Positions 1-64,000 of a DNA stretch of 64,000 bases are shown piece after piece (within the stretch, counting starts at the first letter, position 1; each line of letters starts with the position of its first letter). The position numbers and the translations under genes were made by a program. The notes below the pieces were generated by a model, which saw nothing but the letters and a program-made list of their open reading frames with translations, was not told the origin of the DNA and did not search any database. This stretch comes from Anaerolineae bacterium (GTDB taxonomy: Bacteria; Chloroflexota; Anaerolineae; 4572-78; J111), in contig JAKLJP010000007.1 in assembly GCA_023151115.1 (NCBI GenBank), forward strand, positions 186,001 through 250,000, in the 5' to 3' direction.

Positions 1-2
1 AG

Positions 3-2660
3 TTAATCGCCCAAACCATCCAAGAACTCTTTGCCGGCGATAGTGAGGCCTTTCTGCGGGAAGAGGCTGTCATCTTTGACGATATTCGGGATATCCTGGA
101 TCAACAGTTTGCTCGCTTATCTGCCCTGGAGCGAGATATTATGCTCTGGCTGGCGATTGAACGGGAGGCAGTTTCCCCTCAGATTTTAAGAGATAATCTG
201 GTCAAGTCAGAGGCAGGCGGCATTTTTTTGGAGGCGCTGCGTTCGCTGCAGCGGCGGTCGTTATTGGAACAACAGGCGGCTGGCTTGACCTTGCAAAATG
301 TGGTGCTAGAGTTTTTGACCGATTATTTAGTGGAGAATGTCTGTCGGGAAATTGAGGGATCACCAGGCAGGGGAGCAGGGGAGCAGAGGAGCAAGGGAGA
401 TGAATTTTCACCCCTGCTCCCCCGCTCCCTTGCACCCCTGCATTTGAATCGGTATGCCTTGATCAAAGCCCAGGCCAAAGAGTATGTCCGGGCCAGCCAA
501 AGCCGGCTGATCCTTAAGCCGGTGGCGGAGCGATTGCTGGCGGCCTTGGGGCAGGCGGGGCTGGAGGCGCGGCTCAAGGCGATATTGGAGGCGCTGCGCC
601 AGGCTGGGCCGCAGCAGCCGGGGTATGCGGCGGGCAATCTTCTTAATTTGCTGTTGCATCTGAAGATTGAGCTTCGAGGCTATGATTTTTCCGGGTTAAC
701 GATCAGGCAAGCTTACCTGGGCGGTCTGCATGCGCCTGACCTCAATTTCGCCGGCGCCCATCTGGCCGGAGCTGTGTTTACAGACACCTTTGGGCCTACT
801 TTCTCAGTGGCCTTTAGCCCGGATGGAAAGGTATTAGCAGCGGGTACGGCTGAGGGGCAGGTTCGCTTGTGGCGGGTCACCGATGGCCAACCGCTCCTGA
901 CCTGTGAGGGTCACCTGGGGGCTGTCTGGTCAGTGGCCTTCAGTCCCGATGGCCGTCTTCTGGTCAGTGGCAGTACAGATGGGACGGTGCGCTTGTGGGA
1001 TGTTAACACCGGCCAAAGCCTCAAGATGTTGGCGGGCCACACCCACCAGGTTTGGTCAGTCGCCTTCAGTCCCGATGGCCGCCTCCTGGCCAGTGGCAGT
1101 ACAGATGGGACGGTGCGCTTGTGGGAGGTCTCCACCGGCCACAGCCTCAAGATGTTGGCCGGCCACACCCACCAGGTCAGGTCAGTGGCCTTCAGCCCCG
1201 ATGGCCGCCTCCTGGCCAGCGGCAGTTTTGATCACACGGTGGGCTTGTGGGAGGTCTCCACCGGCCACAGCCTCAAAACGTTGGCGGGCCACACTCACCC
1301 GGTTAGGTCAGTCGCCTTCAGTCCCGATGGCCGCCTCCTGGCCAGTGGCAGTAATGACCAGACGGTGCGCTTGTGGGAGGTCCCTACCGGCCAAAACCTC
1401 AAGACGTTGTCAGACCACACCAATCAGATTTCGTCAGTGGCCTTCAGTCCCGATGGCCGCCTTCTGGCCAGTGGCAGTGAAGACCAGACGGTGCGCTTGT
1501 GGGAGGTTAACACCGGCCAAAGCCTCAAAACGTTGGCGGGCCACACCCACTGGGTTTCGTCAGTGGCCTTCAGTCCCGATGGCCGCCTCCTGGCCAGTAG
1601 CAGTAATGACCAGACGGTGCGCTTGTGGGAGGTCCCTACCGGCCAAAACCTCAAGGCGTTATCAGGCTACACCAACTGGGTTTGGTCAGTGGCCTTCAGC
1701 CCCGATGGCCGCTTTCTGGCCGGTGGCTGTTTTGATCACACGGTGGGTTTGTGGAATGTGAACACCGGCCAAAGCCTCAAGACGTTATCAGGCCACACCG
1801 ACTGGGTTTCGTCAGTGGCCTTCAGCCCCGATGGCCGCCTTCTGGCCAGTGGCTGTTTTGATCATACAGCGGGCTTGTGGGACCTTCGGAACACCGGCCA
1901 AAACCTCGAGATGTTAGCGGGCCACACCAACCCGGTTTGGTCAGTCGCCTTCAGTCCCGATGGCCGTCTTCTGGCCAGTGGCAGTAATGACAAGACGGTG
2001 GGCTTGTGGGACCTTCGGCACACCGGCCACAGCCTCAAGACGTTATCAGGCCACACCCACCCGGTCAGGTCAGTGGCCTTCAGTCCCGATGGCCGCCTCC
2101 TGGCCAGCGGCAGCCAAGACCAGACGGTGCGCTTGTGGGAGGTCGCCACCGGCCAAAGCCTCAAGACGTTGGCGGGTCACACCCACCCGGTTTCGTCAGT
2201 GGTCTTCAGTCCTGATGGCCGCCTTCTGGCCAGTGGCAGTGAAGACCAGACCGTGCGCTTGTGGGAGGCCGCCACCGGTCAAGGCCTCAAGACGTTGGCC
2301 GGCCACACCCACCCGGTTTCGTCAGTGGCCTTCAGTCCCGATGGCCGCCTGCTGGCCAGTGGCGGTTTGGATCAGACGGTGCGCTTGTGGGAGGTCCCCA
2401 CCGGCCAAAGCCTCAAGACGTTATCAGGCCACACCAACTGGGTTTGGTCAGTGGCCTTCAGCCCCGATGGCCGCCTTCTGGCCAGTGGCAGCGCCGATGC
2501 AACCCTCAAACTCTGGGATGTCCGGACCGGCGACTCTCTCAAAACCCTCCAGCCCCAGCGGCCCTACGAGCGGATGAACATTACCAGCGCGACCGGGTTG
2601 ACGAAAGCGCAGAAGGCCGCTCTCAGAGCCTTGGGGGCAATAGAGACGCCTGCCTATTAA
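3..2660 (+). CDS. WD40-repeat regulator, C-terminal part (STAND/NB-ARC-type), truncated by window edge
   Basis: The frame is open from the first bases of the window, so the gene begins upstream; 885 residues are visible. Visible residues 1-110 resemble the helical part that follows the NTPase of STAND/NB-ARC WD40 proteins. A short pentapeptide-like stretch (SGLTIRQAYLGGLHAPDLNF, near base 690) precedes 14 WD40 blades of about 42 residues, enough for two seven-bladed propellers. Most blades read SVAFSPDGRLLASGS...TVRLWEV.TG..LKTL.GHT. A C-terminal tail with NITSATGLT...ALRALGAIE is typical of this family. Such proteins act as large intracellular signalling scaffolds; the ligand is unknown. Bases 363-441 are a heptamer/octamer hairpin inserted in frame, giving a Gly/Ser/Pro-rich stretch. 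The NTPase domain itself is not visible here. Confidence 0.9.
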   Translation, partial: LIAQTIQELFAGDSEAFLREEAVIFDDIRDILDQQFARLSALERDIMLWLAIEREAVSPQILRDNLVKSEAGGIFLEALRSLQRRSLLEQQAAGLTLQNVVLEFLTDYLVENVCREIEGSPGRGAGEQRSKGDEFSPLLPRSLAPLHLNRYALIKAQAKEYVRASQSRLILKPVAERLLAALGQAGLEARLKAILEALRQAGPQQPGYAAGNLLNLLLHLKIELRGYDFSGLTIRQAYLGGLHAPDLNFAGAHLAGAVFTDTFGPTFSVAFSPDGKVLAAGTAEGQVRLWRVTDGQPLLTCEGHLGAVWSVAFSPDGRLLVSGSTDGTVRLWDVNTGQSLKMLAGHTHQVWSVAFSPDGRLLASGSTDGTVRLWEVSTGHSLKMLAGHTHQVRSVAFSPDGRLLASGSFDHTVGLWEVSTGHSLKTLAGHTHPVRSVAFSPDGRLLASGSNDQTVRLWEVPTGQNLKTLSDHTNQISSVAFSPDGRLLASGSEDQTVRLWEVNTGQSLKTLAGHTHWVSSVAFSPDGRLLASSSNDQTVRLWEVPTGQNLKALSGYTNWVWSVAFSPDGRFLAGGCFDHTVGLWNVNTGQSLKTLSGHTDWVSSVAFSPDGRLLASGCFDHTAGLWDLRNTGQNLEMLAGHTNPVWSVAFSPDGRLLASGSNDKTVGLWDLRHTGHSLKTLSGHTHPVRSVAFSPDGRLLASGSQDQTVRLWEVATGQSLKTLAGHTHPVSSVVFSPDGRLLASGSEDQTVRLWEAATGQGLKTLAGHTHPVSSVAFSPDGRLLASGGLDQTVRLWEVPTGQSLKTLSGHTNWVWSVAFSPDGRLLASGSADATLKLWDVRTGDSLKTLQPQRPYERMNITSATGLTKAQKAALRALGAIETPAY
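363..441. repeat. GGAGCAGG-type repeat hairpin inside the WD40 gene
   Basis: The left arm is tandem GGAGCAGG-like units and the right arm is CCCCTGCTCC-like units. The loop GATGAATTTTCACC is almost the same as the loop of the hairpin at 19208-19292. It is read in frame without a stop. Confidence 0.8.
900..2520 (+). repeat. 126-bp tandem repeats encoding WD40 blades
   Basis: About 13 tandem units of 126 bp (one of 129 bp near 1880 and one near 2010 carry an extra codon) are nearly identical at DNA level, including the segment TCAGTGGCCTTCAGTCCCGA. Nucleotide identity this high within a coding array points to recent amplification or gene conversion. Confidence 0.85.
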
Positions 2661-2999
2661 AAGCTCTTTGCCTTTGAAAATGGGCGGCTGTATAACCTCT
2701 TTGACAACATCGAAGAGGCCAAGGAATAGACCAAGTAAACCAGAAGTATAGTGAGGATGCTTTGCCCCGGCTACGTGCTCAACTCGGGGATGTGGCATTT
2801 GAATTGGAATGGGCGAAAGGCGTGCATATGACCACCGAACAAGTGCTTGCGCTCGCGCTGAGTTGAGTGTGAATAGGTATCCGCAGCAGCCTCAATCCGA
2901 GGAGTGAGGCATATTATGTGTTAGATGTCGAACAGAGGAGCCGCATCTGCCGCGCAAGGTGACGGTTCCTCTGCTGCCCTAAAAAGGGGCTACCCTAGC
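2661..2999 (+). pseudogene. Gap with gene remnants: C-terminal tail of a LuxR/AfsR-type ATPase regulator and other scraps
   Basis: No intact gene is seen. Bases 2753-2866 read EDALPRLRAQLGDVAFELEW then AKGVHMTTEQVLALALS and stop. This matches the usual end of large LuxR/AfsR-type ATPase regulators (LGE.AF..AW.EGR.MT.E.A...AL). It has no start and no body, so it is a remnant. Bases 2661-2729 read KLFAFENGRLYNLFDNIEEA then KE and stop, a second orphan scrap of unknown origin. Bases 2891-2909 match one end of the MITE-like element found at 35217 and 36433. Confidence 0.5.
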
Positions 3000-4391
3000 C
3001 TACTCAGCGGAATGCATCGCCGCGCGTGAGCGGACCTCGCCGGTTAAGCCAAACATATAGCCCAGGTTGCGGGGAATATTCCACCACAAGCCGGTTTGGC
3101 TGAGGCTCAAGCGTTTAAAGATATGCCCCGGCGAATAAAACTGTGTTTTGGCCCATTCGTACCCGGCTAACAAGGCCTCGGGCGTCATCTGCCGGGGGGC
3201 GTGGACCACGTGGGTCTTGCCGTTATAATGCCGCCAGTTGTCATCAATAATCCGGCCTGCGGCTTGCAGCCTAGCATAAGCGGGTGTGCCGGGGTACGGA
3301 ACCATCAGGCTGATGGTGGCGTTATCCAGGCCAATTTCGCCCATAATATCCACCGTCCGGGCGAAAACATCTTTGTCATCGCCATCAAAACCAAACATAA
3401 TCCCGGCCTGAATGGCAATCCCATAGGCATGCGCTTTGGCAATGAGACCTTGATAATAGTGGACCTGGTTGTGCGCTTTATTTGCCCCATCCAGGCTGGA
3501 CTGGTAGATACTTTCCAACCCAACAAAAAACGCTTTGCAACCGCTTGCGGCGGCCAGGCGCAGAAACTCCTCATCACGCAGCGAAGCCAGGGTGGCCTGG
3601 CTGGTCCACCATTTTTTAAGCGGGATAAGGGCCTGGAAAAGGGCTTTGGCATAACGCGGGTTGGCCCCAATATTATCATCCCAAAAGACAACCCCTTTGT
3701 CGGCTATGGCCGCCACTTCAGCGGCCACTTCTGTCACCGGGCGGAAGCGCATGCGGTTGGCCTGGGGGTACAGGTGGGGGATGGAGCAATAATCGCAGCG
3801 GTGCGGACAGCCCCGCGTGGCGATAATCGCTCCTTTGGTGGCCCACCATTTATTCCAGCCGCCGTGTTCAATCAAATCCCGGCGGGCAAAAGGGAGTCCA
3901 GCGAGCGTGGCCGGCCTGGCGCAACGATAAATCTTCTTTTGGTCCGGCAGCACTTCAACTGTAGCCTGGGTGGCTTCATCGAGGAGATGAGAGCCAGCGG
4001 GATAATGAACTTCGTATTCGACATCCCGTAAGACAAAGGCCCACACCGTTTCCGCCTCGCCCACAACCACAATGTCCACGTGTTCAATAACCTCAGCAGG
4101 CAGCAGCGTGGCATGCGGCCCGCCCATCACCACTTTCACCCCTCGTTGTCGAAAAGCTTCGGCCAGCTCGTAGGCGTGTAGCGCGCCGGGAGTGGCGGCG
4201 GTTATTCCAACCAGGTCATAAGTACACCGAGTATCTACCGGGTGGGTAATTTCATCGGTATGGCTTACTTGCCAGTGAGCAGGCGTCAGTGCGGCCAACA
4301 AGGGCATGGTTAACTGCGGAAAGCGGATTAATTCCCGCGCTCGCGCTTGCAGGGTTAAGGGGTCTTCAGCCGTAATCAGGTGTAAGCGCAT
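3000..4391 (-). CDS. B12-binding-type radical SAM protein
   Basis: 463 residues. Residues 50-125 look like the cobalamin-binding-type N-terminal domain of this radical SAM class (VVMGGPHATLLP at 88-99, then VVVGEAE at 108-114). The radical SAM cluster motif CxxxCxxC is C195, C199, C202 (RGCPHRCDYC). It should bind a [4Fe-4S] cluster and cleave S-adenosylmethionine; many relatives are methyltransferases or ring-forming enzymes of lipid or secondary metabolism, but the substrate cannot be read here. A paralogue lies at 16609-18000, with shared blocks including KKWW(T/L)(S/T)QA(T/S)L. The next gene upstream on the same strand is the P450, 71 bp away, with a repeat hairpin in between. Confidence 0.88.
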   Translation of the reverse strand: MRLHLITAEDPLTLQARARELIRFPQLTMPLLAALTPAHWQVSHTDEITHPVDTRCTYDLVGITAATPGALHAYELAEAFRQRGVKVVMGGPHATLLPAEVIEHVDIVVVGEAETVWAFVLRDVEYEVHYPAGSHLLDEATQATVEVLPDQKKIYRCARPATLAGLPFARRDLIEHGGWNKWWATKGAIIATRGCPHRCDYCSIPHLYPQANRMRFRPVTEVAAEVAAIADKGVVFWDDNIGANPRYAKALFQALIPLKKWWTSQATLASLRDEEFLRLAAASGCKAFFVGLESIYQSSLDGANKAHNQVHYYQGLIAKAHAYGIAIQAGIMFGFDGDDKDVFARTVDIMGEIGLDNATISLMVPYPGTPAYARLQAAGRIIDDNWRHYNGKTHVVHAPRQMTPEALLAGYEWAKTQFYSPGHIFKRLSLSQTGLWWNIPRNLGYMFGLTGEVRSRAAMHSAE

Positions 4392-4404
4392 AGAGTCCTT
4401 CGTA

Positions 4405-4460
4405 AATAAAGACGCGATGAGGCGAATATTCGTCGCGTCACCGCGTCATCGCCTCATTTT
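4405..4460. repeat. GATGAGGC-type repeat hairpin
   Basis: Complementary arms (GACGCGATGAGGCGA and CGCGTCATCGCCTCA) surround a short AT-rich loop between the P450 and radical SAM genes. Confidence 0.7.
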
Positions 4461-4462
4461 CA

Positions 4463-5656
4463 TTACGCCTCGCAAACCAGCCAGCTTACCCGAAGCGCCG
4501 GCGGTTTTCTAAAAACCAGGCCGCGCGGGGGGGCAGCTTCGGGGAGTTCCAACTGCAAAGCGGGCAGGCGGGCGAGCAGTTGGGCCAGGGCAACGTGAGC
4601 TTCCAGCCGGGCCAGGTGCAGCCCCAGGCAGACATGGGGACCTTGAGCAAAGGTCACATGCGAGCGTAAATTGGGCCGGAAGGGGTCAAAGGTGTCGGGG
4701 TTGGCAAACACCGCCGGGTCGCGGTTGGCGGCGGCCAGCGAAACCTGCACCAACTCGCCCACCTCAATCTGAGCTTGCCCCAACCGCACATCCTGGACTG
4801 CATAGCGGTCAACCACCGCCGCGGCCGGCTCCAAGCGCAGCGACTCTTCAATCACCGCCGGCAGCAACGAGGAATTGCGGCTGACCCGGTTGAGGATGTC
4901 GGGCTGAGTCAGCAAGAAATAGAGCGCATTGGCAATCATCCCTTCGGTGGTCTCGATGCCGCCAAAGAGCAGCACCGCCGCGTTGGACACAATTTGATCG
5001 TCAGACAGTCCACCGGCCCCGCTCGCCACGGCAGCCAGCAGGCTTGTTTCCGGCGGGCGCTTCAAAGCCGGAAGCAGGCTGTCCTTCAGCGCGGCAAAAG
5101 CCGTCCGCCCAGCCTGGTTGACCGGCTCTCCGGCGGTGACCCGCGTGACGGCGTCAACAATGGCATCATACCACCCCAGCACCGCCGCCACCGAAGCGTC
5201 CGTATTGTCCAGCCCCAGCGCGGTGATCATCGTCTTCACCGCCAGCGGGCCGGCAAACTCGCGCCGCAGTTCGGCTCGGCCCCTGGCTGCCAGACCATCA
5301 AGCAGTTCCGCCACATGCGCGGCTACCACCCCACTAAAGCGGCTCTGCACCGCCCCCTGGCGAAATGGGGCTTCAAACGGGCCGCGATGGCGCAGATGTT
5401 CACCGCCATCCAGCGACAACATGCCTGGCCCCACTACCTGGGCCGTCGAAAAGCCGGGATGATCCACCGTAAAGAGGGCAGGTTTGCGCATCACCTCGAC
5501 AGCCAAATCACGCCGAGTAACCAGCCAGGCATTAAGCGCCGGCAGCCACGAAATCGGCTCGACTGCCCGCAGCCGGTGCAGTACCGGATGGACATCGTTT
5601 TCTAAATCGGCCAGGGTAAGGCTTGCGCCTACGGGAAACCGGTCAAGACGAGACAT
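4463..5656 (-). CDS. Cytochrome P450
   Basis: 397 residues, the usual size of soluble bacterial P450s. Visible hallmarks are the I-helix oxygen-activation motif FGGIETTE (231-238, with E/T in place of the common AGxxT), the ExxR pair (E271, R274), and the heme loop FAQGPHVCLG with the thiolate ligand C343. It is a cytosolic heme monooxygenase needing a ferredoxin or similar donor; none is adjacent, though a [2Fe-2S] ferredoxin is encoded at 28254. Substrate unknown. It lies upstream of the radical SAM gene on the same strand, so co-transcription is possible. Confidence 0.93.
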   Translation of the reverse strand: MSRLDRFPVGASLTLADLENDVHPVLHRLRAVEPISWLPALNAWLVTRRDLAVEVMRKPALFTVDHPGFSTAQVVGPGMLSLDGGEHLRHRGPFEAPFRQGAVQSRFSGVVAAHVAELLDGLAARGRAELRREFAGPLAVKTMITALGLDNTDASVAAVLGWYDAIVDAVTRVTAGEPVNQAGRTAFAALKDSLLPALKRPPETSLLAAVASGAGGLSDDQIVSNAAVLLFGGIETTEGMIANALYFLLTQPDILNRVSRNSSLLPAVIEESLRLEPAAAVVDRYAVQDVRLGQAQIEVGELVQVSLAAANRDPAVFANPDTFDPFRPNLRSHVTFAQGPHVCLGLHLARLEAHVALAQLLARLPALQLELPEAAPPRGLVFRKPPALRVSWLVCEA

Positions 5657-5670
5657 GCTGAAATTATACT

Positions 5671-5761
5671 CAGTGGATCCAAATTTGAGGAGCCAGCACG
5701 CCCACGTGCGGCGGTGTTCGGCACGTGGGCGTGCCTCACTCCGCGGAAATTGGATCTACTG
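5671..5761 (-). mobile_element. MITE-like palindromic element, copy 1
   Basis: 91 bp. Ends read CAGTGGATCCAAATTTGAGG and, inverted, CAGTAGATCCAATTTCCGC. The centre is an inverted repeat of GGCACGCCCACGTGC. It is in opposite orientation to the copies at 35217 and 36433 and has no coding capacity. Confidence 0.8.
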
Positions 5762-5792
5762 ATACTCTTTGAGCTATCAGCAAGGAAAAAGC

Positions 5793-5905
5793 GATGCGTG
5801 ATACGTGATGCGTAAAGCGTAGAACGTAATGCGCAAATCGTAAATCCAAAATCGTAAATCGTAAATCCAAAATCGTAAATCGTAAATCCAAAATCGTAAA
5901 TCGTT
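5793..5905. repeat. Two adjoining 7-bp tandem arrays
   Basis: First array 5793-5833 has variants GTGATAC, GTGATGC, GTAAAGC, GTAGAAC, GTAATGC. The second, to 5905, has CGTAAAT and CCAAAAT units. Both keep strict 7-bp phase; no complementary right arm is seen. Confidence 0.75.
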
Positions 5906-6078
5906 TAGTACTCCGCTCCCAAACTGCTCAAACTAATTTCAAACTTCGCTGCTGTATACTTTACAGTGTTAAAGGTTTCTGCCAAAAGTTGGTCCTGCCA
6001 AAATAATTGGAGATTTCTAACTTTTGTGATAAGCTAGGGTTCAACTAACCCTCAATGTAATTTGCGAAGGGATAGAAC

Positions 6079-8559
6079 GTGTTATCAGATCCAATGATGT
6101 TATCTAGCCAGGCCATTTTTCCGGTGGGTATTGCTATTGCCTACCTGGCCCTGGGCTTGTTTATGTTATCCAGCCGCCGGCCCGACACTCCTCTTGACCG
6201 GCTTTTTCTGGCTTATCTTTTTCTGACTGTCGTCTGGATGCTTGACCTGGTGTTGATCATTAGCCAGGTTGTTTCGCCGCTGTCCGGCTTTAGCTGGGCC
6301 GACCTGGCCCCTTACATTCTGGTCCTACTGGGCGTAACCTACTGGACCTTTGCCCGCGCCTTTTTGCACCCCACCTGGCAGTCCCCCTGGGGGTGGGCTA
6401 TGGGCGCACTGGGATTGGCGCTTACGGCCACGTTCCAGGCCGACTGGCTGGTTTTGCCGCCGGACCTGTTTGCCTGGAGCAATGGTTGGGTTCACCCCGG
6501 CAATATCGCTTTTGTGCTTGGCGTCGGCTGGTGGTTGGCCTATATGGTTCTGGCCGCATACGGCGGCATGGTCCTGGCTACTCACACGCCTAGCCCGGCT
6601 CATAAAAACCGCATTCAATACCTGATTATCTCCACTTTATTACTCATCGCCGGCTACGGGCTATATCTAAGCCTGCGCGACCCCTTCTGGACCATGGGTT
6701 TGATTGTTATTGGGGTGGGCGGGGCCCTGGCTACCTATACAGTCATGGTCGAAAACCTGCCCGACCTGGGTACAGGCGGCCGGCGGGTCATCGGCGTGAT
6801 TATCGTTACCCTGATCACGGTGGTGGTTTACCTGTTTGGTATCTACCTGGTGCGGTCGGTTTTGGGCGACTTTCTGGCCCAAACCCTGGCCGGCTACCTG
6901 GATCGAAACCTGACCGTAGCCGTTGTTACCGCCCTGTTGCTGACAATTATCCACACCCCCATCCGGCAGGTTAGCCAGTATCTCACCAACCGGCTGTTGT
7001 TCGGCCAGCATTACGACTATCAAGATGTTATTCAGAAATATACCCAACTGATCAGCAACCGGCTTTACCTGGGCGAGTTGGCCCACCTGGCGATGAGCCA
7101 CATCAACCAAGTTTTGGGCTTAAGTCGCAGCGCTCTGTTCATCCTCGAATCTGAATCGGACGAACAGTTGAATTTGCGCACCCTGCCGGCCATGGGCACC
7201 AACGGCGTGCCCAAAACCATTACCCTCAAAAAAGAGACACCCATCACCCAACGACTCATCGTCGAGCGGCGGCCGCTGGCCCAGTACACTATTGACATCT
7301 CGCAGCAGTTCAAAAGCGCGCCGGAATACGACCGTCAAACCCTGCGGGCGCTCAATTACGAGTGGTTCATCCCCATTTTGAAAAAGGAACAACTGATTGG
7401 TATTTTTGCCCTCGGTCCCAAGAAATCGGGCCGGCCTTACAGCGCCCAGGACATGCGCCTGCTCAACACCCTGGCCGACCAGACCGCACTGGCCCTGGAA
7501 AACGCCACCCTCTTTGACGGCATGCAGCGCAACCTGGCCGAGATGACACAGATGAAAAATCTGATGGCCAATGTATTTGACAGTATGGACAACGGGGTTA
7601 TCACCACCGACATCCTAGGCAAAATCACCCTTTATAACCGCGCCGCCGAAGCCATTTTGGCCGTGCCCTCGGAGCAATGCGTCGGCCTGCCCTACAGCGA
7701 GGTTTTGACCGCGCTGAACAACACCATTTTCCCTAACCTCATTGCCAATGTAGCCCGGCGCGAAAATCACTACTCCGATTATGAGATTATTTCGGAGCTG
7801 CCGGGCCGGGGCCGGGTTAACCTGAGCCTCAACCTGGCCCCCTTAAAGGACGCCCAAAATCAAACCCAGGGCGTAACTATTGTAGTGGACGATGTGACCG
7901 AAACCAAGCGGCTGCGGGCCGTCCACGATATGTTCCGGCGCTACCTGTCGCCGGCGGTGGTAGACCGGCTGCCCTCTAACCCGGTTGACCTGCAACTGGG
8001 CGGGCATCGCCAGGAGATTAGTATTTTGTTCGCCGATATTCGCGGCTTTACTACCTTTAGCGAAAAGCTGCCGCCCGAAGAGCTGGTGGACACTCTCAAC
8101 GAATACCTTTCGATGGCCGCCACTTCGATTTTAATGTTTGAGGGCACGCTGGATAAGTTTATGGGCGATGCGGTTATGGGCATTTTTAACGCGCCGCTGG
8201 AGCAAGCCGATCATGTGATGCGGGCCGTCCGTGCCGCCGCGACCATGCAGCGGGTTATCAGGGACTACCATCACAACATCGGCCAGGAGCGCGGTCTGAC
8301 CTTTGGCATCGGCATCCATGTCGGCGAGGCGGTAGTGGGCAATGTCGGCATGTCGGACCGCATGGATTACACCGCCATCGGCGACACGGTCAACGTGGCC
8401 AAGCGCATCCAGGAAAATGCGCCGGGCGGCAAGGTGCTGCTGAGCAAAGCAGTTTACCAGATGGTCAAGGACTCGGCCAAGGCTGTTTTCTATCAGGAAA
8501 TGCAACTGCGGGGCCGGGCGCAGCCGATCACGACGTATGAGTTGGTGAGTATTGATTAG
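6079..8559 (+). CDS. Membrane sensor with GAF, PAS and class III adenylate/guanylate cyclase domains
   Basis: 826 residues from a GTG start preceded by GAAGGGA (an ATG lies 15 bases further in). Residues 1-300 hold about eight to nine hydrophobic segments, like 7TM sensor modules. A GAF domain follows (about 325-475), then a PAS domain (about 495-600), then a class III cyclase catalytic domain (about 640-825). Metal-binding aspartates are D652 (FADIRGFT) and D697 (KFMGDAVMG); the transition-state stretch is DYTAIGDTVNVAKR. The catalytic residues look complete, so it should be active, making cAMP or cGMP at the inner face of the membrane in response to a membrane or small-molecule signal. Downstream is a repeat-filled gap; no operon partner. 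Confidence 0.92.
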   Translation: MLSDPMMLSSQAIFPVGIAIAYLALGLFMLSSRRPDTPLDRLFLAYLFLTVVWMLDLVLIISQVVSPLSGFSWADLAPYILVLLGVTYWTFARAFLHPTWQSPWGWAMGALGLALTATFQADWLVLPPDLFAWSNGWVHPGNIAFVLGVGWWLAYMVLAAYGGMVLATHTPSPAHKNRIQYLIISTLLLIAGYGLYLSLRDPFWTMGLIVIGVGGALATYTVMVENLPDLGTGGRRVIGVIIVTLITVVVYLFGIYLVRSVLGDFLAQTLAGYLDRNLTVAVVTALLLTIIHTPIRQVSQYLTNRLLFGQHYDYQDVIQKYTQLISNRLYLGELAHLAMSHINQVLGLSRSALFILESESDEQLNLRTLPAMGTNGVPKTITLKKETPITQRLIVERRPLAQYTIDISQQFKSAPEYDRQTLRALNYEWFIPILKKEQLIGIFALGPKKSGRPYSAQDMRLLNTLADQTALALENATLFDGMQRNLAEMTQMKNLMANVFDSMDNGVITTDILGKITLYNRAAEAILAVPSEQCVGLPYSEVLTALNNTIFPNLIANVARRENHYSDYEIISELPGRGRVNLSLNLAPLKDAQNQTQGVTIVVDDVTETKRLRAVHDMFRRYLSPAVVDRLPSNPVDLQLGGHRQEISILFADIRGFTTFSEKLPPEELVDTLNEYLSMAATSILMFEGTLDKFMGDAVMGIFNAPLEQADHVMRAVRAAATMQRVIRDYHHNIGQERGLTFGIGIHVGEAVVGNVGMSDRMDYTAIGDTVNVAKRIQENAPGGKVLLSKAVYQMVKDSAKAVFYQEMQLRGRAQPITTYELVSID

Positions 8560-8607
8560 GAGGGTTCATGAGCCAACGGCACGTCACGCTCATAAAAATC
8601 TTTTGCC

Positions 8608-8695
8608 GACGATGACCGGAGACCAAGGACCCAGCTGTTTGCTATCTTCCGGTCTTCCGCCCCCGGTCCTCGGTCGTATTTACGAAGGACATGGG
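8608..8695. repeat. GACCGGA-type heptamer hairpin
   Basis: Left arm has GACCGGA, GACCAAG, GACCC; right arm has CCGGTCTTCC and CCCGGTCCTCGGTC. It is followed by CGGTCGTATTTACGAAGG, which recurs at 21547-21564, showing that non-heptamer sequence travels with the element. Confidence 0.7.
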
Positions 8696-8703
8696 AGATT
8701 AGA

Positions 8704-8765
8704 GACTGCGGGCGCATCGGGTCGCCGGGATAGGGGTCTTTGCTCAGGAAGATGGCATGAGCGGG
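8704..8765 (-). pseudogene. Orphan RHS core fragment (IFLSKDP...GDP)
   Basis: On the minus strand this reads AIFLSKDPYPGDPMRPQS. The RHS gene has AIFLSKDPWPGDPLRPQS at 10195-10255, and the DNA is very similar too. This is the conserved end of an RHS core, next to which variable toxin tips begin. It is cut off on both sides, on one side by the heptamer hairpin. It fits the remains of a displaced orphan RHS tip downstream of the main gene's immunity gene. Confidence 0.65.
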
Positions 8766-8822
8766 CCTTCATTATCACACTGTTATCGCTTCTAGCTTAA
8801 GCTGGAAAGATACCTTAGAAGA

Positions 8823-9497
8823 TTAGCCAGGGTATAAATCTTCCGGCCTTGTAAGTACCTTCCAGACAAGGTTTTGGCTTGGAATCAGTACACAATTAAT
8901 CAGTGTGTGTTCAACAATAAAGTTTTTAACTCGCTCTGTAACTATTATGAACTGATAACCAGTAATAGTGAAAAAATCCGAACCGTCCCAAGTTTGTTCA
9001 TTGACAATAACACCGTCTTGGAAAGACGAATATACCTTCAACCCACAATGCGGGCAGGCATAAATTTGGCGTATCCCAGAACGTGGGTCAGCCTCTCCAC
9101 CTTTACCTGTGACCACAAGCTCCCAGAGTACGGGAGGAGCAATTAATTCTTTACCGCTCTGATCCTTCAGCTTGACCTCTACGGGTTTGACCGTGAAGCC
9201 AGTAAATTTTGCCTCTTCAAACAGGCGTAAAACTCTGTCCGTAATTAAACAATCACTATACCAAGTCCAGACAAAGTCTGCTGTCTTCCCAGAGGGTAAC
9301 AAAATAACTAGATTCCCGATCCGTTCTCCAGCGCGTTGATGACTTGGATACACGGGACATTTGATTGTTTCAACGATCACCTCATTTGCCCATTCAGCAC
9401 GCCCATACTCTTTATCCCAACTTGGGTCACCGTATACTAAATATTCCTCATCAAAAAATGGCTGTTGCAATTTATAAAAAATCTGCATATGACTCAT
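8823..9497 (-). CDS. Probable immunity protein of the RHS toxin (SitI6 / double-CXXCG-like)
   Basis: 224 residues. Its ATG overlaps the stop of the extended RHS toxin frame as ATGA, the usual coupling of a toxin tip and its immunity gene. The start FYKL....FDEEYLVYGDP and a CPHCG motif in the C-terminal half recall the myxobacterial double-CXXCG (SitI6-type) immunity proteins. Only one CXXCG is intact; the place of the other holds a single Cys (IKCPVYPSH). It should act in the cytosol by binding the toxin domain. No signal peptide or membrane segment is seen, and the reading frame is unbroken although the toxin is damaged. The family call is from remembered motifs, so moderate. Confidence 0.6.
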   Translation of the reverse strand: MSHMQIFYKLQQPFFDEEYLVYGDPSWDKEYGRAEWANEVIVETIKCPVYPSHQRAGERIGNLVILLPSGKTADFVWTWYSDCLITDRVLRLFEEAKFTGFTVKPVEVKLKDQSGKELIAPPVLWELVVTGKGGEADPRSGIRQIYACPHCGLKVYSSFQDGVIVNEQTWDGSDFFTITGYQFIIVTERVKNFIVEHTLINCVLIPSQNLVWKVLTRPEDLYPG

Positions 9498-12466
9498 GGT
9501 ATACCAAAATCCTTTTTCATTTTTTCAAGTTGTTGTAATATCTCTCCAGCTGAGGGATTACGCCCCGCAAAAAATCGCTCCCATTGCTTATTCCAGCTAT
9601 TGATCCAAGCTTCACCACCACCTCTACCATGAATATCCTTGTGGAAATCACGGGGCAATGGTACTACTTAATCCTCAATATCAAGTCCTGCTGCTTCGAA
9701 CTTGGGTCTAAATTGTTTGGGAAGCAGGTGATGCCCCTCGACAGGAGAGACCGGTAAAGTATTTGGTAAGCTAATGCCAGAATTGGCAGGAAATGAAGTA
9801 CTCAATGGAATTTGCGGCCCGAACATCGGAAACGTCCAAGTATTCGGCATCGAGTAGGGCGGTGCGCCAATTGGCCAATCAAGGCACTGCGGTTCAGCAG
9901 CCGGAAATGGCGATTGCTGGCTGTATGTTCCGGGCGGCAGAATGTTAAAGCCCGGCAAAACTTGACCCACCTCTCTTCCCGCATAAGCAATTGCCGGAAC
10001 CGCCAGGGCTATCAGGGCAACGATAACCGTCCCTGCCCCAGGGGATTCATACAACTGGGAACCGCCACTTCCTCCGGTAAGGCAGTTATCAAATTCCACG
10101 ACCGCCAGATTGCCCCCGCCGATACAACCCATCAACCCACTCGGATCCACCCGATTAACCGGATTCCCCTCGACATAACTGAAACCATTCATGGACTGCG
10201 GGCGCAGTGGGTCGCCTGGCCAGGGGTCTTTGCTCAGGAAGATGGCGCTGGAAGGGTCGTACCACCTGGCCCGCAAATGCAAGAGTTGAACATCATTTTC
10301 CCACCACTCGCCGGTAAAAGCGAAGGGCGGCATCGTTACCGGCTCAGTTGCGCCTGCTGGGGTGACCTGCACCTCATTTACATCCAACTGGATCGCCGGA
10401 AATTGAGTATTGGCGCTCACGTTGAGATATAACGCGACCGGCGTCTTTGTCACCGGCGTGGTGTAACTCGGATTGAAACTGCCCTGGATCGAGGGATGGT
10501 TATAGATGTAATCCGTGCTTCCATCAGCATAGTAGACGGAGAATCGCGAAGTTGTATAGGTTGGGGCTGTCATCACCGCGCTGATCGTCAGCGAACCGGG
10601 CACACCGCTGAGCCGTTTCTCGACCGTAAGCCCCGAACCGGCCACCGTGGCCGACAACCGCATCAGCCCCGGTGGATTAGACAATGTCGCCGTTCCTGAC
10701 CCTGCCACAACTACATTGAGAATGTTCCACCCTTCCAAATTGGCATTGAAAGTGTTACGGAAGGAATTCGTCGCTTGCGGCTGCCCGTAGGGATCATACT
10801 CGCGCCAGCCCACGACTTCTGTCCCGCTTATGACCTGCCGCACCGAACCTAAGCCATCATTGAGCAGATACACGCGCTGGTTGGCTGAGTTCTGGGCCAT
10901 CATCATTCCTGGCAGGTGCAAATACCGCGTCCCCTGGTTGGTAACGATGAGTTCCGGCAGCCCGGCGGCCCCATCCAAAGCATAATTGGTGACCGTCGCC
11001 CCAACGGTTTGCCGCACTCGGTTACCCCAGCCATCATAGGTTACTTGTAAGGCAGTATCCGCCCCCGCGCTGGAAATCAAACGATTAGCAGCGTCGTAGG
11101 CGTTGGTAATCACCCCAGTATTTGTTAAGTTGCCGTTGTTATCCCAAGTATACGTCTGTCCCGCGGCGTTGACAAGCCGGTTAGCGTCGTCATATTGATA
11201 GTTCTTTTTTAGACGGTTGCCGGCGGCATCGTAGGAATAAGCGTAGCTTTCTCCAGTGGAGTAGCCGGCGTTGGTCAAACGGGAGAGGCTGTCGTAGGTA
11301 TAGACCAGGGTGCGGGTGATCCCCGCCCCAATGAGAGCGGTTGCGAAGAGGGAGGAGCCGCTGCGGTAGATAAGCGGCAGGAAAAGGGTTAGATTGGAGT
11401 CAGGGGGCAGGGATTGAGGAGCAGTCAGGGTGGCAGCCGTAGTCCCACCTTTAAGGATGAGCGGCAGGTACAAAATCGCCTGGCGGCTGTCGCTGGTCGG
11501 CGGTTCGCCACTGTTATCTGGGCCTTCTCCGATCAGGCTAAAAGGACTAAGAGAACCACTACCACCGGGTATAACCAACGTCTCGGTGACGCGCCGCCGG
11601 TTACCCGCCGCGTCCAGGGTGTATTGATAAATCGCCAAATCACCGGCGCTGCTGCTGTGGCTCAACCGGGTCAAGCGGCCGGCGGGGTCATAGAGGTAGG
11701 TTGTTGTCACTCCGTTGGGCAAATTCAAGGTCGCCAGCCGCCCGGCGGTGTTGTAGGTGTAGGTGTAGCGCCCGCCGGTCCAATCGGTGACATTTTTCAG
11801 GCGATTGACCGCATCGTAGGTGTAGCTAACCCCCTGGTTATTCGGATAGGTCAGGCCGGCGCGCGGGCCGGCCAGATGGTAGGTGTAGGTGATGGTCTGA
11901 CCGGCCCCATTGGCGCTGCCGGTCAGGCGATACAACTTGTCGTAGCTGTAGCTGGTCGTGCCCGTGCCGTCTAGCATGCTGGTCACGTTGCCCATCTTGT
12001 CGTAGTTGAAGGTTACATCGGCGGTGCTGCCGGGGTAGTTGATGAACTTCACCCGGTTGGCCGGATCATAGGTATAGACGGTTACCTGGTTTTTGGCATC
12101 GGTGATAACGCTGGTGTTGCCAACGGCATCATAACTGTAACGGGCGGTCAGGGTCAACGGGTCGGTCAGGCTGATGAGGCGGTTGAGATCATCATATTGG
12201 AGATTTTGGATTTTAGAGTTTGGATTTTGGATTTGGGTCAGGTTGCCGACCGGGTCATAGCGATAGCGAGTGGTCACGTCCTGGTCGGTAACAGATGGGT
12301 TGAAACTCCCGTCCTGGTAGTTCTCGATGATGCTGGTTAGGTGGTTGAGGGTGTCGTAACCATAGCGGGTTTCCACCTGGCTCTGGCCGGGTTTGGAGGA
12401 AGGGGCCAGCACTTTTTCCAGGTTGCCGACGGCGTCATAATAATATTGGAGATTGGAGATTGGAGA
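9494..12466 (-). pseudogene. RHS/YD-repeat protein, C-terminal part with GHH-type nuclease toxin tip, broken by TAA
   Basis: Continues the frame of 12470-14563 after an in-frame TAA. It carries YD repeats (YDAVGN, YDPANR, YDKLYR), the RHS core end (RARWYDPSSAIFLSKDP, YVEGNPVNRVDPSGL) and a toxin tip with EGHHLLPKQFRPKFEAAG. A TAA (9668-9670) interrupts the tip after LDIED. The same frame then runs on for 57 codons (VVPLPRDFHKDIHGRGGGEA...) to a TGA at 9494-9496 that overlaps the immunity gene. Relatives are expected to have an aromatic codon (LDIED-Y-VVPLP), so this looks like one substitution. The tip resembles HNH/EndoVII-fold 'GHH' nucleases and myxobacterial SitA5/6 (DUF2380-like) toxins. 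Without read-through the second His-containing motif is lost and the toxin should be dead. Confidence 0.75.
12198..12236. repeat. TTTGGAT-type heptamer array inside the RHS gene
   Basis: Four to five units (TTTGGAT, TTTAGAG, TTTGGAT, TTTGGAT) in 7-bp phase. On the coding strand they read in frame as QIQNPNSKIQNLQ inside a YD-repeat segment. Confidence 0.7.
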
Positions 12467-12469
12467 TTA
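12447..12469. repeat. GGAGATT heptamer array that supplies a stop codon in the RHS gene
   Basis: Three TTGGAGA/GGAGATT units. On the coding strand they read TAA then SPISNLQ, in the same frame as both flanking RHS parts, so the array itself breaks the gene. Confidence 0.8.
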
Positions 12470-14563
12470 AATTTGGGTCAGCCGGTTGAGGGTATCGTAG
12501 ACATAAGTCATCGTTTCCCCGGCGTTGTTGGTGACACGGGTCAGGTTGCCAACTTCATCATAACCGTAGGTGGTGATCACATCCCGGTCCGGTTCGGCGG
12601 GGTTATACGCGCCATCGTCGTAGTTGAGCACAACCCGGCTCACCTGGCCCAACGGATTGTACTCAAAATAGGCGCGCCGGTCAAGCGGGTCGTAAATGTA
12701 CTTGAGCCGCCCATTGGTATCATATTCGTACCGGGTGATCACATCCTGATCGGGCGCTTCGCCGGCCACGTGGACACCGTTGCTGTAGTTTTGGATAACC
12801 CGGCTCAATCGCCCGGCGCTGTCATACTCGTAGCGGGTTTCGACCGATTTTGGGTCAATGAAGCTGGTCAGCCGCCCGGCCCGATCATACCCGTAATCGG
12901 TGATCAAATTACACTCGGTCGCCGGGCAACTGCTGGTCAGGTAGTTCTCAGTCACGGCGCTGAGCAGGTCGCTGTTGCTGACATATTGGTAACGGGTAAC
13001 GATCCCGCGAGCATTGGTGATTCTTGTCACCCGACCCAGGCTGTCGTAAGTAAAGCCGGTCTGCTGACCTAACGGGTTGGTTATTCTGATCAGGTTGCCG
13101 GTGGCGCTGTCGTAAGTGTAGGTGATGGTTTTGCCGCGCTCGTTGGTAATGTTTGTCACCTGGCCGCGGCTGTTGTAGGTGTAAACGGTGGTACCGGAGA
13201 CGGTGGTGATGGTTTTGAGATTGTTGGTCAAATCGTAAGTGTAGCTCAGGGTGTTGTTGCGGGCGTCGGTGATGGAGGTCAGATTGTTACGCGCATCATA
13301 AGTAAAGCGGGTCCGGTTGCCCAGAGCATCGGTGATGGCAGTGGTCAACCCCAGGGTTGTAACGTAGGTGTAGGTAATAGGGTTGTGGCGGGCATCCATG
13401 ACCTTTTTGCGGTTAAAGCCATTGTCAAAGTCATAGCTCTGGCTGCGGCCCAGGGCATCGGTTTGGCCGACCAGCAGGTTGTTTGTGCCATAGGTATCGG
13501 TCAGCACCCGGCCCATTTCGGTGACGGTGCGGGTGTTGCTGCCATAGGTAATTTGGACGATGGGCTGGCCGGCGCCATTCTGCTGGCTCGTTGCTCGCCC
13601 CTGGCTGTCAAAAAAAGTTTTTTCGACAATCCTGTTGGTGGGGTCGGTGACTATGTGCAAATAGTGGTTGCCGCTGTAGGTGTAGGTCCAGGTCATCCCC
13701 CGTGTATCCACCACCTGCGTTAAATCGCCGCTGCCGTTGTAGCTGTAAGTAACGGCCCGCCCGGTGTGATCGGTCACTCTTCTGAGCCGCCCGGCGCTGT
13801 TGTAAGCGAAATCCAGGCTGCGCCCGCTGGCAGCGTCGGTGACGCGGGTCAGCGTAATCCCGCCGGTGTAGGTCAAGTGGGTGGCGTTGCCCTGCGGGTC
13901 GAGATGATGGATCAGCCGGCCGGTGTTGGTGAAAACAAAGGTCTCCTGGCTAACTGCTGTAACCGTGTAAACGTAGCTGCTGGGGCCCGTTCCCCCGCGT
14001 ATCATCGTCGCCCACACGCCGGGATAGGCTATATACGTGCCGTTGCCGTTGTCGCCAAAGCGCAGGCGGGACCCATGCGGCGCTTTGAGGATGACCACCC
14101 CGGCCTCGCCGCCGGGGTCTGTTGGGAAGGCCAGCTTGAGGTCGTAATTGTGCGTCCAGCCGTAGCCTAGCGGCTTGGAGTAAACCACTGTACCGGTGAC
14201 GGGCAGGCTGTTGTAACTGCGCTCAAAGCGCAGGGGCTGGCCGACGGCGGCAATCTCAAAGTCGGTGGTCTGGTAGTTGTAGTTGCCGCTGAAGGTGTTG
14301 ATGGGAAAGGGGGTGAAGTGATGCTTTGTCTCGTTGCCGCAGAAAGGGCATTCGTTAGGCGCGTAGAGGTGCTGTAACAGGTTGACCGGTTGGTAGGTAG
14401 CCGGGACAAAGCGCACGTAGTCCCAAAGCACCTCTTTTGAACCGCTGGTGAGGGTATTTCCATTCGCACTCAAACGAACATATCTGAACGAGCCTGTATT
14501 CGTAGCAGCCGCACGGGTTAGGGGTTGGGAACAGCCAAAGTTAGGGCACTGAGGAAAGCCCAA
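12467..14563 (-). pseudogene. RHS/YD-repeat protein, middle part
   Basis: 698 residues of DUF6531-type start (FSGNYNYQTTDFEIAAVGQP, FERSYNS) followed by many YD repeats (YDARNNL, YDLTNNL, YDSLGRV, YDRAGRL). In RHS proteins these build the hollow shell that encloses the toxin. It ends at a TAA (12467-12469) lying within a GGAGATT array, after which the same frame continues into the C-terminal part. At its start the frame is shifted relative to the signal-peptide part (14518-15204): in this frame the sequence just upstream still reads plausibly (DWPWSDLPLGFPQCPNFG), putting a one-base shift near 14575-14600 at a GGCCC run. Either the gene is decayed or the assembly has an error there. Confidence 0.75.
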
Positions 14564-15204
14564 AGGAAGATCGCTCCAGGGCCAGTCGAATCCAAACTGA
14601 CTTGAACCCCAGGAAACACATAGTTAAAGCCGCCATCAGCAAATGATAAACTGTGAGTTTGGGCCTCAACATTTATTCCACCCACTGTTGTTCCACTATT
14701 GAGGGTGATAATTGCTCCCAAGTCATAAATGCCCTGAATAAAATCGCCAGCGTCGCACGGTGGTCCGGGACAAGCAAAATAAATTTTAGCTCCGCCTCCT
14801 AAATTGTCTTCAGGTCCCAATACATTCTCTGGAGTTATTGACACAAACTGAGTTACTTGAGGAATAGAACTTGAGCCTACATTAACCACCGCCATCGGGT
14901 ATAGCCACTGCCCTACTTGACTTTGTTTATGGGGGATAAAGGATGAGGGGAGGGTTGGCGGGTTTTCAGCGGGCTTGCTTATGGTAAGGTCTTTTTGGCC
15001 AGGGGCATTTGCCGTTGGTGAAGTTTCTATGATTTCGGCCAGTTTGGGTGTCTCGACCAAAGCTTGGCTAAACGCCGGTGTCGTGGAATGTTTGTCCGTT
15101 GCTGCGGCTGAAACTAAAGAGGATGGCGGCAACAAACTGCTCAATAAGGCAATAATCAGGACAACATTGAGCCAACGGGCGAGATGGGTGGAAAGCGTAA
15201 GCAT
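14518..15204 (-). pseudogene. RHS protein, N-terminal secreted part (before frameshift)
   Basis: The chosen ATG at 15204 has AGGAGG eight bases upstream. The alternative ATG at 15264 would run through a heptamer hairpin. Residues 1-35 form a Sec signal peptide (LNVVLIIALLSSLLPPSSLV...). The rest contains a short disulphide-capable loop (FACPGPPCDAGDF) and a beta-rich region (YDLGAIITLNSGTTVGGINV) like a carbohydrate-binding/discoidin-type module. The frame ends at 14518, but the homologous sequence continues in the next frame as the middle RHS part. With an intact frame the product would be a secreted or surface RHS protein of about 1,900 residues. Confidence 0.65.
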
Positions 15205-15228
15205 AGGGGATCCTCCTAAGAAAAGTGG

Positions 15229-15290
15229 ACGGTAGATGGTAGATGGTAGACAGGGGTAATACATCCCTGCTACCTTGCTACCTGCTACCT
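15229..15290. repeat. GTAGATG-type heptamer hairpin upstream of RHS gene
   Basis: Left arm three GGTAGAT units; right arm CTACCTT/GCTACCT units; loop ACAGGGGTAATACATCCCTG, similar to the loop of the hairpin in the trp leader (44672-44745). Confidence 0.8.
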
Positions 15291-15420
15291 TTTCAAGGTG
15301 AAATAGAAATTGGACTAAACAAAAAACGCGCTAACCACTTTTGCCTCCTTGTTTAGAGAAACAATCGCCGTTAGCGCGTTGAGCGTCGTTAATTTTTATT
15401 TTGAGTTCAGGAAGGGAGGG

Positions 15421-15443
15421 AGGATGGATGGATGGATGGATGG
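15421..15443. repeat. GGAT tetranucleotide microsatellite
   Basis: Five to six perfect GGAT units in tandem, non-coding. Confidence 0.8.
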
Positions 15444-15659
15444 AATGAAAGAAGAGAGGGGTAGAGAGTGGAGAGGGTTACGAGATTTGGTTAAGGTTGT
15501 GGCAGAGGGGTGGGTTTTGGTCATCCTGGTTGTCTTAATTGAGATTGCTGGTTTGACAAAACAAAACCATCTGTTACCCCTAGCACTACTTCACAAGAAT
15601 TTTATTAGAATTTCATGGGAATTTGGCTGGAAGTTTGAGGAAAAGGTTAAAGAGGCTGG

Positions 15660-15740
15660 CAGGTAGAGATTAAGATTAATAATCTCCACGCCAAGCGTCT
15701 AATCTCCAGAAGAATAAGATGTTCTACTTGGAGATTGATC
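15660..15740. repeat. AATCTCC/GGAGATT repeat locus at the end of the MpaB-like gene
   Basis: Scattered AATCTCC and GGAGATT units. The last residues of the oxygenase gene (SPSRTSYSSGD) are encoded by it, so the element has replaced or extended the original C-terminus. Confidence 0.6.
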
Positions 15741-16598
15741 TTTACAGTTCTTAGCCCGCTCAAAATACCACTGGCCCAGCAAAGCGTGGGGCCAGACACA
15801 CAAGGCCGGCGGCAGCGTGGCCCGTAATCCCCGTGCTTGCCGGGCCAGCCACTGTAGCCGCCGCTCCCGCCGATCATCCCAGGGGATATTAAAATCTGCT
15901 CGCAGCCGGGGTGGCAGCAAGCCCAACCCGGCAAAGCTAACGGCGCGGATAAGGGCTCCCGGCGGCGAACCAAAGATGGTCGCGGTCACCTCGCGGGCCG
16001 TATCGCCCACGGTCAGCGTGTCACTGTTGAACATCCTTTCCACATAAGCGGTAAAATCGGCGTAGGCCGGCGGCAACACCGGGGCCGGAATGCCCAGCAT
16101 GCGGCCCAGCAACCGGCTGTCGCGGTAATAAGCTTCTTTTTCGGCCAGACTCAGCGGCCGGACAAACAAATCGTGGACCAACAGGATCGAGTCAATTAAC
16201 GTCGCCAGCACCCACAGCTTGAGGTGAGGGTCGTTGGCTTGATACCCGGTTTGGGCCGCAAACGGCCCCACGCTGGTGGGCACCCCCCCCTCAACCGCCC
16301 GATGGCAGCGATAAACCCGGCCCACCGCCCGGCGGGCGGTTTCGGCACTACCAAACGTGGCATCCACCATCATAAACACCGTACGATACAACCGGCCCAG
16401 CGAGTCGCGCCGGAAGTTGCTGTGCTGAGCCACCCCCGCTGCCACCAGCGGATGGGCCAGTTCTAGCATCACCGCCCGCGCCCCTGCCAGAATTATCAAC
16501 AATTCCCGGTTTACCTGCCAAAAAGCCTCATCGGGCGAAAAGTAGCCGTAAGGCGTAGAGGGTAAAGGGAGAGTTTCATTCATAGATTTGACTTTCAT
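15699..16598 (-). CDS. MpaB/latex-clearing-type oxygenase (DUF2236)
   Basis: 299 residues; AGGAGG seven bases before the ATG. Family hallmarks are the early HP.VAAGV.QHSNF motif (HPLVAAGVAQHSNF), a Tyr/Arg-rich helix (DSLGRLYRT) and a later conserved His (LATLIDSILLVHDLF). The DUF2236 family contains heme-dependent oxygenases such as Lcp and MpaB. The family assignment is good; the substrate is unknown. It follows the radical SAM gene by 10 bp, so both are very likely co-transcribed with the 57-residue membrane protein. The final ~12 residues come from a repeat locus. Confidence 0.85.
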   Translation of the reverse strand: MKVKSMNETLPLPSTPYGYFSPDEAFWQVNRELLIILAGARAVMLELAHPLVAAGVAQHSNFRRDSLGRLYRTVFMMVDATFGSAETARRAVGRVYRCHRAVEGGVPTSVGPFAAQTGYQANDPHLKLWVLATLIDSILLVHDLFVRPLSLAEKEAYYRDSRLLGRMLGIPAPVLPPAYADFTAYVERMFNSDTLTVGDTAREVTATIFGSPPGALIRAVSFAGLGLLPPRLRADFNIPWDDRRERRLQWLARQARGLRATLPPALCVWPHALLGQWYFERAKNCKDQSPSRTSYSSGD

Positions 16599-16608
16599 AA
16601 ATGTCCTC

Positions 16609-18000
16609 CTAATCTCCCAATTCCGGCGCTAAAACGCCGGCTGAAACGGGTGGGTGGGTGGAGAGGACTGTCGGAAGATTAATCTGTCGCTGCATATCTA
16701 CAGGGGCATTGTTTCTGAGTCTTTTCAGGCAGTAAAAACCATTCATCATCAGGGATAAGAGAACGGCCCCCAACCGTAAACGAAAGAGTGACCGCAAGCT
16801 TCGTTTGGCGGCATATTTGAACGAAAAAGCGGTGCGCCACAACATCCGGTGGGCTTGCAACAGTTCAGTGGGACTCATCTGCTGGGGCTGGAAGGTGACG
16901 TTATAACCATTGTAATATTCCCATCCCCGTCCCGTAAGCAGCCGGTCTTCCTGCTCCAGTTTATCGTAGAGGGGAGTCCCGCGAAAGGGGGTGAGGATAC
17001 TCAAAAAGGGCACATCTACGCTAATGTCGTAAAGCTGCCGGGCCATATCCTCGATGCTGGCCGGGGTATCGCCATCAAATCCGGCGATAAAACCGGCCAT
17101 CACCGCAATCCCGCGCTTGTGTACTTTCTCGATGCAGGCGCGATAGTGCTCGGCTTTGTTCTGGCGTTTGTTAGCATCCTTGAGCGACTCTTGCCCAAAC
17201 GTCTCAATGCCGAAAAAAACGCCGATACAGCCGGACTGCTGCATCAAATCGAGCAGCTCTTCATCTTTGGCGATGTCCAGGCTGGCCTGGGTTAACCACC
17301 ACTTTTTGAGCGGGATCATCGCCCGCAGCAGTTCTTTAACGTACTTACGGTTGGCGGTGAGATTGTCGTCCCAAAACCAGACTACTTTGCGCTGCCACCA
17401 TTGGCTGAAGTTGTTGTACTCGATATCCTTGATAACCTCGACTACCGGGCGAGTGCGAAAGCCGGGATTGAGCGTCGGCACGGTGCAGAAGGAGCAGGTG
17501 AAGGGGCAGCCTCGTGTAGTTTGAATCACCCGTTTGATAAAGAAGGCGCCGGGCAGTAAATCGTAGCGAGGCGTGGGCAGGTTGAGTAAAGGCTGCGTCT
17601 GGCCTTGGTAGATGGACTTCAACACCCCTTGCTCCGCATCGGTCAGCAGTGTAGCCCAAACCGACTCCGCCTCACCGACCACCACCGCGTGGCAGTATTG
17701 CAGCGCCTCAGTTGGAGAAAAGGTTACGTGCGGGCCGCCCATCACCACGATTTTGCCTTTTTGCTTGAACAGGGCAGCCAGCCGGTAGGCTTCCGGGGCG
17801 AAACCGCTGAAGAAGGAGAGGGCAATCAAATCGGCGTCAGTATCCAAGTTGACCGGCTCTACCTGCTGATGCGTTACCTTAACCTCAAATCGAGGCGGAG
17901 TAATCGCCGCCAAATGGATGCCGGTAATCGGCGGCACAAAATTAGCTTCGTGGCCTTTCTCGTAGCGCGGCATATAAACGACGATAATTTCGATCTTCAT
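16609..18000 (-). CDS. B12-binding-type radical SAM protein
   Basis: 463 residues. N-terminal cobalamin-type domain ([14 protein letters not shown] at 85-98, VVVGEAES at 106-113), then radical SAM motif C165, C169, C172 ([12 protein letters not shown]) and the C-terminal region shared with the paralogue at 3000-4391 (the two have equal length). The start is 19 bp after the stop of a small membrane protein gene, with AAAGGGG upstream. The next gene, 10 bp on, is an MpaB-like oxygenase. The three-gene set suggests a two-step modification of a lipid or other hydrophobic substrate, but that is inference. Confidence 0.88.
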
Positions 18001-18019
18001 AGAATTCCCCTTTCTTGGC

Positions 18020-18193
18020 TCACCGGAGTGCCTGGGATAATAAGTTAAAATAAACTACCCAGCCCGTAATCACCCCAACCACCAAAACAGCCAGCAAGAT
18101 GTATTTCCCCACTTTTTGCAGATGAGCCAGGCTGATAACCGCCAGAAACAAAACCAGGAGTGACATCATCAACGCCGTAGGATGTTTGTTCAT
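18020..18193 (-). CDS. Small two-helix membrane protein
   Basis: 57 residues, starting [20 protein letters not shown] and ending [10 protein letters not shown]. Two hydrophobic segments (about 8-23 and 28-50) are separated by HLQKVGKY. A purine-rich GCGAGGCAG precedes the ATG. It ends 19 bp before the radical SAM gene and is the first gene of that operon. Family not recognised. A small membrane anchor or partner for the following enzymes would fit. Confidence 0.65.
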
Positions 18194-18212
18194 TGCTGCC
18201 TCGCTAAAAAGA

Positions 18213-18247
18213 ATGGAGATTGGAGATTAACCATCTTTAATCTCCAA
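18213..18247. repeat. GGAGATT-type short hairpin in a divergent promoter region
   Basis: GGAGATTGGAGATTAA faces TTTAATCTCCA across the loop CCATC, between the divergent small membrane protein and response regulator genes. Confidence 0.75.
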
Positions 18248-18437
18248 CTTGACCCTATTCTAAGCCAACTAACCCGCCGCCATCCACCCCTTGAGCGCCT
18301 GATTTAAAGCACTTGAGTGCTTGACCGGCCTTTCTTTGTTTGATACGCTGGCTGAAGGATTAGCTGAGGCTTGACACGATTCCCTATCTCTGATACGTTT
18401 AATTCATTAAATTTGACAACCAATTGTCTAACAAAAC

Positions 18438-19214
18438 ATGCTCACCCTCCTCATCGTCGAAGACAACCCCAAACTCCGCACTGCGCTCAAAACTGGCCTG
18501 ACGGCGACTGGCTCAGTCACCGTCAGTTATGACTGCGGCAGTGGCGAAGAAGCCCTGGCCTACTGTCTGGAAGTGGCGTCTCAGACACCCGGTGTCTTTA
18601 AAGACACCGGGTGTCTACCCGACGTTATCCTGATGGACGTGCAACTGGCCGGAAAGATGAACGGCATCGAAGCTGCCGTTGCCATCCGGCGCGAATTTCC
18701 CCGCCTGCCGGTGGTCTTTTATTCTATCCAGGACGACGACGCCTATTACCGTGATTTTCGGCGTTCCGGCATCCTCAGTCACTACGCCTATGTCCGTAAA
18801 TCGAATTACTTGCTGCCTCAGATGATTGTGCCGCTGCTGCAAGACGCCGTAGCCGGGCGCAGTTTTATTGACCCCGACATCGAATCACGGGTGCAGGAGG
18901 TGCGCCATAAAGATGAGCAGTCGCCGCTGGCGCTGCTGGAACCCAACGAGCAGGCGGTGGCAAAATTGCTGGCCCAGGGCTTGAGCAACGAGCAAATCGC
19001 CGCCCGCCTGGGCTTCCGCGACAAGCGCACTATCAGCCGCACCAACGGCCAGATTTACGCCGCCTGGGGCCTGGCCGAAAGCGCCGCCGACGAAAAGATT
19101 GCCCGCACCCGCGCCGCCCTGATTCTCCACACCGGCCGGCTCATCGCCTGGAACGCCGCAGGCATCGCCCACGTCCAGAACGAGCGAGGGGAGTGGATTG
19201 TATGGGAAGGATAA
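18438..19214 (+). CDS. Response regulator with LuxR-like helix-turn-helix
   Basis: 258 residues. Receiver domain 1-135 with acidic pair E8/D9 and phospho-acceptor D67 (VILMDVQ); conserved Lys in YVRKSNYLL. The C-terminal part (about 165-235) has an HTH (EQAVAKLLAQGLSNEQIAAR, then LGFRDKRTISRTNGQIY) resembling LuxR-type output but divergent. It should bind DNA when phosphorylated. Its kinase partner follows directly, separated by a repeat hairpin. Residues 49-59 (SQTPGVFKDTG) are encoded by a perfect 34-bp palindrome inserted in the receiver domain before the D67 strand. Confidence 0.9.
   Translation: MLTLLIVEDNPKLRTALKTGLTATGSVTVSYDCGSGEEALAYCLEVASQTPGVFKDTGCLPDVILMDVQLAGKMNGIEAAVAIRREFPRLPVVFYSIQDDDAYYRDFRRSGILSHYAYVRKSNYLLPQMIVPLLQDAVAGRSFIDPDIESRVQEVRHKDEQSPLALLEPNEQAVAKLLAQGLSNEQIAARLGFRDKRTISRTNGQIYAAWGLAESAADEKIARTRAALILHTGRLIAWNAAGIAHVQNERGEWIVWEG
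18583..18616. repeat. Perfect 34-bp palindrome inside the response regulator gene
   Basis: AGACACCCGGTGTCTTT is followed immediately by its exact reverse complement. Each arm also contains the shorter palindrome GACACC(C)GGTGTC. It is read in frame. Confidence 0.95.
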
Positions 19215-19292
19215 TCAGCAGAGGAGCAGGGGAGCAGGGGAGCAGGGGGGAATTTTTCACCTCCGCTCCCCCGCTCCCCTGCTCCCCTGCTC
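19208..19292. repeat. GGAGCAGG-type repeat hairpin between regulator and kinase genes
   Basis: Left arm is four GGAGCAGG-like units, loop GGAATTTTTCACC, right arm CGCTCCCC/TGCTCCCC units. It has the same unit and loop as the element inside the WD40 gene. Confidence 0.85.
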
Positions 19293-19299
19293 AAACACT

Positions 19300-21483
19300 A
19301 TGACCGGCAACCTTCTCCTCGACTGGGCAATCATCGCCGTCTCTTTATTCAACACAGTTCTGCTGCTCTGGCTCGGCCTGACTGTAGTGCTCACCACTGA
19401 CCATCGCTCCTGGGGGGTCTGGCTGGTAGGCGGCGGGCTGCTGACCAGCGGCGTTTTTTTTGTCAGCCATACCGCTATTCTGGGCTATGGCCTGCATACG
19501 CTAGGCCAGGGCTTGAACTTTTGGTGGCGCACCGGCTGGCTGCCGGTGGTTATTTCGCCGCTGGCCTGGTATGTAGCCATGCTCTGGTACGCCGGATTCT
19601 GGCAGTGGCGCATCGGCCCGGAGTCTCCCGTGCAGCTGGGCCGGCAGCGGTTCGGCTTGATTGTAGCCCTGCTGCTGGCGATGATCCTGGTCGGGCTGCT
19701 CATCTTTGCCAACCCGCTGCCCTCGTTTATCCAGGTCAGCCAGCTTCAACTTTCGACCACACCCGAAGTCGGCGGCATCCCAGTGTTGATCCTGGTTTAT
19801 CCGCTCTACATTCTGCTCTGCATCGGCCTGTCGCTCGACGCGCTGCGCCATCCCGCTCCTTCGGGCCGGGTGATGGGTGATCTGGCCCGCCGCCGGGCGC
19901 GGCCCTGGCTCATCGCCGCTTCGCTCAGCCTACTGTTGGTCAGCCTGCTGGTCGGCTGGGTCATGGTCTGGGTGGTGCTCAATGCCCGGCAGGCGTTTCC
20001 ACCGGGCGGCTTCTTCACCCATCTGGCGCTGACCATCGGCTGGTTTGACCTGGTGATTGACCTGCTGATTGCCTCCGCCGTGGTGTTGATGGGCCGAGCC
20101 ATTGTTTCGTATGAGGTATTTACCGGCAAAACGCTGCCCCGGCGCGGCTTTTTCCGCCACTGGCGCAGTGCGGTCATCCTGGCCGCGGGCTATGGGGTGG
20201 TGGTCGGCGGAACCATTGCCATCCAACTGCGGCCCATTTACAGTTTGCTGCTGACGACCATGCTGATGGTGGCTTTCTATGCCCTGTTCAGTTGGCGCTC
20301 CTTTGTCGAGCGGGACCAGTACATCCATCAGTTGCGGCCCTTTGTAACCAGCCAGCGGCTTTACGACCACCTGCTGGCAGCCACGCCTGCCGCCGAGGAG
20401 AGTTTAGGCGAAACCGGCTCGTTTCAGGCCCTCTGCGCTGATATCCTGGGCGCACGCCTAGCCTACCTGATCCCCCTGGGCGCGTTAGCCCCCCTGGTCG
20501 GCGCTCCTCTGACCTACCCCCATAATGCTCCTCTGCCCCCCCGCCCCCCCGCTCCCCTGCTGGCCTCCCTCACCCCCCAAACCATCTGCCTCCCCCTCGA
20601 CCCCCAGCATTACGGCGGCGCGCTGTGGGCTGTCCCACTGTGGAGCGAGCGCGGTCTGATCGGCCTGCTGCTGCTGGGCGAAAAGCGCGACGGCGGCCTC
20701 TACACCCAGGAGGAGATGGAAATTGCCCGCGCCAGCGGCGAGCGACTGATTGATACCAGGGCCAGCGTCGAGTTGGCCCGCCGGCTGATGGCCTTGCAGC
20801 GCCAGAGGCTGGCCCAAACCCAAATCCTTGACCAACGAACCCGCCGCGTGCTGCACGACGAAATTCTGCCCAGCCTGCATACCGCCATGCTCATGCTGAC
20901 CGCCGACCACCGACCACCGACCGGCGATAATCTCCAATCCCCAATCTCCAATACCCAATACCCAGAGGGCACGATGTCTCCAATCCCCCTCCTCACCGAC
21001 ATTCACCACCAAATCTCCGACCTGTTGCGGGAACTGCCGGCGGCGGCAGCTTCGGAGGTGAGCCGGCTGGGGCTGGTGAACGCGCTCCGCCGGGCTGTGG
21101 CCGACGAATGGGGCCGGGCTTTTGACGGCGTCGAGTGGCATGTCGAGCCGGAAGCCGAGGCCAGAGCACAGACCATTCCAGCCTTGACCGCCGAAGTGCT
21201 CTTTTACGCCGCCCGTGAAGGGGTGCGTAACGCCGCCCGCCACGGCCGGGCCGAAGCGACTAGCCCATTACAGCTTAAAATTTGTATTTCCTGGCGCGAC
21301 GGGCTGGAACTGGTCATCGAAGACAATGGGGTGGGCCTGACCGTCAACAATTCTGGGAGCGGCGGCAGTGGCCAGGGGCTGGCCCTGCACAGTACCATGA
21401 TGGCCGTCATCGGGGGAACGCTGGCGCTGGAAAGCGCGCCGGGAGCCTACACACGGGTCACGCTGAGCCTGCCATCCTCGTAG
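19300..21483 (+). CDS. Membrane histidine kinase of the two-component pair
   Basis: 727 residues from ATG 19300. An earlier TTG at 19200 region would translate the hairpin and is disfavoured. About nine hydrophobic segments occupy residues 5-320. A GAF-like region follows (about 345-500), then a NarL-type dimerisation helix with the phospho-acceptor His in RRVLHDEILPSLHTAML, and an ATPase domain with N-box (GVRNAARHG), G1 (VIEDNGVGL) and G2 (GSGQGLAL). It pairs with the preceding response regulator. Two repeat-derived inserts are visible: a proline run in the GAF region (20526-20560) and about 27 residues (near 20905-20985) between the two dimerisation helices. Confidence 0.9.
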   Translation: MTGNLLLDWAIIAVSLFNTVLLLWLGLTVVLTTDHRSWGVWLVGGGLLTSGVFFVSHTAILGYGLHTLGQGLNFWWRTGWLPVVISPLAWYVAMLWYAGFWQWRIGPESPVQLGRQRFGLIVALLLAMILVGLLIFANPLPSFIQVSQLQLSTTPEVGGIPVLILVYPLYILLCIGLSLDALRHPAPSGRVMGDLARRRARPWLIAASLSLLLVSLLVGWVMVWVVLNARQAFPPGGFFTHLALTIGWFDLVIDLLIASAVVLMGRAIVSYEVFTGKTLPRRGFFRHWRSAVILAAGYGVVVGGTIAIQLRPIYSLLLTTMLMVAFYALFSWRSFVERDQYIHQLRPFVTSQRLYDHLLAATPAAEESLGETGSFQALCADILGARLAYLIPLGALAPLVGAPLTYPHNAPLPPRPPAPLLASLTPQTICLPLDPQHYGGALWAVPLWSERGLIGLLLLGEKRDGGLYTQEEMEIARASGERLIDTRASVELARRLMALQRQRLAQTQILDQRTRRVLHDEILPSLHTAMLMLTADHRPPTGDNLQSPISNTQYPEGTMSPIPLLTDIHHQISDLLRELPAAAASEVSRLGLVNALRRAVADEWGRAFDGVEWHVEPEAEARAQTIPALTAEVLFYAAREGVRNAARHGRAEATSPLQLKICISWRDGLELVIEDNGVGLTVNNSGSGGSGQGLALHSTMMAVIGGTLALESAPGAYTRVTLSLPSS
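20526..20560. repeat. C-rich single-arm repeat inside the kinase gene
   Basis: CCCCCCGC/TCCCCTGC-like units encoding PLPPRPPAPLL in the GAF region; it matches the right arm of the GGAGCAGG family. Confidence 0.5.
20900..20963. repeat. CGACCAC and AATCTCC heptamer arrays inside the kinase dimerisation domain
   Basis: Three CGACCAC/CGACCGG units are followed by CCAATCT/CCAATAC units. They are in frame and encode HRPPTGDNLQSPISNTQYP between helix 1 and helix 2. Confidence 0.7.
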
Positions 21484-21628
21484 ATGTCGTCACAAGCTTA
21501 AGACACGCCAGCGCTGATAAAAACTCCTACGGCGGTCAGCCGTCAGCGGTCGTATTTACGAAGGGGATTGTCATTACCCCCCAAACCCGATATAATGAAA
21601 GGATAGGAGTCGCAGGGCGAGACACGCT

Positions 21629-23050
21629 ATGCCAGAACCCGATTTACAAGCATTGCTACGAGCAGGCATTACCGCCGCCAAAGCCGGTCAGCGCGAGCAG
21701 GCCCGCCAAACACTGCTGCGGGTCATCGAGCAGGATGAGGCCAGCATCCCGGCCTGGCTCTGGCTCAGCACGGTACTTGACGACCGGGAGGAGCGCCGCA
21801 TCTGCCTGGAAAACGTGCTGACCCTGGACCCGGACAACACCCATGCCCGTGCAGGCTTGCTTCGACTGGACCAGCCGGCCCAAGAGGACCGCAAACCGGA
21901 GACCCATTCGACACTCCCTGCGGTCGCAGGGCAAGCCGCAAACCGCAGCCTACCGCCTCCTGTTGATCCCCCCCTTCAAGTAGAACCAAAACCATCTGTA
22001 ACTTCGTCACAACTCCGCTCTAGCCGTTATACCCGTCTACACCCCCGGCCCCCAGCCCTCCCACCCCCGCCCCCCGGAAATGGCTGTCCTTTCTGTCGCA
22101 AACCTATCTCTGCTACGGCCACCCTCTGCCCTCATTGTCAGCTTCCCTTGGTCATGAACTGCCCCGCCTGTGGCGCAGAAACCGATGTCGAGCAACCGGC
22201 CTGTCCCCGCTGCGGCCAGGCGATGGGCAACTATCGCCGCAAGGTAAGCTACTTCAGCAGCCTGGCTGCGGCTTATCAGGCCAACAACCACCCCGAAGAC
22301 AGTCTCAAAGCCTGGCAAGCCGTCCAGACCCTCGAACCGGATTACCCCGACCTGCACTTTTACCTGGGGCAAGCCCAGATGGGTTTGGGGCGAGAAGACC
22401 GAGCGACGAACAGCCTACAACGCGCCCTTAAAGAAAACCCCAAGTCTACGCAGGCGCATTATGCCCTGGCCGAGATGTTACGGCTGCGAGGTGAGATTGA
22501 AGAGGCTTATCCCTACTATCTCAAAATAACCCAACTCGACCCCAAGCACGGCCTGGCCTGGCTGCGCTTAGGCCAGCTTTACGAGCAAGCGCGGCGGTCA
22601 AAGGAGGCCCTTCAGGCTTACCAACGCGCCGCTAAATTGCTTGAAACTGGCTCGATGGAGAGCCGGCAAGTTCGCCAGCAACTACACCTGCTCCAACCCG
22701 CGTTGCCGGAGGCGATGATGACCGGCTGGTCGGAGTTGATCCGCCAAATGAGCGGGCCGGTGCTGGTTGGTCTGTTCGCGGTCTTGCTTGACTCCGGCCT
22801 GCGGCCCTGGTGGATTGACTGGAGCGGCTGGCTGGGCCTGCTGCTGACCCTGCTGGGTGCATTTCTGTGGGTAAGCGGCGATAGTTTGCCCCGGAATCCG
22901 CTGATATGTGAGTTGGTAGGTCAAGAGGGACTGGCAGAAACGGACCTACGGCAGCCTCTGGCCTTCTTTGGCCTCTTTTGCTGGCTCTTTGCTTTTGCCT
23001 TAATTGTCATGCCCATTGGCCAATCCTGGCCTGAGCCGCCAACCCCATGA
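21629..23050 (+). CDS. TPR protein with double zinc ribbon and C-terminal membrane segments
   Basis: 473 residues. An N-terminal helical repeat region (1-80; GQREQARQTLLRVIEQDEAS) precedes a Pro-rich linker (about 85-150). Two zinc ribbons follow near 153-195 (CPFCRKP...CPHCQ and CPACGAE...CPRCG), then TPRs (about 205-345; LKAWQAVQTLEPDYPDLHFY), then two or three hydrophobic segments at 370-470. Probably a membrane-anchored scaffold; function unknown. Its stop overlaps the rhomboid start as ATGA, so the two are translationally coupled and may work together at the membrane. Confidence 0.85.
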   Translation: MPEPDLQALLRAGITAAKAGQREQARQTLLRVIEQDEASIPAWLWLSTVLDDREERRICLENVLTLDPDNTHARAGLLRLDQPAQEDRKPETHSTLPAVAGQAANRSLPPPVDPPLQVEPKPSVTSSQLRSSRYTRLHPRPPALPPPPPGNGCPFCRKPISATATLCPHCQLPLVMNCPACGAETDVEQPACPRCGQAMGNYRRKVSYFSSLAAAYQANNHPEDSLKAWQAVQTLEPDYPDLHFYLGQAQMGLGREDRATNSLQRALKENPKSTQAHYALAEMLRLRGEIEEAYPYYLKITQLDPKHGLAWLRLGQLYEQARRSKEALQAYQRAAKLLETGSMESRQVRQQLHLLQPALPEAMMTGWSELIRQMSGPVLVGLFAVLLDSGLRPWWIDWSGWLGLLLTLLGAFLWVSGDSLPRNPLICELVGQEGLAETDLRQPLAFFGLFCWLFAFALIVMPIGQSWPEPPTP

Positions 23051-23799
23051 AGTTGATTGTCGTTATCCTGACCATTATCGCCAGTTATTTCTTTTTGCTG
23101 CCGTTAAAAGATCGCCGGCATCGCAAAAAAGGCTTCCCCTGGATGACCCTGAGTCTGGTTATCCTCAATGTGCTGATTTTTATCGGGGTTAGCCTGTTCC
23201 TGGCCCGTTATACTGAAGAAGATGGATTTATCAAGCTCTATCCTTTCCTGGAAGTACCCCAATTGATCCTCGATAGGCAAGGACTGGGCGTTTTTTCTGT
23301 TTTAAGCAGCGGCTTTCTGCACGGGGGTATTGCGCATTTAGTGGGCAATATGTTCGCCCTCTGGTTTTTTGGCCGCAAAGTAGAAGATGCCACCGGCCCG
23401 ATGCGGTTTCTCTTTCTTTACCTGCTGTGTCTCTTTACCAGCAGCATCTTTGATGCGCTGACGGGCATATTTAGAGGCCAGGCGGCGTTGGCTATGCCCA
23501 GCCTGGGGGCCAGCGGCGCTATTTTTGGGATTATGACCGCCTACCTGTTTCTTTACTCCGGGGAACAGATTTTAACCTTTATTGCTGTTTGGATTATTCC
23601 CATACCTGTCCCGCTGTGGATACCCGCCTGGGTTCATATTGTGCAAAATTTGATGGTCAATGCCCTGATTGGCGAATTAGTCCAGGAAGGGTTGATCAAG
23701 ACAAACGTCGGCGTTTTTGCTCACCTGGGCGGAGGTATCGGCGGACTGCTCTGTATTTTCCTCTTTGTGCATCCCGATGTGCTGGCTCAGCGGCGGTAG
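23047..23799 (+). CDS. Rhomboid-family intramembrane serine protease
   Basis: 250 residues, at least six membrane segments. The catalytic Ser is S156 in GASGAIFG and the catalytic His is H226 in FAHLGGGIGG; the conserved HGGIAHLVGNM precedes (H92/H97). It should cleave single-span membrane proteins within the bilayer. It overlaps the TPR/zinc-ribbon gene by four bases. Substrate unknown. The 40-residue insert between the fourth and fifth helices (SGEQILTF...VHIVQ) is normal for large-loop rhomboids. Confidence 0.92.
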   Translation: MKLIVVILTIIASYFFLLPLKDRRHRKKGFPWMTLSLVILNVLIFIGVSLFLARYTEEDGFIKLYPFLEVPQLILDRQGLGVFSVLSSGFLHGGIAHLVGNMFALWFFGRKVEDATGPMRFLFLYLLCLFTSSIFDALTGIFRGQAALAMPSLGASGAIFGIMTAYLFLYSGEQILTFIAVWIIPIPVPLWIPAWVHIVQNLMVNALIGELVQEGLIKTNVGVFAHLGGGIGGLLCIFLFVHPDVLAQRR

Positions 23800-23809
23800 G
23801 TAAACGTTC

Positions 23810-24649
23810 GTGCCTGCTCAAAAAACAGTTGTCATCACCGGCGCATCCACTGGCATCGGCGCGGCCTGCGCTTTACATCTCGACCGCCTGGGCTGGCAGG
23901 TTTTTGCCGGGGTGCGGAAGCCTGCCGATGGCGAAGCTTTGCGCCAACAAGCCTCCGACCGGCTGACGCCCCTGCTGCTCGACGTGACCGACCCGGCGGC
24001 CATCGCGGCGGCAGCCACCGCCGTCACCGCTACGGCCGGCGAGGGTGGCCTGGCCGGGCTGGTCAATAATGCCGGGATTGCCCTGGGCGGCCCGCTGGAA
24101 TTTGTGCCCATTGCCCATCTGCGGCAGCAGCTTGAGGTCAACGTGATCGGTCAAATGGCCGTGACCCAGGCTTTTTTGCCGCTGCTCCGCCGGGGGCCGG
24201 GCCGGGTGGTCAACATGGGTTCGATCAGCGGGCGGGTGGCCATGCCCTTTGTTGGCCCCTACGCCGCCTCTAAATTCGCAATGGAAGCGCTGACCGACTC
24301 GCTGCGGGTGGAACTGCGGCCCTGGGACATCCACGTTTCTATTGTGGAACCCGGCCCGATTGCCACCCCCATCTGGCAGAAGTCGCTCACTGCCGCCGAC
24401 GAATTGACCCAGGCCCTGCCCCCCGCCGCCCATCAACTTTACGGCGCAGCCATTGCCAAAGCGCGAGAACGGCTTGTCGCCGCCAGTCAAGCCGGCATTC
24501 CCCCTGAAACTGTCGCCCAGGTGGTCGCCCACGCCTTAACCTCCCCCCGCCCCAAAACTCGCTACCCCATCGGCCGCGGCGTCCGGCTGGCTATCCTCTT
24601 CGCCAAGTTTTTCCCCGACCGCCTGCGTGATTGGCTGATCACCCGGTAG
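23810..24649 (+). CDS. Short-chain dehydrogenase/reductase (SDR)
   Basis: 279 residues, classical SDR size. NAD(P)-binding TGASTGIG (10-17), NNAG (86-89), Ser in MGSIS (138/140) and the catalytic Y151xxxK155 (YAASK) are all present. GTG start 10 bp after the rhomboid stop, with AGGT upstream. The C-terminal extension with PIGRGVRLAILFAKFFPDRL resembles the SDRs near retinol/17-beta-hydroxysteroid dehydrogenase-like enzymes; the substrate cannot be named. Its TAG stop is the first bases of a heptamer array. Confidence 0.92.
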   Translation: MPAQKTVVITGASTGIGAACALHLDRLGWQVFAGVRKPADGEALRQQASDRLTPLLLDVTDPAAIAAAATAVTATAGEGGLAGLVNNAGIALGGPLEFVPIAHLRQQLEVNVIGQMAVTQAFLPLLRRGPGRVVNMGSISGRVAMPFVGPYAASKFAMEALTDSLRVELRPWDIHVSIVEPGPIATPIWQKSLTAADELTQALPPAAHQLYGAAIAKARERLVAASQAGIPPETVAQVVAHALTSPRPKTRYPIGRGVRLAILFAKFFPDRLRDWLITR

Positions 24650-24719
24650 AAGGTAGATAGAGGATAGAAGATGGTAGATAGAAAGAACTATCTTCTATCC
24701 TCTATCTTCTATCCTCTCT
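24647..24719. repeat. GATAGAG/GTAGATA heptamer hairpin
   Basis: Left arm GTAGAAG, GTAGATA, GAGGATA, GAAGATG, GTAGATA; right arm CTATCTTCTATCCTCTATC. The SDR stop codon lies in its first unit. Confidence 0.85.
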
Positions 24720-24785
24720 CCCCGCCTTGCGCGTCCGGCGATTCACTCTATAATCGTCGGTAGATTACTAATTATGACTTTTTCT

Positions 24786-24812
24786 GACTACTGGTTACTG
24801 ACTACTGATGAC
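24786..24812. repeat. TGACTAC heptamer array
   Basis: Units TGACTAC, TGGTTAC, TGACTAC, TGATGAC in 7-bp phase, just upstream of the acuI ribosome binding site; no complementary arm. Confidence 0.65.
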
Positions 24813-24831
24813 TGTTTTCAAAGGAGAAACT

Positions 24832-25830
24832 ATGCCACAGGATACCTTCAAAGCATGGGTGGTTGACCAAAAAGACGGGCAGATGCAGGTTGAGCTGCGG
24901 GAGCTGGCGCGGGAGGCGCTGCCGGAAGGGGAGGTGCTGGTCAAGGTTGCTTATTCCACCCTCAACTACAAGGATGGCCTGGCCATGACCGGACAGGGCA
25001 AGATTATCCGCAAGTTTCCGCTGGTGCCGGGGATTGATTTTTCCGGCACCGTCGTCGAGTCGGCCTCGCCCGATTATCAACCGGGCGATAAGGTGGTGCT
25101 GACCGGCTGGGGCGTTGGCGAGAGCCATTGGGGCGGCTTTGCCCAACTGGCCCGGGTCAAGGCCGGCTGGCTGCTCCCGCTGCCAAAGGAGCTGAGCCTC
25201 AAGCAGGCCATGGGCATCGGCACCGCCGGGTTCACGGCCATGCTCTGTATCATGGCCCTCGAAGCGAAGGGTCTGACCCCCGCCGATCAACGCGAAGTGG
25301 TGGTGACCGGCGCAGCGGGCGGCGTGGGCAGTATTGCCGTGGCCATATTGGCCAATCTGGGCTATAACGTCGTCGCCTCAACCGGGCGGGCCGAACTGCA
25401 CGATTACCTGCGCTGGCTGGGGGCCAAACAAATTTTAGACCGCTCGGTGCTGGCCAAGCCTGGCCGGCCGTTGGAATCGGAGCGCTGGGCCGGGGCGGTG
25501 GATACCGTCGGCGGCGACACCCTGGCCGCGCTGCTGCCGGGGATGGCCCAGGAGACCAGCATCGCTGCCTGTGGTAATGCCGGTGGCTTTAGCCTGAATA
25601 CCACCGTGTTCCCCTTTATTTTGCGCGGGGTCAGCATCCTGGGCATCAATTCGGTGCTGACGCCCCAGCCCCGCCGCCTTGAAGCCTGGGCGCGGCTGGC
25701 CCGCGATCTGCCCCTGGAGGCGCTGGGGGCCATGATCCAGGAAGCGCCCCTGGCCGCCCTGCCCGAATTGAGCCAGCAAATCCTCAAGGGGCAGATCAGA
25801 GGCCGGGTGGTGATTGACGTCAATGCCTGA
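24832..25830 (+). CDS. acuI: Acrylyl-CoA reductase-type MDR oxidoreductase (YhdH/AcuI family)
   Basis: 332 residues; AAAGGAG seven bases before the ATG. Medium-chain dehydrogenase without the structural zinc loop. Visible are the start motif LNYKDGLAMTG, the cofactor-binding VVTGAAGGVGSIA, and family blocks DTVGGDTLA and GILGINSV(L). The YhdH/YhfP family reduces acryloyl-CoA with NADPH; some members are generic quinone reductases, so the physiological substrate is less certain than the family. Single-gene unit, closed by a strong terminator at 25841-25867. Confidence 0.88.
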   Translation: MPQDTFKAWVVDQKDGQMQVELRELAREALPEGEVLVKVAYSTLNYKDGLAMTGQGKIIRKFPLVPGIDFSGTVVESASPDYQPGDKVVLTGWGVGESHWGGFAQLARVKAGWLLPLPKELSLKQAMGIGTAGFTAMLCIMALEAKGLTPADQREVVVTGAAGGVGSIAVAILANLGYNVVASTGRAELHDYLRWLGAKQILDRSVLAKPGRPLESERWAGAVDTVGGDTLAALLPGMAQETSIAACGNAGGFSLNTTVFPFILRGVSILGINSVLTPQPRRLEAWARLARDLPLEALGAMIQEAPLAALPELSQQILKGQIRGRVVIDVNA

Positions 25831-25840
25831 CCTCAAATAA

Positions 25841-25867
25841 AAAGTCCCGCGTAAACGGCGGGACTTT
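25841..25867 (+). terminator. Intrinsic terminator after acuI
   Basis: AAAGTCCCGC pairs with GCGGGACTTT across a 7-base loop, followed by T-rich sequence. Confidence 0.9.
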
Positions 25868-25984
25868 TGTTTCTCTACAAACCTCAATTAAACACCTTGA
25901 ACGGCCATTGCTTCAAAAGCCACTTACAATGGCTCTGTCTCAGCCAGGGTGAAGTTGAGCTTTTCAAAGCCGATGACCCGACCG

Positions 25985-26066
25985 AAGATGGAGGACCGGA
26001 GACCGGTCGGCTTAATCCCCGGTCTTCGGTCCCCCGTCCCCGGTCACAAACGGATTTCCCCTTTAG
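25985..26066. repeat. GACCGGA-type heptamer hairpin with conserved flank
   Basis: GACCGGAGACCGG on the left; CCCCGGTCTTCGGTCCCCCG on the right. The following CCCCGGTCACAAACGGATTT and TCCCCTTT recurs (with changes) at 26683-26708. Confidence 0.75.
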
Positions 26067-26096
26067 CTGGCGTGCTTCTCTGAAACGTTAACTAAC

Positions 26097-26351
26097 TTAC
26101 GCAGCCCGCTTCAATTCCTCTCGTACCACACGTCGTAAAGTTTCTTCTAGGGGTTCTGTTTGTTGCTTAATATATGTTTGCAAGGCATTGTTAATCAAAG
26201 TCTGATAATTGCCGCCACCCGCCGCATTAACTTGAGCGCGAAACCAGTCCAAAATGTCATTGTCCAGGCGAATGGTAATTCGCGTCTTTCCAGGCGGGGT
26301 TGGGTCAATAGCCCCACGTTTTCCTTGACTAAAATCATATTCTGCTTTCAT
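26097..26351 (-). CDS. brnA: BrnA antitoxin
   Basis: 84 residues from MKAEYDFSQGKRGAIDPTPP, the typical BrnA opening; longer upstream starts would read BrnT. The core TRITIRLDNDILDWFRAQVN then AAGGGNYQTLIN is the ribbon-helix-helix DNA-binding domain of this family. It neutralises BrnT and represses the operon. The start lies 17 bp inside the BrnT frame (read through its internal stop), the normal toxin-first order. The frame is intact. Confidence 0.9.
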   Translation of the reverse strand: MKAEYDFSQGKRGAIDPTPPGKTRITIRLDNDILDWFRAQVNAAGGGNYQTLINNALQTYIKQQTEPLEETLRRVVREELKRAA

Positions 26352-26622
26352 TGGCTTGTCCCTCATAATATTGTTTGCGTTCATAAGGCGTTGCTTTGCG
26401 TGCTGAGATAATACGAATGCTTTCTCCTCGTCAAGTGTAAACCACGACAAGGATCTGTCCAAAGGCATCCATACCAATGGTGACAAATCGCTCTTCATCA
26501 GGAAAGTCGTCCTCTACTGTAATGGCGAAATCATCAGCAAAGACGGGAACTGCGTCCGCAAATTCTATGCCATGTTTGCAATGATTTGATTTAGCTTTCT
26601 TGTCATCCCATTGGTATTCCAT
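26335..26622 (-). pseudogene. brnT: BrnT ribonuclease toxin, interrupted by in-frame TGA
   Basis: The start MEYQWDDKKAKSNHCKHGIE (ATG 26622) and DEERFVTIGMDAFGQILVVV are classic BrnT. After VVVYT comes TGA (26431-26433). The same frame then continues RGESIRIISARKATPYERKQ... to a TGA at 26335-26337 overlapping BrnA. The family usually has an aromatic residue here (YT-W/Y-RG), so a TGG-to-TGA change is the simplest reading. The lost part includes the conserved RIISAR.A...E. segment needed for RNase activity, so the toxin is probably inactive although its antitoxin is intact. Confidence 0.88.
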
Positions 26623-26732
26623 AAATAGATTATATGCACAAACGTACACTGTAACAAATTAACAACAAGAAACCCCGCCCCCGGTCCCAACAGATTTCCC
26701 CTTTTCTCCCCGCTCGACTATAATCCCCGGCC

Positions 26733-28265
26733 ATGAATCCTACCCCTGAAGCCCACGCCCCAGAGCGGCTGCACCCGCTGATGGCGACGCTGATTGTCTT
26801 TCTCTCCAACTTTGGCATTTTGGTGCTGGAACTGGTGGCCGGGCGCTTGACCGCGCCGATTGTCGGGGTCAGCCTTTATACCTGGACCAGCATCATCGGC
26901 ATCATCCTGGCCGGGATCAGCCTGGGCAATTATCTCGGCGGCAAAATCGCTGACCGCTGGGCCAGTCTGACCGTGCTGGCCTGGCTGTTTGTGCTGTCGG
27001 CCCTGGGCAGCGCCAGCATTTTGTGGACCATTGACCTGATCAATCCCCTGCGCGAGTTGGAACTGCCCATTATCCTGGGTGTGCTGCTCATCTTTACCGC
27101 CGTGTTTTTGCTGCCCAGCACCCTGCTTGGCACCATCAGCCCGGTAGTGGTCAAATTGACCCTGGCCGACCTCAACCGCACCGGCGACATCGTCGGCAAG
27201 ATTTACGCCGCCGGGGCCGCCGGGAGCATTGCCGGCACCTTTGCCACCGGCTTTTTTCTGATCAGCGCCTTTGGGACGCGCCTGCTGGTCTGGGGCGTGG
27301 CTGGGGGGCTGCTGCTCATCGGCGCGCTGATCGGCCTGAGCGCCCGCCGCCGGCTGCGCTACGGCCCGGCGCTGCTGGTGGGCCTGTTTCTGGCCCTGTC
27401 GGTGGCAGCCTGGCAGGGGGGCTGGCTGGGCAGCCGCTGCCTGCGCGAAACCGATTACTACTGCATCAAGGTACGCCCGGACGACAAAGAGCCAAACCTG
27501 CGCGTCCTGACCCTGGACCGGCTGGTCCACAGCTATGTTGACCCGGACGACCCGACCTATCTGCGCTACGGCTACGAGCGGGTCTATGCCGGCGTGGTCG
27601 AGGCGGCCTTTCCGGGCGAGGGGCCGCTTTCGGCCCTGTTCATCGGCGGGGGCGGCTATACCTTTCCGCGCTACCTGGAAGTGACCCATCCCGGCAGCCG
27701 GGTCGAGGTGATCGAGATTGATCCCGGCGTCACCGAGACGGCTTATTCCGCCCTCGGCCTGCCCGCCGACACCACCATTGTCACCTTTAATGAAGATGCC
27801 CGCCGCTTTATCGCCAATTTACCGCCCGGCCAGGGTTATGATTTGATTGTCGGCGATGCCTTCAACGACTTCTCCGTGCCCTATCACTTGACTACCCTGG
27901 AATTTGACCAACAGGTGGCCGCTCACCTGAAGCCTGACGGTCTGTACCTGGTCAATATCATTGACGGCCGGGAAGGCGCTTTTCTGCGGGCTTACGTGTC
28001 CACCTTGCAGCAGGTCTTTGCCCAGGTCTATGTCTCGCCCGTGGTGGGGCAGATCGGCCAGTTGAGCCGCCAAACCTATGTCCTGGTCGCCGCCAACCGC
28101 ACCCTGCCCATCCACACCGCCCGACCTTCGCCGCTGGATGAGCAGTTTGTCACCCCGGCCGAACTGGCCGGCTACCTCCAACAAACGCCTCCGCTGATTT
28201 TAACCGACGACTATGTGCCGGTGGATAACCTGCTGGCCCCGGTTTTTGCCGACTCAGGCTTGTAG
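26733..28265 (+). CDS. Membrane-embedded spermidine synthase-like protein
   Basis: 510 residues. Residues 15-235 contain about seven hydrophobic segments ([37 protein letters not shown]...). Residues 250-500 form a spermidine-synthase-type Rossmann fold with the aminopropyltransferase motif [14 protein letters not shown], acidic EVIEIDPGV and the [14 protein letters not shown] loop. Fused polytopic/spermidine-synthase proteins are common in Chloroflexota but their substrate is unproven; they may not make spermidine. The last 12 bases overlap the convergent ferredoxin gene. Confidence 0.88.
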
Positions 28266-28631
28266 GTTAGGGACGGGCAAAGAGCGGGTGGTAATCACAA
28301 ATTCGGCTACCGGCACGCCGCCGATAAGATGTTCCTGGATAATCCGTTCCAGTACTTCCGGGGTGCAGCCGCGATACCACACCCCTTCAGGGTAGACCAC
28401 AGCAATGGGGCCTTGCAGGCAGATTTGCAGGCAGTTGGCCTTGGTGCGGTAAATGCCGCCAGCGCCGGTCAATTTTAGCTCTTTCAGCCGCTTTTTGAGG
28501 TATTCCCACGATTGCAGGCTGGCTTCCTTATCGGAGCATTTGGGCTTGGTCTGGTCGCAGCACAAAAAGATGTGGCGCTTAATCTGGTTAATCCCCAACG
28601 ATTCGACGGTAGTAGTTAATTCATCAACCAT
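28254..28631 (-). CDS. Thioredoxin-like [2Fe-2S] ferredoxin
   Basis: 125 residues. Cluster ligands are C24 or C25, C32, C67 and C71 ([11 protein letters not shown] and [10 protein letters not shown]), the pattern of the thioredoxin-fold ferredoxins related to NuoE and to cyanobacterial (2Fe-2S) proteins; [11 protein letters not shown] is also typical. It is a soluble electron carrier; partner unknown, with the P450 at 4463 one possible acceptor by function only. The gene converges on, and overlaps by 12 bases, the spermidine-synthase-like gene. Confidence 0.9.
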
Positions 28632-28653
28632 TTCAAACTATTTCGTTTAAATT

Positions 28654-28740
28654 TATCACGAATAAGCCGAATGAAACGAATAGCACGAATTTTTAATAAA
28701 ACTATTGGGGGTATTCGCCCATTCGTGATATTCGTGATTT
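28654..28740. repeat. CGAAT-type repeat hairpin between ferredoxin and methyltransferase genes
   Basis: Left part repeats CACGAAT, CCGAATG, ACGAATAG, CACGAAT; right part repeats ATTCG(C/T)..ATTCGTGATATTCGTGATT. It ends at the stop codon of the methyltransferase gene. Confidence 0.7.
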
Positions 28741-29947
28741 ATTCAACTCGCATGAACACAAACTTCAAATAGCGAAACTCCGGTAAGGCCAGCGGAGTCG
28801 GGTGGTCGGCCGGCTGGCCGCCGAGATGGAGCACCGTCGCCCGGCGGCGGGCCAGGGAAATCCCCTCTTCGCAGGCATTCAAAAAAGCTTCCAGCCCCAC
28901 GTGGCTGGAACACGAGGCCGCCGCCAGCAAGCCGTCAGGCAAAGTGACCGCTGCGGCAGCGGCAATGAGCTTTTGATAAGCGGCAATCGCCTTGGGCACA
29001 GCGGCTTTGGAAGAAGCAAACGAAGGCGGATCAACCACCACCAAATCCCAAAACCTTTGACTGGCCACAGCCCCGGCCAAAAACTCAAAGGCATCGGCGG
29101 CTACAGTTTCGTGTTTGGTCGGAGGCAGTTCGTTGAGCTCCCAATTCACCTGCGCGGCGGCCAGCGCGGGCGCGGCAATGTCTACCGTTGTCACCTGGCC
29201 GGCCCCACCCAACCCGGCGTAGACCGAAAAGCCGCCGGTGTAGCCAAACAGATTCAAGACGCGCCGGCCGGCGGCCAATTCTCTGACTTTTTGGCGGTTG
29301 TCGCGCTGGTCCAGAAAGAAGCCGGTTTTCTGCCCGCGCACAATATCTACGGCAAAGCGCACCCCGTTCTCCAGAAAAACGACGGGGGCAGCCGGGATGT
29401 TTCCCACCAAACTTTTACCTTCGCTTCGACCACGCTCGCCGCGCTCGTAAACGCAGCGCAGGGCCAAAGCCTGGGCCAGCCAGCCAGCAATCCCGGCGGC
29501 ATCCCAAAACCTCGCCGGACCTGCTCCGTCCAGTTGTAGCACCGCGACATCACCGTAAACATCGGCAATCAGGCCGGGCAGACCGTCGCCTTCGCCGTTG
29601 AACAGGCGGAAGCCGGTGGTGCGCCCGTCGAAAAGCATGCGCCGCAGGGCCAGGGCGCGTTCAAACCGTTTTTGCGCCCAGCGATCATTGAGCGTTTCGC
29701 CCGGCTCAGTGGTGCAAATCCGCAAGGCCAGGGGGCTGTGCGGGTCGTAAAAACCGCGTCCAATCTCGCGGCCTTTTTTGTTGTCCAGCAGCACGGCTTG
29801 AGTTCCCGGCGAAGCTGGGGGAAGCTGGCGCAACGCGTCGGCATAAACCCAGGGATGGCCGCGCTTGACGGCGCGGGTCAAATCACGGGCCAGCCGGAGT
29901 TGCAGGGGTTGGCCGGAATGAGGATGAAGAAGGGTCACGGTATTCAA
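28739..29947 (-). CDS. Class I rRNA methyltransferase, RlmI-like (PUA + Rossmann)
   Basis: 402 residues, the size of RlmI/YccW. N-terminal PUA domain (about 15-85; GHPWVYADAL), central linker fold with NGEGDGLPGLIAD, then the SAM-binding domain with motif I NLFGYTGGFSVYA, FFLDQRDNR, the catalytic DPPSF loop (VVVDPPSFA) and a Cys-containing SCSSHV near the C-terminus. RlmI makes 5-methylcytosine in 23S rRNA; the enzyme here is of that family, though target base is inferred. Monocistronic, bracketed by repeat hairpins. Confidence 0.9.
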   Translation of the reverse strand: MNTVTLLHPHSGQPLQLRLARDLTRAVKRGHPWVYADALRQLPPASPGTQAVLLDNKKGREIGRGFYDPHSPLALRICTTEPGETLNDRWAQKRFERALALRRMLFDGRTTGFRLFNGEGDGLPGLIADVYGDVAVLQLDGAGPARFWDAAGIAGWLAQALALRCVYERGERGRSEGKSLVGNIPAAPVVFLENGVRFAVDIVRGQKTGFFLDQRDNRQKVRELAAGRRVLNLFGYTGGFSVYAGLGGAGQVTTVDIAAPALAAAQVNWELNELPPTKHETVAADAFEFLAGAVASQRFWDLVVVDPPSFASSKAAVPKAIAAYQKLIAAAAAVTLPDGLLAAASCSSHVGLEAFLNACEEGISLARRRATVLHLGGQPADHPTPLALPEFRYLKFVFMRVE

Positions 29948-29964
29948 GTGGTTTGTAACGCGAG

Positions 29965-30075
29965 GAGGCGAAGAGAGAGGATAGAGGATAGAGGATGGCG
30001 GGTGAAGGACAAGATCACCTTGAACACCTACCTGCTATCTTCTATCTACGATCTACCATCTTCTGTCTTCCCTCG
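29965..30075. repeat. GATAGAG-type heptamer hairpin with long loop
   Basis: GAGAGAGGATAGAGGATAGA on the left, CTATCTTCTATCTACGATCT on the right, separated by about 35 bp. Confidence 0.75.
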
Positions 30076-30077
30076 CC

Positions 30078-30467
30078 TCATCCCAGTAACGGTTTGACCC
30101 GCTTAGCCAGTTGCAACGTCAGGCCCCAGGGGTCGCGCACAAAGGCGAGTTGATCGCCGTTGGGGGCCGTGGTGGTTTCGCCTTCGGCAGTTGCGCCGGC
30201 AGCTACCAGACGCGCGCGCGTAGCTTCGATATCATCCACGACAAAGGCGATATGCAAGGTAAATGCCTGAATACCGGCGTAATCGGGGATGGCGGCAGCA
30301 GGATTGCTGTAAAGTTCCAACACGGTTTGTCCGGCGCTGTCGGCCAGAAAGTGGATGTAGGGCGACTCGGTTGAGGAGCGCAAAATCTGCATACCTAAAT
30401 GCTCGACGTACCAGCCAGCTGCTTTAACGGCATCGGGCACATTAAAGGCGACATGTTCTATTTTCAT
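30078..30467 (-). CDS. VOC-family (glyoxalase/bleomycin-resistance-type) protein
   Basis: 129 residues. Two beta-alpha-beta-beta-beta halves: MKIEHVAFNVPDAVKAAGWY then VEHLGM, and LHIAFVVDDIEATRARLVAAG. The end DPWGLTLQLAKR is typical. Candidate metal ligands are H5, E..., H72 (LHIAF) and the last-strand residue. These proteins are metal-dependent lyases, isomerases or dioxygenases; the substrate is unknown. Monocistronic on the minus strand. Confidence 0.88.
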   Translation of the reverse strand: MKIEHVAFNVPDAVKAAGWYVEHLGMQILRSSTESPYIHFLADSAGQTVLELYSNPAAAIPDYAGIQAFTLHIAFVVDDIEATRARLVAAGATAEGETTTAPNGDQLAFVRDPWGLTLQLAKRVKPLLG

Positions 30468-30706
30468 GGCTCTTCCTTTATTGCTTAATTTGGATTGACT
30501 GCTATTGAGGGCCTACTATACCTTTGTTGGCTACTGATGTCAATTCAACTCTAAAAAAGGAACCCGAAATTTGGTCAGCTTTCAGTTCGTAACGTTTCGG
30601 GTAACGTTGGCGTTATGGTGGGAGGTTAATATTGAGAACAGATCAGTAACAAATTTATGAATGGTCAACTCGACCCAAGATTCCACACATTCAAAAAGGA
30701 AAAATT

Positions 30707-31192
30707 ATGACTCAAACCAAACAAATCACGCATCCCTCTCAAGCAGGGTATAAAGCCGAAGTCTCTATCTGGATTGACCGATCTCCTGCTGAGGTCTTTC
30801 AATTTATTGCCAATTACAACAATGATACCCGTTGGCGTCACGGGGTGGCCAGGATGAGCCAATCTCCAGTGGGGGAAACAGGCGTTGGAACTATCACCCA
30901 CGAAGAGATGGAGTTCTTGGGCCGGCGCTACGTTACCATTGCCCAAATCACGGCTTTTGAACCCGATCAACGGCTGGCATGGGCCAGCATCGAGGCCACT
31001 AGCCCGGTTTCGGGCTGGCGAGTGGTGACGGCAGAAGGCGCTGGCGCTCGTTTTACCCAGGCGGTCGTAGCAGATTTACAGGGTTTCTATCGCTGGCTCT
31101 CGCCGCTGATGGTGGCAATGTTTAAAAACCAAATGAGCCGGGATATGGCAAGATTGAAACAAATATTAGAAGGGGAAAACTACTCGCTGTAG
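30707..31192 (+). CDS. SRPBCC-family ligand-binding protein
   Basis: 161 residues; AAAAAGGAAAAATT precedes the ATG. EVSIWIDRSPAEVFQFIANY and the closing helix KNQMSRDMARLKQIL are characteristic of the START/polyketide cyclase-like SRPBCC fold, which binds hydrophobic ligands in a deep pocket. No catalytic residues can be named. Its last 13 bases overlap the convergent cupredoxin gene. Confidence 0.85.
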   Translation: MTQTKQITHPSQAGYKAEVSIWIDRSPAEVFQFIANYNNDTRWRHGVARMSQSPVGETGVGTITHEEMEFLGRRYVTIAQITAFEPDQRLAWASIEATSPVSGWRVVTAEGAGARFTQAVVADLQGFYRWLSPLMVAMFKNQMSRDMARLKQILEGENYSL

Positions 31193-31563
31193 AAAAAATG
31201 AAGCTGCCAGGGGGCGGGCTTGACCACCAACTTCATTTGCCGCTCCTGGTGGAAGGTGCAGACCCCCTGGTAGTTGACCGCATGGTAGAAACGATGGGTT
31301 ATAGTGCTATGGGGAGGCACTACAAACGGGCCAAAGGTGTGCATCACCTCGTCCTGATTCTCAATTACAAGAGTATCTTTGACGCCCAGGGTTAAAACGA
31401 TTTCGTCCGGGATGTTAAGGGCAACCTGTCCTGCACCGACGCCGGGTGGAATCATAAAAACAACACGACGCGCCGTTTCATAGTGGGTGGCAAAAAACCA
31501 GGCCAGCAGGCTCACCAGCCCCAGCCCCAAGATTGCCCCCCACAGCACTTTCTTGTTTATCAT
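31180..31563 (-). CDS. Membrane-anchored cupredoxin-like protein
   Basis: 127 residues with one N-terminal membrane anchor (about 7-24). The C-terminal domain has the blue-copper ligand set H75 (VMHTFGPF), C102, H105 and M110 (GVCTFHQERQM), so it should bind copper outside the membrane. It lies downstream of PCu(A)C and SCO on the same strand, which points to copper delivery to or electron transfer around cytochrome c oxidase; that role is inferred from neighbours. Confidence 0.8.
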   Translation of the reverse strand: MINKKVLWGAILGLGLVSLLAWFFATHYETARRVVFMIPPGVGAGQVALNIPDEIVLTLGVKDTLVIENQDEVMHTFGPFVVPPHSTITHRFYHAVNYQGVCTFHQERQMKLVVKPAPWQLHFFYSE

Positions 31564-31611
31564 TGATCGTAATCCAATTAGTCATTTCGGGGAAAATAAT
31601 TACTCATCAAT

Positions 31612-31692
31612 ATTCGTGTTGCGTCTTACGTCTTGCGTGAGGTAAAGCAGATGGAACACGCCGCCACAGGCACGCAAGCGAGACGCAACACG
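31612..31692. repeat. CTTGCGT-type heptamer hairpin
   Basis: GTTGCGTCTTACGTCTTGCG on the left and CACGCAAGCGAGACGCAAC on the right, between the cupredoxin and PCu(A)C genes. Confidence 0.75.
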
Positions 31693-31721
31693 TTTTGGTT
31701 AATTTAATTCTTAGAACTGCC

Positions 31722-32246
31722 TTAGTGGTCAGGCTCGCCATGGTCGGCGTCTGGCGAGTGGTCAGCAGGAGGCGCGGCCTCACCATGATCCATCTGCCCC
31801 ATGGCCGCATCCTTAACCTCAGCCTCGATGGTCATCGGACCGGCTTTTTCAAAGGTGAGGGTCAAGCTGATCTTGTCGCCTACGGCTAACTCTTTTTGCA
31901 TGTCAATCAGCATGATGTGTAAGCCGCCCGGCTTAAGCGTGACCGAGCCACCGGCTGGGATTGGAATGTTAGGCACAGGACTCATCTTCATCACATCATT
32001 CTCATCCATTTTAGTTTCGTGCAGTTCAACCGTCTTGGCCACATCCGTTTTGGCTCCAATCAGGACATCGTCACTTGCCCCCCCGTTTGTGAAGGTCATA
32101 TAAACCGCGCCATTTTGGGTGGTGGCCCTGGCCGAAATATCGCTAACGGTAATACCACCTCCCTGAGATGACGAGGCAGCCGGGCCGCATTGGGCCGCCA
32201 GTGTAGCAAAAATTAACAGAATGGTTAAATATATAAAGTTTTTCAT
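31722..32246 (-). CDS. PCu(A)C-type periplasmic/extracellular copper chaperone lipoprotein
   Basis: 174 residues. Signal with lipobox ending AAQC20. The copper-binding pattern H76...M88-X21-H110-X-M112 (ELHETKM, MKMSP, LHIMLI) is the PCu(A)C signature. The C-terminus is rich in His, Asp and Met (MDHGE...DHSPDADHGE), giving further metal sites. PCu(A)C proteins deliver Cu(I) to the CuA site of cytochrome oxidase together with SCO, which is encoded 22 bp upstream, so the two are likely one operon. Confidence 0.92.
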   Translation of the reverse strand: MKNFIYLTILLIFATLAAQCGPAASSSQGGGITVSDISARATTQNGAVYMTFTNGGASDDVLIGAKTDVAKTVELHETKMDENDVMKMSPVPNIPIPAGGSVTLKPGGLHIMLIDMQKELAVGDKISLTLTFEKAGPMTIEAEVKDAAMGQMDHGEAAPPADHSPDADHGEPDH

Positions 32247-32268
32247 TTTAGAAACGCTCCGGTTCTGG

Positions 32269-32886
32269 TTATGAATTTATCTGGCTTAACAGATAGGCCA
32301 GATCGCTGCGCAGGTCTTCAGCCTCAAAGCCAAAAGGATACATGAGGAGCAAGTTTTGGTCAGCATCTACCAGGAACAGGCGGGCGCTGTGGCTAACCAG
32401 ATATCCGGCAACCGAGTCGGCGGCTGTTTCTTTTTCAGCAAAAGCGCCGTAGGGTTTCATAACTTCTTTGACCTTCTCAAAGTCATCGGTCAGGCCGATA
32501 AACTTGGGATCAAACGCGGCCAGGTACCGGCTCAGCACCTCGGGGGTATCCCGCTCCGGGTCAACCGAAACAAAGATAACATGCACCCGCTCCCGCCCCT
32601 GCTCCAGTCCATTGATTGCCTGTCTGACATCGGCCATGGTCAAGGGGCAGACATCGGGGCAGTAGGTGTAACCGAAGTAAATCAAGGCAATGTCGCCTTT
32701 AACATCGCTCAGGTGAAAGGGTTGGCCTGTCGTTGCATTTAATTCAAAGTCGGGCAAAGGCGCGGCCGGTTCAAGCACCGAGCCTTTGAACTCGTAAGCG
32801 GGAGCAAAAGCCTGGCAGCCCACACCGGCTGCAACCAGGACGATCAAAATAACTGCCAGACCTAAATTTGCTTTAACTTTCATCAT
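32269..32886 (-). CDS. SCO1/SenC-family copper chaperone lipoprotein
   Basis: 205 residues from the ATG at 32886 (AGGAAGAGCAG upstream; a longer in-frame start exists at 32925). Lipobox VGC24. Thioredoxin-like fold with the copper-binding C76PDVC80 and the distant His in VSHSARLF, the full SCO ligand set, plus PERDTPEVL. It matures the CuA centre of cytochrome c oxidase on the outer face of the membrane, working with the PCu(A)C protein encoded next. Confidence 0.92.
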   Translation of the reverse strand: MMKVKANLGLAVILIVLVAAGVGCQAFAPAYEFKGSVLEPAAPLPDFELNATTGQPFHLSDVKGDIALIYFGYTYCPDVCPLTMADVRQAINGLEQGRERVHVIFVSVDPERDTPEVLSRYLAAFDPKFIGLTDDFEKVKEVMKPYGAFAEKETAADSVAGYLVSHSARLFLVDADQNLLLMYPFGFEAEDLRSDLAYLLSQINS

Positions 32887-32941
32887 CAACTGCTCTTCCT
32901 GTAATGACCTTCGCGGTTGTTTCAACCTCCGAGGTTTTTGG

Positions 32942-33055
32942 CTAAAGAACTGTCAATACCTTTTGGTAGTCCAGCACAAGGTCGGCGAGAAGCATCTCTG
33001 GTATAGCCTCGCCGGGTTTACCGATTTTGGCTCCGGGGTGCAGTGACTCTGGCAT
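32942..33055 (-). CDS. Possible 37-residue peptide
   Basis: Reads MPESLHPGAKIGKPGEAIPE then MLLADLVLDYQKVLTVL. AGGGG lies nine bases before the ATG. The sequence is amphipathic at its C-terminal half and the frame is clean, but it is too short to judge and no family is recognised. It sits between SCO and an unknown membrane protein gene on the same strand. Confidence 0.2.
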   Translation of the reverse strand: MPESLHPGAKIGKPGEAIPEMLLADLVLDYQKVLTVL

Positions 33056-33099
33056 AAGGCCAACCCCTGGATACTTTTTCTTTTAAGACCTGGGAAATA

Positions 33100-33519
33100 T
33101 TAAACAAAGAGCGCTTGTGGGGGCTTTTCAAGAGGAGGCAGTAGAGCAGAGCACTCGGTTAAGCTATAGAGCGCGATTAAACCAAAAAGGGAGGCAGAGG
33201 GAATAAGATAGGCATGAGCTACAGTTAAAAGATAACCGCTGCTCACATTTGATTGAAAAAACTGAACCAGGTTTAGGGTAAAGCTCTCAAACGAATGAAT
33301 TTTAGCGCGGGCATTGAAACGCTGAAGTTTCCAAATTCGCTTAACAGAGAGGTCAGCGTTGGCTGGAGTGGACAAAAAATGGTAGGGCGAGTCAAATAAG
33401 GCAATATTAACCACAGGCACGTCTCGGTGGGGCGAAAGAGGCGTGCTAAAGGTAAGGGGGGCTAACCCGCCCACACAGAAAATCAGCCAGCCGTAAATAA
33501 ACTTTAATAGCAATCTCAT
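33100..33519 (-). CDS. Hypothetical membrane/secreted protein
   Basis: 139 residues, unrecognised. It begins with a signal-like segment (FIYGWLIFCVGGLAPLTFS) and has a second hydrophobic stretch near 97-120 (LLTVAHAYLIPSASLFGLIA). No cysteine or histidine cluster suggests metal binding. It lies 63 bp downstream of the ABC permease gene on the same strand, so it may be transcribed with the importer. Its GC content and amino-acid use look less like the neighbouring enzymes. Confidence 0.5.
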   Translation of the reverse strand: MRLLLKFIYGWLIFCVGGLAPLTFSTPLSPHRDVPVVNIALFDSPYHFLSTPANADLSVKRIWKLQRFNARAKIHSFESFTLNLVQFFQSNVSSGYLLTVAHAYLIPSASLFGLIALYSLTECSALLPPLEKPPQALFV

Positions 33520-33582
33520 TGGGACAACATCTTTTGGCTTCTTGAGCAGGAATTATCCCCTTTTTAGAGGTGGTGTCAAAAG

Positions 33583-34404
33583 TTATCTATCAGCATGCTG
33601 TCCCAGCGTTCGGCCAAGCCAGGCCAATCCAAAACAAGCGGTGCAGGTCAGCACAATCGCCGCGCCGGAGGAGACGCTGAAATGGTAAGAGGCATACAGC
33701 CCGACCAGCCCCGAAATCATCGCCACGACCGTGGCAATGACCATCATGCGCGGCAGCCGGTTGGTCAGCAGCGAAGCGGTGGCAGCGGGGGTGATGAGCA
33801 GAGCGTTGGTCAGCACCACCCCCACCGCCTGAATGCCCACCACCACCGTCAGAGCCAGCAAGACCAGCAGGCCGTAGCGAATAGTATCCGGCCGCAGCCC
33901 AATGACCTGGGCGTGGGTGGGGTCAAACGAAGTCAATTCCAGTTCTTTGTGAAACAGGGCCAGGATCAGCAGCACCAGCACCGCTACCCCGGCAATCAAG
34001 CCCAGGTCGGTTGCCGTGACGCCTAAAATATCACCAAAGAGGATATGGGACAGGTCGCGGAAGGACCGAACTGTACTGATCAGTAGGATGCCGAGGGCAA
34101 ACATGCCGGTAAAGAGGATGCCGATAGCTGTATCCTCGCGCACCTCCTGCCGGCGCGAGAGCCAGCCAATACCCAGCGCCGTCAGCACGCCGGCCACCAC
34201 CGCGCCGCCAAACAAATTCCAGCGATTGAGATAGGCCACCACCAGCCCCGGCAAAACCGTGTGCGCCAGCGCATCGCCGATAAAAGCCATGTGGCGCAAA
34301 ACCACATACACCCCCAGACTGGCGCAGGTCAACCCGACCAGCAGGGCCGCCAGCAGCCCGGAGCGCATAAAGGCGTACTGCAAAGGGTCAATCAACCAGT
34401 CCAT
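33583..34404 (-). CDS. znuB: Zinc/manganese-type ABC transporter permease
   Basis: 273 residues, about eight membrane segments. ABC-3 family blocks are visible: LVGLTCASLGVYVVLRHMAF, IGDALAHTVLPG, and LTNALLITPAATASLLTNRL. It moves the metal across the membrane with the ATPase encoded just upstream (13-base overlap). Zinc is favoured because the binding protein has a His-rich loop, but manganese or iron cannot be excluded. Confidence 0.85.
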   Translation of the reverse strand: MDWLIDPLQYAFMRSGLLAALLVGLTCASLGVYVVLRHMAFIGDALAHTVLPGLVVAYLNRWNLFGGAVVAGVLTALGIGWLSRRQEVREDTAIGILFTGMFALGILLISTVRSFRDLSHILFGDILGVTATDLGLIAGVAVLVLLILALFHKELELTSFDPTHAQVIGLRPDTIRYGLLVLLALTVVVGIQAVGVVLTNALLITPAATASLLTNRLPRMMVIATVVAMISGLVGLYASYHFSVSSGAAIVLTCTACFGLAWLGRTLGQHADR

Positions 34405-35162
34405 GCCAACTCCTGGCCCACCGGCAGCCCGACAAAAGCTCCCGGCGGGGGAGACACTTCCCGACCTTCACTGATATACAAAGCCCCATCAAAATCGGTT
34501 TCCAGCCGGCCCAGGTCGTGGGTAGCCACCACCGCAGTCTTGCCCTGCTGTTTCAAACCAGCCAGCACTTCGGTCACAATGGCGCGGGTTTCGGCATCCA
34601 CCGCATTGAGCGGTTCGTCCAAGAGCAGCAAATCAGCCTCCTGAGCCAACGCTCGCGCCAGCAACGCTCGCTGCTGCTGGCCGCCGGAAAGCTGTCCAAT
34701 CTGCCGCCCGGCCAAGTGCTCCAGACCAAGCTGGATCAAGACCTGCTTGACCAGGTGATGATCATACGCGCCGGGGCGTTTCAGCCAGCCTAGGTGAACG
34801 TAGCGCCCGGTCAGCACCAGCCGGTGGACATTGATTGGAAAGCGCCAGTCTATCTCGCTGCGCTGGGGTAGATAAGCCACCCGTGGCTGGCAGACGCCAA
34901 TGGGCTGGCCGAAAATCCGCAGTTCGCCCCCTTCCACCGGCAGTAATCCGGCTGCCGCTTTAAGCAGGGTGGATTTACCGGCCCCATTCGGCCCCACCAG
35001 GGCGACTCTGGCCCCGACCGGAACTCGCAGGCTGACCCCTCGCAGAGCCGGACTGCCCGCGCTGGGATAACCGGCGCTGATATTCAACGCTTCCAGGGCC
35101 GGCGCGCCGGGGATAGGTTCCGCAAAACTGCGGGGGTTATAGGGTAAAGGAGGGTGACTCAC
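34392..35162 (-). CDS. znuC: Metal ABC transporter ATP-binding protein
   Basis: 256 residues. Walker A GPNGAGKSTLL, signature LSGGQQQR, Walker B LLLLDEPLNAVD and the switch His (ATHD). It powers the permease encoded next (13-base overlap). It is separated from the binding-protein gene by 205 bp that hold a MITE-like element and a repeat hairpin, which may uncouple the two transcriptionally. Confidence 0.9.
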   Translation of the reverse strand: MSHPPLPYNPRSFAEPIPGAPALEALNISAGYPSAGSPALRGVSLRVPVGARVALVGPNGAGKSTLLKAAAGLLPVEGGELRIFGQPIGVCQPRVAYLPQRSEIDWRFPINVHRLVLTGRYVHLGWLKRPGAYDHHLVKQVLIQLGLEHLAGRQIGQLSGGQQQRALLARALAQEADLLLLDEPLNAVDAETRAIVTEVLAGLKQQGKTAVVATHDLGRLETDFDGALYISEGREVSPPPGAFVGLPVGQELAWTG

Positions 35163-35216
35163 AATGGGTCTGGTCCACTAACTTTGATTTTCAAAACTCA
35201 GGAAGAATAGAAGGCT

Positions 35217-35308
35217 CAGTAGATCCAATTTTCCGAGGAGTGAGGCACACCCACGTGCCGAACACCGCCGCACGTGGGCGTGCTGGCCCCTCAAATTTGG
35301 ATCCACTG
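35217..35308 (+). mobile_element. MITE-like palindromic element, copy 2
   Basis: 92 bp, complete. Ends are CAGTAGATCCAATTTTCCG and, inverted, CAGTGGATCCAAATTTGAGG; central inverted repeat of the CACGTG(C/G) type. Same orientation as copy 3, which lies on the other side of the binding-protein gene. Confidence 0.8.
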
Positions 35309-35370
35309 AGGCTGGAAGATTGGAGGTGCATAAACCAATCTTCCACTCTTCCAACCTTCCAGCCTTCCTA
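35306..35370. repeat. GGCTGGAAGATTGG-type repeat hairpin
   Basis: Left arm GGCTGGAAGATTGG, right arm CCAATCTTCC/ACTCTTCC/AACCTTCC/AGCCTTCC (8-bp units). It directly adjoins MITE copy 2 and reaches the stop of the binding-protein gene. It is of the same family as 43795-43848 and 61590-61660. Confidence 0.8.
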
Positions 35371-36405
35371 CTGACTCAACGCCGTCGCCAACGCGGTAAC
35401 GTTATAACGCATCATTTTGAGATAGGTCTCGCCCTCGCTGCCCGGCTCGCCCAGGGCGTCGGTGTACAATTGCGGCTCAAGAGTGACGCCGGCTTCAGCC
35501 GCAACCCGCTCCATCAGTTTGGGATTCGAGACGTTTTCGGTAAAAATGGCCGGAACGCCCACCGCTTTGATTTCCTCGATCAAGCTGGCCACTTCGGCGG
35601 CGGAGGGGTCGCCCGTTTCGGTAGAAATGGAACCCAGGCCGCTGCCAACCACCTCGAAACCATAACGCCGGGCCAAATAACCAAAGGTATCGTGCGAAGT
35701 GACCAGTTTACGGCGGTCTGCCGGTATTTTTTTGATCTCCTCAGCCACCCAACTATCCAATTCTTTCAACTGGCCCAGGTAAGCCTCAGCATTGGCCTGA
35801 TAGCTTGGAGCGTTGGCCGGGTCTGCTTCGGCCAGGGTATCACGGATGAGTTCAACCTCGTGGATCACGTTGGTCACATCGTGCCAGACATGCGGATCGA
35901 ACTCGCCATGGGCGTGCCCGTCAGCTTCGGCAGTGTGTTCATCGTGTTCTTCATGCTCACCTTCAGCGGCGTGCTCCTCATGGTCGCCGGCTTCGTCGTG
36001 CTCGGCTTCCCCTTCGGCCATAACAATGAGGTCGAGACCCTCGGTCACAACCACCCGCTGGGCGGTGGAGCCGGAAGCTGAATACAGATCATCGAGCCAC
36101 GTTTCGAGTTCCAGGCCGTTCTCAAAAATCAGCTTGGCCTCAACCAGGGCAACACTGTCACCAGGGCTGGGTTCAAAGGTGTGGGTGTCCCCCCCAGGGC
36201 CAACCAGGGTGTGTAATTTAATTTTATCACCGCCCACGCTTTGCACCAAATCGCCCAGGATACTGAAGGTAGCCACCACCTTGAGTTTTTCATCCGCCGA
36301 ATTCTGAGCAGACTGAGTGGCTGCTGCGCCAGCCCCACAAGCCGCCAGCCAGAGCGTGACCGTAACCAGCCCCAGGTAGATCAAAACAATTTTTCTAATT
36401 TTCAT
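35368..36405 (-). CDS. znuA: Zinc-type ABC transporter substrate-binding lipoprotein
   Basis: 345 residues from the ATG at 36405 with GGGGG upstream. Lipobox LAAC. Family blocks: VVATFSILGDLVQSVGGD, THTFEPSPGDS, FDPHVWHDV and TSHDTFGYLARRYG. The three metal-binding histidines are those of HTFEPS, PHVWH and SHDTFGY. A long acidic His-rich loop (HDEAGDHEEHAAEGEHEEHD and on) sits between strands as in ZnuA, where it acts as a zinc sponge. It binds the metal outside the membrane and hands it to the permease. The gene is flanked by direct copies of a MITE-like element. The divergent region at 36526-36606 probably carries its operator. Confidence 0.9.
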   Translation of the reverse strand: MKIRKIVLIYLGLVTVTLWLAACGAGAAATQSAQNSADEKLKVVATFSILGDLVQSVGGDKIKLHTLVGPGGDTHTFEPSPGDSVALVEAKLIFENGLELETWLDDLYSASGSTAQRVVVTEGLDLIVMAEGEAEHDEAGDHEEHAAEGEHEEHDEHTAEADGHAHGEFDPHVWHDVTNVIHEVELIRDTLAEADPANAPSYQANAEAYLGQLKELDSWVAEEIKKIPADRRKLVTSHDTFGYLARRYGFEVVGSGLGSISTETGDPSAAEVASLIEEIKAVGVPAIFTENVSNPKLMERVAAEAGVTLEPQLYTDALGEPGSEGETYLKMMRYNVTALATALSQ

Positions 36406-36432
36406 ATTTCCCCCGTTTTTACTATAAAGTAT

Positions 36433-36513
36433 CAGTGGATCCAATTTTCGAGGAGTGAGGCACGCCTACGTGCCGAACGTTGCCGCACGTGGGCGTGCTG
36501 GCCCCTCAAAAAT
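36433..36513 (+). mobile_element. MITE-like palindromic element, copy 3 (right end missing)
   Basis: Begins CAGTGGATCCAATTTTCGAG and keeps the central palindrome, but breaks off after GGCCCCTCAAAAATT without the terminal GGATCCACTG. Same orientation as copy 2. Confidence 0.75.
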
Positions 36514-36525
36514 TCTGTAGAATTT

Positions 36526-36606
36526 GCTCTTTAATTGAGAATATATCTCAATTAAAGAGCTAGAAATAGACTTACCCCTGCTCTTGACTTAATGAGACTT
36601 ATTCTC
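36526..36606. promoter_or_regulatory. Putative Fur/Zur-type operators between divergent metal-transport genes
   Basis: GCTCTTTAATTGAGA and its exact reverse complement flank ATATA (36526-36560). The core TTGAGAATATATCTCAA looks like a Fur-family site. A second site TGAGACTTATTCTCA lies at 36592-36606. Both stand between the binding-protein gene and the permease gene, so one metal-responsive repressor could control both directions. The 15-bp perfect arms could also form a transcription-stopping hairpin. Confidence 0.6.
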
Positions 36607-36649
36607 AAATTGTAAGAGAAACGATATAATTGTCAAATGTTTAGAGTGT

Positions 36650-36677
36650 TTGACAACGGTTTACCTATGGCTATAAT
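36650..36677 (+). promoter_or_regulatory. Consensus-like promoter of the permease gene
   Basis: TTGACA (36650-36655), 16-bp spacer, TATAAT (36672-36677). Transcription would begin near 36684-36686, right at the ATG at 36688, giving a leaderless or almost leaderless message. The inverted repeat TGTCAAA...TTTGACA (36631-36637 and 36649-36655) overlaps the -35 box and may be an operator. A second TATAAT at 36625-36630 is an alternative. Confidence 0.5.
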
Positions 36678-36687
36678 CGTCTCTGGT

Positions 36688-37761
36688 ATGAAGACTTTTG
36701 ATACTCCCCTACCCACGGTTGAACCTGCCGAAGCGCTGCCCGCGTCCCCGGCCGGCCGGTTTACCTTCAAGCCGGTTTATCGGCTGATTGTGGCGCTGGC
36801 GGTGTTGGCCCTCCTCCTCGTCATCGGGGAAAGTTCGCTGCGAAATGCAACCACCCCGCTGAGCGACCAGTTACAAACCTTTGTGACCATTTTCCTGAGC
36901 ATCTTCATCGAAGCCGCGCCTTTTTTGCTGGCCGGCTCGCTGGTTTCCGGTTTTATTGAGGTGTTTGTAGATCAGAAAATGCTGGATCGCTTTACACCGC
37001 GCCAGCCGCTGTTGGCTGCGCTGGCCGGGGCGTCGCTGGGCGTGGTTTTTCCGGTGTGTGAGTGCGGGGTGGTGCCGGTGACGCGCCGTTTGTACCAAAA
37101 GGGGCTGCCCATTTCTATGGGCATTGCTTTTTTATTAGCCGCGCCGGTGATCAATCCGGTGGTGTTTGCCAGCACCTTTGCGGCCTTTGGTTGGGGGCCG
37201 ATGTTGTGGGGCCGGTTTGGGTTCAGTTTTCTCATTGCGGCAGTGGTCGGTTTTCTTTTCTATCTGGCCCAACCCAAAGAGGTGCTGCTGCCGGAAACGG
37301 TCGAGGAGGTTAGCTGCCACGACCCCCATCCCGTCCAGCCGATGGGCCGGGTTCAGCGAATTTGGGAGGCTCTGGCCACCGGCGGCGATGATTTTTTGGA
37401 TATGTCACGCTACTTGATCGCCGGCTCGCTGCTGGCGGCAGGGATGCAAACGCTGGTGCCCCAATCGGCGCTGCTGGCGTTGGGCGCGGGGCCGGTGGCC
37501 TCGGTGTTGGTGATGATGACCCTGGCCTTTGTGCTGTCGGTCTGCTCCACCGTAGACGCATTTCTGGGCCTGGCTTTTGTCAACACCTTCACCCCGGCTT
37601 CTATTCTGGCCTTCCTGGTTTTTGGGCCGATGGTGGATGTCAAGAGTTCGCTGATGTTTTTGGGCGTCTTTCGCCGCCGGGCCGTCCTTTACCTGATTTT
37701 ATTGCCCTTGATGCTGACAATGGTTGTGGCAATTTACTTAAACCTGAATGTGAGTTGGTGA
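36688..37761 (+). CDS. ArsP/DUF318-type metal permease
   Basis: 357 residues from ATG 36688; starts at 36637 or 36667 are possible but lie in the promoter. About eight membrane segments. Conserved blocks [15 protein letters not shown] (Cys pair), [16 protein letters not shown] and [16 protein letters not shown] mark the permease family (PF03773) containing ArsP and YraQ. With the following TIGR03943 protein it forms a pair known from many bacteria (YcgR/YcgQ type), linked to metal homeostasis. The shared divergent control region with the zinc importer suggests the same metal; direction of transport is unknown. Its TGA stop is inside a heptamer array. Confidence 0.85.
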
Positions 37762-37796
37762 GGCGTGAGGCGATGAGGCGAGGACGCGAAAGAGGT
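37759..37796. repeat. GAGGCGT-type heptamer array
   Basis: TGAGGCG/TGAGGCGA units immediately after (and including) the permease stop codon; no clear right arm. Confidence 0.6.
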
Positions 37797-37801
37797 GCGT
37801 T

Positions 37802-38563
37802 ATGAAATCTAGTTTTAAAGCGTTGGTGTTGATTGCTCTGGGGCTTTTTTTGTACAGCCGTATCTACAACGGCACGCTGCTTTATTACATCAGCGAGCGC
37901 TTTGCCTGGCTGACTCTTTTTGCGGCGATTGGCTTTATTATCGTCGGGGCCAGCTGCCGCTATCGAGCGGCTCAAACGCATCAGCACGAGCATGATGGCG
38001 ACGATGAGCATCATCATCATGACCACGCCGGTCACCAACACGGTAATTTTGGGTGGGGGGCGCTGCTGCTGGTGGCTTTGCCGGTCATTCTGGGACTGCT
38101 CATTCCGCCCAAGCCGTTGGGCGCGGCGGCGATGAGCAACCGCGAAATCAGCGTCGGCTCGGTCAACTCAGCCACCGCCCCCAAGACCACTCAAATCATC
38201 TCCCGGCCCACCACCGAGAAAAATGTCCTCGATTGGCTGATTGATTTCCGCCTGGCCCAAGACCCGGCCGCTTTTGCCGACCAGGAAGCTAAGGTGATCG
38301 GCTTTGTCTACCGCGATGAACGCTTTGGGATGGACCAATTTATGGTCAGCCGCTTTGTGTTAAGCTGCTGCGCGGCTGATGCCGCGCCGCTGGGGCTGGT
38401 GGTTAAGTGGCCGGAAACAAACAGGTTGAGCAGCGACCAGTGGGTGGAAGTGTCGGGCCGCCTCCAGCCCGGCGAGTTTGACGGCGAACCCATGCCCATC
38501 CTCATCGCCGAAAAAGTGACCTCCACCGACGTGCCGGACCAGCCGTATTTATACCCCTACTAA
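37802..38563 (+). CDS. TIGR03943-family permease partner with His-rich loop
   Basis: 253 residues. Hydrophobic segments near 8-25, 33-52 and 80-100. A metal-binding loop HQHEHDGDDEHHHHDHAGHQ follows residue 60. The C-terminal soluble domain has FMVSRFVLSCCAADAAPLGL and VEVSGRL, the TIGR03943/DUF1980 signature with a Cys pair. It follows the DUF318 permease and is its usual partner; the His loop supports zinc or a related ion. Confidence 0.85.
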   Translation: MKSSFKALVLIALGLFLYSRIYNGTLLYYISERFAWLTLFAAIGFIIVGASCRYRAAQTHQHEHDGDDEHHHHDHAGHQHGNFGWGALLLVALPVILGLLIPPKPLGAAAMSNREISVGSVNSATAPKTTQIISRPTTEKNVLDWLIDFRLAQDPAAFADQEAKVIGFVYRDERFGMDQFMVSRFVLSCCAADAAPLGLVVKWPETNRLSSDQWVEVSGRLQPGEFDGEPMPILIAEKVTSTDVPDQPYLYPY

Positions 38564-38571
38564 GCCTGCCA

Positions 38572-40038
38572 ATGCTCAAAGAAACTCGACCGGAGACCGA
38601 AGACCGGGGACCGAGGCCACAGGAAGGCAGCACCTTGTTTAAGATGTCTGTTCCGGTCGCCGGTCGCCCGTCCCCGGTCAATTTGACCCGCTTTGACCGC
38701 GTTGCCCTGGCGCTCCTGCTGGGGCTGGTCGTTTTCACCCTGCTGTTGATTTGGCGGGGCGATCAGATTGGGGTGCAGGTCGTCTCGGTTAGCCCGGCCG
38801 ACGGCGCCACTGGGGTATCTACCCGGTCACTCCTACAGGTCACATTTGACCAGAAGATTGCGCCGCTGGATTCCGGGTTTCCGCTCTCGATCACCCCGCC
38901 GGTGAGCGGCACGCTGCGCTGGCAAGAGTCTACGGTGGCATTTGTCCCCTCGCAGCCGTTGGCCCCCGATACAACCTATACCGTCAGTCTGGCCGCCGAC
39001 CTCAGGAGCGAACAGGGCCGGCCGTTCAACAACGGCCTAACCTGGCAGTTTCGTACCGGCCGCCCCCGCGTGCTGTACGCGGCTCCGGACGCTCAAAACA
39101 ACGACCAATTGTTTGTAATCAGCCCGGAGGGGGGCCAGCCCAGCCAGTTGACCCAGGAGAGGTTTGGGGTCTGGGATTACGCCCTCTCGCCGGGCGCGGC
39201 CACCATTATCTATGCCGCTATGCGTCAGGATGGCGGGAGCGACTTGTGGGAGGTGGCGACTGCTGGCGGCGAGGCCCGCCTCCTGCTGGCCTGTCCCGAA
39301 GCCGTGTGCAGCGGCGCGGCCTGGTCGCCCGACGGCAGCCGCCTGGTGTACGAGCGGCGCAATATGCTGGTTCCCGGCGCGGCCCCCGGCCCGCCGCGCC
39401 TGTGGTGGCTCGAACCGGCAACGGGCGAAACCGTGCCGGTTTTTGAAGACCAGCAGGCGTTGGGCTACGGCGCGCGCTGGTCGCCCGACAGCAATTGGTT
39501 GAGCTACGTCGCCCCCAGCCAGCAGGGGGTGCAGGTCTACAATATTTACGATAACCGCAGCTTTCTCATCCCCAGCCGCATGGGTGCGCTGGCGGTGTGG
39601 AGTCCGCAGGGCGACGCGCTGCTGGTGGCCGATATCCAACGACAGGAAGAAGGCTTTGCGGTGCATCTGCTGCGGGCCGACCCGACCAACGGCGAGTTAA
39701 CCGATTTGAGCGGTCAAAATGCCAATGTCGAGGACGGCTCACCCATCTGGTCGCCGGATGGCGGCTGGATTGCCTTTACTCGCAAGGTCGCCGGGGCTTC
39801 GATGGGCAAACAAATCTGGCTGATGCGGCCCGACGGCAGCGAGGCCCGTTATCTGACCAATGAAACGGAAATTCATCACGGCCTGCCGGAGTGGTCGCCC
39901 GACAGCCGTTACTTGCTCTACCAACGGTATCCGCTCAAGGAGTTGGGGGCGCAGCCCGGCGTCTGGCTGCTAGATACGCAAACCGAGCGCTCCCAGGAAG
40001 TAGTTACCCCCGGCAACCGCCCCACCTGGCTGCCCTAA
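38572..40038 (+). CDS. Membrane-anchored Ig-like plus TolB-type beta-propeller protein
   Basis: 488 residues. Residues 1-40 are encoded by a GACCGGA heptamer hairpin (ETRPETEDRGPRPQ...VAGRPSPV) and would form a cytosolic tail. One membrane helix follows (VALALLLGLVVFTLLLIW), then a Big_5 Ig-like domain (about 65-165; VSPADGATGVSTRSLLQVTF, PDTTYTVSLAADL), then a six-bladed propeller of TolB/PD40 repeats (AWSPDGSRLVYERR, RWSPDSNWLSYVAP, IWSPDGGWIAFTRK, EWSPDSRYLLYQRY). Probably extracellular, binding or sensing function; no catalytic residues seen. It starts 8 bp after the TIGR03943 gene. Confidence 0.82.
   Translation: MLKETRPETEDRGPRPQEGSTLFKMSVPVAGRPSPVNLTRFDRVALALLLGLVVFTLLLIWRGDQIGVQVVSVSPADGATGVSTRSLLQVTFDQKIAPLDSGFPLSITPPVSGTLRWQESTVAFVPSQPLAPDTTYTVSLAADLRSEQGRPFNNGLTWQFRTGRPRVLYAAPDAQNNDQLFVISPEGGQPSQLTQERFGVWDYALSPGAATIIYAAMRQDGGSDLWEVATAGGEARLLLACPEAVCSGAAWSPDGSRLVYERRNMLVPGAAPGPPRLWWLEPATGETVPVFEDQQALGYGARWSPDSNWLSYVAPSQQGVQVYNIYDNRSFLIPSRMGALAVWSPQGDALLVADIQRQEEGFAVHLLRADPTNGELTDLSGQNANVEDGSPIWSPDGGWIAFTRKVAGASMGKQIWLMRPDGSEARYLTNETEIHHGLPEWSPDSRYLLYQRYPLKELGAQPGVWLLDTQTERSQEVVTPGNRPTWLP
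38582..38683. repeat. GACCGGA-type heptamer hairpin forming the start of a gene
   Basis: GACCGGAGACCGAAGACCGG on the left, CCGGTCGCCGGTCGCCCGTC on the right, about 45 bp apart. It is translated as the N-terminal tail of the propeller protein unless a downstream start is used. Confidence 0.75.
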
Positions 40039-40063
40039 GTACAAACAAAAGTTTTGAAGATTT

Positions 40064-40117
40064 GTAGTGGCGACTTCAGTCGCTTAACAGTCTACAGACG
40101 ACTAAAGTCGTCACTAC
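40064..40117. repeat. Imperfect palindrome (GTAGTGGCGACTTCAGTCG)
   Basis: GTAGTGGCGACTTCAGTCG faces CGACTAAAGTCGTCACTAC across 16 bases. It may serve as a bidirectional terminator or be a REP-type dispersed element; no T-run follows. Confidence 0.7.
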
Positions 40118-40306
40118 GAATCCAATGCAATTTATTTGCTGTGCTTAGTTGTAAAGTCCCCACACTTTACCTTTCCCTCATAAATGCAATCATCAACCCT
40201 TTACGTATCCATGAATAGCACGTTTATCACCAAGCTCACCTGGTCTTGACCCCAACAATCTGACTTTGAATTTTATAGCTCCTTGAGTATACTGAGCGCA
40301 GCTTGG

Positions 40307-40888
40307 ATGATGAGGCATACCCAATTGAATAACGAGCAACTGATGAGACGAGTAGCCAACGGAGATGCGGCTGCGCTTGAAACTCTGTACGAACAGTACG
40401 CCCCGGCGGTGATGGGGCTGGCCCTTAAAATGTTGGGGGACCGCCCCAGCGCGGAAGAAGTTGTCCAGGAAACGTTTTGGCGGGTCTGGCGCAACGCCGA
40501 GTCCTTTTGCGAGCAGCAGGGCGCATTTTCTAACTGGCTTTTTGGCATCACCCGTAATTTGTCCATTGACATCTGGCGGCGAGGCAAAGCGCGCCCGCAA
40601 CCTATTTTTGATAATGAAGCAGAGCAGCAGCTTGAGAACAATCCCGACCCACGGGCAGATGTGAGCGAATCGGCCTGGACCACCATCAAACACGTTCAGG
40701 TGCGCCAGGCGTTGAATGTTTTACCGCCAGCGCAACGCGAGGTTGTCGAAATGGCCTTTTTTGGGGGACTGACCCGCCAAGAAATTGCCGAAAAAATGGG
40801 CGTGCCTTTGGGCACGGTTCACACCCGGGCCAGGTTAGGGCTGCAAAAGCTGCGCGAGGCGCTGGAAGCGCAAGGATTTGAAGAGTAA
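40307..40888 (+). CDS. ECF-type RNA polymerase sigma factor
   Basis: 193 residues from ATG 40307; a TTG at 40283 in frame would add eight residues. Region 2 (LYEQYAPAVMGLALKMLGDR, AEEVVQETFWRVWRN, WLFGITRNLSIDIWRR) and region 4 (LPPAQREVVEMAFFGGLTRQ, EIAEKMGVPLGTVHTRARLG) are complete, and there is no region 3, as in ECF factors. It directs transcription of a stress regulon when released by the anti-sigma factor encoded 5 bp downstream. Confidence 0.93.
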   Translation: MMRHTQLNNEQLMRRVANGDAAALETLYEQYAPAVMGLALKMLGDRPSAEEVVQETFWRVWRNAESFCEQQGAFSNWLFGITRNLSIDIWRRGKARPQPIFDNEAEQQLENNPDPRADVSESAWTTIKHVQVRQALNVLPPAQREVVEMAFFGGLTRQEIAEKMGVPLGTVHTRARLGLQKLREALEAQGFEE

Positions 40889-40893
40889 ACCTT

Positions 40894-42057
40894 ATGACAG
40901 AGCACCTTGAAGAACTGTTTCCCTTTTATGCTTTGGGCGTGCTATCTGCTGAAGAGAAAGCCGGCATCGAGGCTTATGTGGCTGTAAACCCGGCGGCGCA
41001 GGCCCAATTGACTGAAGCCTGCCAGACGGCGGCAGCTTTATCCTACGGGGTCAAGCCGGTTATGCCGTCGGCGCAAGTCAAAACGGCGGTGCTGGATCGC
41101 ATCAACGCCGAGGTCCGCCGGTCTGCCTTATCTCCCGCTGCTCCCCCGGTAGCAGCGCCGGGTTTTTTCGAGCGGTTATGGCGCAGCCTCCAGGGAGGCG
41201 CGGTTCTGCCCGCCCTGGCGGGGTTGAGTTTGCTTGTAGCCTTATTTGCCGGCGGCTGGGCGATACTCCTGAACAACCAGATGGCGCAACTCCGGCAGCA
41301 AAATCTGGCCTTGGGGCAGCAGATAACCCAACAGAATGAAACCCTGGCTGCGTTAAGTGAACAGTTGACGCCCTTGCAGGCCGAAAACCGCCAGCTCAAA
41401 AGTGATTTAGCCGCGCAAAACGAGGCCCTGGCCGCGCTGAATGAAGCCGTAACTCCTTTGCAAACCGAGAACATTGGTCTCAAGCAGGAGTTAGCCGCCC
41501 AGGCTGAACAGTTGGCCGCCTTGCAGGGCCAGGTAACGGCTCAACCCCAACCGGAAAATACTGTCTCGGCGGAAACGGTGGCGGCGCTGGAAGCGGAACT
41601 GGCGGCGCAGCGGGAACAATTGGCGGCGTTGAACGGTCAGGTGGCTCAACTTCAAGCGATCAACAACAATCTGGGGCAGGAACTTTCAACCCAGCGGGCG
41701 GTCATGGCCGAAGTTACCTCGCCCGATGTTCAGGCCATGAAAATTTCCGGCACCGAAATCATCCCCCAGGCGCATGGACAGCTTATCGCCAATCCGGGGG
41801 AGGAGAAGGCTGTATTGATTGTGTCGGGCTTGCCGCCGCTTGAGCCGGGGCTGATCTATCAATTCTGGCTGGTCCAGGATGGTCAACTTCGACGCGCCGG
41901 TGAATTTACTGTAGACGAGTCAGGTTTAGGTCTGCTCCAGGTGATAACAGAAACACCCATCGGCGCGTATGAGGCGATGGGCATCTCCATCGAGCCGGCC
42001 AACAGCGCCGACCAGCCGCCCAACGAAATGATTATGCTCGGCAATTTCTCTTCCTAA
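40894..42057 (+). CDS. Membrane anti-sigma factor with coiled coil (RskA-like C-terminus)
   Basis: 387 residues. An N-terminal zinc-free anti-sigma domain (1-60; LEELFPFYALGVLSAEEKAG) precedes a membrane helix near 108-128 (LAGLSLLVALFAGGWAIL). A long heptad-rich coiled coil follows (130-275; QNETLAALSEQL repeated units), then the RskA-type domain (about 285-385; GLPPLEPGLIYQFWLVQDGQ). The coiled coil between anchor and sensor is much longer than in ordinary RskA (about 240 residues in total there). It should hold the ECF factor at the membrane. Followed by a terminator. Confidence 0.9.
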   Translation: MTEHLEELFPFYALGVLSAEEKAGIEAYVAVNPAAQAQLTEACQTAAALSYGVKPVMPSAQVKTAVLDRINAEVRRSALSPAAPPVAAPGFFERLWRSLQGGAVLPALAGLSLLVALFAGGWAILLNNQMAQLRQQNLALGQQITQQNETLAALSEQLTPLQAENRQLKSDLAAQNEALAALNEAVTPLQTENIGLKQELAAQAEQLAALQGQVTAQPQPENTVSAETVAALEAELAAQREQLAALNGQVAQLQAINNNLGQELSTQRAVMAEVTSPDVQAMKISGTEIIPQAHGQLIANPGEEKAVLIVSGLPPLEPGLIYQFWLVQDGQLRRAGEFTVDESGLGLLQVITETPIGAYEAMGISIEPANSADQPPNEMIMLGNFSS

Positions 42058-42077
42058 ATATGCCCCTGCTAAAGCTA

Positions 42078-42108
42078 AACCTCTGGCTTAATGGGCCAGA
42101 GGTTTTTT
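42078..42108 (+). terminator. Intrinsic terminator after the sigma/anti-sigma operon
   Basis: AACCTCTGGC pairs with GCCAGAGGTT, followed by TTTTTTG. Confidence 0.92.
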
Positions 42109-42247
42109 GTTGCAATACTATTTGTGCAATTTATGGAAAATTTATAGACAAAACATAGATTTTATGAATGCAAAACAGTTGGTGCTGCGTAATATAGAGT
42201 GAACTGCCAAAAGGCAGAAAAATTAACTCACAAAAGGAGAAAGAAAA

Positions 42248-42898
42248 ATGTTTTCACCCATCAAAAAGTTTGCTGCCGTAGCGCTGGTCATGTTGCTGTT
42301 GGTTATTGGTGTGGGGCAGGTGTTGGCCGCTCCGCCGGAGCAGGCGGCTATGGACATCGTAGACACAGCAGTGGCCGATGGCCGCTTCACCACCCTGGCC
42401 ACTGCCCTGACCGAAGCCGGGTTGATTGAAACCCTCAAAGGGCCGGGACTGTTCACCGTCTTTGCCCCCACCGACGATGCCTTTGCCAAGCTGCCGGCCG
42501 GTGCATTGGAAGATTTGCTGGCGGATAAGGCAGCCTTGACCGAAGTGCTGACCTACCACGTCGTCAGCGGCAAGGTGATGGCCGCGGATGTGGTCAGCCT
42601 GACCTCGGCGGACACCGTCGCCGGCATGCCCGTTTCCATCAAGGTGGATGGCGGCAATGTCTTTCTGAATGACACTTCGCAGGTGGTCATCACCGACATC
42701 GAGACCTCCAACGGCGTCATCCACGTGATTGATACCGTGCTCCTGCCCCCCGCTGAGCCAGCTCCGGCTGCTCCGCAGGCGCTGCCTGCTACCGGCGGTG
42801 AGCTTTCAACAGGTATCAGCATGTTCGCCGCTGTGCTTGGTCTGGGGCTGGTGCTGTTGATAGCCGGCCTGACCCTGCGGCTGGGCTGGAACCGCTAA
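42248..42898 (+). CDS. Secreted fasciclin-domain protein with LPATG-like anchor
   Basis: 216 residues; AAAAGGAGAAAG precedes the ATG. Signal peptide 1-28 ([20 protein letters not shown]). One fasciclin domain (35-167) with its two motifs [17 protein letters not shown] and [13 protein letters not shown]. Pro/Ala linker, then LPATG (179-183), a hydrophobic segment (190-210) and a short basic end (RLGWNR), the layout of sortase substrates in monoderm bacteria. Fasciclin domains mediate adhesion. It follows the sigma/anti-sigma pair and may belong to its regulon, though it has its own transcript. Confidence 0.9.
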
Positions 42899-42918
42899 TT
42901 TAATATTTCTGGACGATG

Positions 42919-42953
42919 AAAAGGCCATTGTCCGGCGGACAATGGCCTTTTTA
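42919..42953 (+). terminator. Intrinsic terminator after the fasciclin gene
   Basis: AAAGGCCATTGTCC pairs with GGACAATGGCCTTT across a 3-base loop, then T-rich. Confidence 0.95.
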
Positions 42954-43139
42954 TGCGCCCGGTAAAGCCAAAATTCAGAGGTTTTATCAAAGGTTTTGGC
43001 AAGGCGTTAACAAAACCGGCCTACGGTACAGGCTTAATTCTGCTGTTATCTCATGTAACGATCTTAAGCCAAACAAGACATTAATATGTATGGTTTGTTA
43101 CATTCAAATTTTCTAAAGACAGGGAGATAAACAATTCTG

Positions 43140-43778
43140 ATGAAGACCGAAATGGCAGTCCTACCGCTCAACGGCAACGGGAATGGTCACTATTCAACCC
43201 ATTTAAAAATGGTTGACCCCAATGAGATTTATGATCCCCACTTTGAGAACCTGGTTCAGCAAATGCTGGTGCGGGTGGGCGAAAACCCTGAGCGAGAGGG
43301 GTTGCAGCGAACGCCCCTCCGGGTAGCAAAGGCCATGGATTTCCTGACCAGCGGTTACAGCATGTCTCTAGACGATGTGCTTAACGATGCCCTTTTTGAA
43401 GCCGAGAGCCAGGAATTGGTACTGGTCAAGGATATTGAGTTCTACTCTTTGTGCGAACATCACATGCTGCCTTTCTTTGGCAAGGCGCATGTAGGTTATC
43501 TGCCCAACGCCAAGATTATCGGTTTGAGCAAGATTGCCCGCCTGGTTGACCTGTTTGCCCGGCGCTTGCAGGTCCAGGAGCGGCTGACCAGTCAGGTGGC
43601 CGACACCTTACGGGAAGTTCTGGATGCGCGTGGCGTGGCCGTGGTCATCGAAGCCAGCCATTTCTGCATGATGATGCGCGGGGTGCAGAAGCAGAACAGT
43701 TCCACCGTTACCAGCGCCATGCGAGGTGTGTTTCAGGACAATGCCCAACTGCGCCAGGAGTTTATGCAATTGATTTGA
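43140..43778 (+). CDS. folE: GTP cyclohydrolase I
   Basis: 212 residues, normal size. Zinc ligands C105, H108 ([10 protein letters not shown]) and C176 ([10 protein letters not shown]); E106 and H107 also conserved; RTPLRVAKA and [20 protein letters not shown] are family blocks. It opens and rearranges GTP to 7,8-dihydroneopterin triphosphate for folate, tetrahydrobiopterin or related pathways, as a cytosolic decamer. The ~25-residue N-terminal extension is Asn/Gly-rich. AGGGAG lies upstream of the ATG at slightly long spacing. Confidence 0.96.
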
Positions 43779-43794
43779 GGATCAAATTCGGTAA

Positions 43795-43848
43795 AGGCTG
43801 GAAGGTTGGTAAAAAATACTAACCAATCTTCCAGCCTTCCATTCTTCC
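43795..43848. repeat. GGCTGGAAGGTTGG-type repeat hairpin
   Basis: AGGCTGGAAGGTTGGT faces ACCAATCTTCCAGCCTTCC across a short loop; same family as 35306-35370. Confidence 0.8.
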
Positions 43849-43900
43849 CTGATTACTGAGATCACCGATTTTGAACGAGACTCAGTTTATCCAGCCCCTT

Positions 43901-44080
43901 TTACCAGCCCTGCTCATCTTTATCGCTGCGGCGGTTGATCCAAGCCTCGCGGGCCGAGGATACGGTATCTCGCTCACCGCTTTTCATGATAATGATGATT
44001 CCCACGGCCAGCCCTGCCAGCACCAGCAGGGCTACAGCGCAGAGACTCACCATCAGAACCAAGCTGACAATCATCACCAT
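43901..44080 (-). CDS. Small single-span membrane protein
   Basis: 59 residues, starting MVMIVSLVLMVSLCAVALLV and ending with a charged tail (SGERDTVSSAREAWINRRSD...). ACGGAG lies directly upstream; the second ATG (44074) has better spacing. One membrane helix (about 3-28) with a basic/acidic cytosolic tail is plausible for a small regulatory membrane peptide. Divergent from the trp leader. Family not recognised. Confidence 0.6.
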   Translation of the reverse strand: MVMIVSLVLMVSLCAVALLVLAGLAVGIIIIMKSGERDTVSSAREAWINRRSDKDEQGW

Positions 44081-44276
44081 CTCCGTCGTAAATAGACCGC
44101 CGAAGACTTTTTATCATCGGTGGTGCGCAGTACCTCGTGACGGCTCTTACCAAACCCTTGATAAAGGTTACTAACCATTATAACATGGAATGGTTATGTT
44201 GTTGCTTCGTTTCATCAAACAATCCTACCCCTTCTTAAAACGACCCAAGTCCAGGGTGAGATAGGCAAAATAGGTC

Positions 44277-44305
44277 TTGACAAAAATTTCTATCTATGAT
44301 AAATT
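44277..44305 (+). promoter_or_regulatory. Probable promoter of the trp operon
   Basis: TTGACA at 44277-44282. The -10 lies within TATGATAAATT (44295-44305). Placed about 25-30 bp before the T-box leader begins. Confidence 0.5.
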
Positions 44306-44329
44306 GTTGGCAATTCAAACTCAAAGATG

Positions 44330-44666
44330 TTGACCAGGAAGAGTAACCCCTCAAGCGGCGTTCAGAGAGTCGGCTGCCCGGTGTGAGGCCGGTACGAGCG
44401 CGAGTGGTGAATGGGCCTGCGAGTTGCGCCCCGAACGTGTCACCAGTAGGCCGCGCCGGAGCCTCCACCGTTATCAGGGAGACGGATATTCAAGCCCAAT
44501 GCGGCTGCGTATCTACTGAGTGAAACTGGCTCCAAACCTTGTGTGTTTCACGCAAGGTTTTTCTTTTTAAGCCGGTTTAAATGGGGTGGCACCACGGGAA
44601 ATCAACCTCTCGTCCCCGTCAAGTTCAATCTATTTTTGGACTCGACGGCGGCGGGAGGTTTTTTTA
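44330..44666 (+). ncRNA. T-box riboswitch (tRNA-Trp) of the trp operon
   Basis: Leader starts with the stem I region (AGGAAGAGTAA, AGAGAG at 44363-44368). The 3' side of stem I reads GAA-TGG-GCCTGCGAG, making TGG (44412-44414) the proposed specifier codon for Trp. The T-box GGGTGGCACCACGG is at 44584-44597. In its TGGC bulge the last base, C, would pair with G73, the usual discriminator of bacterial tRNA-Trp. A terminator follows (AACCTC at 44604 with GAGGTT ending 44660, then seven T). Uncharged tRNA-Trp would stabilise the antiterminator and allow trpE transcription. Confidence 0.92.
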
Positions 44667-44671
44667 TTTCG

Positions 44672-44745
44672 GCAGACAGTAGATGGTGGACAGTAGATAG
44701 GGAAAGTACTTCCCTGTCTACCGTCTACTGTCTACCGTCTACTTA
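44672..44745. repeat. GTAGATG/CAGTAGA heptamer hairpin between T-box and trpE
   Basis: ACAGTAGATGGTGGACAGTA on the left, CTACCGTCTACTGTCTACCG on the right, loop GGGAAAGTACTTCCC. It lies in the untranslated leader after the regulatory terminator. Confidence 0.9.
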
Positions 44746-44762
44746 TACAACTGGAGGGCAGC

Positions 44763-46259
44763 ATGTACAAACCAACCTTAGAGCAAGTGGAAGCGATGGC
44801 GGACAAGGGCAACCTGATCCCTATCCATCGCGATTTGCCGGCGGATATGGAGACGCCGGTCAGTATCTATCTCAAATTACAGGACGAAGGCTCCAGCTTC
44901 TTGCTGGAGTCGGTTTCCGGTGGTGAGCAGGTGGCCCGCTACTCCTTTATTGGGGTGCGCCCGCGCGGACTGATGACCACCTTTGGCAACGAAGTCTACA
45001 TTGCCAGCGATGGTTATGGCCGCTCGGTGCCGCTGGAAAATGGGCTGGACCCACTGGAGGTCTTAAAAAGAGAAATGTCGCGCTACAAGCCGGTGCGCCT
45101 GGCCGACTTGCCCCGCTTCATCGGCGGCGCGGTGGGTTTTCTCAGCTACGATGCGGTGCGCCGCTTTGAGCGTCTGCCCGACAACAACCCCGACGAACTC
45201 CACGTGCCCGAAGCCGCTTTCATGATTGCCCACACCTTGGTGGTTTTTGACCACGCTCGCCAACGCCTGCAAGTGGTCGCTAACGCCGATTTGACCCGCG
45301 GCGATGTTCGTACCGCTTATCAGCGAGCCATTTCCCGCATTGACGAAGTGATAGCCCGCCTCAATGCGCCCCTGCCGGAAGTGCCGCCGCCCAACGATGT
45401 CAGCCACAACGGCCTGGTTTCCAACTTTACCGTAGAAGCGTACCGGGAGACGGTCAATAAGGCCAAAGAATACATCGCCGCCGGTGATATTTTCCAGGTG
45501 GTTCTCTCGCAGCGTCTGTCACGCCGGACAACGGCCCATCCCTTTGCCATCTACCGGGCGCTGCGCATGCACAACCCCTCTCCCTATATGGTTTTTATGC
45601 GGTTTCCCGGTGGGGTCGGCGGACCACCGCTGCATGTTATCTCGGCCAGCCCGGAGATGCACGTGCGGCTGGAAGAAGGCATAGCCGAACTGCGGCCCAT
45701 TGCCGGGACCCGCTGGCGCGGCCTGACCGTCGAAGAGGATATTGCCCTGGCTGAAGAACTGCTTGAAGATGAAAAAGAGCGGGCCGAGCACATTATGCTG
45801 GTTGATTTGGGCCGCAACGACCTGGGCCGGGTGTGCGACTACAACACGGTGCAGGTTGAAGAGTTGATGGTGGTTGAGCGTTATTCCCACGTCATGCACA
45901 TCGTTTCTGATGTACGCGGCAAACTCAAAGCGGGCTACGATGCCTTTGACCTGCTGCGGGCTACCTTCCCGGCCGGAACTGTCAGCGGCGCCCCCAAAGT
46001 GCGGGCCATGGAAATCATTGACGAGTTGGAACCGACTCGCCGGGGGATTTACGCCGGGGTCATCGGCTACATCGGCTACGACGGCACAATGGACTCCTGC
46101 ATCGCCATCCGCACCGCCGTGATGCAGGGCGATACCGTCCACATTCAAGCCGGCGGCGGCATCGTCGCCGACAGCGACCCGCAGCGCGAATACGAAGAGA
46201 GCTGGAACAAAGCCAAAGCCATGGCCGAGGCAGTCAAATATGCTGAACAACAAAGATAA
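44763..46259 (+). CDS. trpE: Anthranilate synthase component I
   Basis: 498 residues; GGAGGG precedes the ATG. N-terminal regulatory domain with LLES (47-50), the tryptophan feedback site (S50). C-terminal chorismate-binding domain from about 215 with QRLSRRT, RPIAGTRWRG, LVDLGRNDLGRV, FPAGTVSGAPKVRAMEIID and IQAGGGIVADSDP, all expected catalytic blocks. It turns chorismate and ammonia (from the TrpG half of the next gene) into anthranilate in the cytosol. First gene of the T-box-controlled operon, so both transcription and activity should respond to tryptophan supply. Confidence 0.97.
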   Translation: MYKPTLEQVEAMADKGNLIPIHRDLPADMETPVSIYLKLQDEGSSFLLESVSGGEQVARYSFIGVRPRGLMTTFGNEVYIASDGYGRSVPLENGLDPLEVLKREMSRYKPVRLADLPRFIGGAVGFLSYDAVRRFERLPDNNPDELHVPEAAFMIAHTLVVFDHARQRLQVVANADLTRGDVRTAYQRAISRIDEVIARLNAPLPEVPPPNDVSHNGLVSNFTVEAYRETVNKAKEYIAAGDIFQVVLSQRLSRRTTAHPFAIYRALRMHNPSPYMVFMRFPGGVGGPPLHVISASPEMHVRLEEGIAELRPIAGTRWRGLTVEEDIALAEELLEDEKERAEHIMLVDLGRNDLGRVCDYNTVQVEELMVVERYSHVMHIVSDVRGKLKAGYDAFDLLRATFPAGTVSGAPKVRAMEIIDELEPTRRGIYAGVIGYIGYDGTMDSCIAIRTAVMQGDTVHIQAGGGIVADSDPQREYEESWNKAKAMAEAVKYAEQQR

Positions 46260-46262
46260 AAC

Positions 46263-46331
46263 AACGGCAGGGGGGCTGGGGAGCAGGGGAGACCCTCTTC
46301 CCCTACTCCCTACTACTTACTACCTACTCCC
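46263..46331. repeat. Mixed GGAGCAGG / CCTACTC repeat between trpE and trpGD
   Basis: Left arm CTGGGGAGCAGGGGAG; right arm CCTACTC, CCTACTA, CTTACTA, CCTACTC in 7-bp phase. Confidence 0.75.
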
Positions 46332-46349
46332 GTTTTTAGGAGGACACTC

Positions 46350-48029
46350 ATGATTTTACTCATTGATAATTACGACTCTTTTACCTACAATCTGGCCCAA
46401 TACCTGGGCGAGTTGGGTTATAAAATTGAAGTGCGCCGCAATGATGCGATTACGCTGGATGAGATTGTGGCTATGAAACCTGACCAGATTGTAATTTCGC
46501 CGGGGCCGGGCACGCCCGATGACGCCGGCATTTCGCTGGCCTTAATCGAACGCTTTTATCGGGAAATTCCGATTTTGGGCGTCTGCCTGGGGCATCAGGC
46601 CATCGGTCAGGCTTTTGGAGGCAAAGTGGTGCGGGCCAACAAAATTATGCACGGCAAAGTCTCGCCCATCGAGCACAACGGGCAGGGCATCTTCCACAAT
46701 CTGCCCAGCCCGCTGACGGCCACCCGCTACCACTCGCTGATTGTGCAGGAGCCGCTGCCCGACTGCCTGGAAATTACCGCCAGGGGCAAAGACGCCGAGG
46801 TGATGGCCCTGCGCCACAAGGAATATCCTGTAGTGGGGGTGCAGTTCCACCCGGAATCAATTTTAACCGAATACGGCCACGAGATGCTGCGCAACTTTTT
46901 ACAGATCGAGGCCGGTGACTTTGGCCCGGCCAGGCCCACCACTGCGCCGGAACCGGCGGCAGCCGCCGACACCCGCCCCGCCCCCACTATCATTTTCCCC
47001 ATCAAAACTGCCATCAACAAAGTGATGAACGGTGAACCGCTCAACATCGAAGAGGCCGAAGAGGTCATGTCACAGATTATGGCCGGCGAAGCCACCCCGG
47101 CCCAAATTGGGGCCTATCTCACCGCCTTGCGCATGAAGGGAGAAACGGTCGAGGAAATCACCGGCAGCGCCCGCGCCATGCGCTCGCTGGCCGCGCCGGT
47201 GCGTCCCAACACTGGGCCGGCGGATTTGGTGGACACCTGCGGCACCGGCGGCGACAGCGCCGGGACGTTCAACATCAGTACGACGGCGGCGTTTGTGGTT
47301 GCCGGAACGGGTCAAAAAGTAGCCAAACACGGCAACCGCTCGGTTAGCAGCAAAAGCGGCAGCGCCGACGTGCTGGCCGCGTTGGGCGTCAATTTGGAAC
47401 TAACCCCGGCGCAGGTAGCCCAGGCGATAGACGAGGTAGGGATTGGCTTTCTGTTTGCGCCCAAGCTGCACCCGGCCATGAAACACGCCATCGGTCCACG
47501 CCGTGAGTTGGGGGTGCGGACGATTTTTAATGTGCTCGGCCCACTGACCAATCCCGCCGGGGCGCAGGCGCAGATTATCGGTGTGTACGATGAACGCTTG
47601 ACCGAACCGCTGGCCCAGGTACTCGGTGAGTTGGGCAGCCGGGGGGCGTTTGTGGTGCATGGGCACGGCGGCCTGGACGAATTGACCACCACCGGCCCCA
47701 ATCGGGTCAGCCGCCTACAGCAGGGCCAGGTGATCACCGAAACGCTGGACCCGCTGGACTTGGGCTTTGCCCGCGCCTCGCTGGCCGATTTGTTGGGCGG
47801 TACCGCGGAGGAAAACGCCACCATCACCCGCACTATCCTGGCCGGAGGCGAAAATGGGCCACGCCGGGACGTGGTGGTGCTCAACGCTGCTGCTGCCCTT
47901 GTTGCCGCCGGCAAAGCGGCCGACCTGCCTGCCGGTATCAAGCTGGCTAACCAGAGCCTCGACAGCGGCGCGGCTTTGGCGGTGCTGGAGAATTTTGTTG
48001 CGTTTACACAACGATTTCTAAGCCAATAA
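46350..48029 (+). CDS. trpGD: Fused anthranilate synthase glutaminase and anthranilate phosphoribosyltransferase
   Basis: 559 residues; AGGAGG precedes the ATG. Residues 1-188 are a class I glutaminase (nucleophile C79 in GVCLGHQ, H167 and E169 in QFHPES). A Pro/Ala linker (190-215) leads to the phosphoribosyltransferase (216-559) with GTGGD (298-302), KHGNR (326-330), the Ser-rich [14 protein letters not shown] and [21 protein letters not shown]. The first half feeds ammonia to TrpE; the second joins anthranilate to PRPP. The TrpG-TrpD fusion is known from enterics and some others. All catalytic residues appear intact. Confidence 0.97.
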
Positions 48030-48047
48030 AAAAGACCGGGATTTGGG

Positions 48048-48260
48048 GACCGTGTTATTCTGAAGGGAGCACAGAGAGCATCCTGAGTAGTGCGGAACGA
48101 AGGGTGCGAGATGGCACGACTTCTTGACGACGCAGCACCCCCTTCGACAAGCTCAGGACACGGCTTCGATACGGTTCGCTTCGCTCACCTACTCAGGATG
48201 CTGTATCCTGAGCGAAGGCTCCCCTGAGCCAAATCGAAGGGTCGAAGGGCTGCTTAACTT
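48048..48260. repeat. Complex palindromic repeat (CCTTCGACAAGCTCAGG type) between trpGD and trpC
   Basis: Contains CCTTCGACAAGCTCAGGAC, TACTCAGGATGC, CCTGAGCGAAGG and several inverted partners (CATCCTGAGTAGTGCGGAAC with the downstream CCTACTCAGGATG). It resembles the REP-like elements with CTTCGACAAGCTCAG seen in many bacterial genomes. No gene in the 270-bp gap. Confidence 0.75.
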
Positions 48261-48310
48261 CATAACATTGAATCCCCAAATCCTGGCATTTGTTGAGTCT
48301 GGAAAGAACG

Positions 48311-49171
48311 ATGACAATATTAGACGATATCATCAAATACAAACGCCATGAAGAACTGCCCAAACAGATGCAAGCCCGCGAGCCGGCCGTCGTGCGGGCC
48401 GAGGCCGCCCTATCTCCCAAACCGAGGGATTTTGTGGCCGCCTTACGGGCGACGAACCGGGTGGCCCTGATTGGCGAGGTCAAAAAAGCATCGCCCAGCA
48501 AGGGACTGCTGCGCCACAACTTCGACCCGGTTGAACTGGCTCAAACCTACGCCACCAACGGCGCAGCCGCCATTTCGGTGCTGACCGATGCTCGATATTT
48601 TCAGGGGAAGCTGGAATATTTGAGCCAAATTCGAAAAGCGCTTGCCTCGACCGGGGACCGGAGACCGAAGACCGGAAATCTTACACCCCCTACTCCCCGC
48701 TTCGCGTCCTTACTTCCTACTCCTCTCCTCCGCAAAGACTTCATCTTTCACCCCTACCAAGTGTACGAAGCTCGCGCTGCCGGGGCCGATGCGCTGCTGT
48801 TGATTGCGGCGGTGCTCAATGATAAAGAGCTGGCCGACCTGCTGGCCTTGACCCGCGAATTAGGTTTAACGGCCTTGATTGAAGTCCATGACCGGGTCGA
48901 GTTGGAGCGGGTTTTACCCTTACAGCCCCGGCTGATTGGGGTTAACAACCGCGATTTGCGCGATTTTTCGGTGGATTTGAATCTTTGCATCGAGCTACGC
49001 CAGCACGTGCCCGCCGATATCTGCTTTGTGGCCGAAAGCGGCATCCACACGGCAGCGGATGTGGCGCTGCTGGCTAAAGAGGGCATTGACGCAATTTTGG
49101 TCGGCGAGGCGTTGGTGAAGGCGAAGGATGTGGGCAAGAAAGTGAGGGAGTTGATAAATTATGAATTGTGA
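48311..49171 (+). CDS. trpC: Indole-3-glycerol phosphate synthase
   Basis: 286 residues from ATG 48311. Catalytic blocks GEVKKASPSKG (55-65), RKDF (141-144), DALLLIAA, LIEVHD and VNNRDLRDF, then SGIHT and VGEALVK. It closes the ring of CdRP to indole-3-glycerol phosphate. Residues about 112-137 (STGDRRPKTGNLTPPTPRFA...) are a heptamer-derived insert replacing the usual few residues before LRKDF, on the face opposite the active-site strands. The last residues and stop (YEL) come from another heptamer hairpin shared with the opposing cyclase gene. Confidence 0.95.
   Translation: MTILDDIIKYKRHEELPKQMQAREPAVVRAEAALSPKPRDFVAALRATNRVALIGEVKKASPSKGLLRHNFDPVELAQTYATNGAAAISVLTDARYFQGKLEYLSQIRKALASTGDRRPKTGNLTPPTPRFASLLPTPLLRKDFIFHPYQVYEARAAGADALLLIAAVLNDKELADLLALTRELGLTALIEVHDRVELERVLPLQPRLIGVNNRDLRDFSVDLNLCIELRQHVPADICFVAESGIHTAADVALLAKEGIDAILVGEALVKAKDVGKKVRELINYEL
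48649..48740. repeat. GACCGGA heptamer insert inside trpC
   Basis: Units GACCGGG, GACCGGA, GACCGAA, GACCGGA; then CCTACTC-like units (CTACTCC, TTACTTCCTACTCCTCTCCT). In frame, no stop. Confidence 0.85.
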
Positions 49172-49212
49172 ATTGTGAACCTTAACCATTCACAATTGGC
49201 TATTCACAATTT
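49162..49212. repeat. GTGAATT heptamer hairpin at converging gene ends
   Basis: GAATTGTGAATTGTGAA on the left, TTCACAATTGGCTATTCACA on the right. The stop of trpC lies in the left arm and the stop of the opposing cyclase gene in the right arm. It could act as a bidirectional terminator. Confidence 0.9.
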
Positions 49213-52200
49213 CCGCCATGACCGCCGCATTGATACGCACGTTTTCCAGGTAACTTTGTTGGAGTTCAAGGTTATGAATCAGATCGGCTTTGGCTTTGAC
49301 TAGATTGTACGCTTCGCGGAGCGCCCACTGCGCTTCCGGCTCATCATTGCGGGCGCGGCAGACTTGAGCGTAAATCCACCAGACATTTTGGGGTGGATAC
49401 TCGCCGCTGCCGGAACTGTTTTGCAGGTGTTCAATGGCTTCGCGCAGGGATTGATAGGCCAACACGGCCTCGCCGGCAGCCAGGCTGGCTTCGCCCATTG
49501 CCGCTAGACTGGCTACATAGTTGCCGATTTCGCCCAGGTCGCGGCGCAGGCTGCAAGCCAGGTGAAAACGGCGCACCGCTTCCTCGGCCTGGCCGCGAGC
49601 CAGGTACAGGTAGCCCAGGTCGTGCAGGCAAAAAGCCGCGCCGCGCCGGTCGCCGATGGTGTTGCGCAGGGCCAGCGAGCGTTCCAAATTGTCCTGAGCC
49701 TGGCGGTAATCGCCCAAAATCGTCTGGACCTGGCCCAGGGTGTTCAGACTGATGCCCTCCCGCAAACGGTCGCCGATGGCATGACTGATGGAAAGGGCCT
49801 GCATATAGCACTGCTGCGCTTGTTCATACCGGCCCAGGCTGGCTTCCAGCAGACCCAAATTGTTGGCGCAGCCGGCCTCACCGCCGCGATCACCGCTGCT
49901 CCGGTAAATTTCCAGAGCTTGCTGGTAATCCTGGCGGGCCTGTTCGTAATCCGACATCTGGGTGTGGATGAGGCCCAGATAATTGAGACTGGTAGCTCTG
50001 AGTTGGTCGTCGTTGACTGCGCCCTCAACCGCCAGCACTTGCTGAAAGGCGGCGCGGGCTTCGGCGTAGCGGCCCTGTCGCCACTCGGTGATGCCCAGGT
50101 TGACCAGAGTTCGGGCTGCCCACAGTGGCTGCCCGCTCTGCTCAGCCAGGGCCAGGGTCTCCTGGGCAATCTCGATGGCGTCGTGATAGTCACCGAGATT
50201 AGTTGCCAGTTGCAGCCGCCGGTTGCCCGTTTCCAGTTGATGAGCCAGATCGCCTTCGGCCAGGGCCAGAGCTTTCATGCGGGTCAGGTCTTCCACCTGA
50301 GCCATGCGGTTACCCAAACGGCTGTAGGCCAGTTCCCGGCCGGCCAGCAGGTCGTACTGTACTTTAACAATTTCAAGTTCTTTAGCTACGGCCAGGGCAT
50401 CGCCAAAGTAGCCGATGGCGGCTTCGTTGGCGTAGCCGTCGAGCGCTTTTTGACCGGCCAGGCGCAGGTAATGGAGAGCTTTGTCGCGCTGGTTGCTGCG
50501 GGCATAATGGTAAGCCAGCAGGTCCACAATCTCACCCTCGTTCTGGGCGTAGCGGCTCTCTAAAACCGCGCCGATGGTGGCGTGCAGTTCGCGCCGCTGC
50601 GAGTAGAGCATGGTTTCATAGGCCACTTCCTGAGTGATGACATGCTTGAAAAGAAAATCTAGCTCGCTCTCTTTGGCTTCCTGGCGGGTGAAATCTTTGG
50701 CTTGCAGGCTGGCCAGATGAGCATTGAGGGTCGTGGTCGCCGTGACCCAGGGATGGACCGCTTCCAACAGGTCACGCTGAAAAGTGCGACCAATGGCCGC
50801 TGCAACTTTGAGGGTGATTTTTTCGGCCTCCGGCAGCCGGTCAATGCGAGCCAGAACCACTTTTTGCACCGTGTCCGGTAGTTCCTGCTTATCCAAATCG
50901 CCGGTCAGCCGGCACTCACCGTTTTCGATGGTTAGCGCGCCCATGCTCAGCAGCGAATTGAGCAGTTCCTCGATGAAAAGAGGATTGCCCTGGCCTTTGC
51001 GGCCAATCAAATCGGCCAGTGGGGTGGGTAAAGATTTGACGCCCAGCTTGGTCTGGGCCAATTTCAGACCGGCTTCCGGCCCCAACTCTTCCACCTGAAT
51101 GGCGGTGGTATGGGGTAAAGCCAACAAACGTTGATAAGACGAAGGGACCGGCTGGCCGAGCGGGCGATGGGCGAGCAGCAGCAAGATGGGCTGAGTGGCA
51201 ATTTCGGTGGCCAGGTAGATGGCAAGTTCAAGCGAAAGCTCATCACTCCAGTGGGTATCTTCTAATAAAAGGAGAGTGGGCCGCTGCTGGGCTTCGGCCA
51301 GGGCAATCGTCCGGATAGCGGCGAAAATGTTGTCGCGGCGCAGGTTGTCGCTCAGGTTACGGGTCAGATCGGTTTCATCAGCCTCCAGGCCCAGAATATT
51401 AGCCAGGAGGGGCAGGCGCTCCAGCCAATAAGCTTCGCGCGAACTGGCGGTGTGCTGGGGACCCGTCGCCGGGGCCGAAGTTGACAAGCGGTGCAGCAGC
51501 CGGGTCAGACGCGCCAGGCGTTCTTTGACCGGCAGCCGAGAAGAAAGGCCGGCAATAGAAGAGAGAATACCGCGCCAGGGCAGGTAGGGAGTTTTGCTGC
51601 CATAGCTGACACAATCGCCGCCGTGCGATACGCCGCCGCGCTCCATCCAGCGGCGCACAATTTCGGCGGCCAGGCGGCTTTTGCCCACCCCGGCTTCGCC
51701 GTTGAGCAGCAGCACCTGGCCGGCACCGGCCCAAACCTGGTCGGCCAGGGCCTCAACAATTTTGAGTTCCTTGTCGCGCCCGGTCAATTCCTGGCTGCTG
51801 CGCAGATAGCTCATGACCAATTCTTCCTGATCCTGCTCTTTTTCGCGCAGAGCCATGAAAACGTGACGCAGTTCAGCTTTGCCCTTGAGGTGAATCTCAC
51901 CCAAATCCTGGAACTCGAAGAAGCGGTCGGCCTGGCTCTGCACCGAGCGGTCTACCCAAACTTCGCCGGGGCCGGCTTTTTGCATCAGCCGGGCGGCCAG
52001 GTTGACCGTATCGCCGATGACGGTGTACTCCCGGCGCTGCGGCGCACCAAGGGGACCGGCAAACAGCGGCCCGGCGGCCAGCCCAATTCGGGCTTCCAGG
52101 CGGTGGCGAGCAGCCACTTTACCCAACGCCAGGGCGCAAGCGACGGCCCGGACCTCGTCGTCTTCGTGAAAGAAGGGAGGGGCGCCGAACAGGACCAGCA

Positions 52201-53173
52201 GGACGCTGCCTTTATCGCCGACGGCCAGCTTATTGACGCTGCCCTCGAAGCGGTAAATCATCTCCTGGGCGTCGCGCAAAAAGCTGCTCAGGCGCGGCCC
52301 GGCTTCGGGGTCGTGGTCATAATCCAGGCCGCTGAAGCCGACAAAACAAACAGTCATCGGCTTGAGTTCGGCCAGCATATCTTTGTAGTCGCTTTCCAAG
52401 CTGCTGGAGATAGCACCAGGGATGTAACTGCGCAGGGCTGCGGCTATCGTGGCAGTAGCAGTCTCGTCCAGGCTCGACCAGTCGGGCAGCGTTGAGGCAG
52501 TCGGGAGGGATACATCGCCTACCCGGATGAGACGATAGAAGCCAGGGACCACTTCGATCGCCTGCACCGCCTGTCCTTCAAGCAGTTTCCAGGCGGTTTC
52601 ATCGGCTACAATTTCACCGGCCTGGGCATGGTTTTCGGCGTGGCTCATATTAGCAAGCGGCGCGCCGGCCAGCACATACTCCCAGCGCCCGTAAACGCCG
52701 CCGGCGTGAATCTCCAACACTTCGCCGGCGCTGAGGCCGATTTTCATTTTGAGTTCAAAATTGCCCTGTTTGCTGGAGATGGTGGCGAAGCGGGCCATAG
52801 CCGCTTGCATGGCAAAGGCGGCCTGGGCGGCCCGGCCCATAGCCTCAGCCAGGTCAGCCGCCGCGCAAGGCCAAATCAGGCTCAGGGCATCGCCGCCAAA
52901 TTTGACCACCTGCCCCCCGTGCGATTCGACGGTGGTGATGAGGGCCTCAAAGACGCGGTTGAGGATAGCGGTCAATTCTTCTGCACCACGTACCCCGGCG
53001 GAGGCCAGCCCCTCGGCCAGGGGGGTAAAGCCGGAAATATCGGCAAAAACCGTGGCCGCATGGAAGCGCCGCCACTCGCCGCCCAGTTGCCGGTGCGGGT
53101 TTTGCAGTAACAGCTGCGTAACCGGCGGCGGCACATAAACACTCAGAGTTTGAAGTTGTTCAATGGTTGTCAT
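49190..53173 (-). CDS. Double class III cyclase domain / AAA ATPase / TPR regulator
   Basis: 1,327 residues from the ATG at 53173 (MTTIEQLQ...); an earlier start at 53227 would translate a repeat. Two cyclase domains (about 40-220 with FADISGFTPLAEG and KFGGDALSL; about 280-440 with CFVGFSGLDYD and YTVIGDTVNLAAR), the second with incomplete metal residues (FSGLD). Then an AAA/STAND ATPase (P-loop GEAGVGKSRLAAE near residue 495, LLLLEDTHWSDE), then TPRs from about 930 (SLNYLGLIHTQMSDYEQARQ, NLGLLEASLGRYEQAQQCYM). Cytosolic signalling protein; ligand unknown. It lies antisense to the trp genes, splitting them into two plus-strand groups. Confidence 0.9.
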   Translation of the reverse strand: MTTIEQLQTLSVYVPPPVTQLLLQNPHRQLGGEWRRFHAATVFADISGFTPLAEGLASAGVRGAEELTAILNRVFEALITTVESHGGQVVKFGGDALSLIWPCAAADLAEAMGRAAQAAFAMQAAMARFATISSKQGNFELKMKIGLSAGEVLEIHAGGVYGRWEYVLAGAPLANMSHAENHAQAGEIVADETAWKLLEGQAVQAIEVVPGFYRLIRVGDVSLPTASTLPDWSSLDETATATIAAALRSYIPGAISSSLESDYKDMLAELKPMTVCFVGFSGLDYDHDPEAGPRLSSFLRDAQEMIYRFEGSVNKLAVGDKGSVLLVLFGAPPFFHEDDEVRAVACALALGKVAARHRLEARIGLAAGPLFAGPLGAPQRREYTVIGDTVNLAARLMQKAGPGEVWVDRSVQSQADRFFEFQDLGEIHLKGKAELRHVFMALREKEQDQEELVMSYLRSSQELTGRDKELKIVEALADQVWAGAGQVLLLNGEAGVGKSRLAAEIVRRWMERGGVSHGGDCVSYGSKTPYLPWRGILSSIAGLSSRLPVKERLARLTRLLHRLSTSAPATGPQHTASSREAYWLERLPLLANILGLEADETDLTRNLSDNLRRDNIFAAIRTIALAEAQQRPTLLLLEDTHWSDELSLELAIYLATEIATQPILLLLAHRPLGQPVPSSYQRLLALPHTTAIQVEELGPEAGLKLAQTKLGVKSLPTPLADLIGRKGQGNPLFIEELLNSLLSMGALTIENGECRLTGDLDKQELPDTVQKVVLARIDRLPEAEKITLKVAAAIGRTFQRDLLEAVHPWVTATTTLNAHLASLQAKDFTRQEAKESELDFLFKHVITQEVAYETMLYSQRRELHATIGAVLESRYAQNEGEIVDLLAYHYARSNQRDKALHYLRLAGQKALDGYANEAAIGYFGDALAVAKELEIVKVQYDLLAGRELAYSRLGNRMAQVEDLTRMKALALAEGDLAHQLETGNRRLQLATNLGDYHDAIEIAQETLALAEQSGQPLWAARTLVNLGITEWRQGRYAEARAAFQQVLAVEGAVNDDQLRATSLNYLGLIHTQMSDYEQARQDYQQALEIYRSSGDRGGEAGCANNLGLLEASLGRYEQAQQCYMQALSISHAIGDRLREGISLNTLGQVQTILGDYRQAQDNLERSLALRNTIGDRRGAAFCLHDLGYLYLARGQAEEAVRRFHLACSLRRDLGEIGNYVASLAAMGEASLAAGEAVLAYQSLREAIEHLQNSSGSGEYPPQNVWWIYAQVCRARNDEPEAQWALREAYNLVKAKADLIHNLELQQSYLENVRINAAVMAEIVNSQL

Positions 53174-53442
53174 CACAGGTAAGGTAGTGTTGCGTAGTGC
53201 GTGGTGCGTATAGAATAAACAGAACACATCCTACGAAACGACGAAAAAGATTGTTTGAATAGCTAGAATTTGCAGCGATTTTGGGGGTGAAGGGCGCAGC
53301 ACAAGCGGAAGGTGGTCCCCCGGTACTATTTTAACACAAAAGTTTTTGAATTGGGTTTGAGTGGAATAAATTTTAACGTTGTTAAAAATATTAATCGCAC
53401 CAGTGAGGGTATTTGTTCAATAGGACAATAGTTTAGTATGAT

Positions 53443-53485
53443 ATGTGAAGCGTGATGCGTGAAGCGTGAGGCGTAAAATGAGATG
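53443..53485. repeat. GTGATGC heptamer array
   Basis: Units GTGAAGC, GTGATGC, GTGAAGC, GTGAGGC, GTAAAAT in 7-bp phase. Confidence 0.7.
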
Positions 53486-53527
53486 CTTGGTTACTATAGT
53501 TCTCCAGAAAAGTTTTCGTCACTGAAA

Positions 53528-53585
53528 CAGGTAGCAAGGTAGCATGTAGCAGGCCATAAGTTTGCTACTTTGCTACCTGCTACCT
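53528..53585. repeat. GTAGCAA heptamer hairpin upstream of trpF
   Basis: GGTAGCAAGGTAGCATGTAGC on one side and GCTACTTTGCTACCTGCTACC on the other, loop about 12 bases. Confidence 0.85.
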
Positions 53586-53631
53586 TGATTGTTGGGAAGG
53601 AATTTTTCTGGACACCTATAAGAGGACAAGA

Positions 53632-54387
53632 ATGACAAAAGTTAAAATCTGCGGGATTACCAATTTGGAAGATGCGCTCGTGGCGGTGGAGGCCGGGGCG
53701 GATTTGTTGGGTTTTATTTTTTATGAGCCAAGTCCGCGTTACGTGAAGCCGGAAACTGTGCGTGAAATAGTGTCAAGTGTCAGGTGCCAGGTGTCGAGTG
53801 TCGAGTGTCAAGTGTCAAGTGATACAGTACAAGAAGCCAAAGACCGGGATCAAACACCCTACGCACCACGCACCACGCACCACGTTGCTTTCATCGGCGT
53901 CTTTGTCAACAGCCCGCTTGACGCCGTTGCTCGCCTGCTGGATTTCTGCGGACTCGACGCCGCTCAATTGCACGGCGAAGAGCCGCCGGAGTTTGTGAGT
54001 CATTTCGCCGGCCGGGCCTTCAAAGCCCTGCGTCCCCAATCGCTGGGGGAGGCTGAGGCATCCATCGAAAAATATCTCCCCTGCTCCCCCGCCGGGCGCT
54101 CCGCGCTCGGCAGTCCCCTGCTCCCCTGCTTTCTTCTCGATGCCTATCATCCCAATCTCTACGGCGGCACCGGCCACGTGACCGATTGGGAGATGGCGGC
54201 CAGCATTGCCCGGCGGTATCCCATCATGCTGGCGGGGAGTTTGACGCCTGAAAATGTAGGCGAGGCGGTGCAGGTGGTTCAACCCTGGGGAGTGGATGTC
54301 AGCAGCGGGGTGGAGCGGGAGAAGGGGAAAAAAGACCATAATAAGGTAAGAGCGTTTGTGGAGGCGGTGCGAGCTGCTTCACCTTGA
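53632..54387 (+). CDS. trpF: Phosphoribosylanthranilate isomerase with two repeat-derived inserts
   Basis: 251 residues against about 205 usual. Catalytic C7 (VKICGIT), substrate motifs DLLGFIFYEPSPRYV, GVFVN, QLHGEEPPEF, LLDAY (general acid Asp), GGTGHVTDWE, LAGSLTPENV and VDVSSGVE are all present. It isomerises PRA to CdRP. Insert 1, about 35 residues (from SSVRCQV to TTHHVAF), consists of two different heptamer arrays and sits between the second helix and the GVFVN strand. Insert 2 (about 15 residues, PCSPAGRSALGSPLLP) precedes the LLDAY strand. Both keep the frame. The extra length lies outside the barrel core, so the enzyme may remain active. Confidence 0.93.
   Translation: MTKVKICGITNLEDALVAVEAGADLLGFIFYEPSPRYVKPETVREIVSSVRCQVSSVECQVSSDTVQEAKDRDQTPYAPRTTHHVAFIGVFVNSPLDAVARLLDFCGLDAAQLHGEEPPEFVSHFAGRAFKALRPQSLGEAEASIEKYLPCSPAGRSALGSPLLPCFLLDAYHPNLYGGTGHVTDWEMAASIARRYPIMLAGSLTPENVGEAVQVVQPWGVDVSSGVEREKGKKDHNKVRAFVEAVRAASP
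53771..53886. repeat. Heptamer arrays (GTGTCAA and CGCACCA) inside trpF
   Basis: Seven units of GTGTCAA/GTGTCGA/GTGCCAG type, a non-repeat stretch, then three CGCACCA units. The two arrays are not complementary to each other. Confidence 0.9.
54078..54133. repeat. CTCCCCTG repeat (second insert in trpF)
   Basis: CTCCCCTGCTCCCCCGCCGG and CAGTCCCCTGCTCCCCTGC around CGGGCGCTCCGCGCTC; right-arm type of the GGAGCAGG family. Confidence 0.8.
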
Positions 54388-54419
54388 ACCGATGGAGTTT
54401 AAGAAAATAGTTCGGAAAA

Positions 54420-54510
54420 AAGTTACACGGAGAAGCACGGAGAAGACACAGAGATTCGTTGAGATTTCTCTGTGGTTCTCTGCGACACCTCTGCGAGTCT
54501 TTGTGTTCCT
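54420..54510. repeat. CACGGAG / CTCTGTG repeat between trpF and trpB
   Basis: CACGGAGAAGCACGGAGAAG, then CACAGAG...CTCTGTG and CTCTGCG-type units. A further array AATCTGCG/AATCTGTG is at 54578-54610, just before the trpB ribosome binding site. Confidence 0.65.
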
Positions 54511-54631
54511 GTTTACCGATTTTGTTTTTGAACCTTCATAAGTTCAAGGCTGAAAGTAAAAGCGCACTTCAATGTACTGAATTTTATCTGCGAAATCTGT
54601 GTAATCTGTGGTTTATTTTGAAGGAGTCTCA

Positions 54632-55861
54632 ATGAACACATCCCAAATCAAAGGCAAATTCGGCCCTTACGGCGGCCAGTTTGTGCCCGAAACATTGATG
54701 CCGGCCCTGGCCGAACTTGAAGCAGCCTATGAAGCGACCCAGGCTGATCCTGAATTTCAGGCCGAATTTCAGCATTTGCTCAAAACCTACGTCGGACGGC
54801 CTACCCCGCTGACTTACGCCGGGCGGCTGACGGCGCACTTGGGGGGGGCCAAAATCTATCTCAAACGAGAGGATTTGACCCACACCGGGGCGCACAAAAT
54901 CAACAATGCCCTGGGACAGGCGTTGCTGGCTAAACGTATGGGCAAACGGCGCATTGTCGCCGAAACCGGAGCCGGCCAGCACGGAGTGGGCAGCGCCACC
55001 GCCTGCGCGCTGTTGGGGTTGGAGTGCATCGTCTACATGGGCGAGGTGGATATGGCTCGCCAGCAGCCCAATGTGTTCCGCATGCGTCTGGCCGGAACCG
55101 AGGTGCGCCCAGTAAGCAGCGGCAGCCGAACCCTGAAAGACGCCATCAACGAGGCCATCCGTGATTGGGTAACAAATGTGCGGACAACCCACTATCTGCT
55201 CGGCTCGGTGCTGGGGCCGCACCCTTATCCGACGATGGTCCGTGATTTTCAAAGCGTAATTGGCCGCGAGGCCCGCGCCCAGATTTTGGAAGCGGAAGGC
55301 CGCCTGCCCGATTTGCTGCTGGCCTGCGTCGGCGGCGGGTCGAACGCGATGGGGTTATTCCACGCTTTTGTAGGAGACAAACAGGTAGATATGCTCGGCG
55401 TCGAAGCCGGCGGCAGCGGCATCGAGACGGGCAAGCATGCGGCCAGGTTTGCGCCGCCATCCCTCGCGGAAGGAGGCAGGAGCGGGGTCGAGGCGCGTTT
55501 GGGCGTCCTCCATGGCACCAAATCCTATGTGTTGCAAACGCCCGACGGCCAGATTGCCGAAACGCACTCGATTAGCGCCGGGCTGGATTATCCCTCGGTC
55601 GGGCCGGAGCATGCCTGGCTGCGCGACCAGGAACGGGCCGGCTACACCTACGCCACCGACGCAGAAGCCCTGGCGGCGGTCAAAACCCTCAGCCAGATGG
55701 AAGGGATTATCCCGGCCCTGGAGTCGGCTCATGCCATCGCCGAAGTCATCAAACGCGCCCCCACCATGTCCAGGGATAGTATTATCATCGTCAATCTGTC
55801 GGGCCGGGGCGACAAGGATTTGGATACGATTATGCGAGAGTTAGGAAAACGTGAAGCGTGA
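54632..55861 (+). CDS. trpB: Tryptophan synthase beta chain
   Basis: 409 residues from ATG 54632 with GAAGGAG upstream. PLP lysine K89 in HTGAHKINN, phosphate loop [21 protein letters not shown] and the C-terminal SGRGDKD are all present: TrpB1 type, made for complex formation with TrpA. It condenses indole with serine to tryptophan. trpA is not adjacent but three genes away. The last codons and stop (GKREA) fall in a heptamer array. Confidence 0.97.
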
Positions 55862-55922
55862 ACCGTCTTGCGTCTTGCGTCTTGCGTAATCTTTAACGGA
55901 AGACGCAACACGCAAGACGAAT
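55848..55922. repeat. CTTGCGT heptamer hairpin between trpB and trpS
   Basis: CGTCTTGCGTCTTGCGTCTT on the left, AAGACGCAACACGCAAGACG on the right, also GTGAAGCGTGAA at the trpB end. Confidence 0.88.
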
Positions 55923-55949
55923 TATTTAACTATTCTGTGAGGTATTTCT

Positions 55950-56951
55950 ATGACCAACGAACCGGCTAAAAAACGAGTCTTCTCCGGCATCCAGCCGTCG
56001 GGGAATTTGCACATTGGCAATTATCTGGGGGCGATTAAAAACTGGGTGGCGGAGCAGCACAAATATCACAATGTTTTTTGCATTGTTGACCTGCACGCTC
56101 TGACCGTGCCGCAAGACCCGGCGGAACTGTACCAAAAAACACGCGAGGTGGCCCTGCTGTACCTGGCCTGCGGGATTGACCTGGAACACTGTGCCATTTT
56201 TGTCCAGAGCCATATTTCGGCTCACTCCGAGCTGACCTGGCTGCTCAACTGCGTCACGCCGCTTGGCTGGCTGGAGCGAATGACCCAGTACAAGGACAAA
56301 GCGGCCAAGCAGGAGAGCGTCGGGGTGGGGCTGCTGGATTATCCGGTGCTGATGGCCGCCGACATCATTTTGTATGACAGTCACTACGTGCCGGTGGGCG
56401 AAGACCAGAAGCAGCATGTGGAATTGACCCGTGATATTGCCATCCGCTTCAACAACCTGTACGGCGAGACCTTTGTCGTCCCCGATGTGCTGATTCCCAA
56501 AGCCGGGGCGCGGGTCAAAGGGCTGGACGACCCGACGGCCAAAATGAGCAAGAGCAGCGTGACGCAAGGCCATGCCCTGCGGCTGCTCGACCCACCCGAT
56601 GTGCTGCGCAAATCCATCATGCGGGCCACCACCGACTCGCTGAACCGGATTGCTTTTGACCCGGAAAATCAGCCCGGCGTGTATAACCTGCTCAACATTT
56701 ATCAAGCCATTACCAACAAAAGTCAGGCAGAAATCCTGGCCGAGTTCGAGGGTAAGGGCTACGGCAACCTCAAAAAGCAGGTGGCCGACGTGGTTATCGC
56801 GGCGCTGGAACCGATGCAGACCCGTTACTACGAGATGGCTAAAGACCCGGCCTACATCGAGCAGGTCCTCAAAGAAGGTGCGGATCGCGTCCGGCCCATT
56901 GCCGAGCATCGGCTGCGCGTGGCCCAGGAACGATTAGGCTTAAGAAAATAA
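55950..56951 (+). CDS. trpS: Tryptophanyl-tRNA synthetase
   Basis: 333 residues, normal bacterial length. Class I signatures HIGN (21-24) and KMSKS (about 197-201), plus GIQPSGNLHIGNYLGAI and LMAADIILYDSHYVPVGEDQ. It charges tRNA-Trp. Its presence in a tryptophan gene cluster led by a tRNA-Trp T-box makes a closed circuit: the synthetase, the tRNA sensor and the biosynthetic enzymes are in one neighbourhood. No strong ribosome binding site (TGTGAGGT at short distance upstream). Confidence 0.97.
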   Translation: MTNEPAKKRVFSGIQPSGNLHIGNYLGAIKNWVAEQHKYHNVFCIVDLHALTVPQDPAELYQKTREVALLYLACGIDLEHCAIFVQSHISAHSELTWLLNCVTPLGWLERMTQYKDKAAKQESVGVGLLDYPVLMAADIILYDSHYVPVGEDQKQHVELTRDIAIRFNNLYGETFVVPDVLIPKAGARVKGLDDPTAKMSKSSVTQGHALRLLDPPDVLRKSIMRATTDSLNRIAFDPENQPGVYNLLNIYQAITNKSQAEILAEFEGKGYGNLKKQVADVVIAALEPMQTRYYEMAKDPAYIEQVLKEGADRVRPIAEHRLRVAQERLGLRK

Positions 56952-56964
56952 GCTTGAAAGATAA

Positions 56965-58113
56965 ATGACGCACACCTTTCATTGTCCCAACTGTAACGGC
57001 CCGTTGGATTACCAGGGGGATGGCCTCACCGTAGAATGTCCATTTTGCGGCAGTTCAGTCGTTGTCCCGGAGGCGCTCCGCCCCCAGGAACCTGCCTCGC
57101 TGAATAACGTAGTGATAATCACAACAGACCAGGCAGAAAAAGCGGCCCGACCAGCCGCAAAAACAGCCTCCGGGTGGATCGCGGGGTTGTTTCTGATCGG
57201 CCTACTCGGGGTGATTACCTTTTTTGTGACGCTGGGGCCGGACGGGACGCCGTTGGGAGCTTTGTTCCCGCCCACCGCCACGCCGGCGCCCTCGCCCACC
57301 CCCAGCCCCACCCCCTTTGCTCCACTCGCTTTGACGTTTGGGCAAGAGGGCAGCGGCCCCGGCTATTTTGCCGACCCGCGCACACTGGCGGTAGATACCC
57401 AGGGCCGCATCTTTGTAGGCGATTATCTGCCCGGCCGCATCCAGGCTTTTACCGCCGATGGAACCTTTCTGTGGCAGCAAACCCTGCCTACCGAAAATGA
57501 CACCGTCGGCGACCTGGCCGCCGATGGGCAGGGCCAGCTTTATGCCGTAGTGGGCCGCGACATCTATGTGTATCGGGCCGATACCGGCGAGCCTGTGGCG
57601 CAATGGGCCACCGCGCCGGAGCACGTCGGTTGGTACCAGGCTATTGCCGTAACACCCAAAAATGAGGTGGTGGCCGTTCAGGAGCGCGAACTGGTTAAAC
57701 TGGACCGGCAAGGCCAGTTACTGCTCCATCTCGGCGGCGTCGCCATTGATTTTCTGGACCAGGTTGGGGTGAGCAAACCGGTGGATATGGTTGACATGAC
57801 CGTTGACGGCGCGGGAGACATCTACATCGCCACCTCCGATAACGCTGCCCTAAAGCTCGATGCCGAGGGCAAGGTGAAGGGGCTGATCAACGGCCCACCC
57901 CAGGCCGATGGTCTTTCCTCTATCGCCGTCGCGGGTGGGGGGCAAATTGCCTGGAGTTATGATGACACCCAGGTTATCACGGATTACACCGGCAAATATC
58001 TGGGCGCTTTCGAAACCAATTTATTTGACGATATCGAATTTAATCTACAGGGACAGTTGGTTGGCTTGAGCCGCAACCCGTCCCGCATAGAAGTTTACAC
58101 CATTGGACAATAG
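56965..58113 (+). CDS. Zinc-ribbon, membrane-anchored NHL-type propeller protein
   Basis: 382 residues. An N-terminal zinc ribbon (CPNCNGPL...CPFCGSS, 8-30) and a membrane helix (about 68-90; [19 protein letters not shown]) are followed by a Pro/Thr/Ser linker ([16 protein letters not shown]), then NHL-like blades ([36 protein letters not shown]). Function unknown; cytosolic metal-binding head and external propeller. It begins 13 bp after trpS and overlaps the region just before trpA, so it is embedded in the trp transcript. Confidence 0.82.
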
Positions 58114-58123
58114 CGAGGAAACG

Positions 58124-58897
58124 ATGACGGGTATTGAACGGATTCGAAATGCTTTTACCACCGGCCGTCCGGCCTTTATGCCCTATTCGGTGCTGGGGTA
58201 TCCGACCCGCCAGGCTGGGCTGGAAACGATCCGGGCGGTCGTTGCAGCCGGGGCCGACCTGTTGGAACTGGGCGTCCCTTTTTCCGACCCGCTGGCCGAT
58301 GGGCCAACAATCCAGGCAGCGACCCAAAAGTCGCTGGAAAATGGGACGACGGTCAAGGATTGTCTGGCCCAGGTGCGAGAGCTGCGCCGGCAAGGTATTG
58401 ACACTCCGGCCCTGCTGATGGGTTATATCAATCCCATCCTGGCTTACGGCCCGGAAAAATTCACAGCCGACGCGGCTGCGGCGGGGGTAGACGGCTTAAT
58501 CGTGCCCGATTTGCCCCCGGAAGAAGCCGCCGAACTGGAAGCCCTCTGCGCCGAACACGGTCTGGCCCTGGTTTACCTGCTGGCCCCCACCAGCACCCCG
58601 GAACGGATCAAGACCGTGGTTAAAAAATCCCAGGGCTTCATCTATCTGGTGTCGCTCACCGGCGTGACCGGGGCGCGAAACGAACTTCCGCCCGACCTGG
58701 CCGAATTTGTGGCGCGAGTGAGAGCGCAAACCAGCCTCCCTCTGGCCGTCGGTTTTGGCATTGGCAATAGGGAGCAGGCTCGCGCCGTTGGCCGGCTGGC
58801 CGATGGGGTTATCGTCGGCAGCGCCCTGGTCAAACGCGCCGCCGAATCGCCGGAGCGAGTGCGGGAGTTGGCCGAGGAACTTCGGGCAGCTCTATAA
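58124..58897 (+). CDS. trpA: Tryptophan synthase alpha chain
   Basis: 257 residues from ATG 58124 with GAGGAAAC upstream, 10 bp after the zinc-ribbon gene. Catalytic E48 ([11 protein letters not shown]) and D59 (ADGPTIQ), [23 protein letters not shown] and [10 protein letters not shown] are present. It cleaves indole-3-glycerol phosphate and channels indole to TrpB. Complete and of normal length. It closes the tryptophan region; a heptamer hairpin follows its stop. Confidence 0.97.
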
Positions 58898-58970
58898 ACC
58901 GTGAACCGTGATACGTGATATGTGATGATCATATATCGAAAACCCGCACGCATCACGTATCACGCATCAA
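58898..58970. repeat. GTGATAC/GTGAACC heptamer hairpin after trpA
   Basis: GTGAACCGTGATACGTGATA on the left, CGCATCACGTATCACGCATC on the right. It touches the trpA stop codon and may help terminate. Confidence 0.85.
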
Positions 58971-59013
58971 TCCGCTTTTGCCCTTCCTCAATCTCATGGC
59001 ATAATATCCCCCT

Positions 59014-61572
59014 ATGTGGCGACAGTTAACCTTAGCCATACCAGTGGGATTAATTTTTGTTTTAACCGCCTGCCAGCTCGACGCCGAGCAGCGTTTTCCG
59101 CTTATCGCCTGGCAAACTGACACGCCGACGCCTACGGTTACTTTCACCCCTACCCTTACCGCTACCCCAACCCCTCCCCCCACCAACACGCCGACCCCTA
59201 CCGCTACCCCCACCAACACCCCGACGCCTACCGCCACGCCGCTGCCCAGCGACCGCCTCCATACGGCTCAGCGCGCCTTTACCAACGGCGATTACGAAAC
59301 CGCCCGTGCGGAATTTAGCGCGCTTTTGGCCGACCCCGGCGCTGATGCGCATGAGCGCCGGCTGGCTCTCCATTGGCGGGGCCGCAGCGAACTGCTGGCG
59401 GGTGATGCCGCCGCTGCTGTAGCCAGCCTCGCCATGTTTGTTCGGCAGTACCCCAGCGACGAATTGACCCGCGCCGCCCAATTCAATTTGGGCCTGGCTT
59501 ACGAGCAGGCCGGCCAGCCAGACGAGGCTGTGCTGGCCTTGCGGGGCAGTATCATCCCCAACGACCCGGCCAACGTGTATATTTATGAACGGATAGGTGA
59601 TGCGCTGCTGCGGACCAATGCCTACACCGACACCATCGCCGCCTATCAGGAAGGTATTCGGGCTACCGGCGACCTGCCTTTTCAAGTCCACCTGCGGGAG
59701 AGCATCGCTCAAGCCGAACTGGCCCGTAACAACCCGGCCGGCGCTATTGCTCAGTACGAAACCATCTTGAGTGTATCTCGAATTGAAGCCTACCGGGCCA
59801 AGATTTTGCGGCTGCTGGCCGAAGCGCATCTGGCCGCCGGCGAAACCGAAGCCGCCCAGGAACGTTACCTGGAAGCGGTCAACAATTATCCCCAGGCTCA
59901 TGACAGCTACCTGGCCCTGGTCGAGCTGGTCAATGCCGGTGTGCCGGTGGATGATTTTCAGCGGGGGTTGGTTGATTATTACGCCGGGGCTTATGAACCG
60001 GCGGTGATTGCTTTTGAGCGGTATCTAAATCCGCCGGACCCCATCACCAGCACCACTGCCCTGACTTCAACCATTGAACTTACCACCTCTGTGGTAACGG
60101 TAGGACCGCCGCCCAAAGCCGCCGAAGCGCTCTGGCTGCTGGGCCTGTCGCAGCAGGGATTGGGCCGCTACAACGGAGCAATCAAGGCCTTCGAGCGTTT
60201 AATTGACGACTATCCGACCAACGCCAATTGGGGTAAAGCGTATCTGGAAATCGGCAAGGCGCTGGCCGGGCAGGATAATATCAGCCAGGCCAAAGCCGTT
60301 TTTCGGGAGTTTGCGGCCAAAAAGCCAGCCCATCCGCTGGCCGGAGAAGCGCTGTGGCGGGCGGCTCGCCTGGATTTGGATGGCGATTTGCTGGACGAAG
60401 CTTATACCCATTTGCGCCAGTTGGCCGAAAAATATCCCAGCGACGAGTACGCTGATGATGCCCTGTACTGGGCCGGCTATGCTGCTTTCAAGGCTGAAGA
60501 GTACGAGCAGGCGCTTATTCCCTGGGCCACGTTGATGGACAAATATCCCGACAGCGATTTGGCTAATTTTGGCGGCTATTGGCAGGCCAAAACGCTGCTG
60601 GTCCTGGGCCGGCAAGACGAAGCCGAGGCGGTTCTGAAACACCTCTCGACCAGTTCGCTTGATTACTACAGCTTGCGGGCGCAGGATCTGCTGGCCGGGG
60701 TGCAGCCCCACACGGTTCCATTGGCAGTGCCCGGCCCAGTCGAGTTGAGCCGCGAAAAAGCCGAAGCCGAAGCGTGGCTGGCCGAATGGTTGGACCTGAC
60801 CGCCTCCGACAATCCGTCCAGCTTGAGCGCCGAAGTGCGGGCCGATCCGGCCTTCCAGCGCGGGGATGTTTTGCTGTATTTGGGCTTGCGGGCCGAAGCA
60901 TTGGTTGAGTTTGAAAAAGTCAAAGATAACTGGTGGGACAACCCCCTGGCGCTGTACCAACTCTCGATTTATTTTCGGGATAAGGGCTTGGGCCGGTTGA
61001 GTATTGTCACCGCCGCCCGCTTGATTACCCTCTCGCCCGCCGGCGACCCCGAAAATGCGCCTATTTTTGTGCAGCGTTTGTTTTACCCCATTTTGTTTGA
61101 CGACCTGATTTTTACCGAGGCTGAACAGCACGAGGTTGACCCGGCCCTGCTGCTGGCCATCATGCGCCAAGAAAGCCTGTTTGAGCAGTCGGCGGAGTCC
61201 ATTGCCGGGGCGCGCGGCTTGATGCAGGTCATGCCGGCCACCGGCGATTACGTGGCCGAGCGGAGCGCATTTGAGCGAGTCTACCACCCCGACCAGCTCT
61301 GGCTGCCCTACATCAGCGTTAAATTTGGGGCCTGGTACATCAGCCAGCAGTTGGGTATTTTTGAGGGCAACCAATTTGCGGCGCTGGCCGCCTACAACGC
61401 CGGGCCGGGCCACGTGCTGGAGTGGGTTAAAACTTCCGATGACCTGGATATTTTTGTCGAGCGCATCCCCTTCCGCGAGTCCAGGGTTTACATCAGGAAT
61501 ATTTACGTTAATTTGGCGGCTTATCGCCGGTTGTACGGCCCTCCCGCGGAAGAGGCAGCGATCAACAATTAG
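59014..61572 (+). CDS. Lytic transglycosylase lipoprotein with TPR-like repeats
   Basis: 852 residues. Lipoprotein signal with C20 (LIFVLTAC). A low-complexity linker of TPTPTATP units (35-75). Tetratricopeptide-like repeats follow (about 80-640; ALRGSIIPNDPANVYIYERI, AQAERYLEAV-like segments). The C-terminal SLT domain (about 700-840) has catalytic Glu in IMRQESLFEQS and the motifs GARGLMQVMPAT and AALAAYNAGPG. It cleaves peptidoglycan glycan strands on the outer face of the membrane, like Slt70. The linker style is typical of Chloroflexota. Confidence 0.93.
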   Translation: MWRQLTLAIPVGLIFVLTACQLDAEQRFPLIAWQTDTPTPTVTFTPTLTATPTPPPTNTPTPTATPTNTPTPTATPLPSDRLHTAQRAFTNGDYETARAEFSALLADPGADAHERRLALHWRGRSELLAGDAAAAVASLAMFVRQYPSDELTRAAQFNLGLAYEQAGQPDEAVLALRGSIIPNDPANVYIYERIGDALLRTNAYTDTIAAYQEGIRATGDLPFQVHLRESIAQAELARNNPAGAIAQYETILSVSRIEAYRAKILRLLAEAHLAAGETEAAQERYLEAVNNYPQAHDSYLALVELVNAGVPVDDFQRGLVDYYAGAYEPAVIAFERYLNPPDPITSTTALTSTIELTTSVVTVGPPPKAAEALWLLGLSQQGLGRYNGAIKAFERLIDDYPTNANWGKAYLEIGKALAGQDNISQAKAVFREFAAKKPAHPLAGEALWRAARLDLDGDLLDEAYTHLRQLAEKYPSDEYADDALYWAGYAAFKAEEYEQALIPWATLMDKYPDSDLANFGGYWQAKTLLVLGRQDEAEAVLKHLSTSSLDYYSLRAQDLLAGVQPHTVPLAVPGPVELSREKAEAEAWLAEWLDLTASDNPSSLSAEVRADPAFQRGDVLLYLGLRAEALVEFEKVKDNWWDNPLALYQLSIYFRDKGLGRLSIVTAARLITLSPAGDPENAPIFVQRLFYPILFDDLIFTEAEQHEVDPALLLAIMRQESLFEQSAESIAGARGLMQVMPATGDYVAERSAFERVYHPDQLWLPYISVKFGAWYISQQLGIFEGNQFAALAAYNAGPGHVLEWVKTSDDLDIFVERIPFRESRVYIRNIYVNLAAYRRLYGPPAEEAAINN

Positions 61573-61589
61573 CCCGCCAGCGCAAAAGG

Positions 61590-61660
61590 CTGAAAACTTT
61601 CCAACCTTCCAATCCTCCAACCTTCCAGCCCAATCCTCCAAATTATAGCCTCCAAATCTT
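61590..61660. repeat. CCAACCTT-type 8-bp repeat after the transglycosylase gene
   Basis: CCAACCTT, CCAATCCT, CCAACCTT, CCAGCCCAATCCTCC units; right-arm type of the 35306 and 43795 hairpins; no left arm. Confidence 0.7.
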
Positions 61661-61746
61661 ATTGTCCTATCCCTGCCAATCATGGTATAATGAGAGTGGC
61701 GCTCTCTGTTAACCGACTCTAATCAAAAACAGCAGGATCATCCGTC

Positions 61747-64000
61747 GTGCTTAACTCTCTGCTTAATGCTTTTGGCAGCCCCGCCGTAACGCTGGCCTAT
61801 TACCTGTTCACCTTTTTTGCCATTGAAGCGGCCCTGGTGATTGCCTGGGGCCAGTGGCAGCGCAGCGACTCGTTCCGGGCGCGCCGGCTCACCGTAGCTT
61901 TTGGCAGCATGACCCTTTTGCGGGTCGTGCTGTTTGTGCTGGCTTTTATGAGCCGCAGTTCGGTTGAGGTAGCCAATTTGTGGCTGCCGCCGTTTGAACG
62001 GGCCATGGGAGTTGCCAGTTTGGGGTTTCTGGTCTGGGGCTTTACTCCCTTTATGCGTGAAAAGGGCCTGAGCGCAACGGTACTGCTGGCCATTAATACC
62101 CTTTTTGCCTTTGTCTTTTTCTTTCTGGCCGCCGCTTTTGGGACCGGCAGCGATTTCAATCGTACGGGCTGGGACATCTTTTTTACCGGCTGGCAGCTTT
62201 TGTTAGCCATTTTTGGAGCGATCAACTGCGCCTCCAAGCTGGACGACGAGCGAGCCTATGCTCTCTCCAGTTTTGGTGCGTTGGGTCTGGGCTACCTGCT
62301 GCACTTTTTCTCCCTGTCCGGCTACCCTGCGCCGCACAACCCGGTCTGGGTGCGCCTGGTGGAAATGTTTGCCTACCCCGTTTTCGCGGTGGCGGTTTAC
62401 CAGGGCGCGATCCAATCGCTGCGGGCGCGGACGCAGGAATATCAGAATTTAAGCCAGATTTCGCTGGACCAAATCAAGGGCTTGATCAGCCTGTTTGAAG
62501 CGACCCGCGAGATTACCTCTTCGCTCGACCTGTCGCACCTGCTGGATGGGGCTACCCGCAGCGTGGCCGAGGCGATTGGGGCCGATCAATGCGCCATCGC
62601 CCTGCCGGAAGACAACTCGGATGATATGTCTCAACTGCGCCTGGTTTCGATTTACAACCCCAGTCGCAAAGGCCGAGGTGAGTCGGTCAGCTTTCCCCTT
62701 AACGATCAACAGGCTATCAAACACGCCCTCAAGCGCAAATACCAGGTGCAGATTGACGAGTACCAGGATAACAACCAAATCCGGCTGCTTTTTACCTTGA
62801 TGGGCGCGCACGATGTCGGCCCGCTGATTATCCAGCCGTTGCTGCAAAAAAATGAGGAGCCATTGGGAGTGCTGATTTTGGGCAACGCCAACTCCCGGCG
62901 CGTTTTTACCGCCACCGAGGCCCAACTGTGCAAAACCCTGGCCGATCAGATCGCAGTTTCGATCAACCATGCCAAAGAGTATGCGGCGGTATCGGCCAAA
63001 GCGCAGCAGCTTTCGTGGACATTGCGCAATCAGGAGTTGGAGACGGGCAAACGCCGGGCGGCCATGGAAACCGAATTGAAAAAGAGCCGCGAAGAAGTAG
63101 CCCTCTTTGCTCAACGCCTGTACGAGTACGAAAAAGCCGAAAAAGTCAACGAGGAGGCGCTGCGACAGGCTCGTGAACGGGTTGCCAAACTGGAAAAGGC
63201 CGTCGAGCGGGCCAAAGTGGAAGTTGACAAAGCCAGCCAAAAAGATAAGCAACTGGCGGCGCTTTCTGCCGAGACCGAAAGCCACAAAAAACGCCTGGCT
63301 GAGCTGGAGGCTGAACGGCAGAGCTGGCAGGAAAAAATCGAGCAACTAGAGCAAGAAACTGTGGTGACCGCTCATTTGAAGGAAGATTTGCTCGCGGCTA
63401 ATGAGCGCGCCCGCAAACTGGCCCGCGCCTTAAAAAATGCGCGTACTGTTACTCAGCAAGCCGCGCCTGTTCCGGCGGCCCTTTCCGGCGCCGAGGCCAA
63501 TACCCCCCTGGAAGATTTGAGCTGTGGGGTGATTATTGGCGATGCTAATTATAAGATCAATCGGGTTAACGCGGTGGCCAGCCAACTGTTGGCGCAGCCC
63601 AATAAAAAACTCCTCGGCAGCGAGTTGACTGCCATTTTTGAGGATGAACGCTGGCAAAAGGCTTTGGAGCAGGTCAAATCCAAAAATGAGCCGATGGTCT
63701 CAACCACCTTGAAGGTGGGCGATAACGTCCTGCGGGCCACCATCAGCCCGATGGCTGCTTCCGATGGTAATGGCCGTGAGGGTACGGTGACTATTCTTTA
63801 CGATATTACCGCCGAAGCGGAAAGCCAGCAGGCCCGTGATGAGTTTGTCGCTTCACTATCGCAAGAGCTGCGTACCCCCATGACTTCGATCACCGGCTAT
63901 ACCGATTTGCTGCTGGGTGAGTCGGTGGGCATGATCGGCGAGATGCAGCGCAAGTTTTTGCAGCGCATCAAGGCCAATATCGAGCGGATGGGCAGCATGC
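61747..64000 (+). CDS. Histidine-kinase-like membrane protein, C-terminus beyond window
   Basis: GTG start at 61747; open to the window end (751 codons). Six to seven hydrophobic segments (residues 15-225; LAYYLFTFFAIEAALVIAW), a GAF domain (about 245-420), a long coiled coil (about 430-570; ELEAERQSWQEKIEQLEQE), a PAS domain (about 585-690) and the beginning of a HisKA dimerisation domain. The H-box reads ASLSQELRTPMTSITGY: the phospho-acceptor His is replaced by Gln (CAA at 63862-63864). If real, it is not an ordinary autophosphorylating kinase; it may act as a sensor scaffold or use another partner. The ATPase domain is not in the window. Confidence 0.9.
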   Translation, partial: MLNSLLNAFGSPAVTLAYYLFTFFAIEAALVIAWGQWQRSDSFRARRLTVAFGSMTLLRVVLFVLAFMSRSSVEVANLWLPPFERAMGVASLGFLVWGFTPFMREKGLSATVLLAINTLFAFVFFFLAAAFGTGSDFNRTGWDIFFTGWQLLLAIFGAINCASKLDDERAYALSSFGALGLGYLLHFFSLSGYPAPHNPVWVRLVEMFAYPVFAVAVYQGAIQSLRARTQEYQNLSQISLDQIKGLISLFEATREITSSLDLSHLLDGATRSVAEAIGADQCAIALPEDNSDDMSQLRLVSIYNPSRKGRGESVSFPLNDQQAIKHALKRKYQVQIDEYQDNNQIRLLFTLMGAHDVGPLIIQPLLQKNEEPLGVLILGNANSRRVFTATEAQLCKTLADQIAVSINHAKEYAAVSAKAQQLSWTLRNQELETGKRRAAMETELKKSREEVALFAQRLYEYEKAEKVNEEALRQARERVAKLEKAVERAKVEVDKASQKDKQLAALSAETESHKKRLAELEAERQSWQEKIEQLEQETVVTAHLKEDLLAANERARKLARALKNARTVTQQAAPVPAALSGAEANTPLEDLSCGVIIGDANYKINRVNAVASQLLAQPNKKLLGSELTAIFEDERWQKALEQVKSKNEPMVSTTLKVGDNVLRATISPMAASDGNGREGTVTILYDITAEAESQQARDEFVASLSQELRTPMTSITGYTDLLLGESVGMIGEMQRKFLQRIKANIERMGSM

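Follow-up and report, generated by a model that had tools for sequence, protein, structure and literature searches.

The short arrays of 7- or 8-bp tandem units in a 64,000-nucleotide stretch of an Anaerolineae genome (hereafter the window) often come in pairs that nearly always face inward, with the G-rich, C-poor strand first, and it is this orientation of the arrays, not the loop between them, that is the constant feature of the loci. What is new here is the inward polarity, the independence of the two arms, and the order of G-rich before C-rich arrays in clusters of several arrays.

For hairpins with periodic arms in the window and in 580 kb of a relative (G001, ~ 90% identical to the window), the 5' arm was G-rich in 88 of 93, C-rich in 3 and even in 2. 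Adjacent array pairs (94 in total, drawn from the window, from G001 and from syntenic stretches) were G-C in 72 cases, G-G in 8, C-C in 8 and never C-G, with an even array in 6. A larger sample of 163 pairs, taken from stretches of eight genomes (~ 1.5 Mb), gave 61 inward G-C vs 7 outward C-G pairs when both arrays carried the same repeat word (n = 74; one-sided chance 3.7e-12), and 26 vs 1 when the words differed (n = 57; 2.1e-7). Among 21 clusters of at least three arrays, 3 included an even array and 2 were of a single kind, while in all 16 mixed clusters the G arrays preceded the C arrays (16/16). Inward GGAGATT gave 251 matches in 27 of 298 genomes, a summed total that counts overlapping registers, and outward GGAGATT gave 6 matches in 2 of 298. 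The polarity is not universal: in G145 GGAGATT and GGTATCG are outward and other words inward, and outward pairs also occur in G246 (2) and G264 (1), with one in G001 once the threshold is relaxed.

The abundance of such loci, claimed in the first-pass annotation of the window, was confirmed. The window holds 35 clusters of 7/8-bp tandem units vs ~ 4 expected, the expectation being derived from 34 clusters in one order-2 Markov sequence nine times the window length, built from the 580 kb of G001. TRF places arrays at nearly all positions named earlier, and the units GTAGATG, GGAGATT, GACCGGA, GTGAATT, CTTGCGT, GTGTCAA and CGTAAAT are all present. Periodicity of 7 bp lies well above that of shuffled sequence; strong self-similarity runs in the window numbered 8 at period 7 and 5 at period 8, whereas 10 order-1 Markov sequences averaged 0.0. 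The 580 kb of G001 yielded 133 rows of period 7, with none in either of two Markov sequences, and 48 of period 8, with 3 and 0 in those sequences; the vocabulary was 70 canonical units over 180 rows, and GTAGACN arrays were detected in 8 of 61 genomes. As first described, the loci lie both between and inside genes, the intragenic cases including those in trpC, trpF and a WD40 gene (Table 1).

Table 1. Array loci of the window (window positions; strand not assigned) and their state in related genomes
Position	Element	Setting	Relatives
363..441	GCAGGGGA octamer hairpin	within ORF 141-2660 (WD40-repeat protein)	no such element here in G002
4422..4458	GAGGCGA / TCGCGTCA repeats	adjoin radical-SAM gene	flanks unmapped in G001/G002
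5780..5905	GATGCGT array, then long CGTAAAT/CCAAAAT array; chimeric G-then-C pair		G001 shorter by 21 bp (3 units)
12196..12236	GATTTTG heptamer array	in minus-strand ORF 9668-12412	G001 identical
12445..12470	GGAGATT array, 3.4 copies	between two minus-strand ORFs	single difference from G001
15229..15291	GTAGAYG left arm / GCTACCT right arm around AGGGGTAATACATCCCT		dispersed family, many copies in G001 and G002
18210..18250	GGAGATT hairpin		arms longer in G001; sequence different in G002
19217..19292	GCAGGGGA octamer hairpin	immediately 3' of stop codon, ORF 18438-19214	17 substitutions in G001, predicted stability equal; left arm of GGATGAA units in G002
20898..20965	GACCACC left array / AATCTCC-CCAATAC right array, chimeric	in ORF 19198-21483	G001 and G002 keep the outermost left unit, interior altered
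24650..24722	GATAGAG/GATAGAA hairpin	after stop of ORF 23810-24649	absent in G001
24784..24815	CTGACTA array	just 5' of ORF 24808-25830	not in G001, where one gap spans this and 24650
25980..26045	GACCGAA/GACCGGA hairpin		G001 not collinear
28645..28747	hairpin with 9-bp ATTCGTGAT unit		GGAGATT hairpin at this place in G001
29960..30081	nested: outer GAGGCGA arms around inner GATAGAG/CTATCTT arms		outer word is that of the G001 orthologue
35309..35372	AAGGTTGG octamer hairpin		G001 spacer holds GTAGACA/GCTACTT hairpin instead
37755..37790	TGAGGCGA array	between ORFs 36637-37761 and 37802-38563	two differences in G001
38588..38679	GACCGGA hairpin	start of ORF 38572-40038	outer arms retained, centre diverged in G001
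43790..43850	AAGGTTGG hairpin	3' of GTP cyclohydrolase I gene	absent in G001
44670..44743	GTAGAYR hairpin	between T-box leader and trpE	GACCGCC hairpin at same site in G002
46267..46331	GCAGGGGA left array / CCCTACT right array, chimeric	between trpE and trpGD	
48649..48722	GACCGGA left array / CTACTCC-type right arm	inside trpC	right arm TCCTCGCC in G001; L001, L002, L003, L008 and L074 lack the insertion or have a much shorter one
49152..49215	GAATTGT hairpin	end of trpC	GAGGCGAT hairpin in G001
53185..53212	GTGGTGC array	5' end of ORF 49190-53227 (minus)	
53440..53478	GTGAAGC/GTGAGGC array	upstream of trpF	G001 shorter
53519..53590	GTAGCAA/GTAGCAG hairpin	enclosed by outer inverted repeat 53495-53514 / 53601-53620	
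53769..53821	AGTGTCA array, 7.6 copies	inside trpF	G001 shorter by 21 bp (3 units, in frame)
53861..53884	ACGCACC array	inside trpF	
54073..54135	GCTCCCCT array	inside trpF	corresponding place: AACCTTCC in G001, CTGCCCC in G002
55845..55919	outer-left GTGAAGC units, then CGTCTTG hairpin		GTGAAGC units retained in G001; GTGAGGC/GTGATAC in G001, GTGATGC in G002
58895..58972	GTGATACG hairpin	after ORF 58103-58897	
61590..61650	AACCTTCC array	after ORF 59014-61572	corresponding longer G001 spacer has GGAGATT-type arrays

A strong inverted repeat was found in 12 of the 35 window clusters, the corresponding counts being 0 of 34 for shuffled clusters and 9 of 300 for random segments; the description of many elements as two arms fits about a third of the clusters and not the rest. 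The loops had been said to recur between elements with different units. They do recur, letter by letter, at both pairs named, but 363-441 and 19217-19292 have the unit GCAGGGGA as well as the loop in common, and 15229-15291 and 44670-44743 the left-arm unit GTAGAYR as well as the loop type; because these pairs also have a common left-arm unit, the reading of different units around shared loops is unsupported. Few loops are alike in general: among 53 loops of at least 6 bp, out of 64 elements in the 580 kb of G001, similarity of at least 70% was found for 2 of 74 same-word and 1 of 1304 different-word loop pairs.

The arms of one hairpin match each other no better than they match the arms of other same-word elements. 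Complementarity averaged 0.779 for own arms vs 0.796 for swapped arms (n = 36; own higher in 12, p = 0.21), with no sign of arm-to-arm copying in this comparison. In simulated arm copies used as a control, own arms were higher in 25/30 at 5% divergence (p = 3e-6), 10/13 at 10% (p = 0.057) and 7/7 at 15% (p = 0.016), the power of the test falling as divergence rises. Polymerase slippage with template switching at quasi-palindromes, one arm templating the other, predicts matched arms, and none were observed: mirrored positions of GGAGATT unit variants match in 38 of 55 cases vs 35.4 expected under independence. Nor does slippage predict strand polarity or the pairing of unrelated words, and it leaves unexplained how a site comes to carry another word. 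Copy number does change by whole units (21 bp each at 5780 and 53769), and heptamers are reported as the commonest long simple repeats in many bacteria, with slippage proposed as their source (PMC4679880, PMC4692102); this explanation, already weakened, appears very unlikely to us.

Alignments of 31 mappable loci with G001, classed by reading, revealed at most two differences at 6 loci, the same word with copy or variant changes at 13, another word in one arm or in both, with the site unchanged, at 9, and an empty site at 3. Both the exchange of units and the empty sites anticipated earlier are real in relatives, whose sequences are not identical everywhere. One arm was exchanged and the other retained at 48649 (G001) and at 20898 and 19217 (G002), and outer units were retained around an exchanged interior at 29960, 55845, 20898 and 38588. 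Pooled over 16 loci, identity was 0.78 for outer, 0.64 for middle and 0.58 for central parts (centre-outer gradient, p = 0.022; outer higher at 9 loci, equal at 2, lower at 5), anchored alignment itself favoring such a gradient; at 28645 and 35309 inspection of the alignment by eye detected no retained outer units. Arrays were present at 13 of 22 alignment breaks between the window and G001 (a raw count), and they mark many spots where the genomes of close relatives stop aligning. They also show how trpC and trpF gained changing loop insertions.

Selection for RNA hairpins (terminators, attenuators or mRNA stabilizers between genes), with words drifting while pairing holds, would fit the many elements that directly follow stop codons or lie in leaders, and the trpE leader, where after the T-box the window and G001 carry hairpins of a different word from that in G002. 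Hairpin stability also exceeds that given by random placement of the same substitutions, with 5, 0 and 0 of 500 trials reaching it at 44670, 19217 and 38588. However, compensatory changes do not outnumber broken pairs, as would be expected for a selected structure: in eight orthologous hairpins, 177 pairs were unchanged, 3 were kept by two-sided and 8 by one-sided changes vs 14 broken, with 1 gap. The arms give no sign of coupling, chimeric pairs retain the polarity although they are unable to form a same-word hairpin, and several elements lie within trpC and trpF. We regard this origin as quite unlikely.

Some elements have spread by copying. The 15229 family has at least ~ 44 matches (78–97%) in G001 and G002, and the CGTGTTG family several copies; in both, the entire unit is copied with its loop and flanks conserved, which counts against local accretion. 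Nested elements occur at G001 C4 110240-110386 and 337206-337367 and at 29960-30081 of the window. It is possible, though unlikely, that the word families are mobile REP/MITE-like palindromes, i.e., small non-autonomous hairpins copied to new sites with a preference for the loops of existing hairpins, the chimeras being nested insertions that lost arms; the G...C order would be the expected trace of loop insertion. Against this stand the rarity of common loops within a word, the unmatched arms within one element, and the distribution of the Y1 transposase, with 3 matches each in G001, G002 and G004 and none found in G003, although a GGAGATT hairpin is present there. Neither a constant terminal sequence nor a target duplication was seen when loci were compared with relatives by eye. 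REP elements, GTAG- and CGTC-tagged palindromes with RAYT transposases known also from Chloroflexi and Cyanobacteria, are likewise short, dispersed and sometimes intragenic hairpins; as described in the available text (PMC3733652), they are palindromes with a tetranucleotide tag at one end, whereas the elements here have arms of tandem units, many words and no constant end. By eye, the GTAG/CGTC tag is absent from the listed GGAGATT, GACCGGA, GAATGGC and GAGGCGA elements.

The reading that we tentatively favor is that of renewable hepta- and octanucleotide loci of preferred geometry, in which each arm is laid from the flank toward a recurrently broken or stalled center. A locus consists of a single array, or of two arrays usually 0–30 bp apart, drawn from a limited genome-wide vocabulary of words, with the G-rich, C-poor strands of both arrays running 5' to 3' toward a common center; the same word in both arms gives a hairpin. 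The center may be a recurrent weak point, either the tip of an extruded hairpin, cleaved by a nuclease such as SbcCD, or the site of a stalled fork. From each flank, the 3' end would grow inward by addition of C-poor repeat sequence, for which existing cellular repeats would serve as the source through copying or slippage, and both extended ends would then be joined. Outer units would remain while the inner part is replaced, so that one arm or both may change word. Most loci would be passengers that the cell tolerates where genes end or proteins form loops, and the effects of RNA hairpins would be incidental. SbcD was identified in 8 of 11 genomes and not found in G264 and G268, both of which have such pairs, nor in G019, genomes that are possibly incomplete. 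Ku-type end joining was rejected as the joining route because Ku was found in 0 of 16 genomes.

It is extremely improbable that the repeats arise by telomerase-like reverse transcription, in which broken 3' ends would receive G-rich heptamers from an RT that carries a short RNA template. The only RVT_1 match in G001 is, judging from its motif, presumably of the diversity-generating-retroelement type, so that no suitable RT was found there; RVT_1 was not found in G241, which has 5 GGAGATT hairpins, dozens of words occur per genome, and nothing suggests that the arrays are defence products. The geometry does equal that of two fused telomeres, and the DRT10 defence RT is reported to make one-strand tandem-repeat DNA by a telomerase-like mechanism (PMC12632851).

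Kinship with the cyanobacterial STRR repeats, proposed at first pass, is reasonable: at E up to 1, the GCAGGGGA hairpin of 19217 has matches in 38 plasmid records, including 24 from Nostoc. Like the STRR and other long simple repeats of the available publications, the arrays have 7-bp, sometimes 8-bp, units of few words, far above chance in the window and in the 580 kb of G001, and are dispersed and mostly intergenic; the words recur at many loci and in other, distant lineages (the G001 units, GTAGACN, GGAGATT, and GCAGGGGA in Nostoc plasmids). TAACTGA arrays, for example, are reported from Beggiatoaceae, cyanobacteria and Bacteroidetes (PMC4679880). GATAGRA, with 22 satellites reported in Chloroflexus aurantiacus (PMC6749651) and thus already published for Chloroflexota, is also among the words found here. 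In their available text, STRR publications deal with single words arranged as direct repeats; the present loci are set apart from them because they form inward pairs, often of two words (57 of the 163 pairs), and words are exchanged between relatives. The GGGAATC heptamers of Xanthomonas resemble them as G-rich heptamers in convergent pairs, with the same polarity on our present reading, and the available text counts 70 convergent two-site cases among 186 patterns for Xcc and 75 among 183 for Xac (PMC4692102). There, however, a single word keeps its context, with 83% of heptamer repeats in the same gene context between species, the pair type usually preserved and the surroundings more stable than controls, and that text mentions neither exchange of words nor chimeric pairs, both of which occur in the present loci; for Nostoc PCC 7120 the same source gives only few repeat pairs. 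Degenerate heptanucleotide repeats of two motif classes pair into a hairpin in the P6b stem of the Nostoc tRNALeu(UAA) intron (PMC3488679), a single intron site in contrast to the dispersed class reported here; the available text mentions neither a polarity nor an independence of arms for it. No description of convergent word-exchanging pairs in Chloroflexota was found in the literature searched, which covered few subscription papers.

It has long been asked why bacteria amass repeats of exactly seven letters. Neither slippage, the explanation cited for bacterial heptamers (PMC4679880, PMC4692102), nor hairpin selection accounts for the polarity rule, for the fact that it also holds when the two words are unrelated, or for the mutual independence of the arms. 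These observations make the question testable, through strand bias and center-first renewal in any heptamer-bearing species. The facing pairs and the exchange of words hint at an unrecognized mode of bacterial DNA renewal between and inside genes. More speculatively, and with a low probability in our estimate, Chloroflexota, and perhaps Cyanobacteria and Xanthomonas, may possess a break or fork repair pathway in which gaps are sealed by C-poor heptamer 3' extension, leaving inward "repair scars" that are renewed from the center. If so, heptanucleotide repeats in bacteria would stem from a single strand-polar process rather than from simple slippage.

Tandem arrays of 7- and 8-bp units (here called words) are concentrated in the window well beyond chance. 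Eight strong period-7 and five strong period-8 runs were detected, where ten Markov sequences averaged 0.0, and Tandem Repeats Finder placed arrays at nearly every site named in the first-pass annotation. The window holds 35 array clusters; 188 were found in 580 kb of G001, a relative about 90% identical to the window, and a Markov sequence modelled on that 580 kb gave 34. A strong inverted repeat was present in 12 of the 35 window clusters and 91 of the 188 G001 clusters, compared with none of the 34 Markov clusters and 9 of 300 random segments. Because both counts exceed their Markov and random controls, the window contains about 30 genuine array loci, as that annotation had claimed, of which roughly one third to one half are paired; its statement that many consist of two arms holds for this fraction.

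Arrays were scored as G or C arrays when G-rich or C-rich on the strand read, so that a G-C pair faces inward and a C-G pair outward. Hairpins with periodic arms numbered 93, of which G001 supplied 82 and the window 11; their 5' arm was G-rich in 88, C-rich in 3 and even in 2, a count unaffected by the choice of strand read. Neighbouring arrays no more than 60 bp apart were G-C in 72 of 94 pairs and never C-G, although these pairs include orthologous stretches and are not independent. A second pair count, made on stretches from eight genomes and excluding the window, avoids such overlap; it gave 61 G-C, 7 C-G and 6 other among 74 same-word pairs, and 26 G-C, 1 C-G, 14 G-G, 10 C-C and 6 with an even array among 57 different-word (chimeric) pairs; the 30 ambiguous-word pairs included 18 G-C and 1 C-G, and direct pairs numbered two. 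When G001 and a second genome, G145, were left out, the G-C to C-G ratio was 25:1 for same-word and 16:1 for different-word pairs. The stretches of G145, G264, G246, G125, G268 and G020 had been picked partly for GGAGATT or GTAGACN matches. In one set of 20 genome stretches, 11 were shorter than 20 kb, the contigs themselves being short. Clusters of at least three arrays numbered 21; three contained an even array, two were of a single kind, and in the remaining 16 all G arrays preceded all C arrays, with one C-G pair appearing in G001 at the looser threshold used for these clusters. Base composition of the inward strand (40% G, 28% A, 23% T, 9% C) is partly definitional, the pairs having been selected by G-C sign.

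Across 298 genomes of the class, GGAGATT pairs were inward in 27 and outward in 2, with both orientations together in none. Since GGAGATT and GGTATCG pairs are outward in G145 (L195, L196, L197, L199, L208) while its other words are inward, polarity seems to depend on the word and the lineage and not to follow from chemistry alone. For one word the inward polarity agrees with the Xanthomonas GGGAATC pairs, described as convergent in a study whose authors mention only a few pairs in Nostoc PCC 7120 (PMC4692102). Six Nostoc plasmid stretches yielded 9 G-C, 1 C-G, 2 G-G and 1 C-C among 13 pairs, a biased sample selected by match to the window GCAGGGGA hairpin and drawn from plasmids, not chromosomes. 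The GCAGGGGA octamer hairpins on these plasmids (L250-L255) have a recurrent AAAGAACTTGTACAA-like loop and the same polarity as in the window. The window GGAGATT hairpin, used as a query against plasmids, returned nothing beyond one weak Vibrio match (E=5).

If one arm were copied from the other by folding back, the arms of an element should match each other better than those of other same-word elements. Complementarity was 0.779 for own arms and 0.796 for other arms, with own arms higher in 12 of 36 comparisons (p=0.21), and GGAGATT unit variants were mirrored at 38 of 55 positions in 22 elements (35.4 expected). In simulated copies, own arms were higher in 25/30 (p=3e-6), 10/13 (p=0.057) and 7/7 (p=0.016) at 5%, 10% and 15% divergence, the number of testable elements falling as divergence grows. 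Copying between arms is therefore unsupported. Selection on exact pairing fares similarly, given that among base pairs of eight orthologous hairpins 3 had changed on both sides and still paired, 8 had changed on one side and 14 were broken. Stability is nonetheless retained: random placement of the same substitutions reached the observed value in 5, 0 and 0 of 500 trials, a test that scatters single substitutions and may not be a fair comparison if entire units have been swapped. Swapping of entire units drawn from a common vocabulary would explain the uncoupled arms as well as the retained stability.

By its trpGD gene the window is closest to the metagenome-assembled genome H5_CFX5 (labelled Anaerolineales; L004, G001), with H5_CFX7 (L001, G002) further off. 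Stretches aligned with G001 are mostly 83-99% identical (one 71%) and spread over three G001 contigs; those aligned with G002 are mostly 73-82% identical, compared with 91-98% within the WD40 gene, a difference that suggests transfer or exchange of this gene. The comparison covered 31 of 33 loci in G001, the flanks of the other two having no mapping there, and 10 of 33 in G002. Classified by eye, 6 of the 31 loci show at most two differences from G001, 13 keep the word with changed copies or variants, 9 occupy the same position with a different word in one arm or in both, and 3 are empty, two of which (24650 and 24784) share one gap. Empty sites and unit changes, for which the first-pass annotation had recommended searching relatives, thus both occur. 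The element at 363 is absent from G002, and between the T-box leader and the trpE start codon a GTAGAYR hairpin in the window and G001 is replaced by a GACCGCC hairpin in G002.

Word exchanges and other features of the window, with their counterparts in relatives
Feature	Window position	Window	G001	G002
Word exchange	28645	9-bp unit	GGAGATT	
Word exchange	29960	GATAGAG	GAGGCGAT	
Word exchange	35309	AAGGTTGG	GTAGACA/GCTACTT	
Word exchange	49152	GAATTGT	GAGGCGAT	
Word exchange, inside trpF	54073	CTGCTCCC	AACCTTCC	
Word exchange	55845	CGTCTTG	GTGAGGC/GTGATAC	GTGATGC
WD40 protein	141-2660	12.4 copies of 126-bp repeat		
Palindromic MITE-like element, ~100 bp	5665-5766, 35215-35309, 36432-36510	fold z-score -7.65	at least 38 copies, 90-98% identity	none among matches listed at E 1e-20
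Short palindromes, perfect or near-perfect, without heptamer structure; possibly terminators	18583-18616, 36526-36560, 42916-42954			
Dispersed repeat, ~130 bp	31584-31727		five copies among matches listed, 91-92%	
Length difference	33506-33565	absent	4.8 kb present	
Dispersed repeat, ~120 bp	40030-40152			four copies among matches listed, 84-89%
Region of ORF 42248-42898	42096-42900		matches at several adjoining places (local duplication)	
T-box leader (RF00230)	44321-44620	upstream of trp genes of a Chloroflexota genome		
GTAGCAA hairpin within outer 20-bp inverted repeat	53495-53620	resembles larger MITE carrying a heptamer hairpin		

An array lies in one or both genomes at 13 of 22 window-G001 alignment breaks (23 listed, 14 with an array, minus the artefact 10327-14880, whose spanning HSP had been discarded by an overlap rule), and at 4 of the 13 the words differ; only the window side is readable at breaks 2674, 25908 and 42062, and the array at 48051 has only 2.0 copies. 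Arrays inside genes are loop insertions. The TrpC insertion is missing or far shorter in 5 of 7 aligned relatives and the first TrpF insertion is missing in 5 of 7, while the copy-number change in trpF amounts to 21 bp and keeps the frame. In an Ardenticatenia TrpC (L007 11655-12527), a separate long insertion occupies the very loop that carries the heptamer element in the window trpC.

Loops were seldom alike in the 580 kb of G001 (2 of 74 same-word and 1 of 1304 different-word loop pairs), and both loop-sharing pairs cited in support of shared loops with swapped units also have the left-arm unit in common, so that this proposal was not upheld. Some families move as whole units, foremost the 15229 family with its conserved loop and flanks. 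The MITE-like element has probably undergone a recent expansion in G001, judging from its copies.

Heptanucleotide repeats in general have long been known. They are on record in Chloroflexus (PMC6749651), heptamer hairpins are reported at one Nostoc site (PMC3488679), and the Xanthomonas arrays are described as convergent pairs (PMC4692102). Chimeric convergent pairs, arm independence and word exchange at orthologous sites are apparently new, no account of them having been found in the literature searched, which left most subscription papers outside its scope.

The centre of an element appears to be renewed first. At 29960 the window retains, as outer arms, the GAGGCGA units that form the hairpin in G001 and carries GATAGAG arms between them; at 55845 and 20898 the outermost units on the left are retained and the inner part differs between the window and its relatives; and at 38588 the centre differs between the window and G001. 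Over 16 loci, identity was 0.84 in the flanks and 0.78, 0.64 and 0.58 in the outer, middle and central parts, the outer part being higher than the centre at 9, equal at 2 and lower at 5 (p=0.022). This gradient is support for centre-first renewal, not proof, because flank-anchored alignment favours such a result. Nested elements in G001 (C4 110240-110386 and 337206-337367) are consistent with it. RAYT mobilisation seems less likely, few Y1 genes having been found. A telomerase-like reverse transcriptase is unlikely, since the single match in G001 is presumably the enzyme of a diversity-generating retroelement (L242 69-2358), judging from its IGNLTSQ motif and the FGE-sulfatase-like ORF alongside. 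Ku was found in none of the 16 genomes searched, which rules out Ku end joining as the route. SbcCD cuts hairpins near the tip, and SbcD was found in 8 of 11 genomes tested.

As a mechanism we tentatively propose, at somewhat less than even likelihood and with transposition of hairpins into the loops of other hairpins as the main rival, that a break or stall recurs at the centre of a pair, and that both 3' ends would be extended toward it with C-poor repeats and then joined, the words probably being donated by other arrays in the cell. Such two-sided extension and joining would yield the inward C-poor strands, the independent arms, the unrelated words, the replacement at the same site and the new central arrays.
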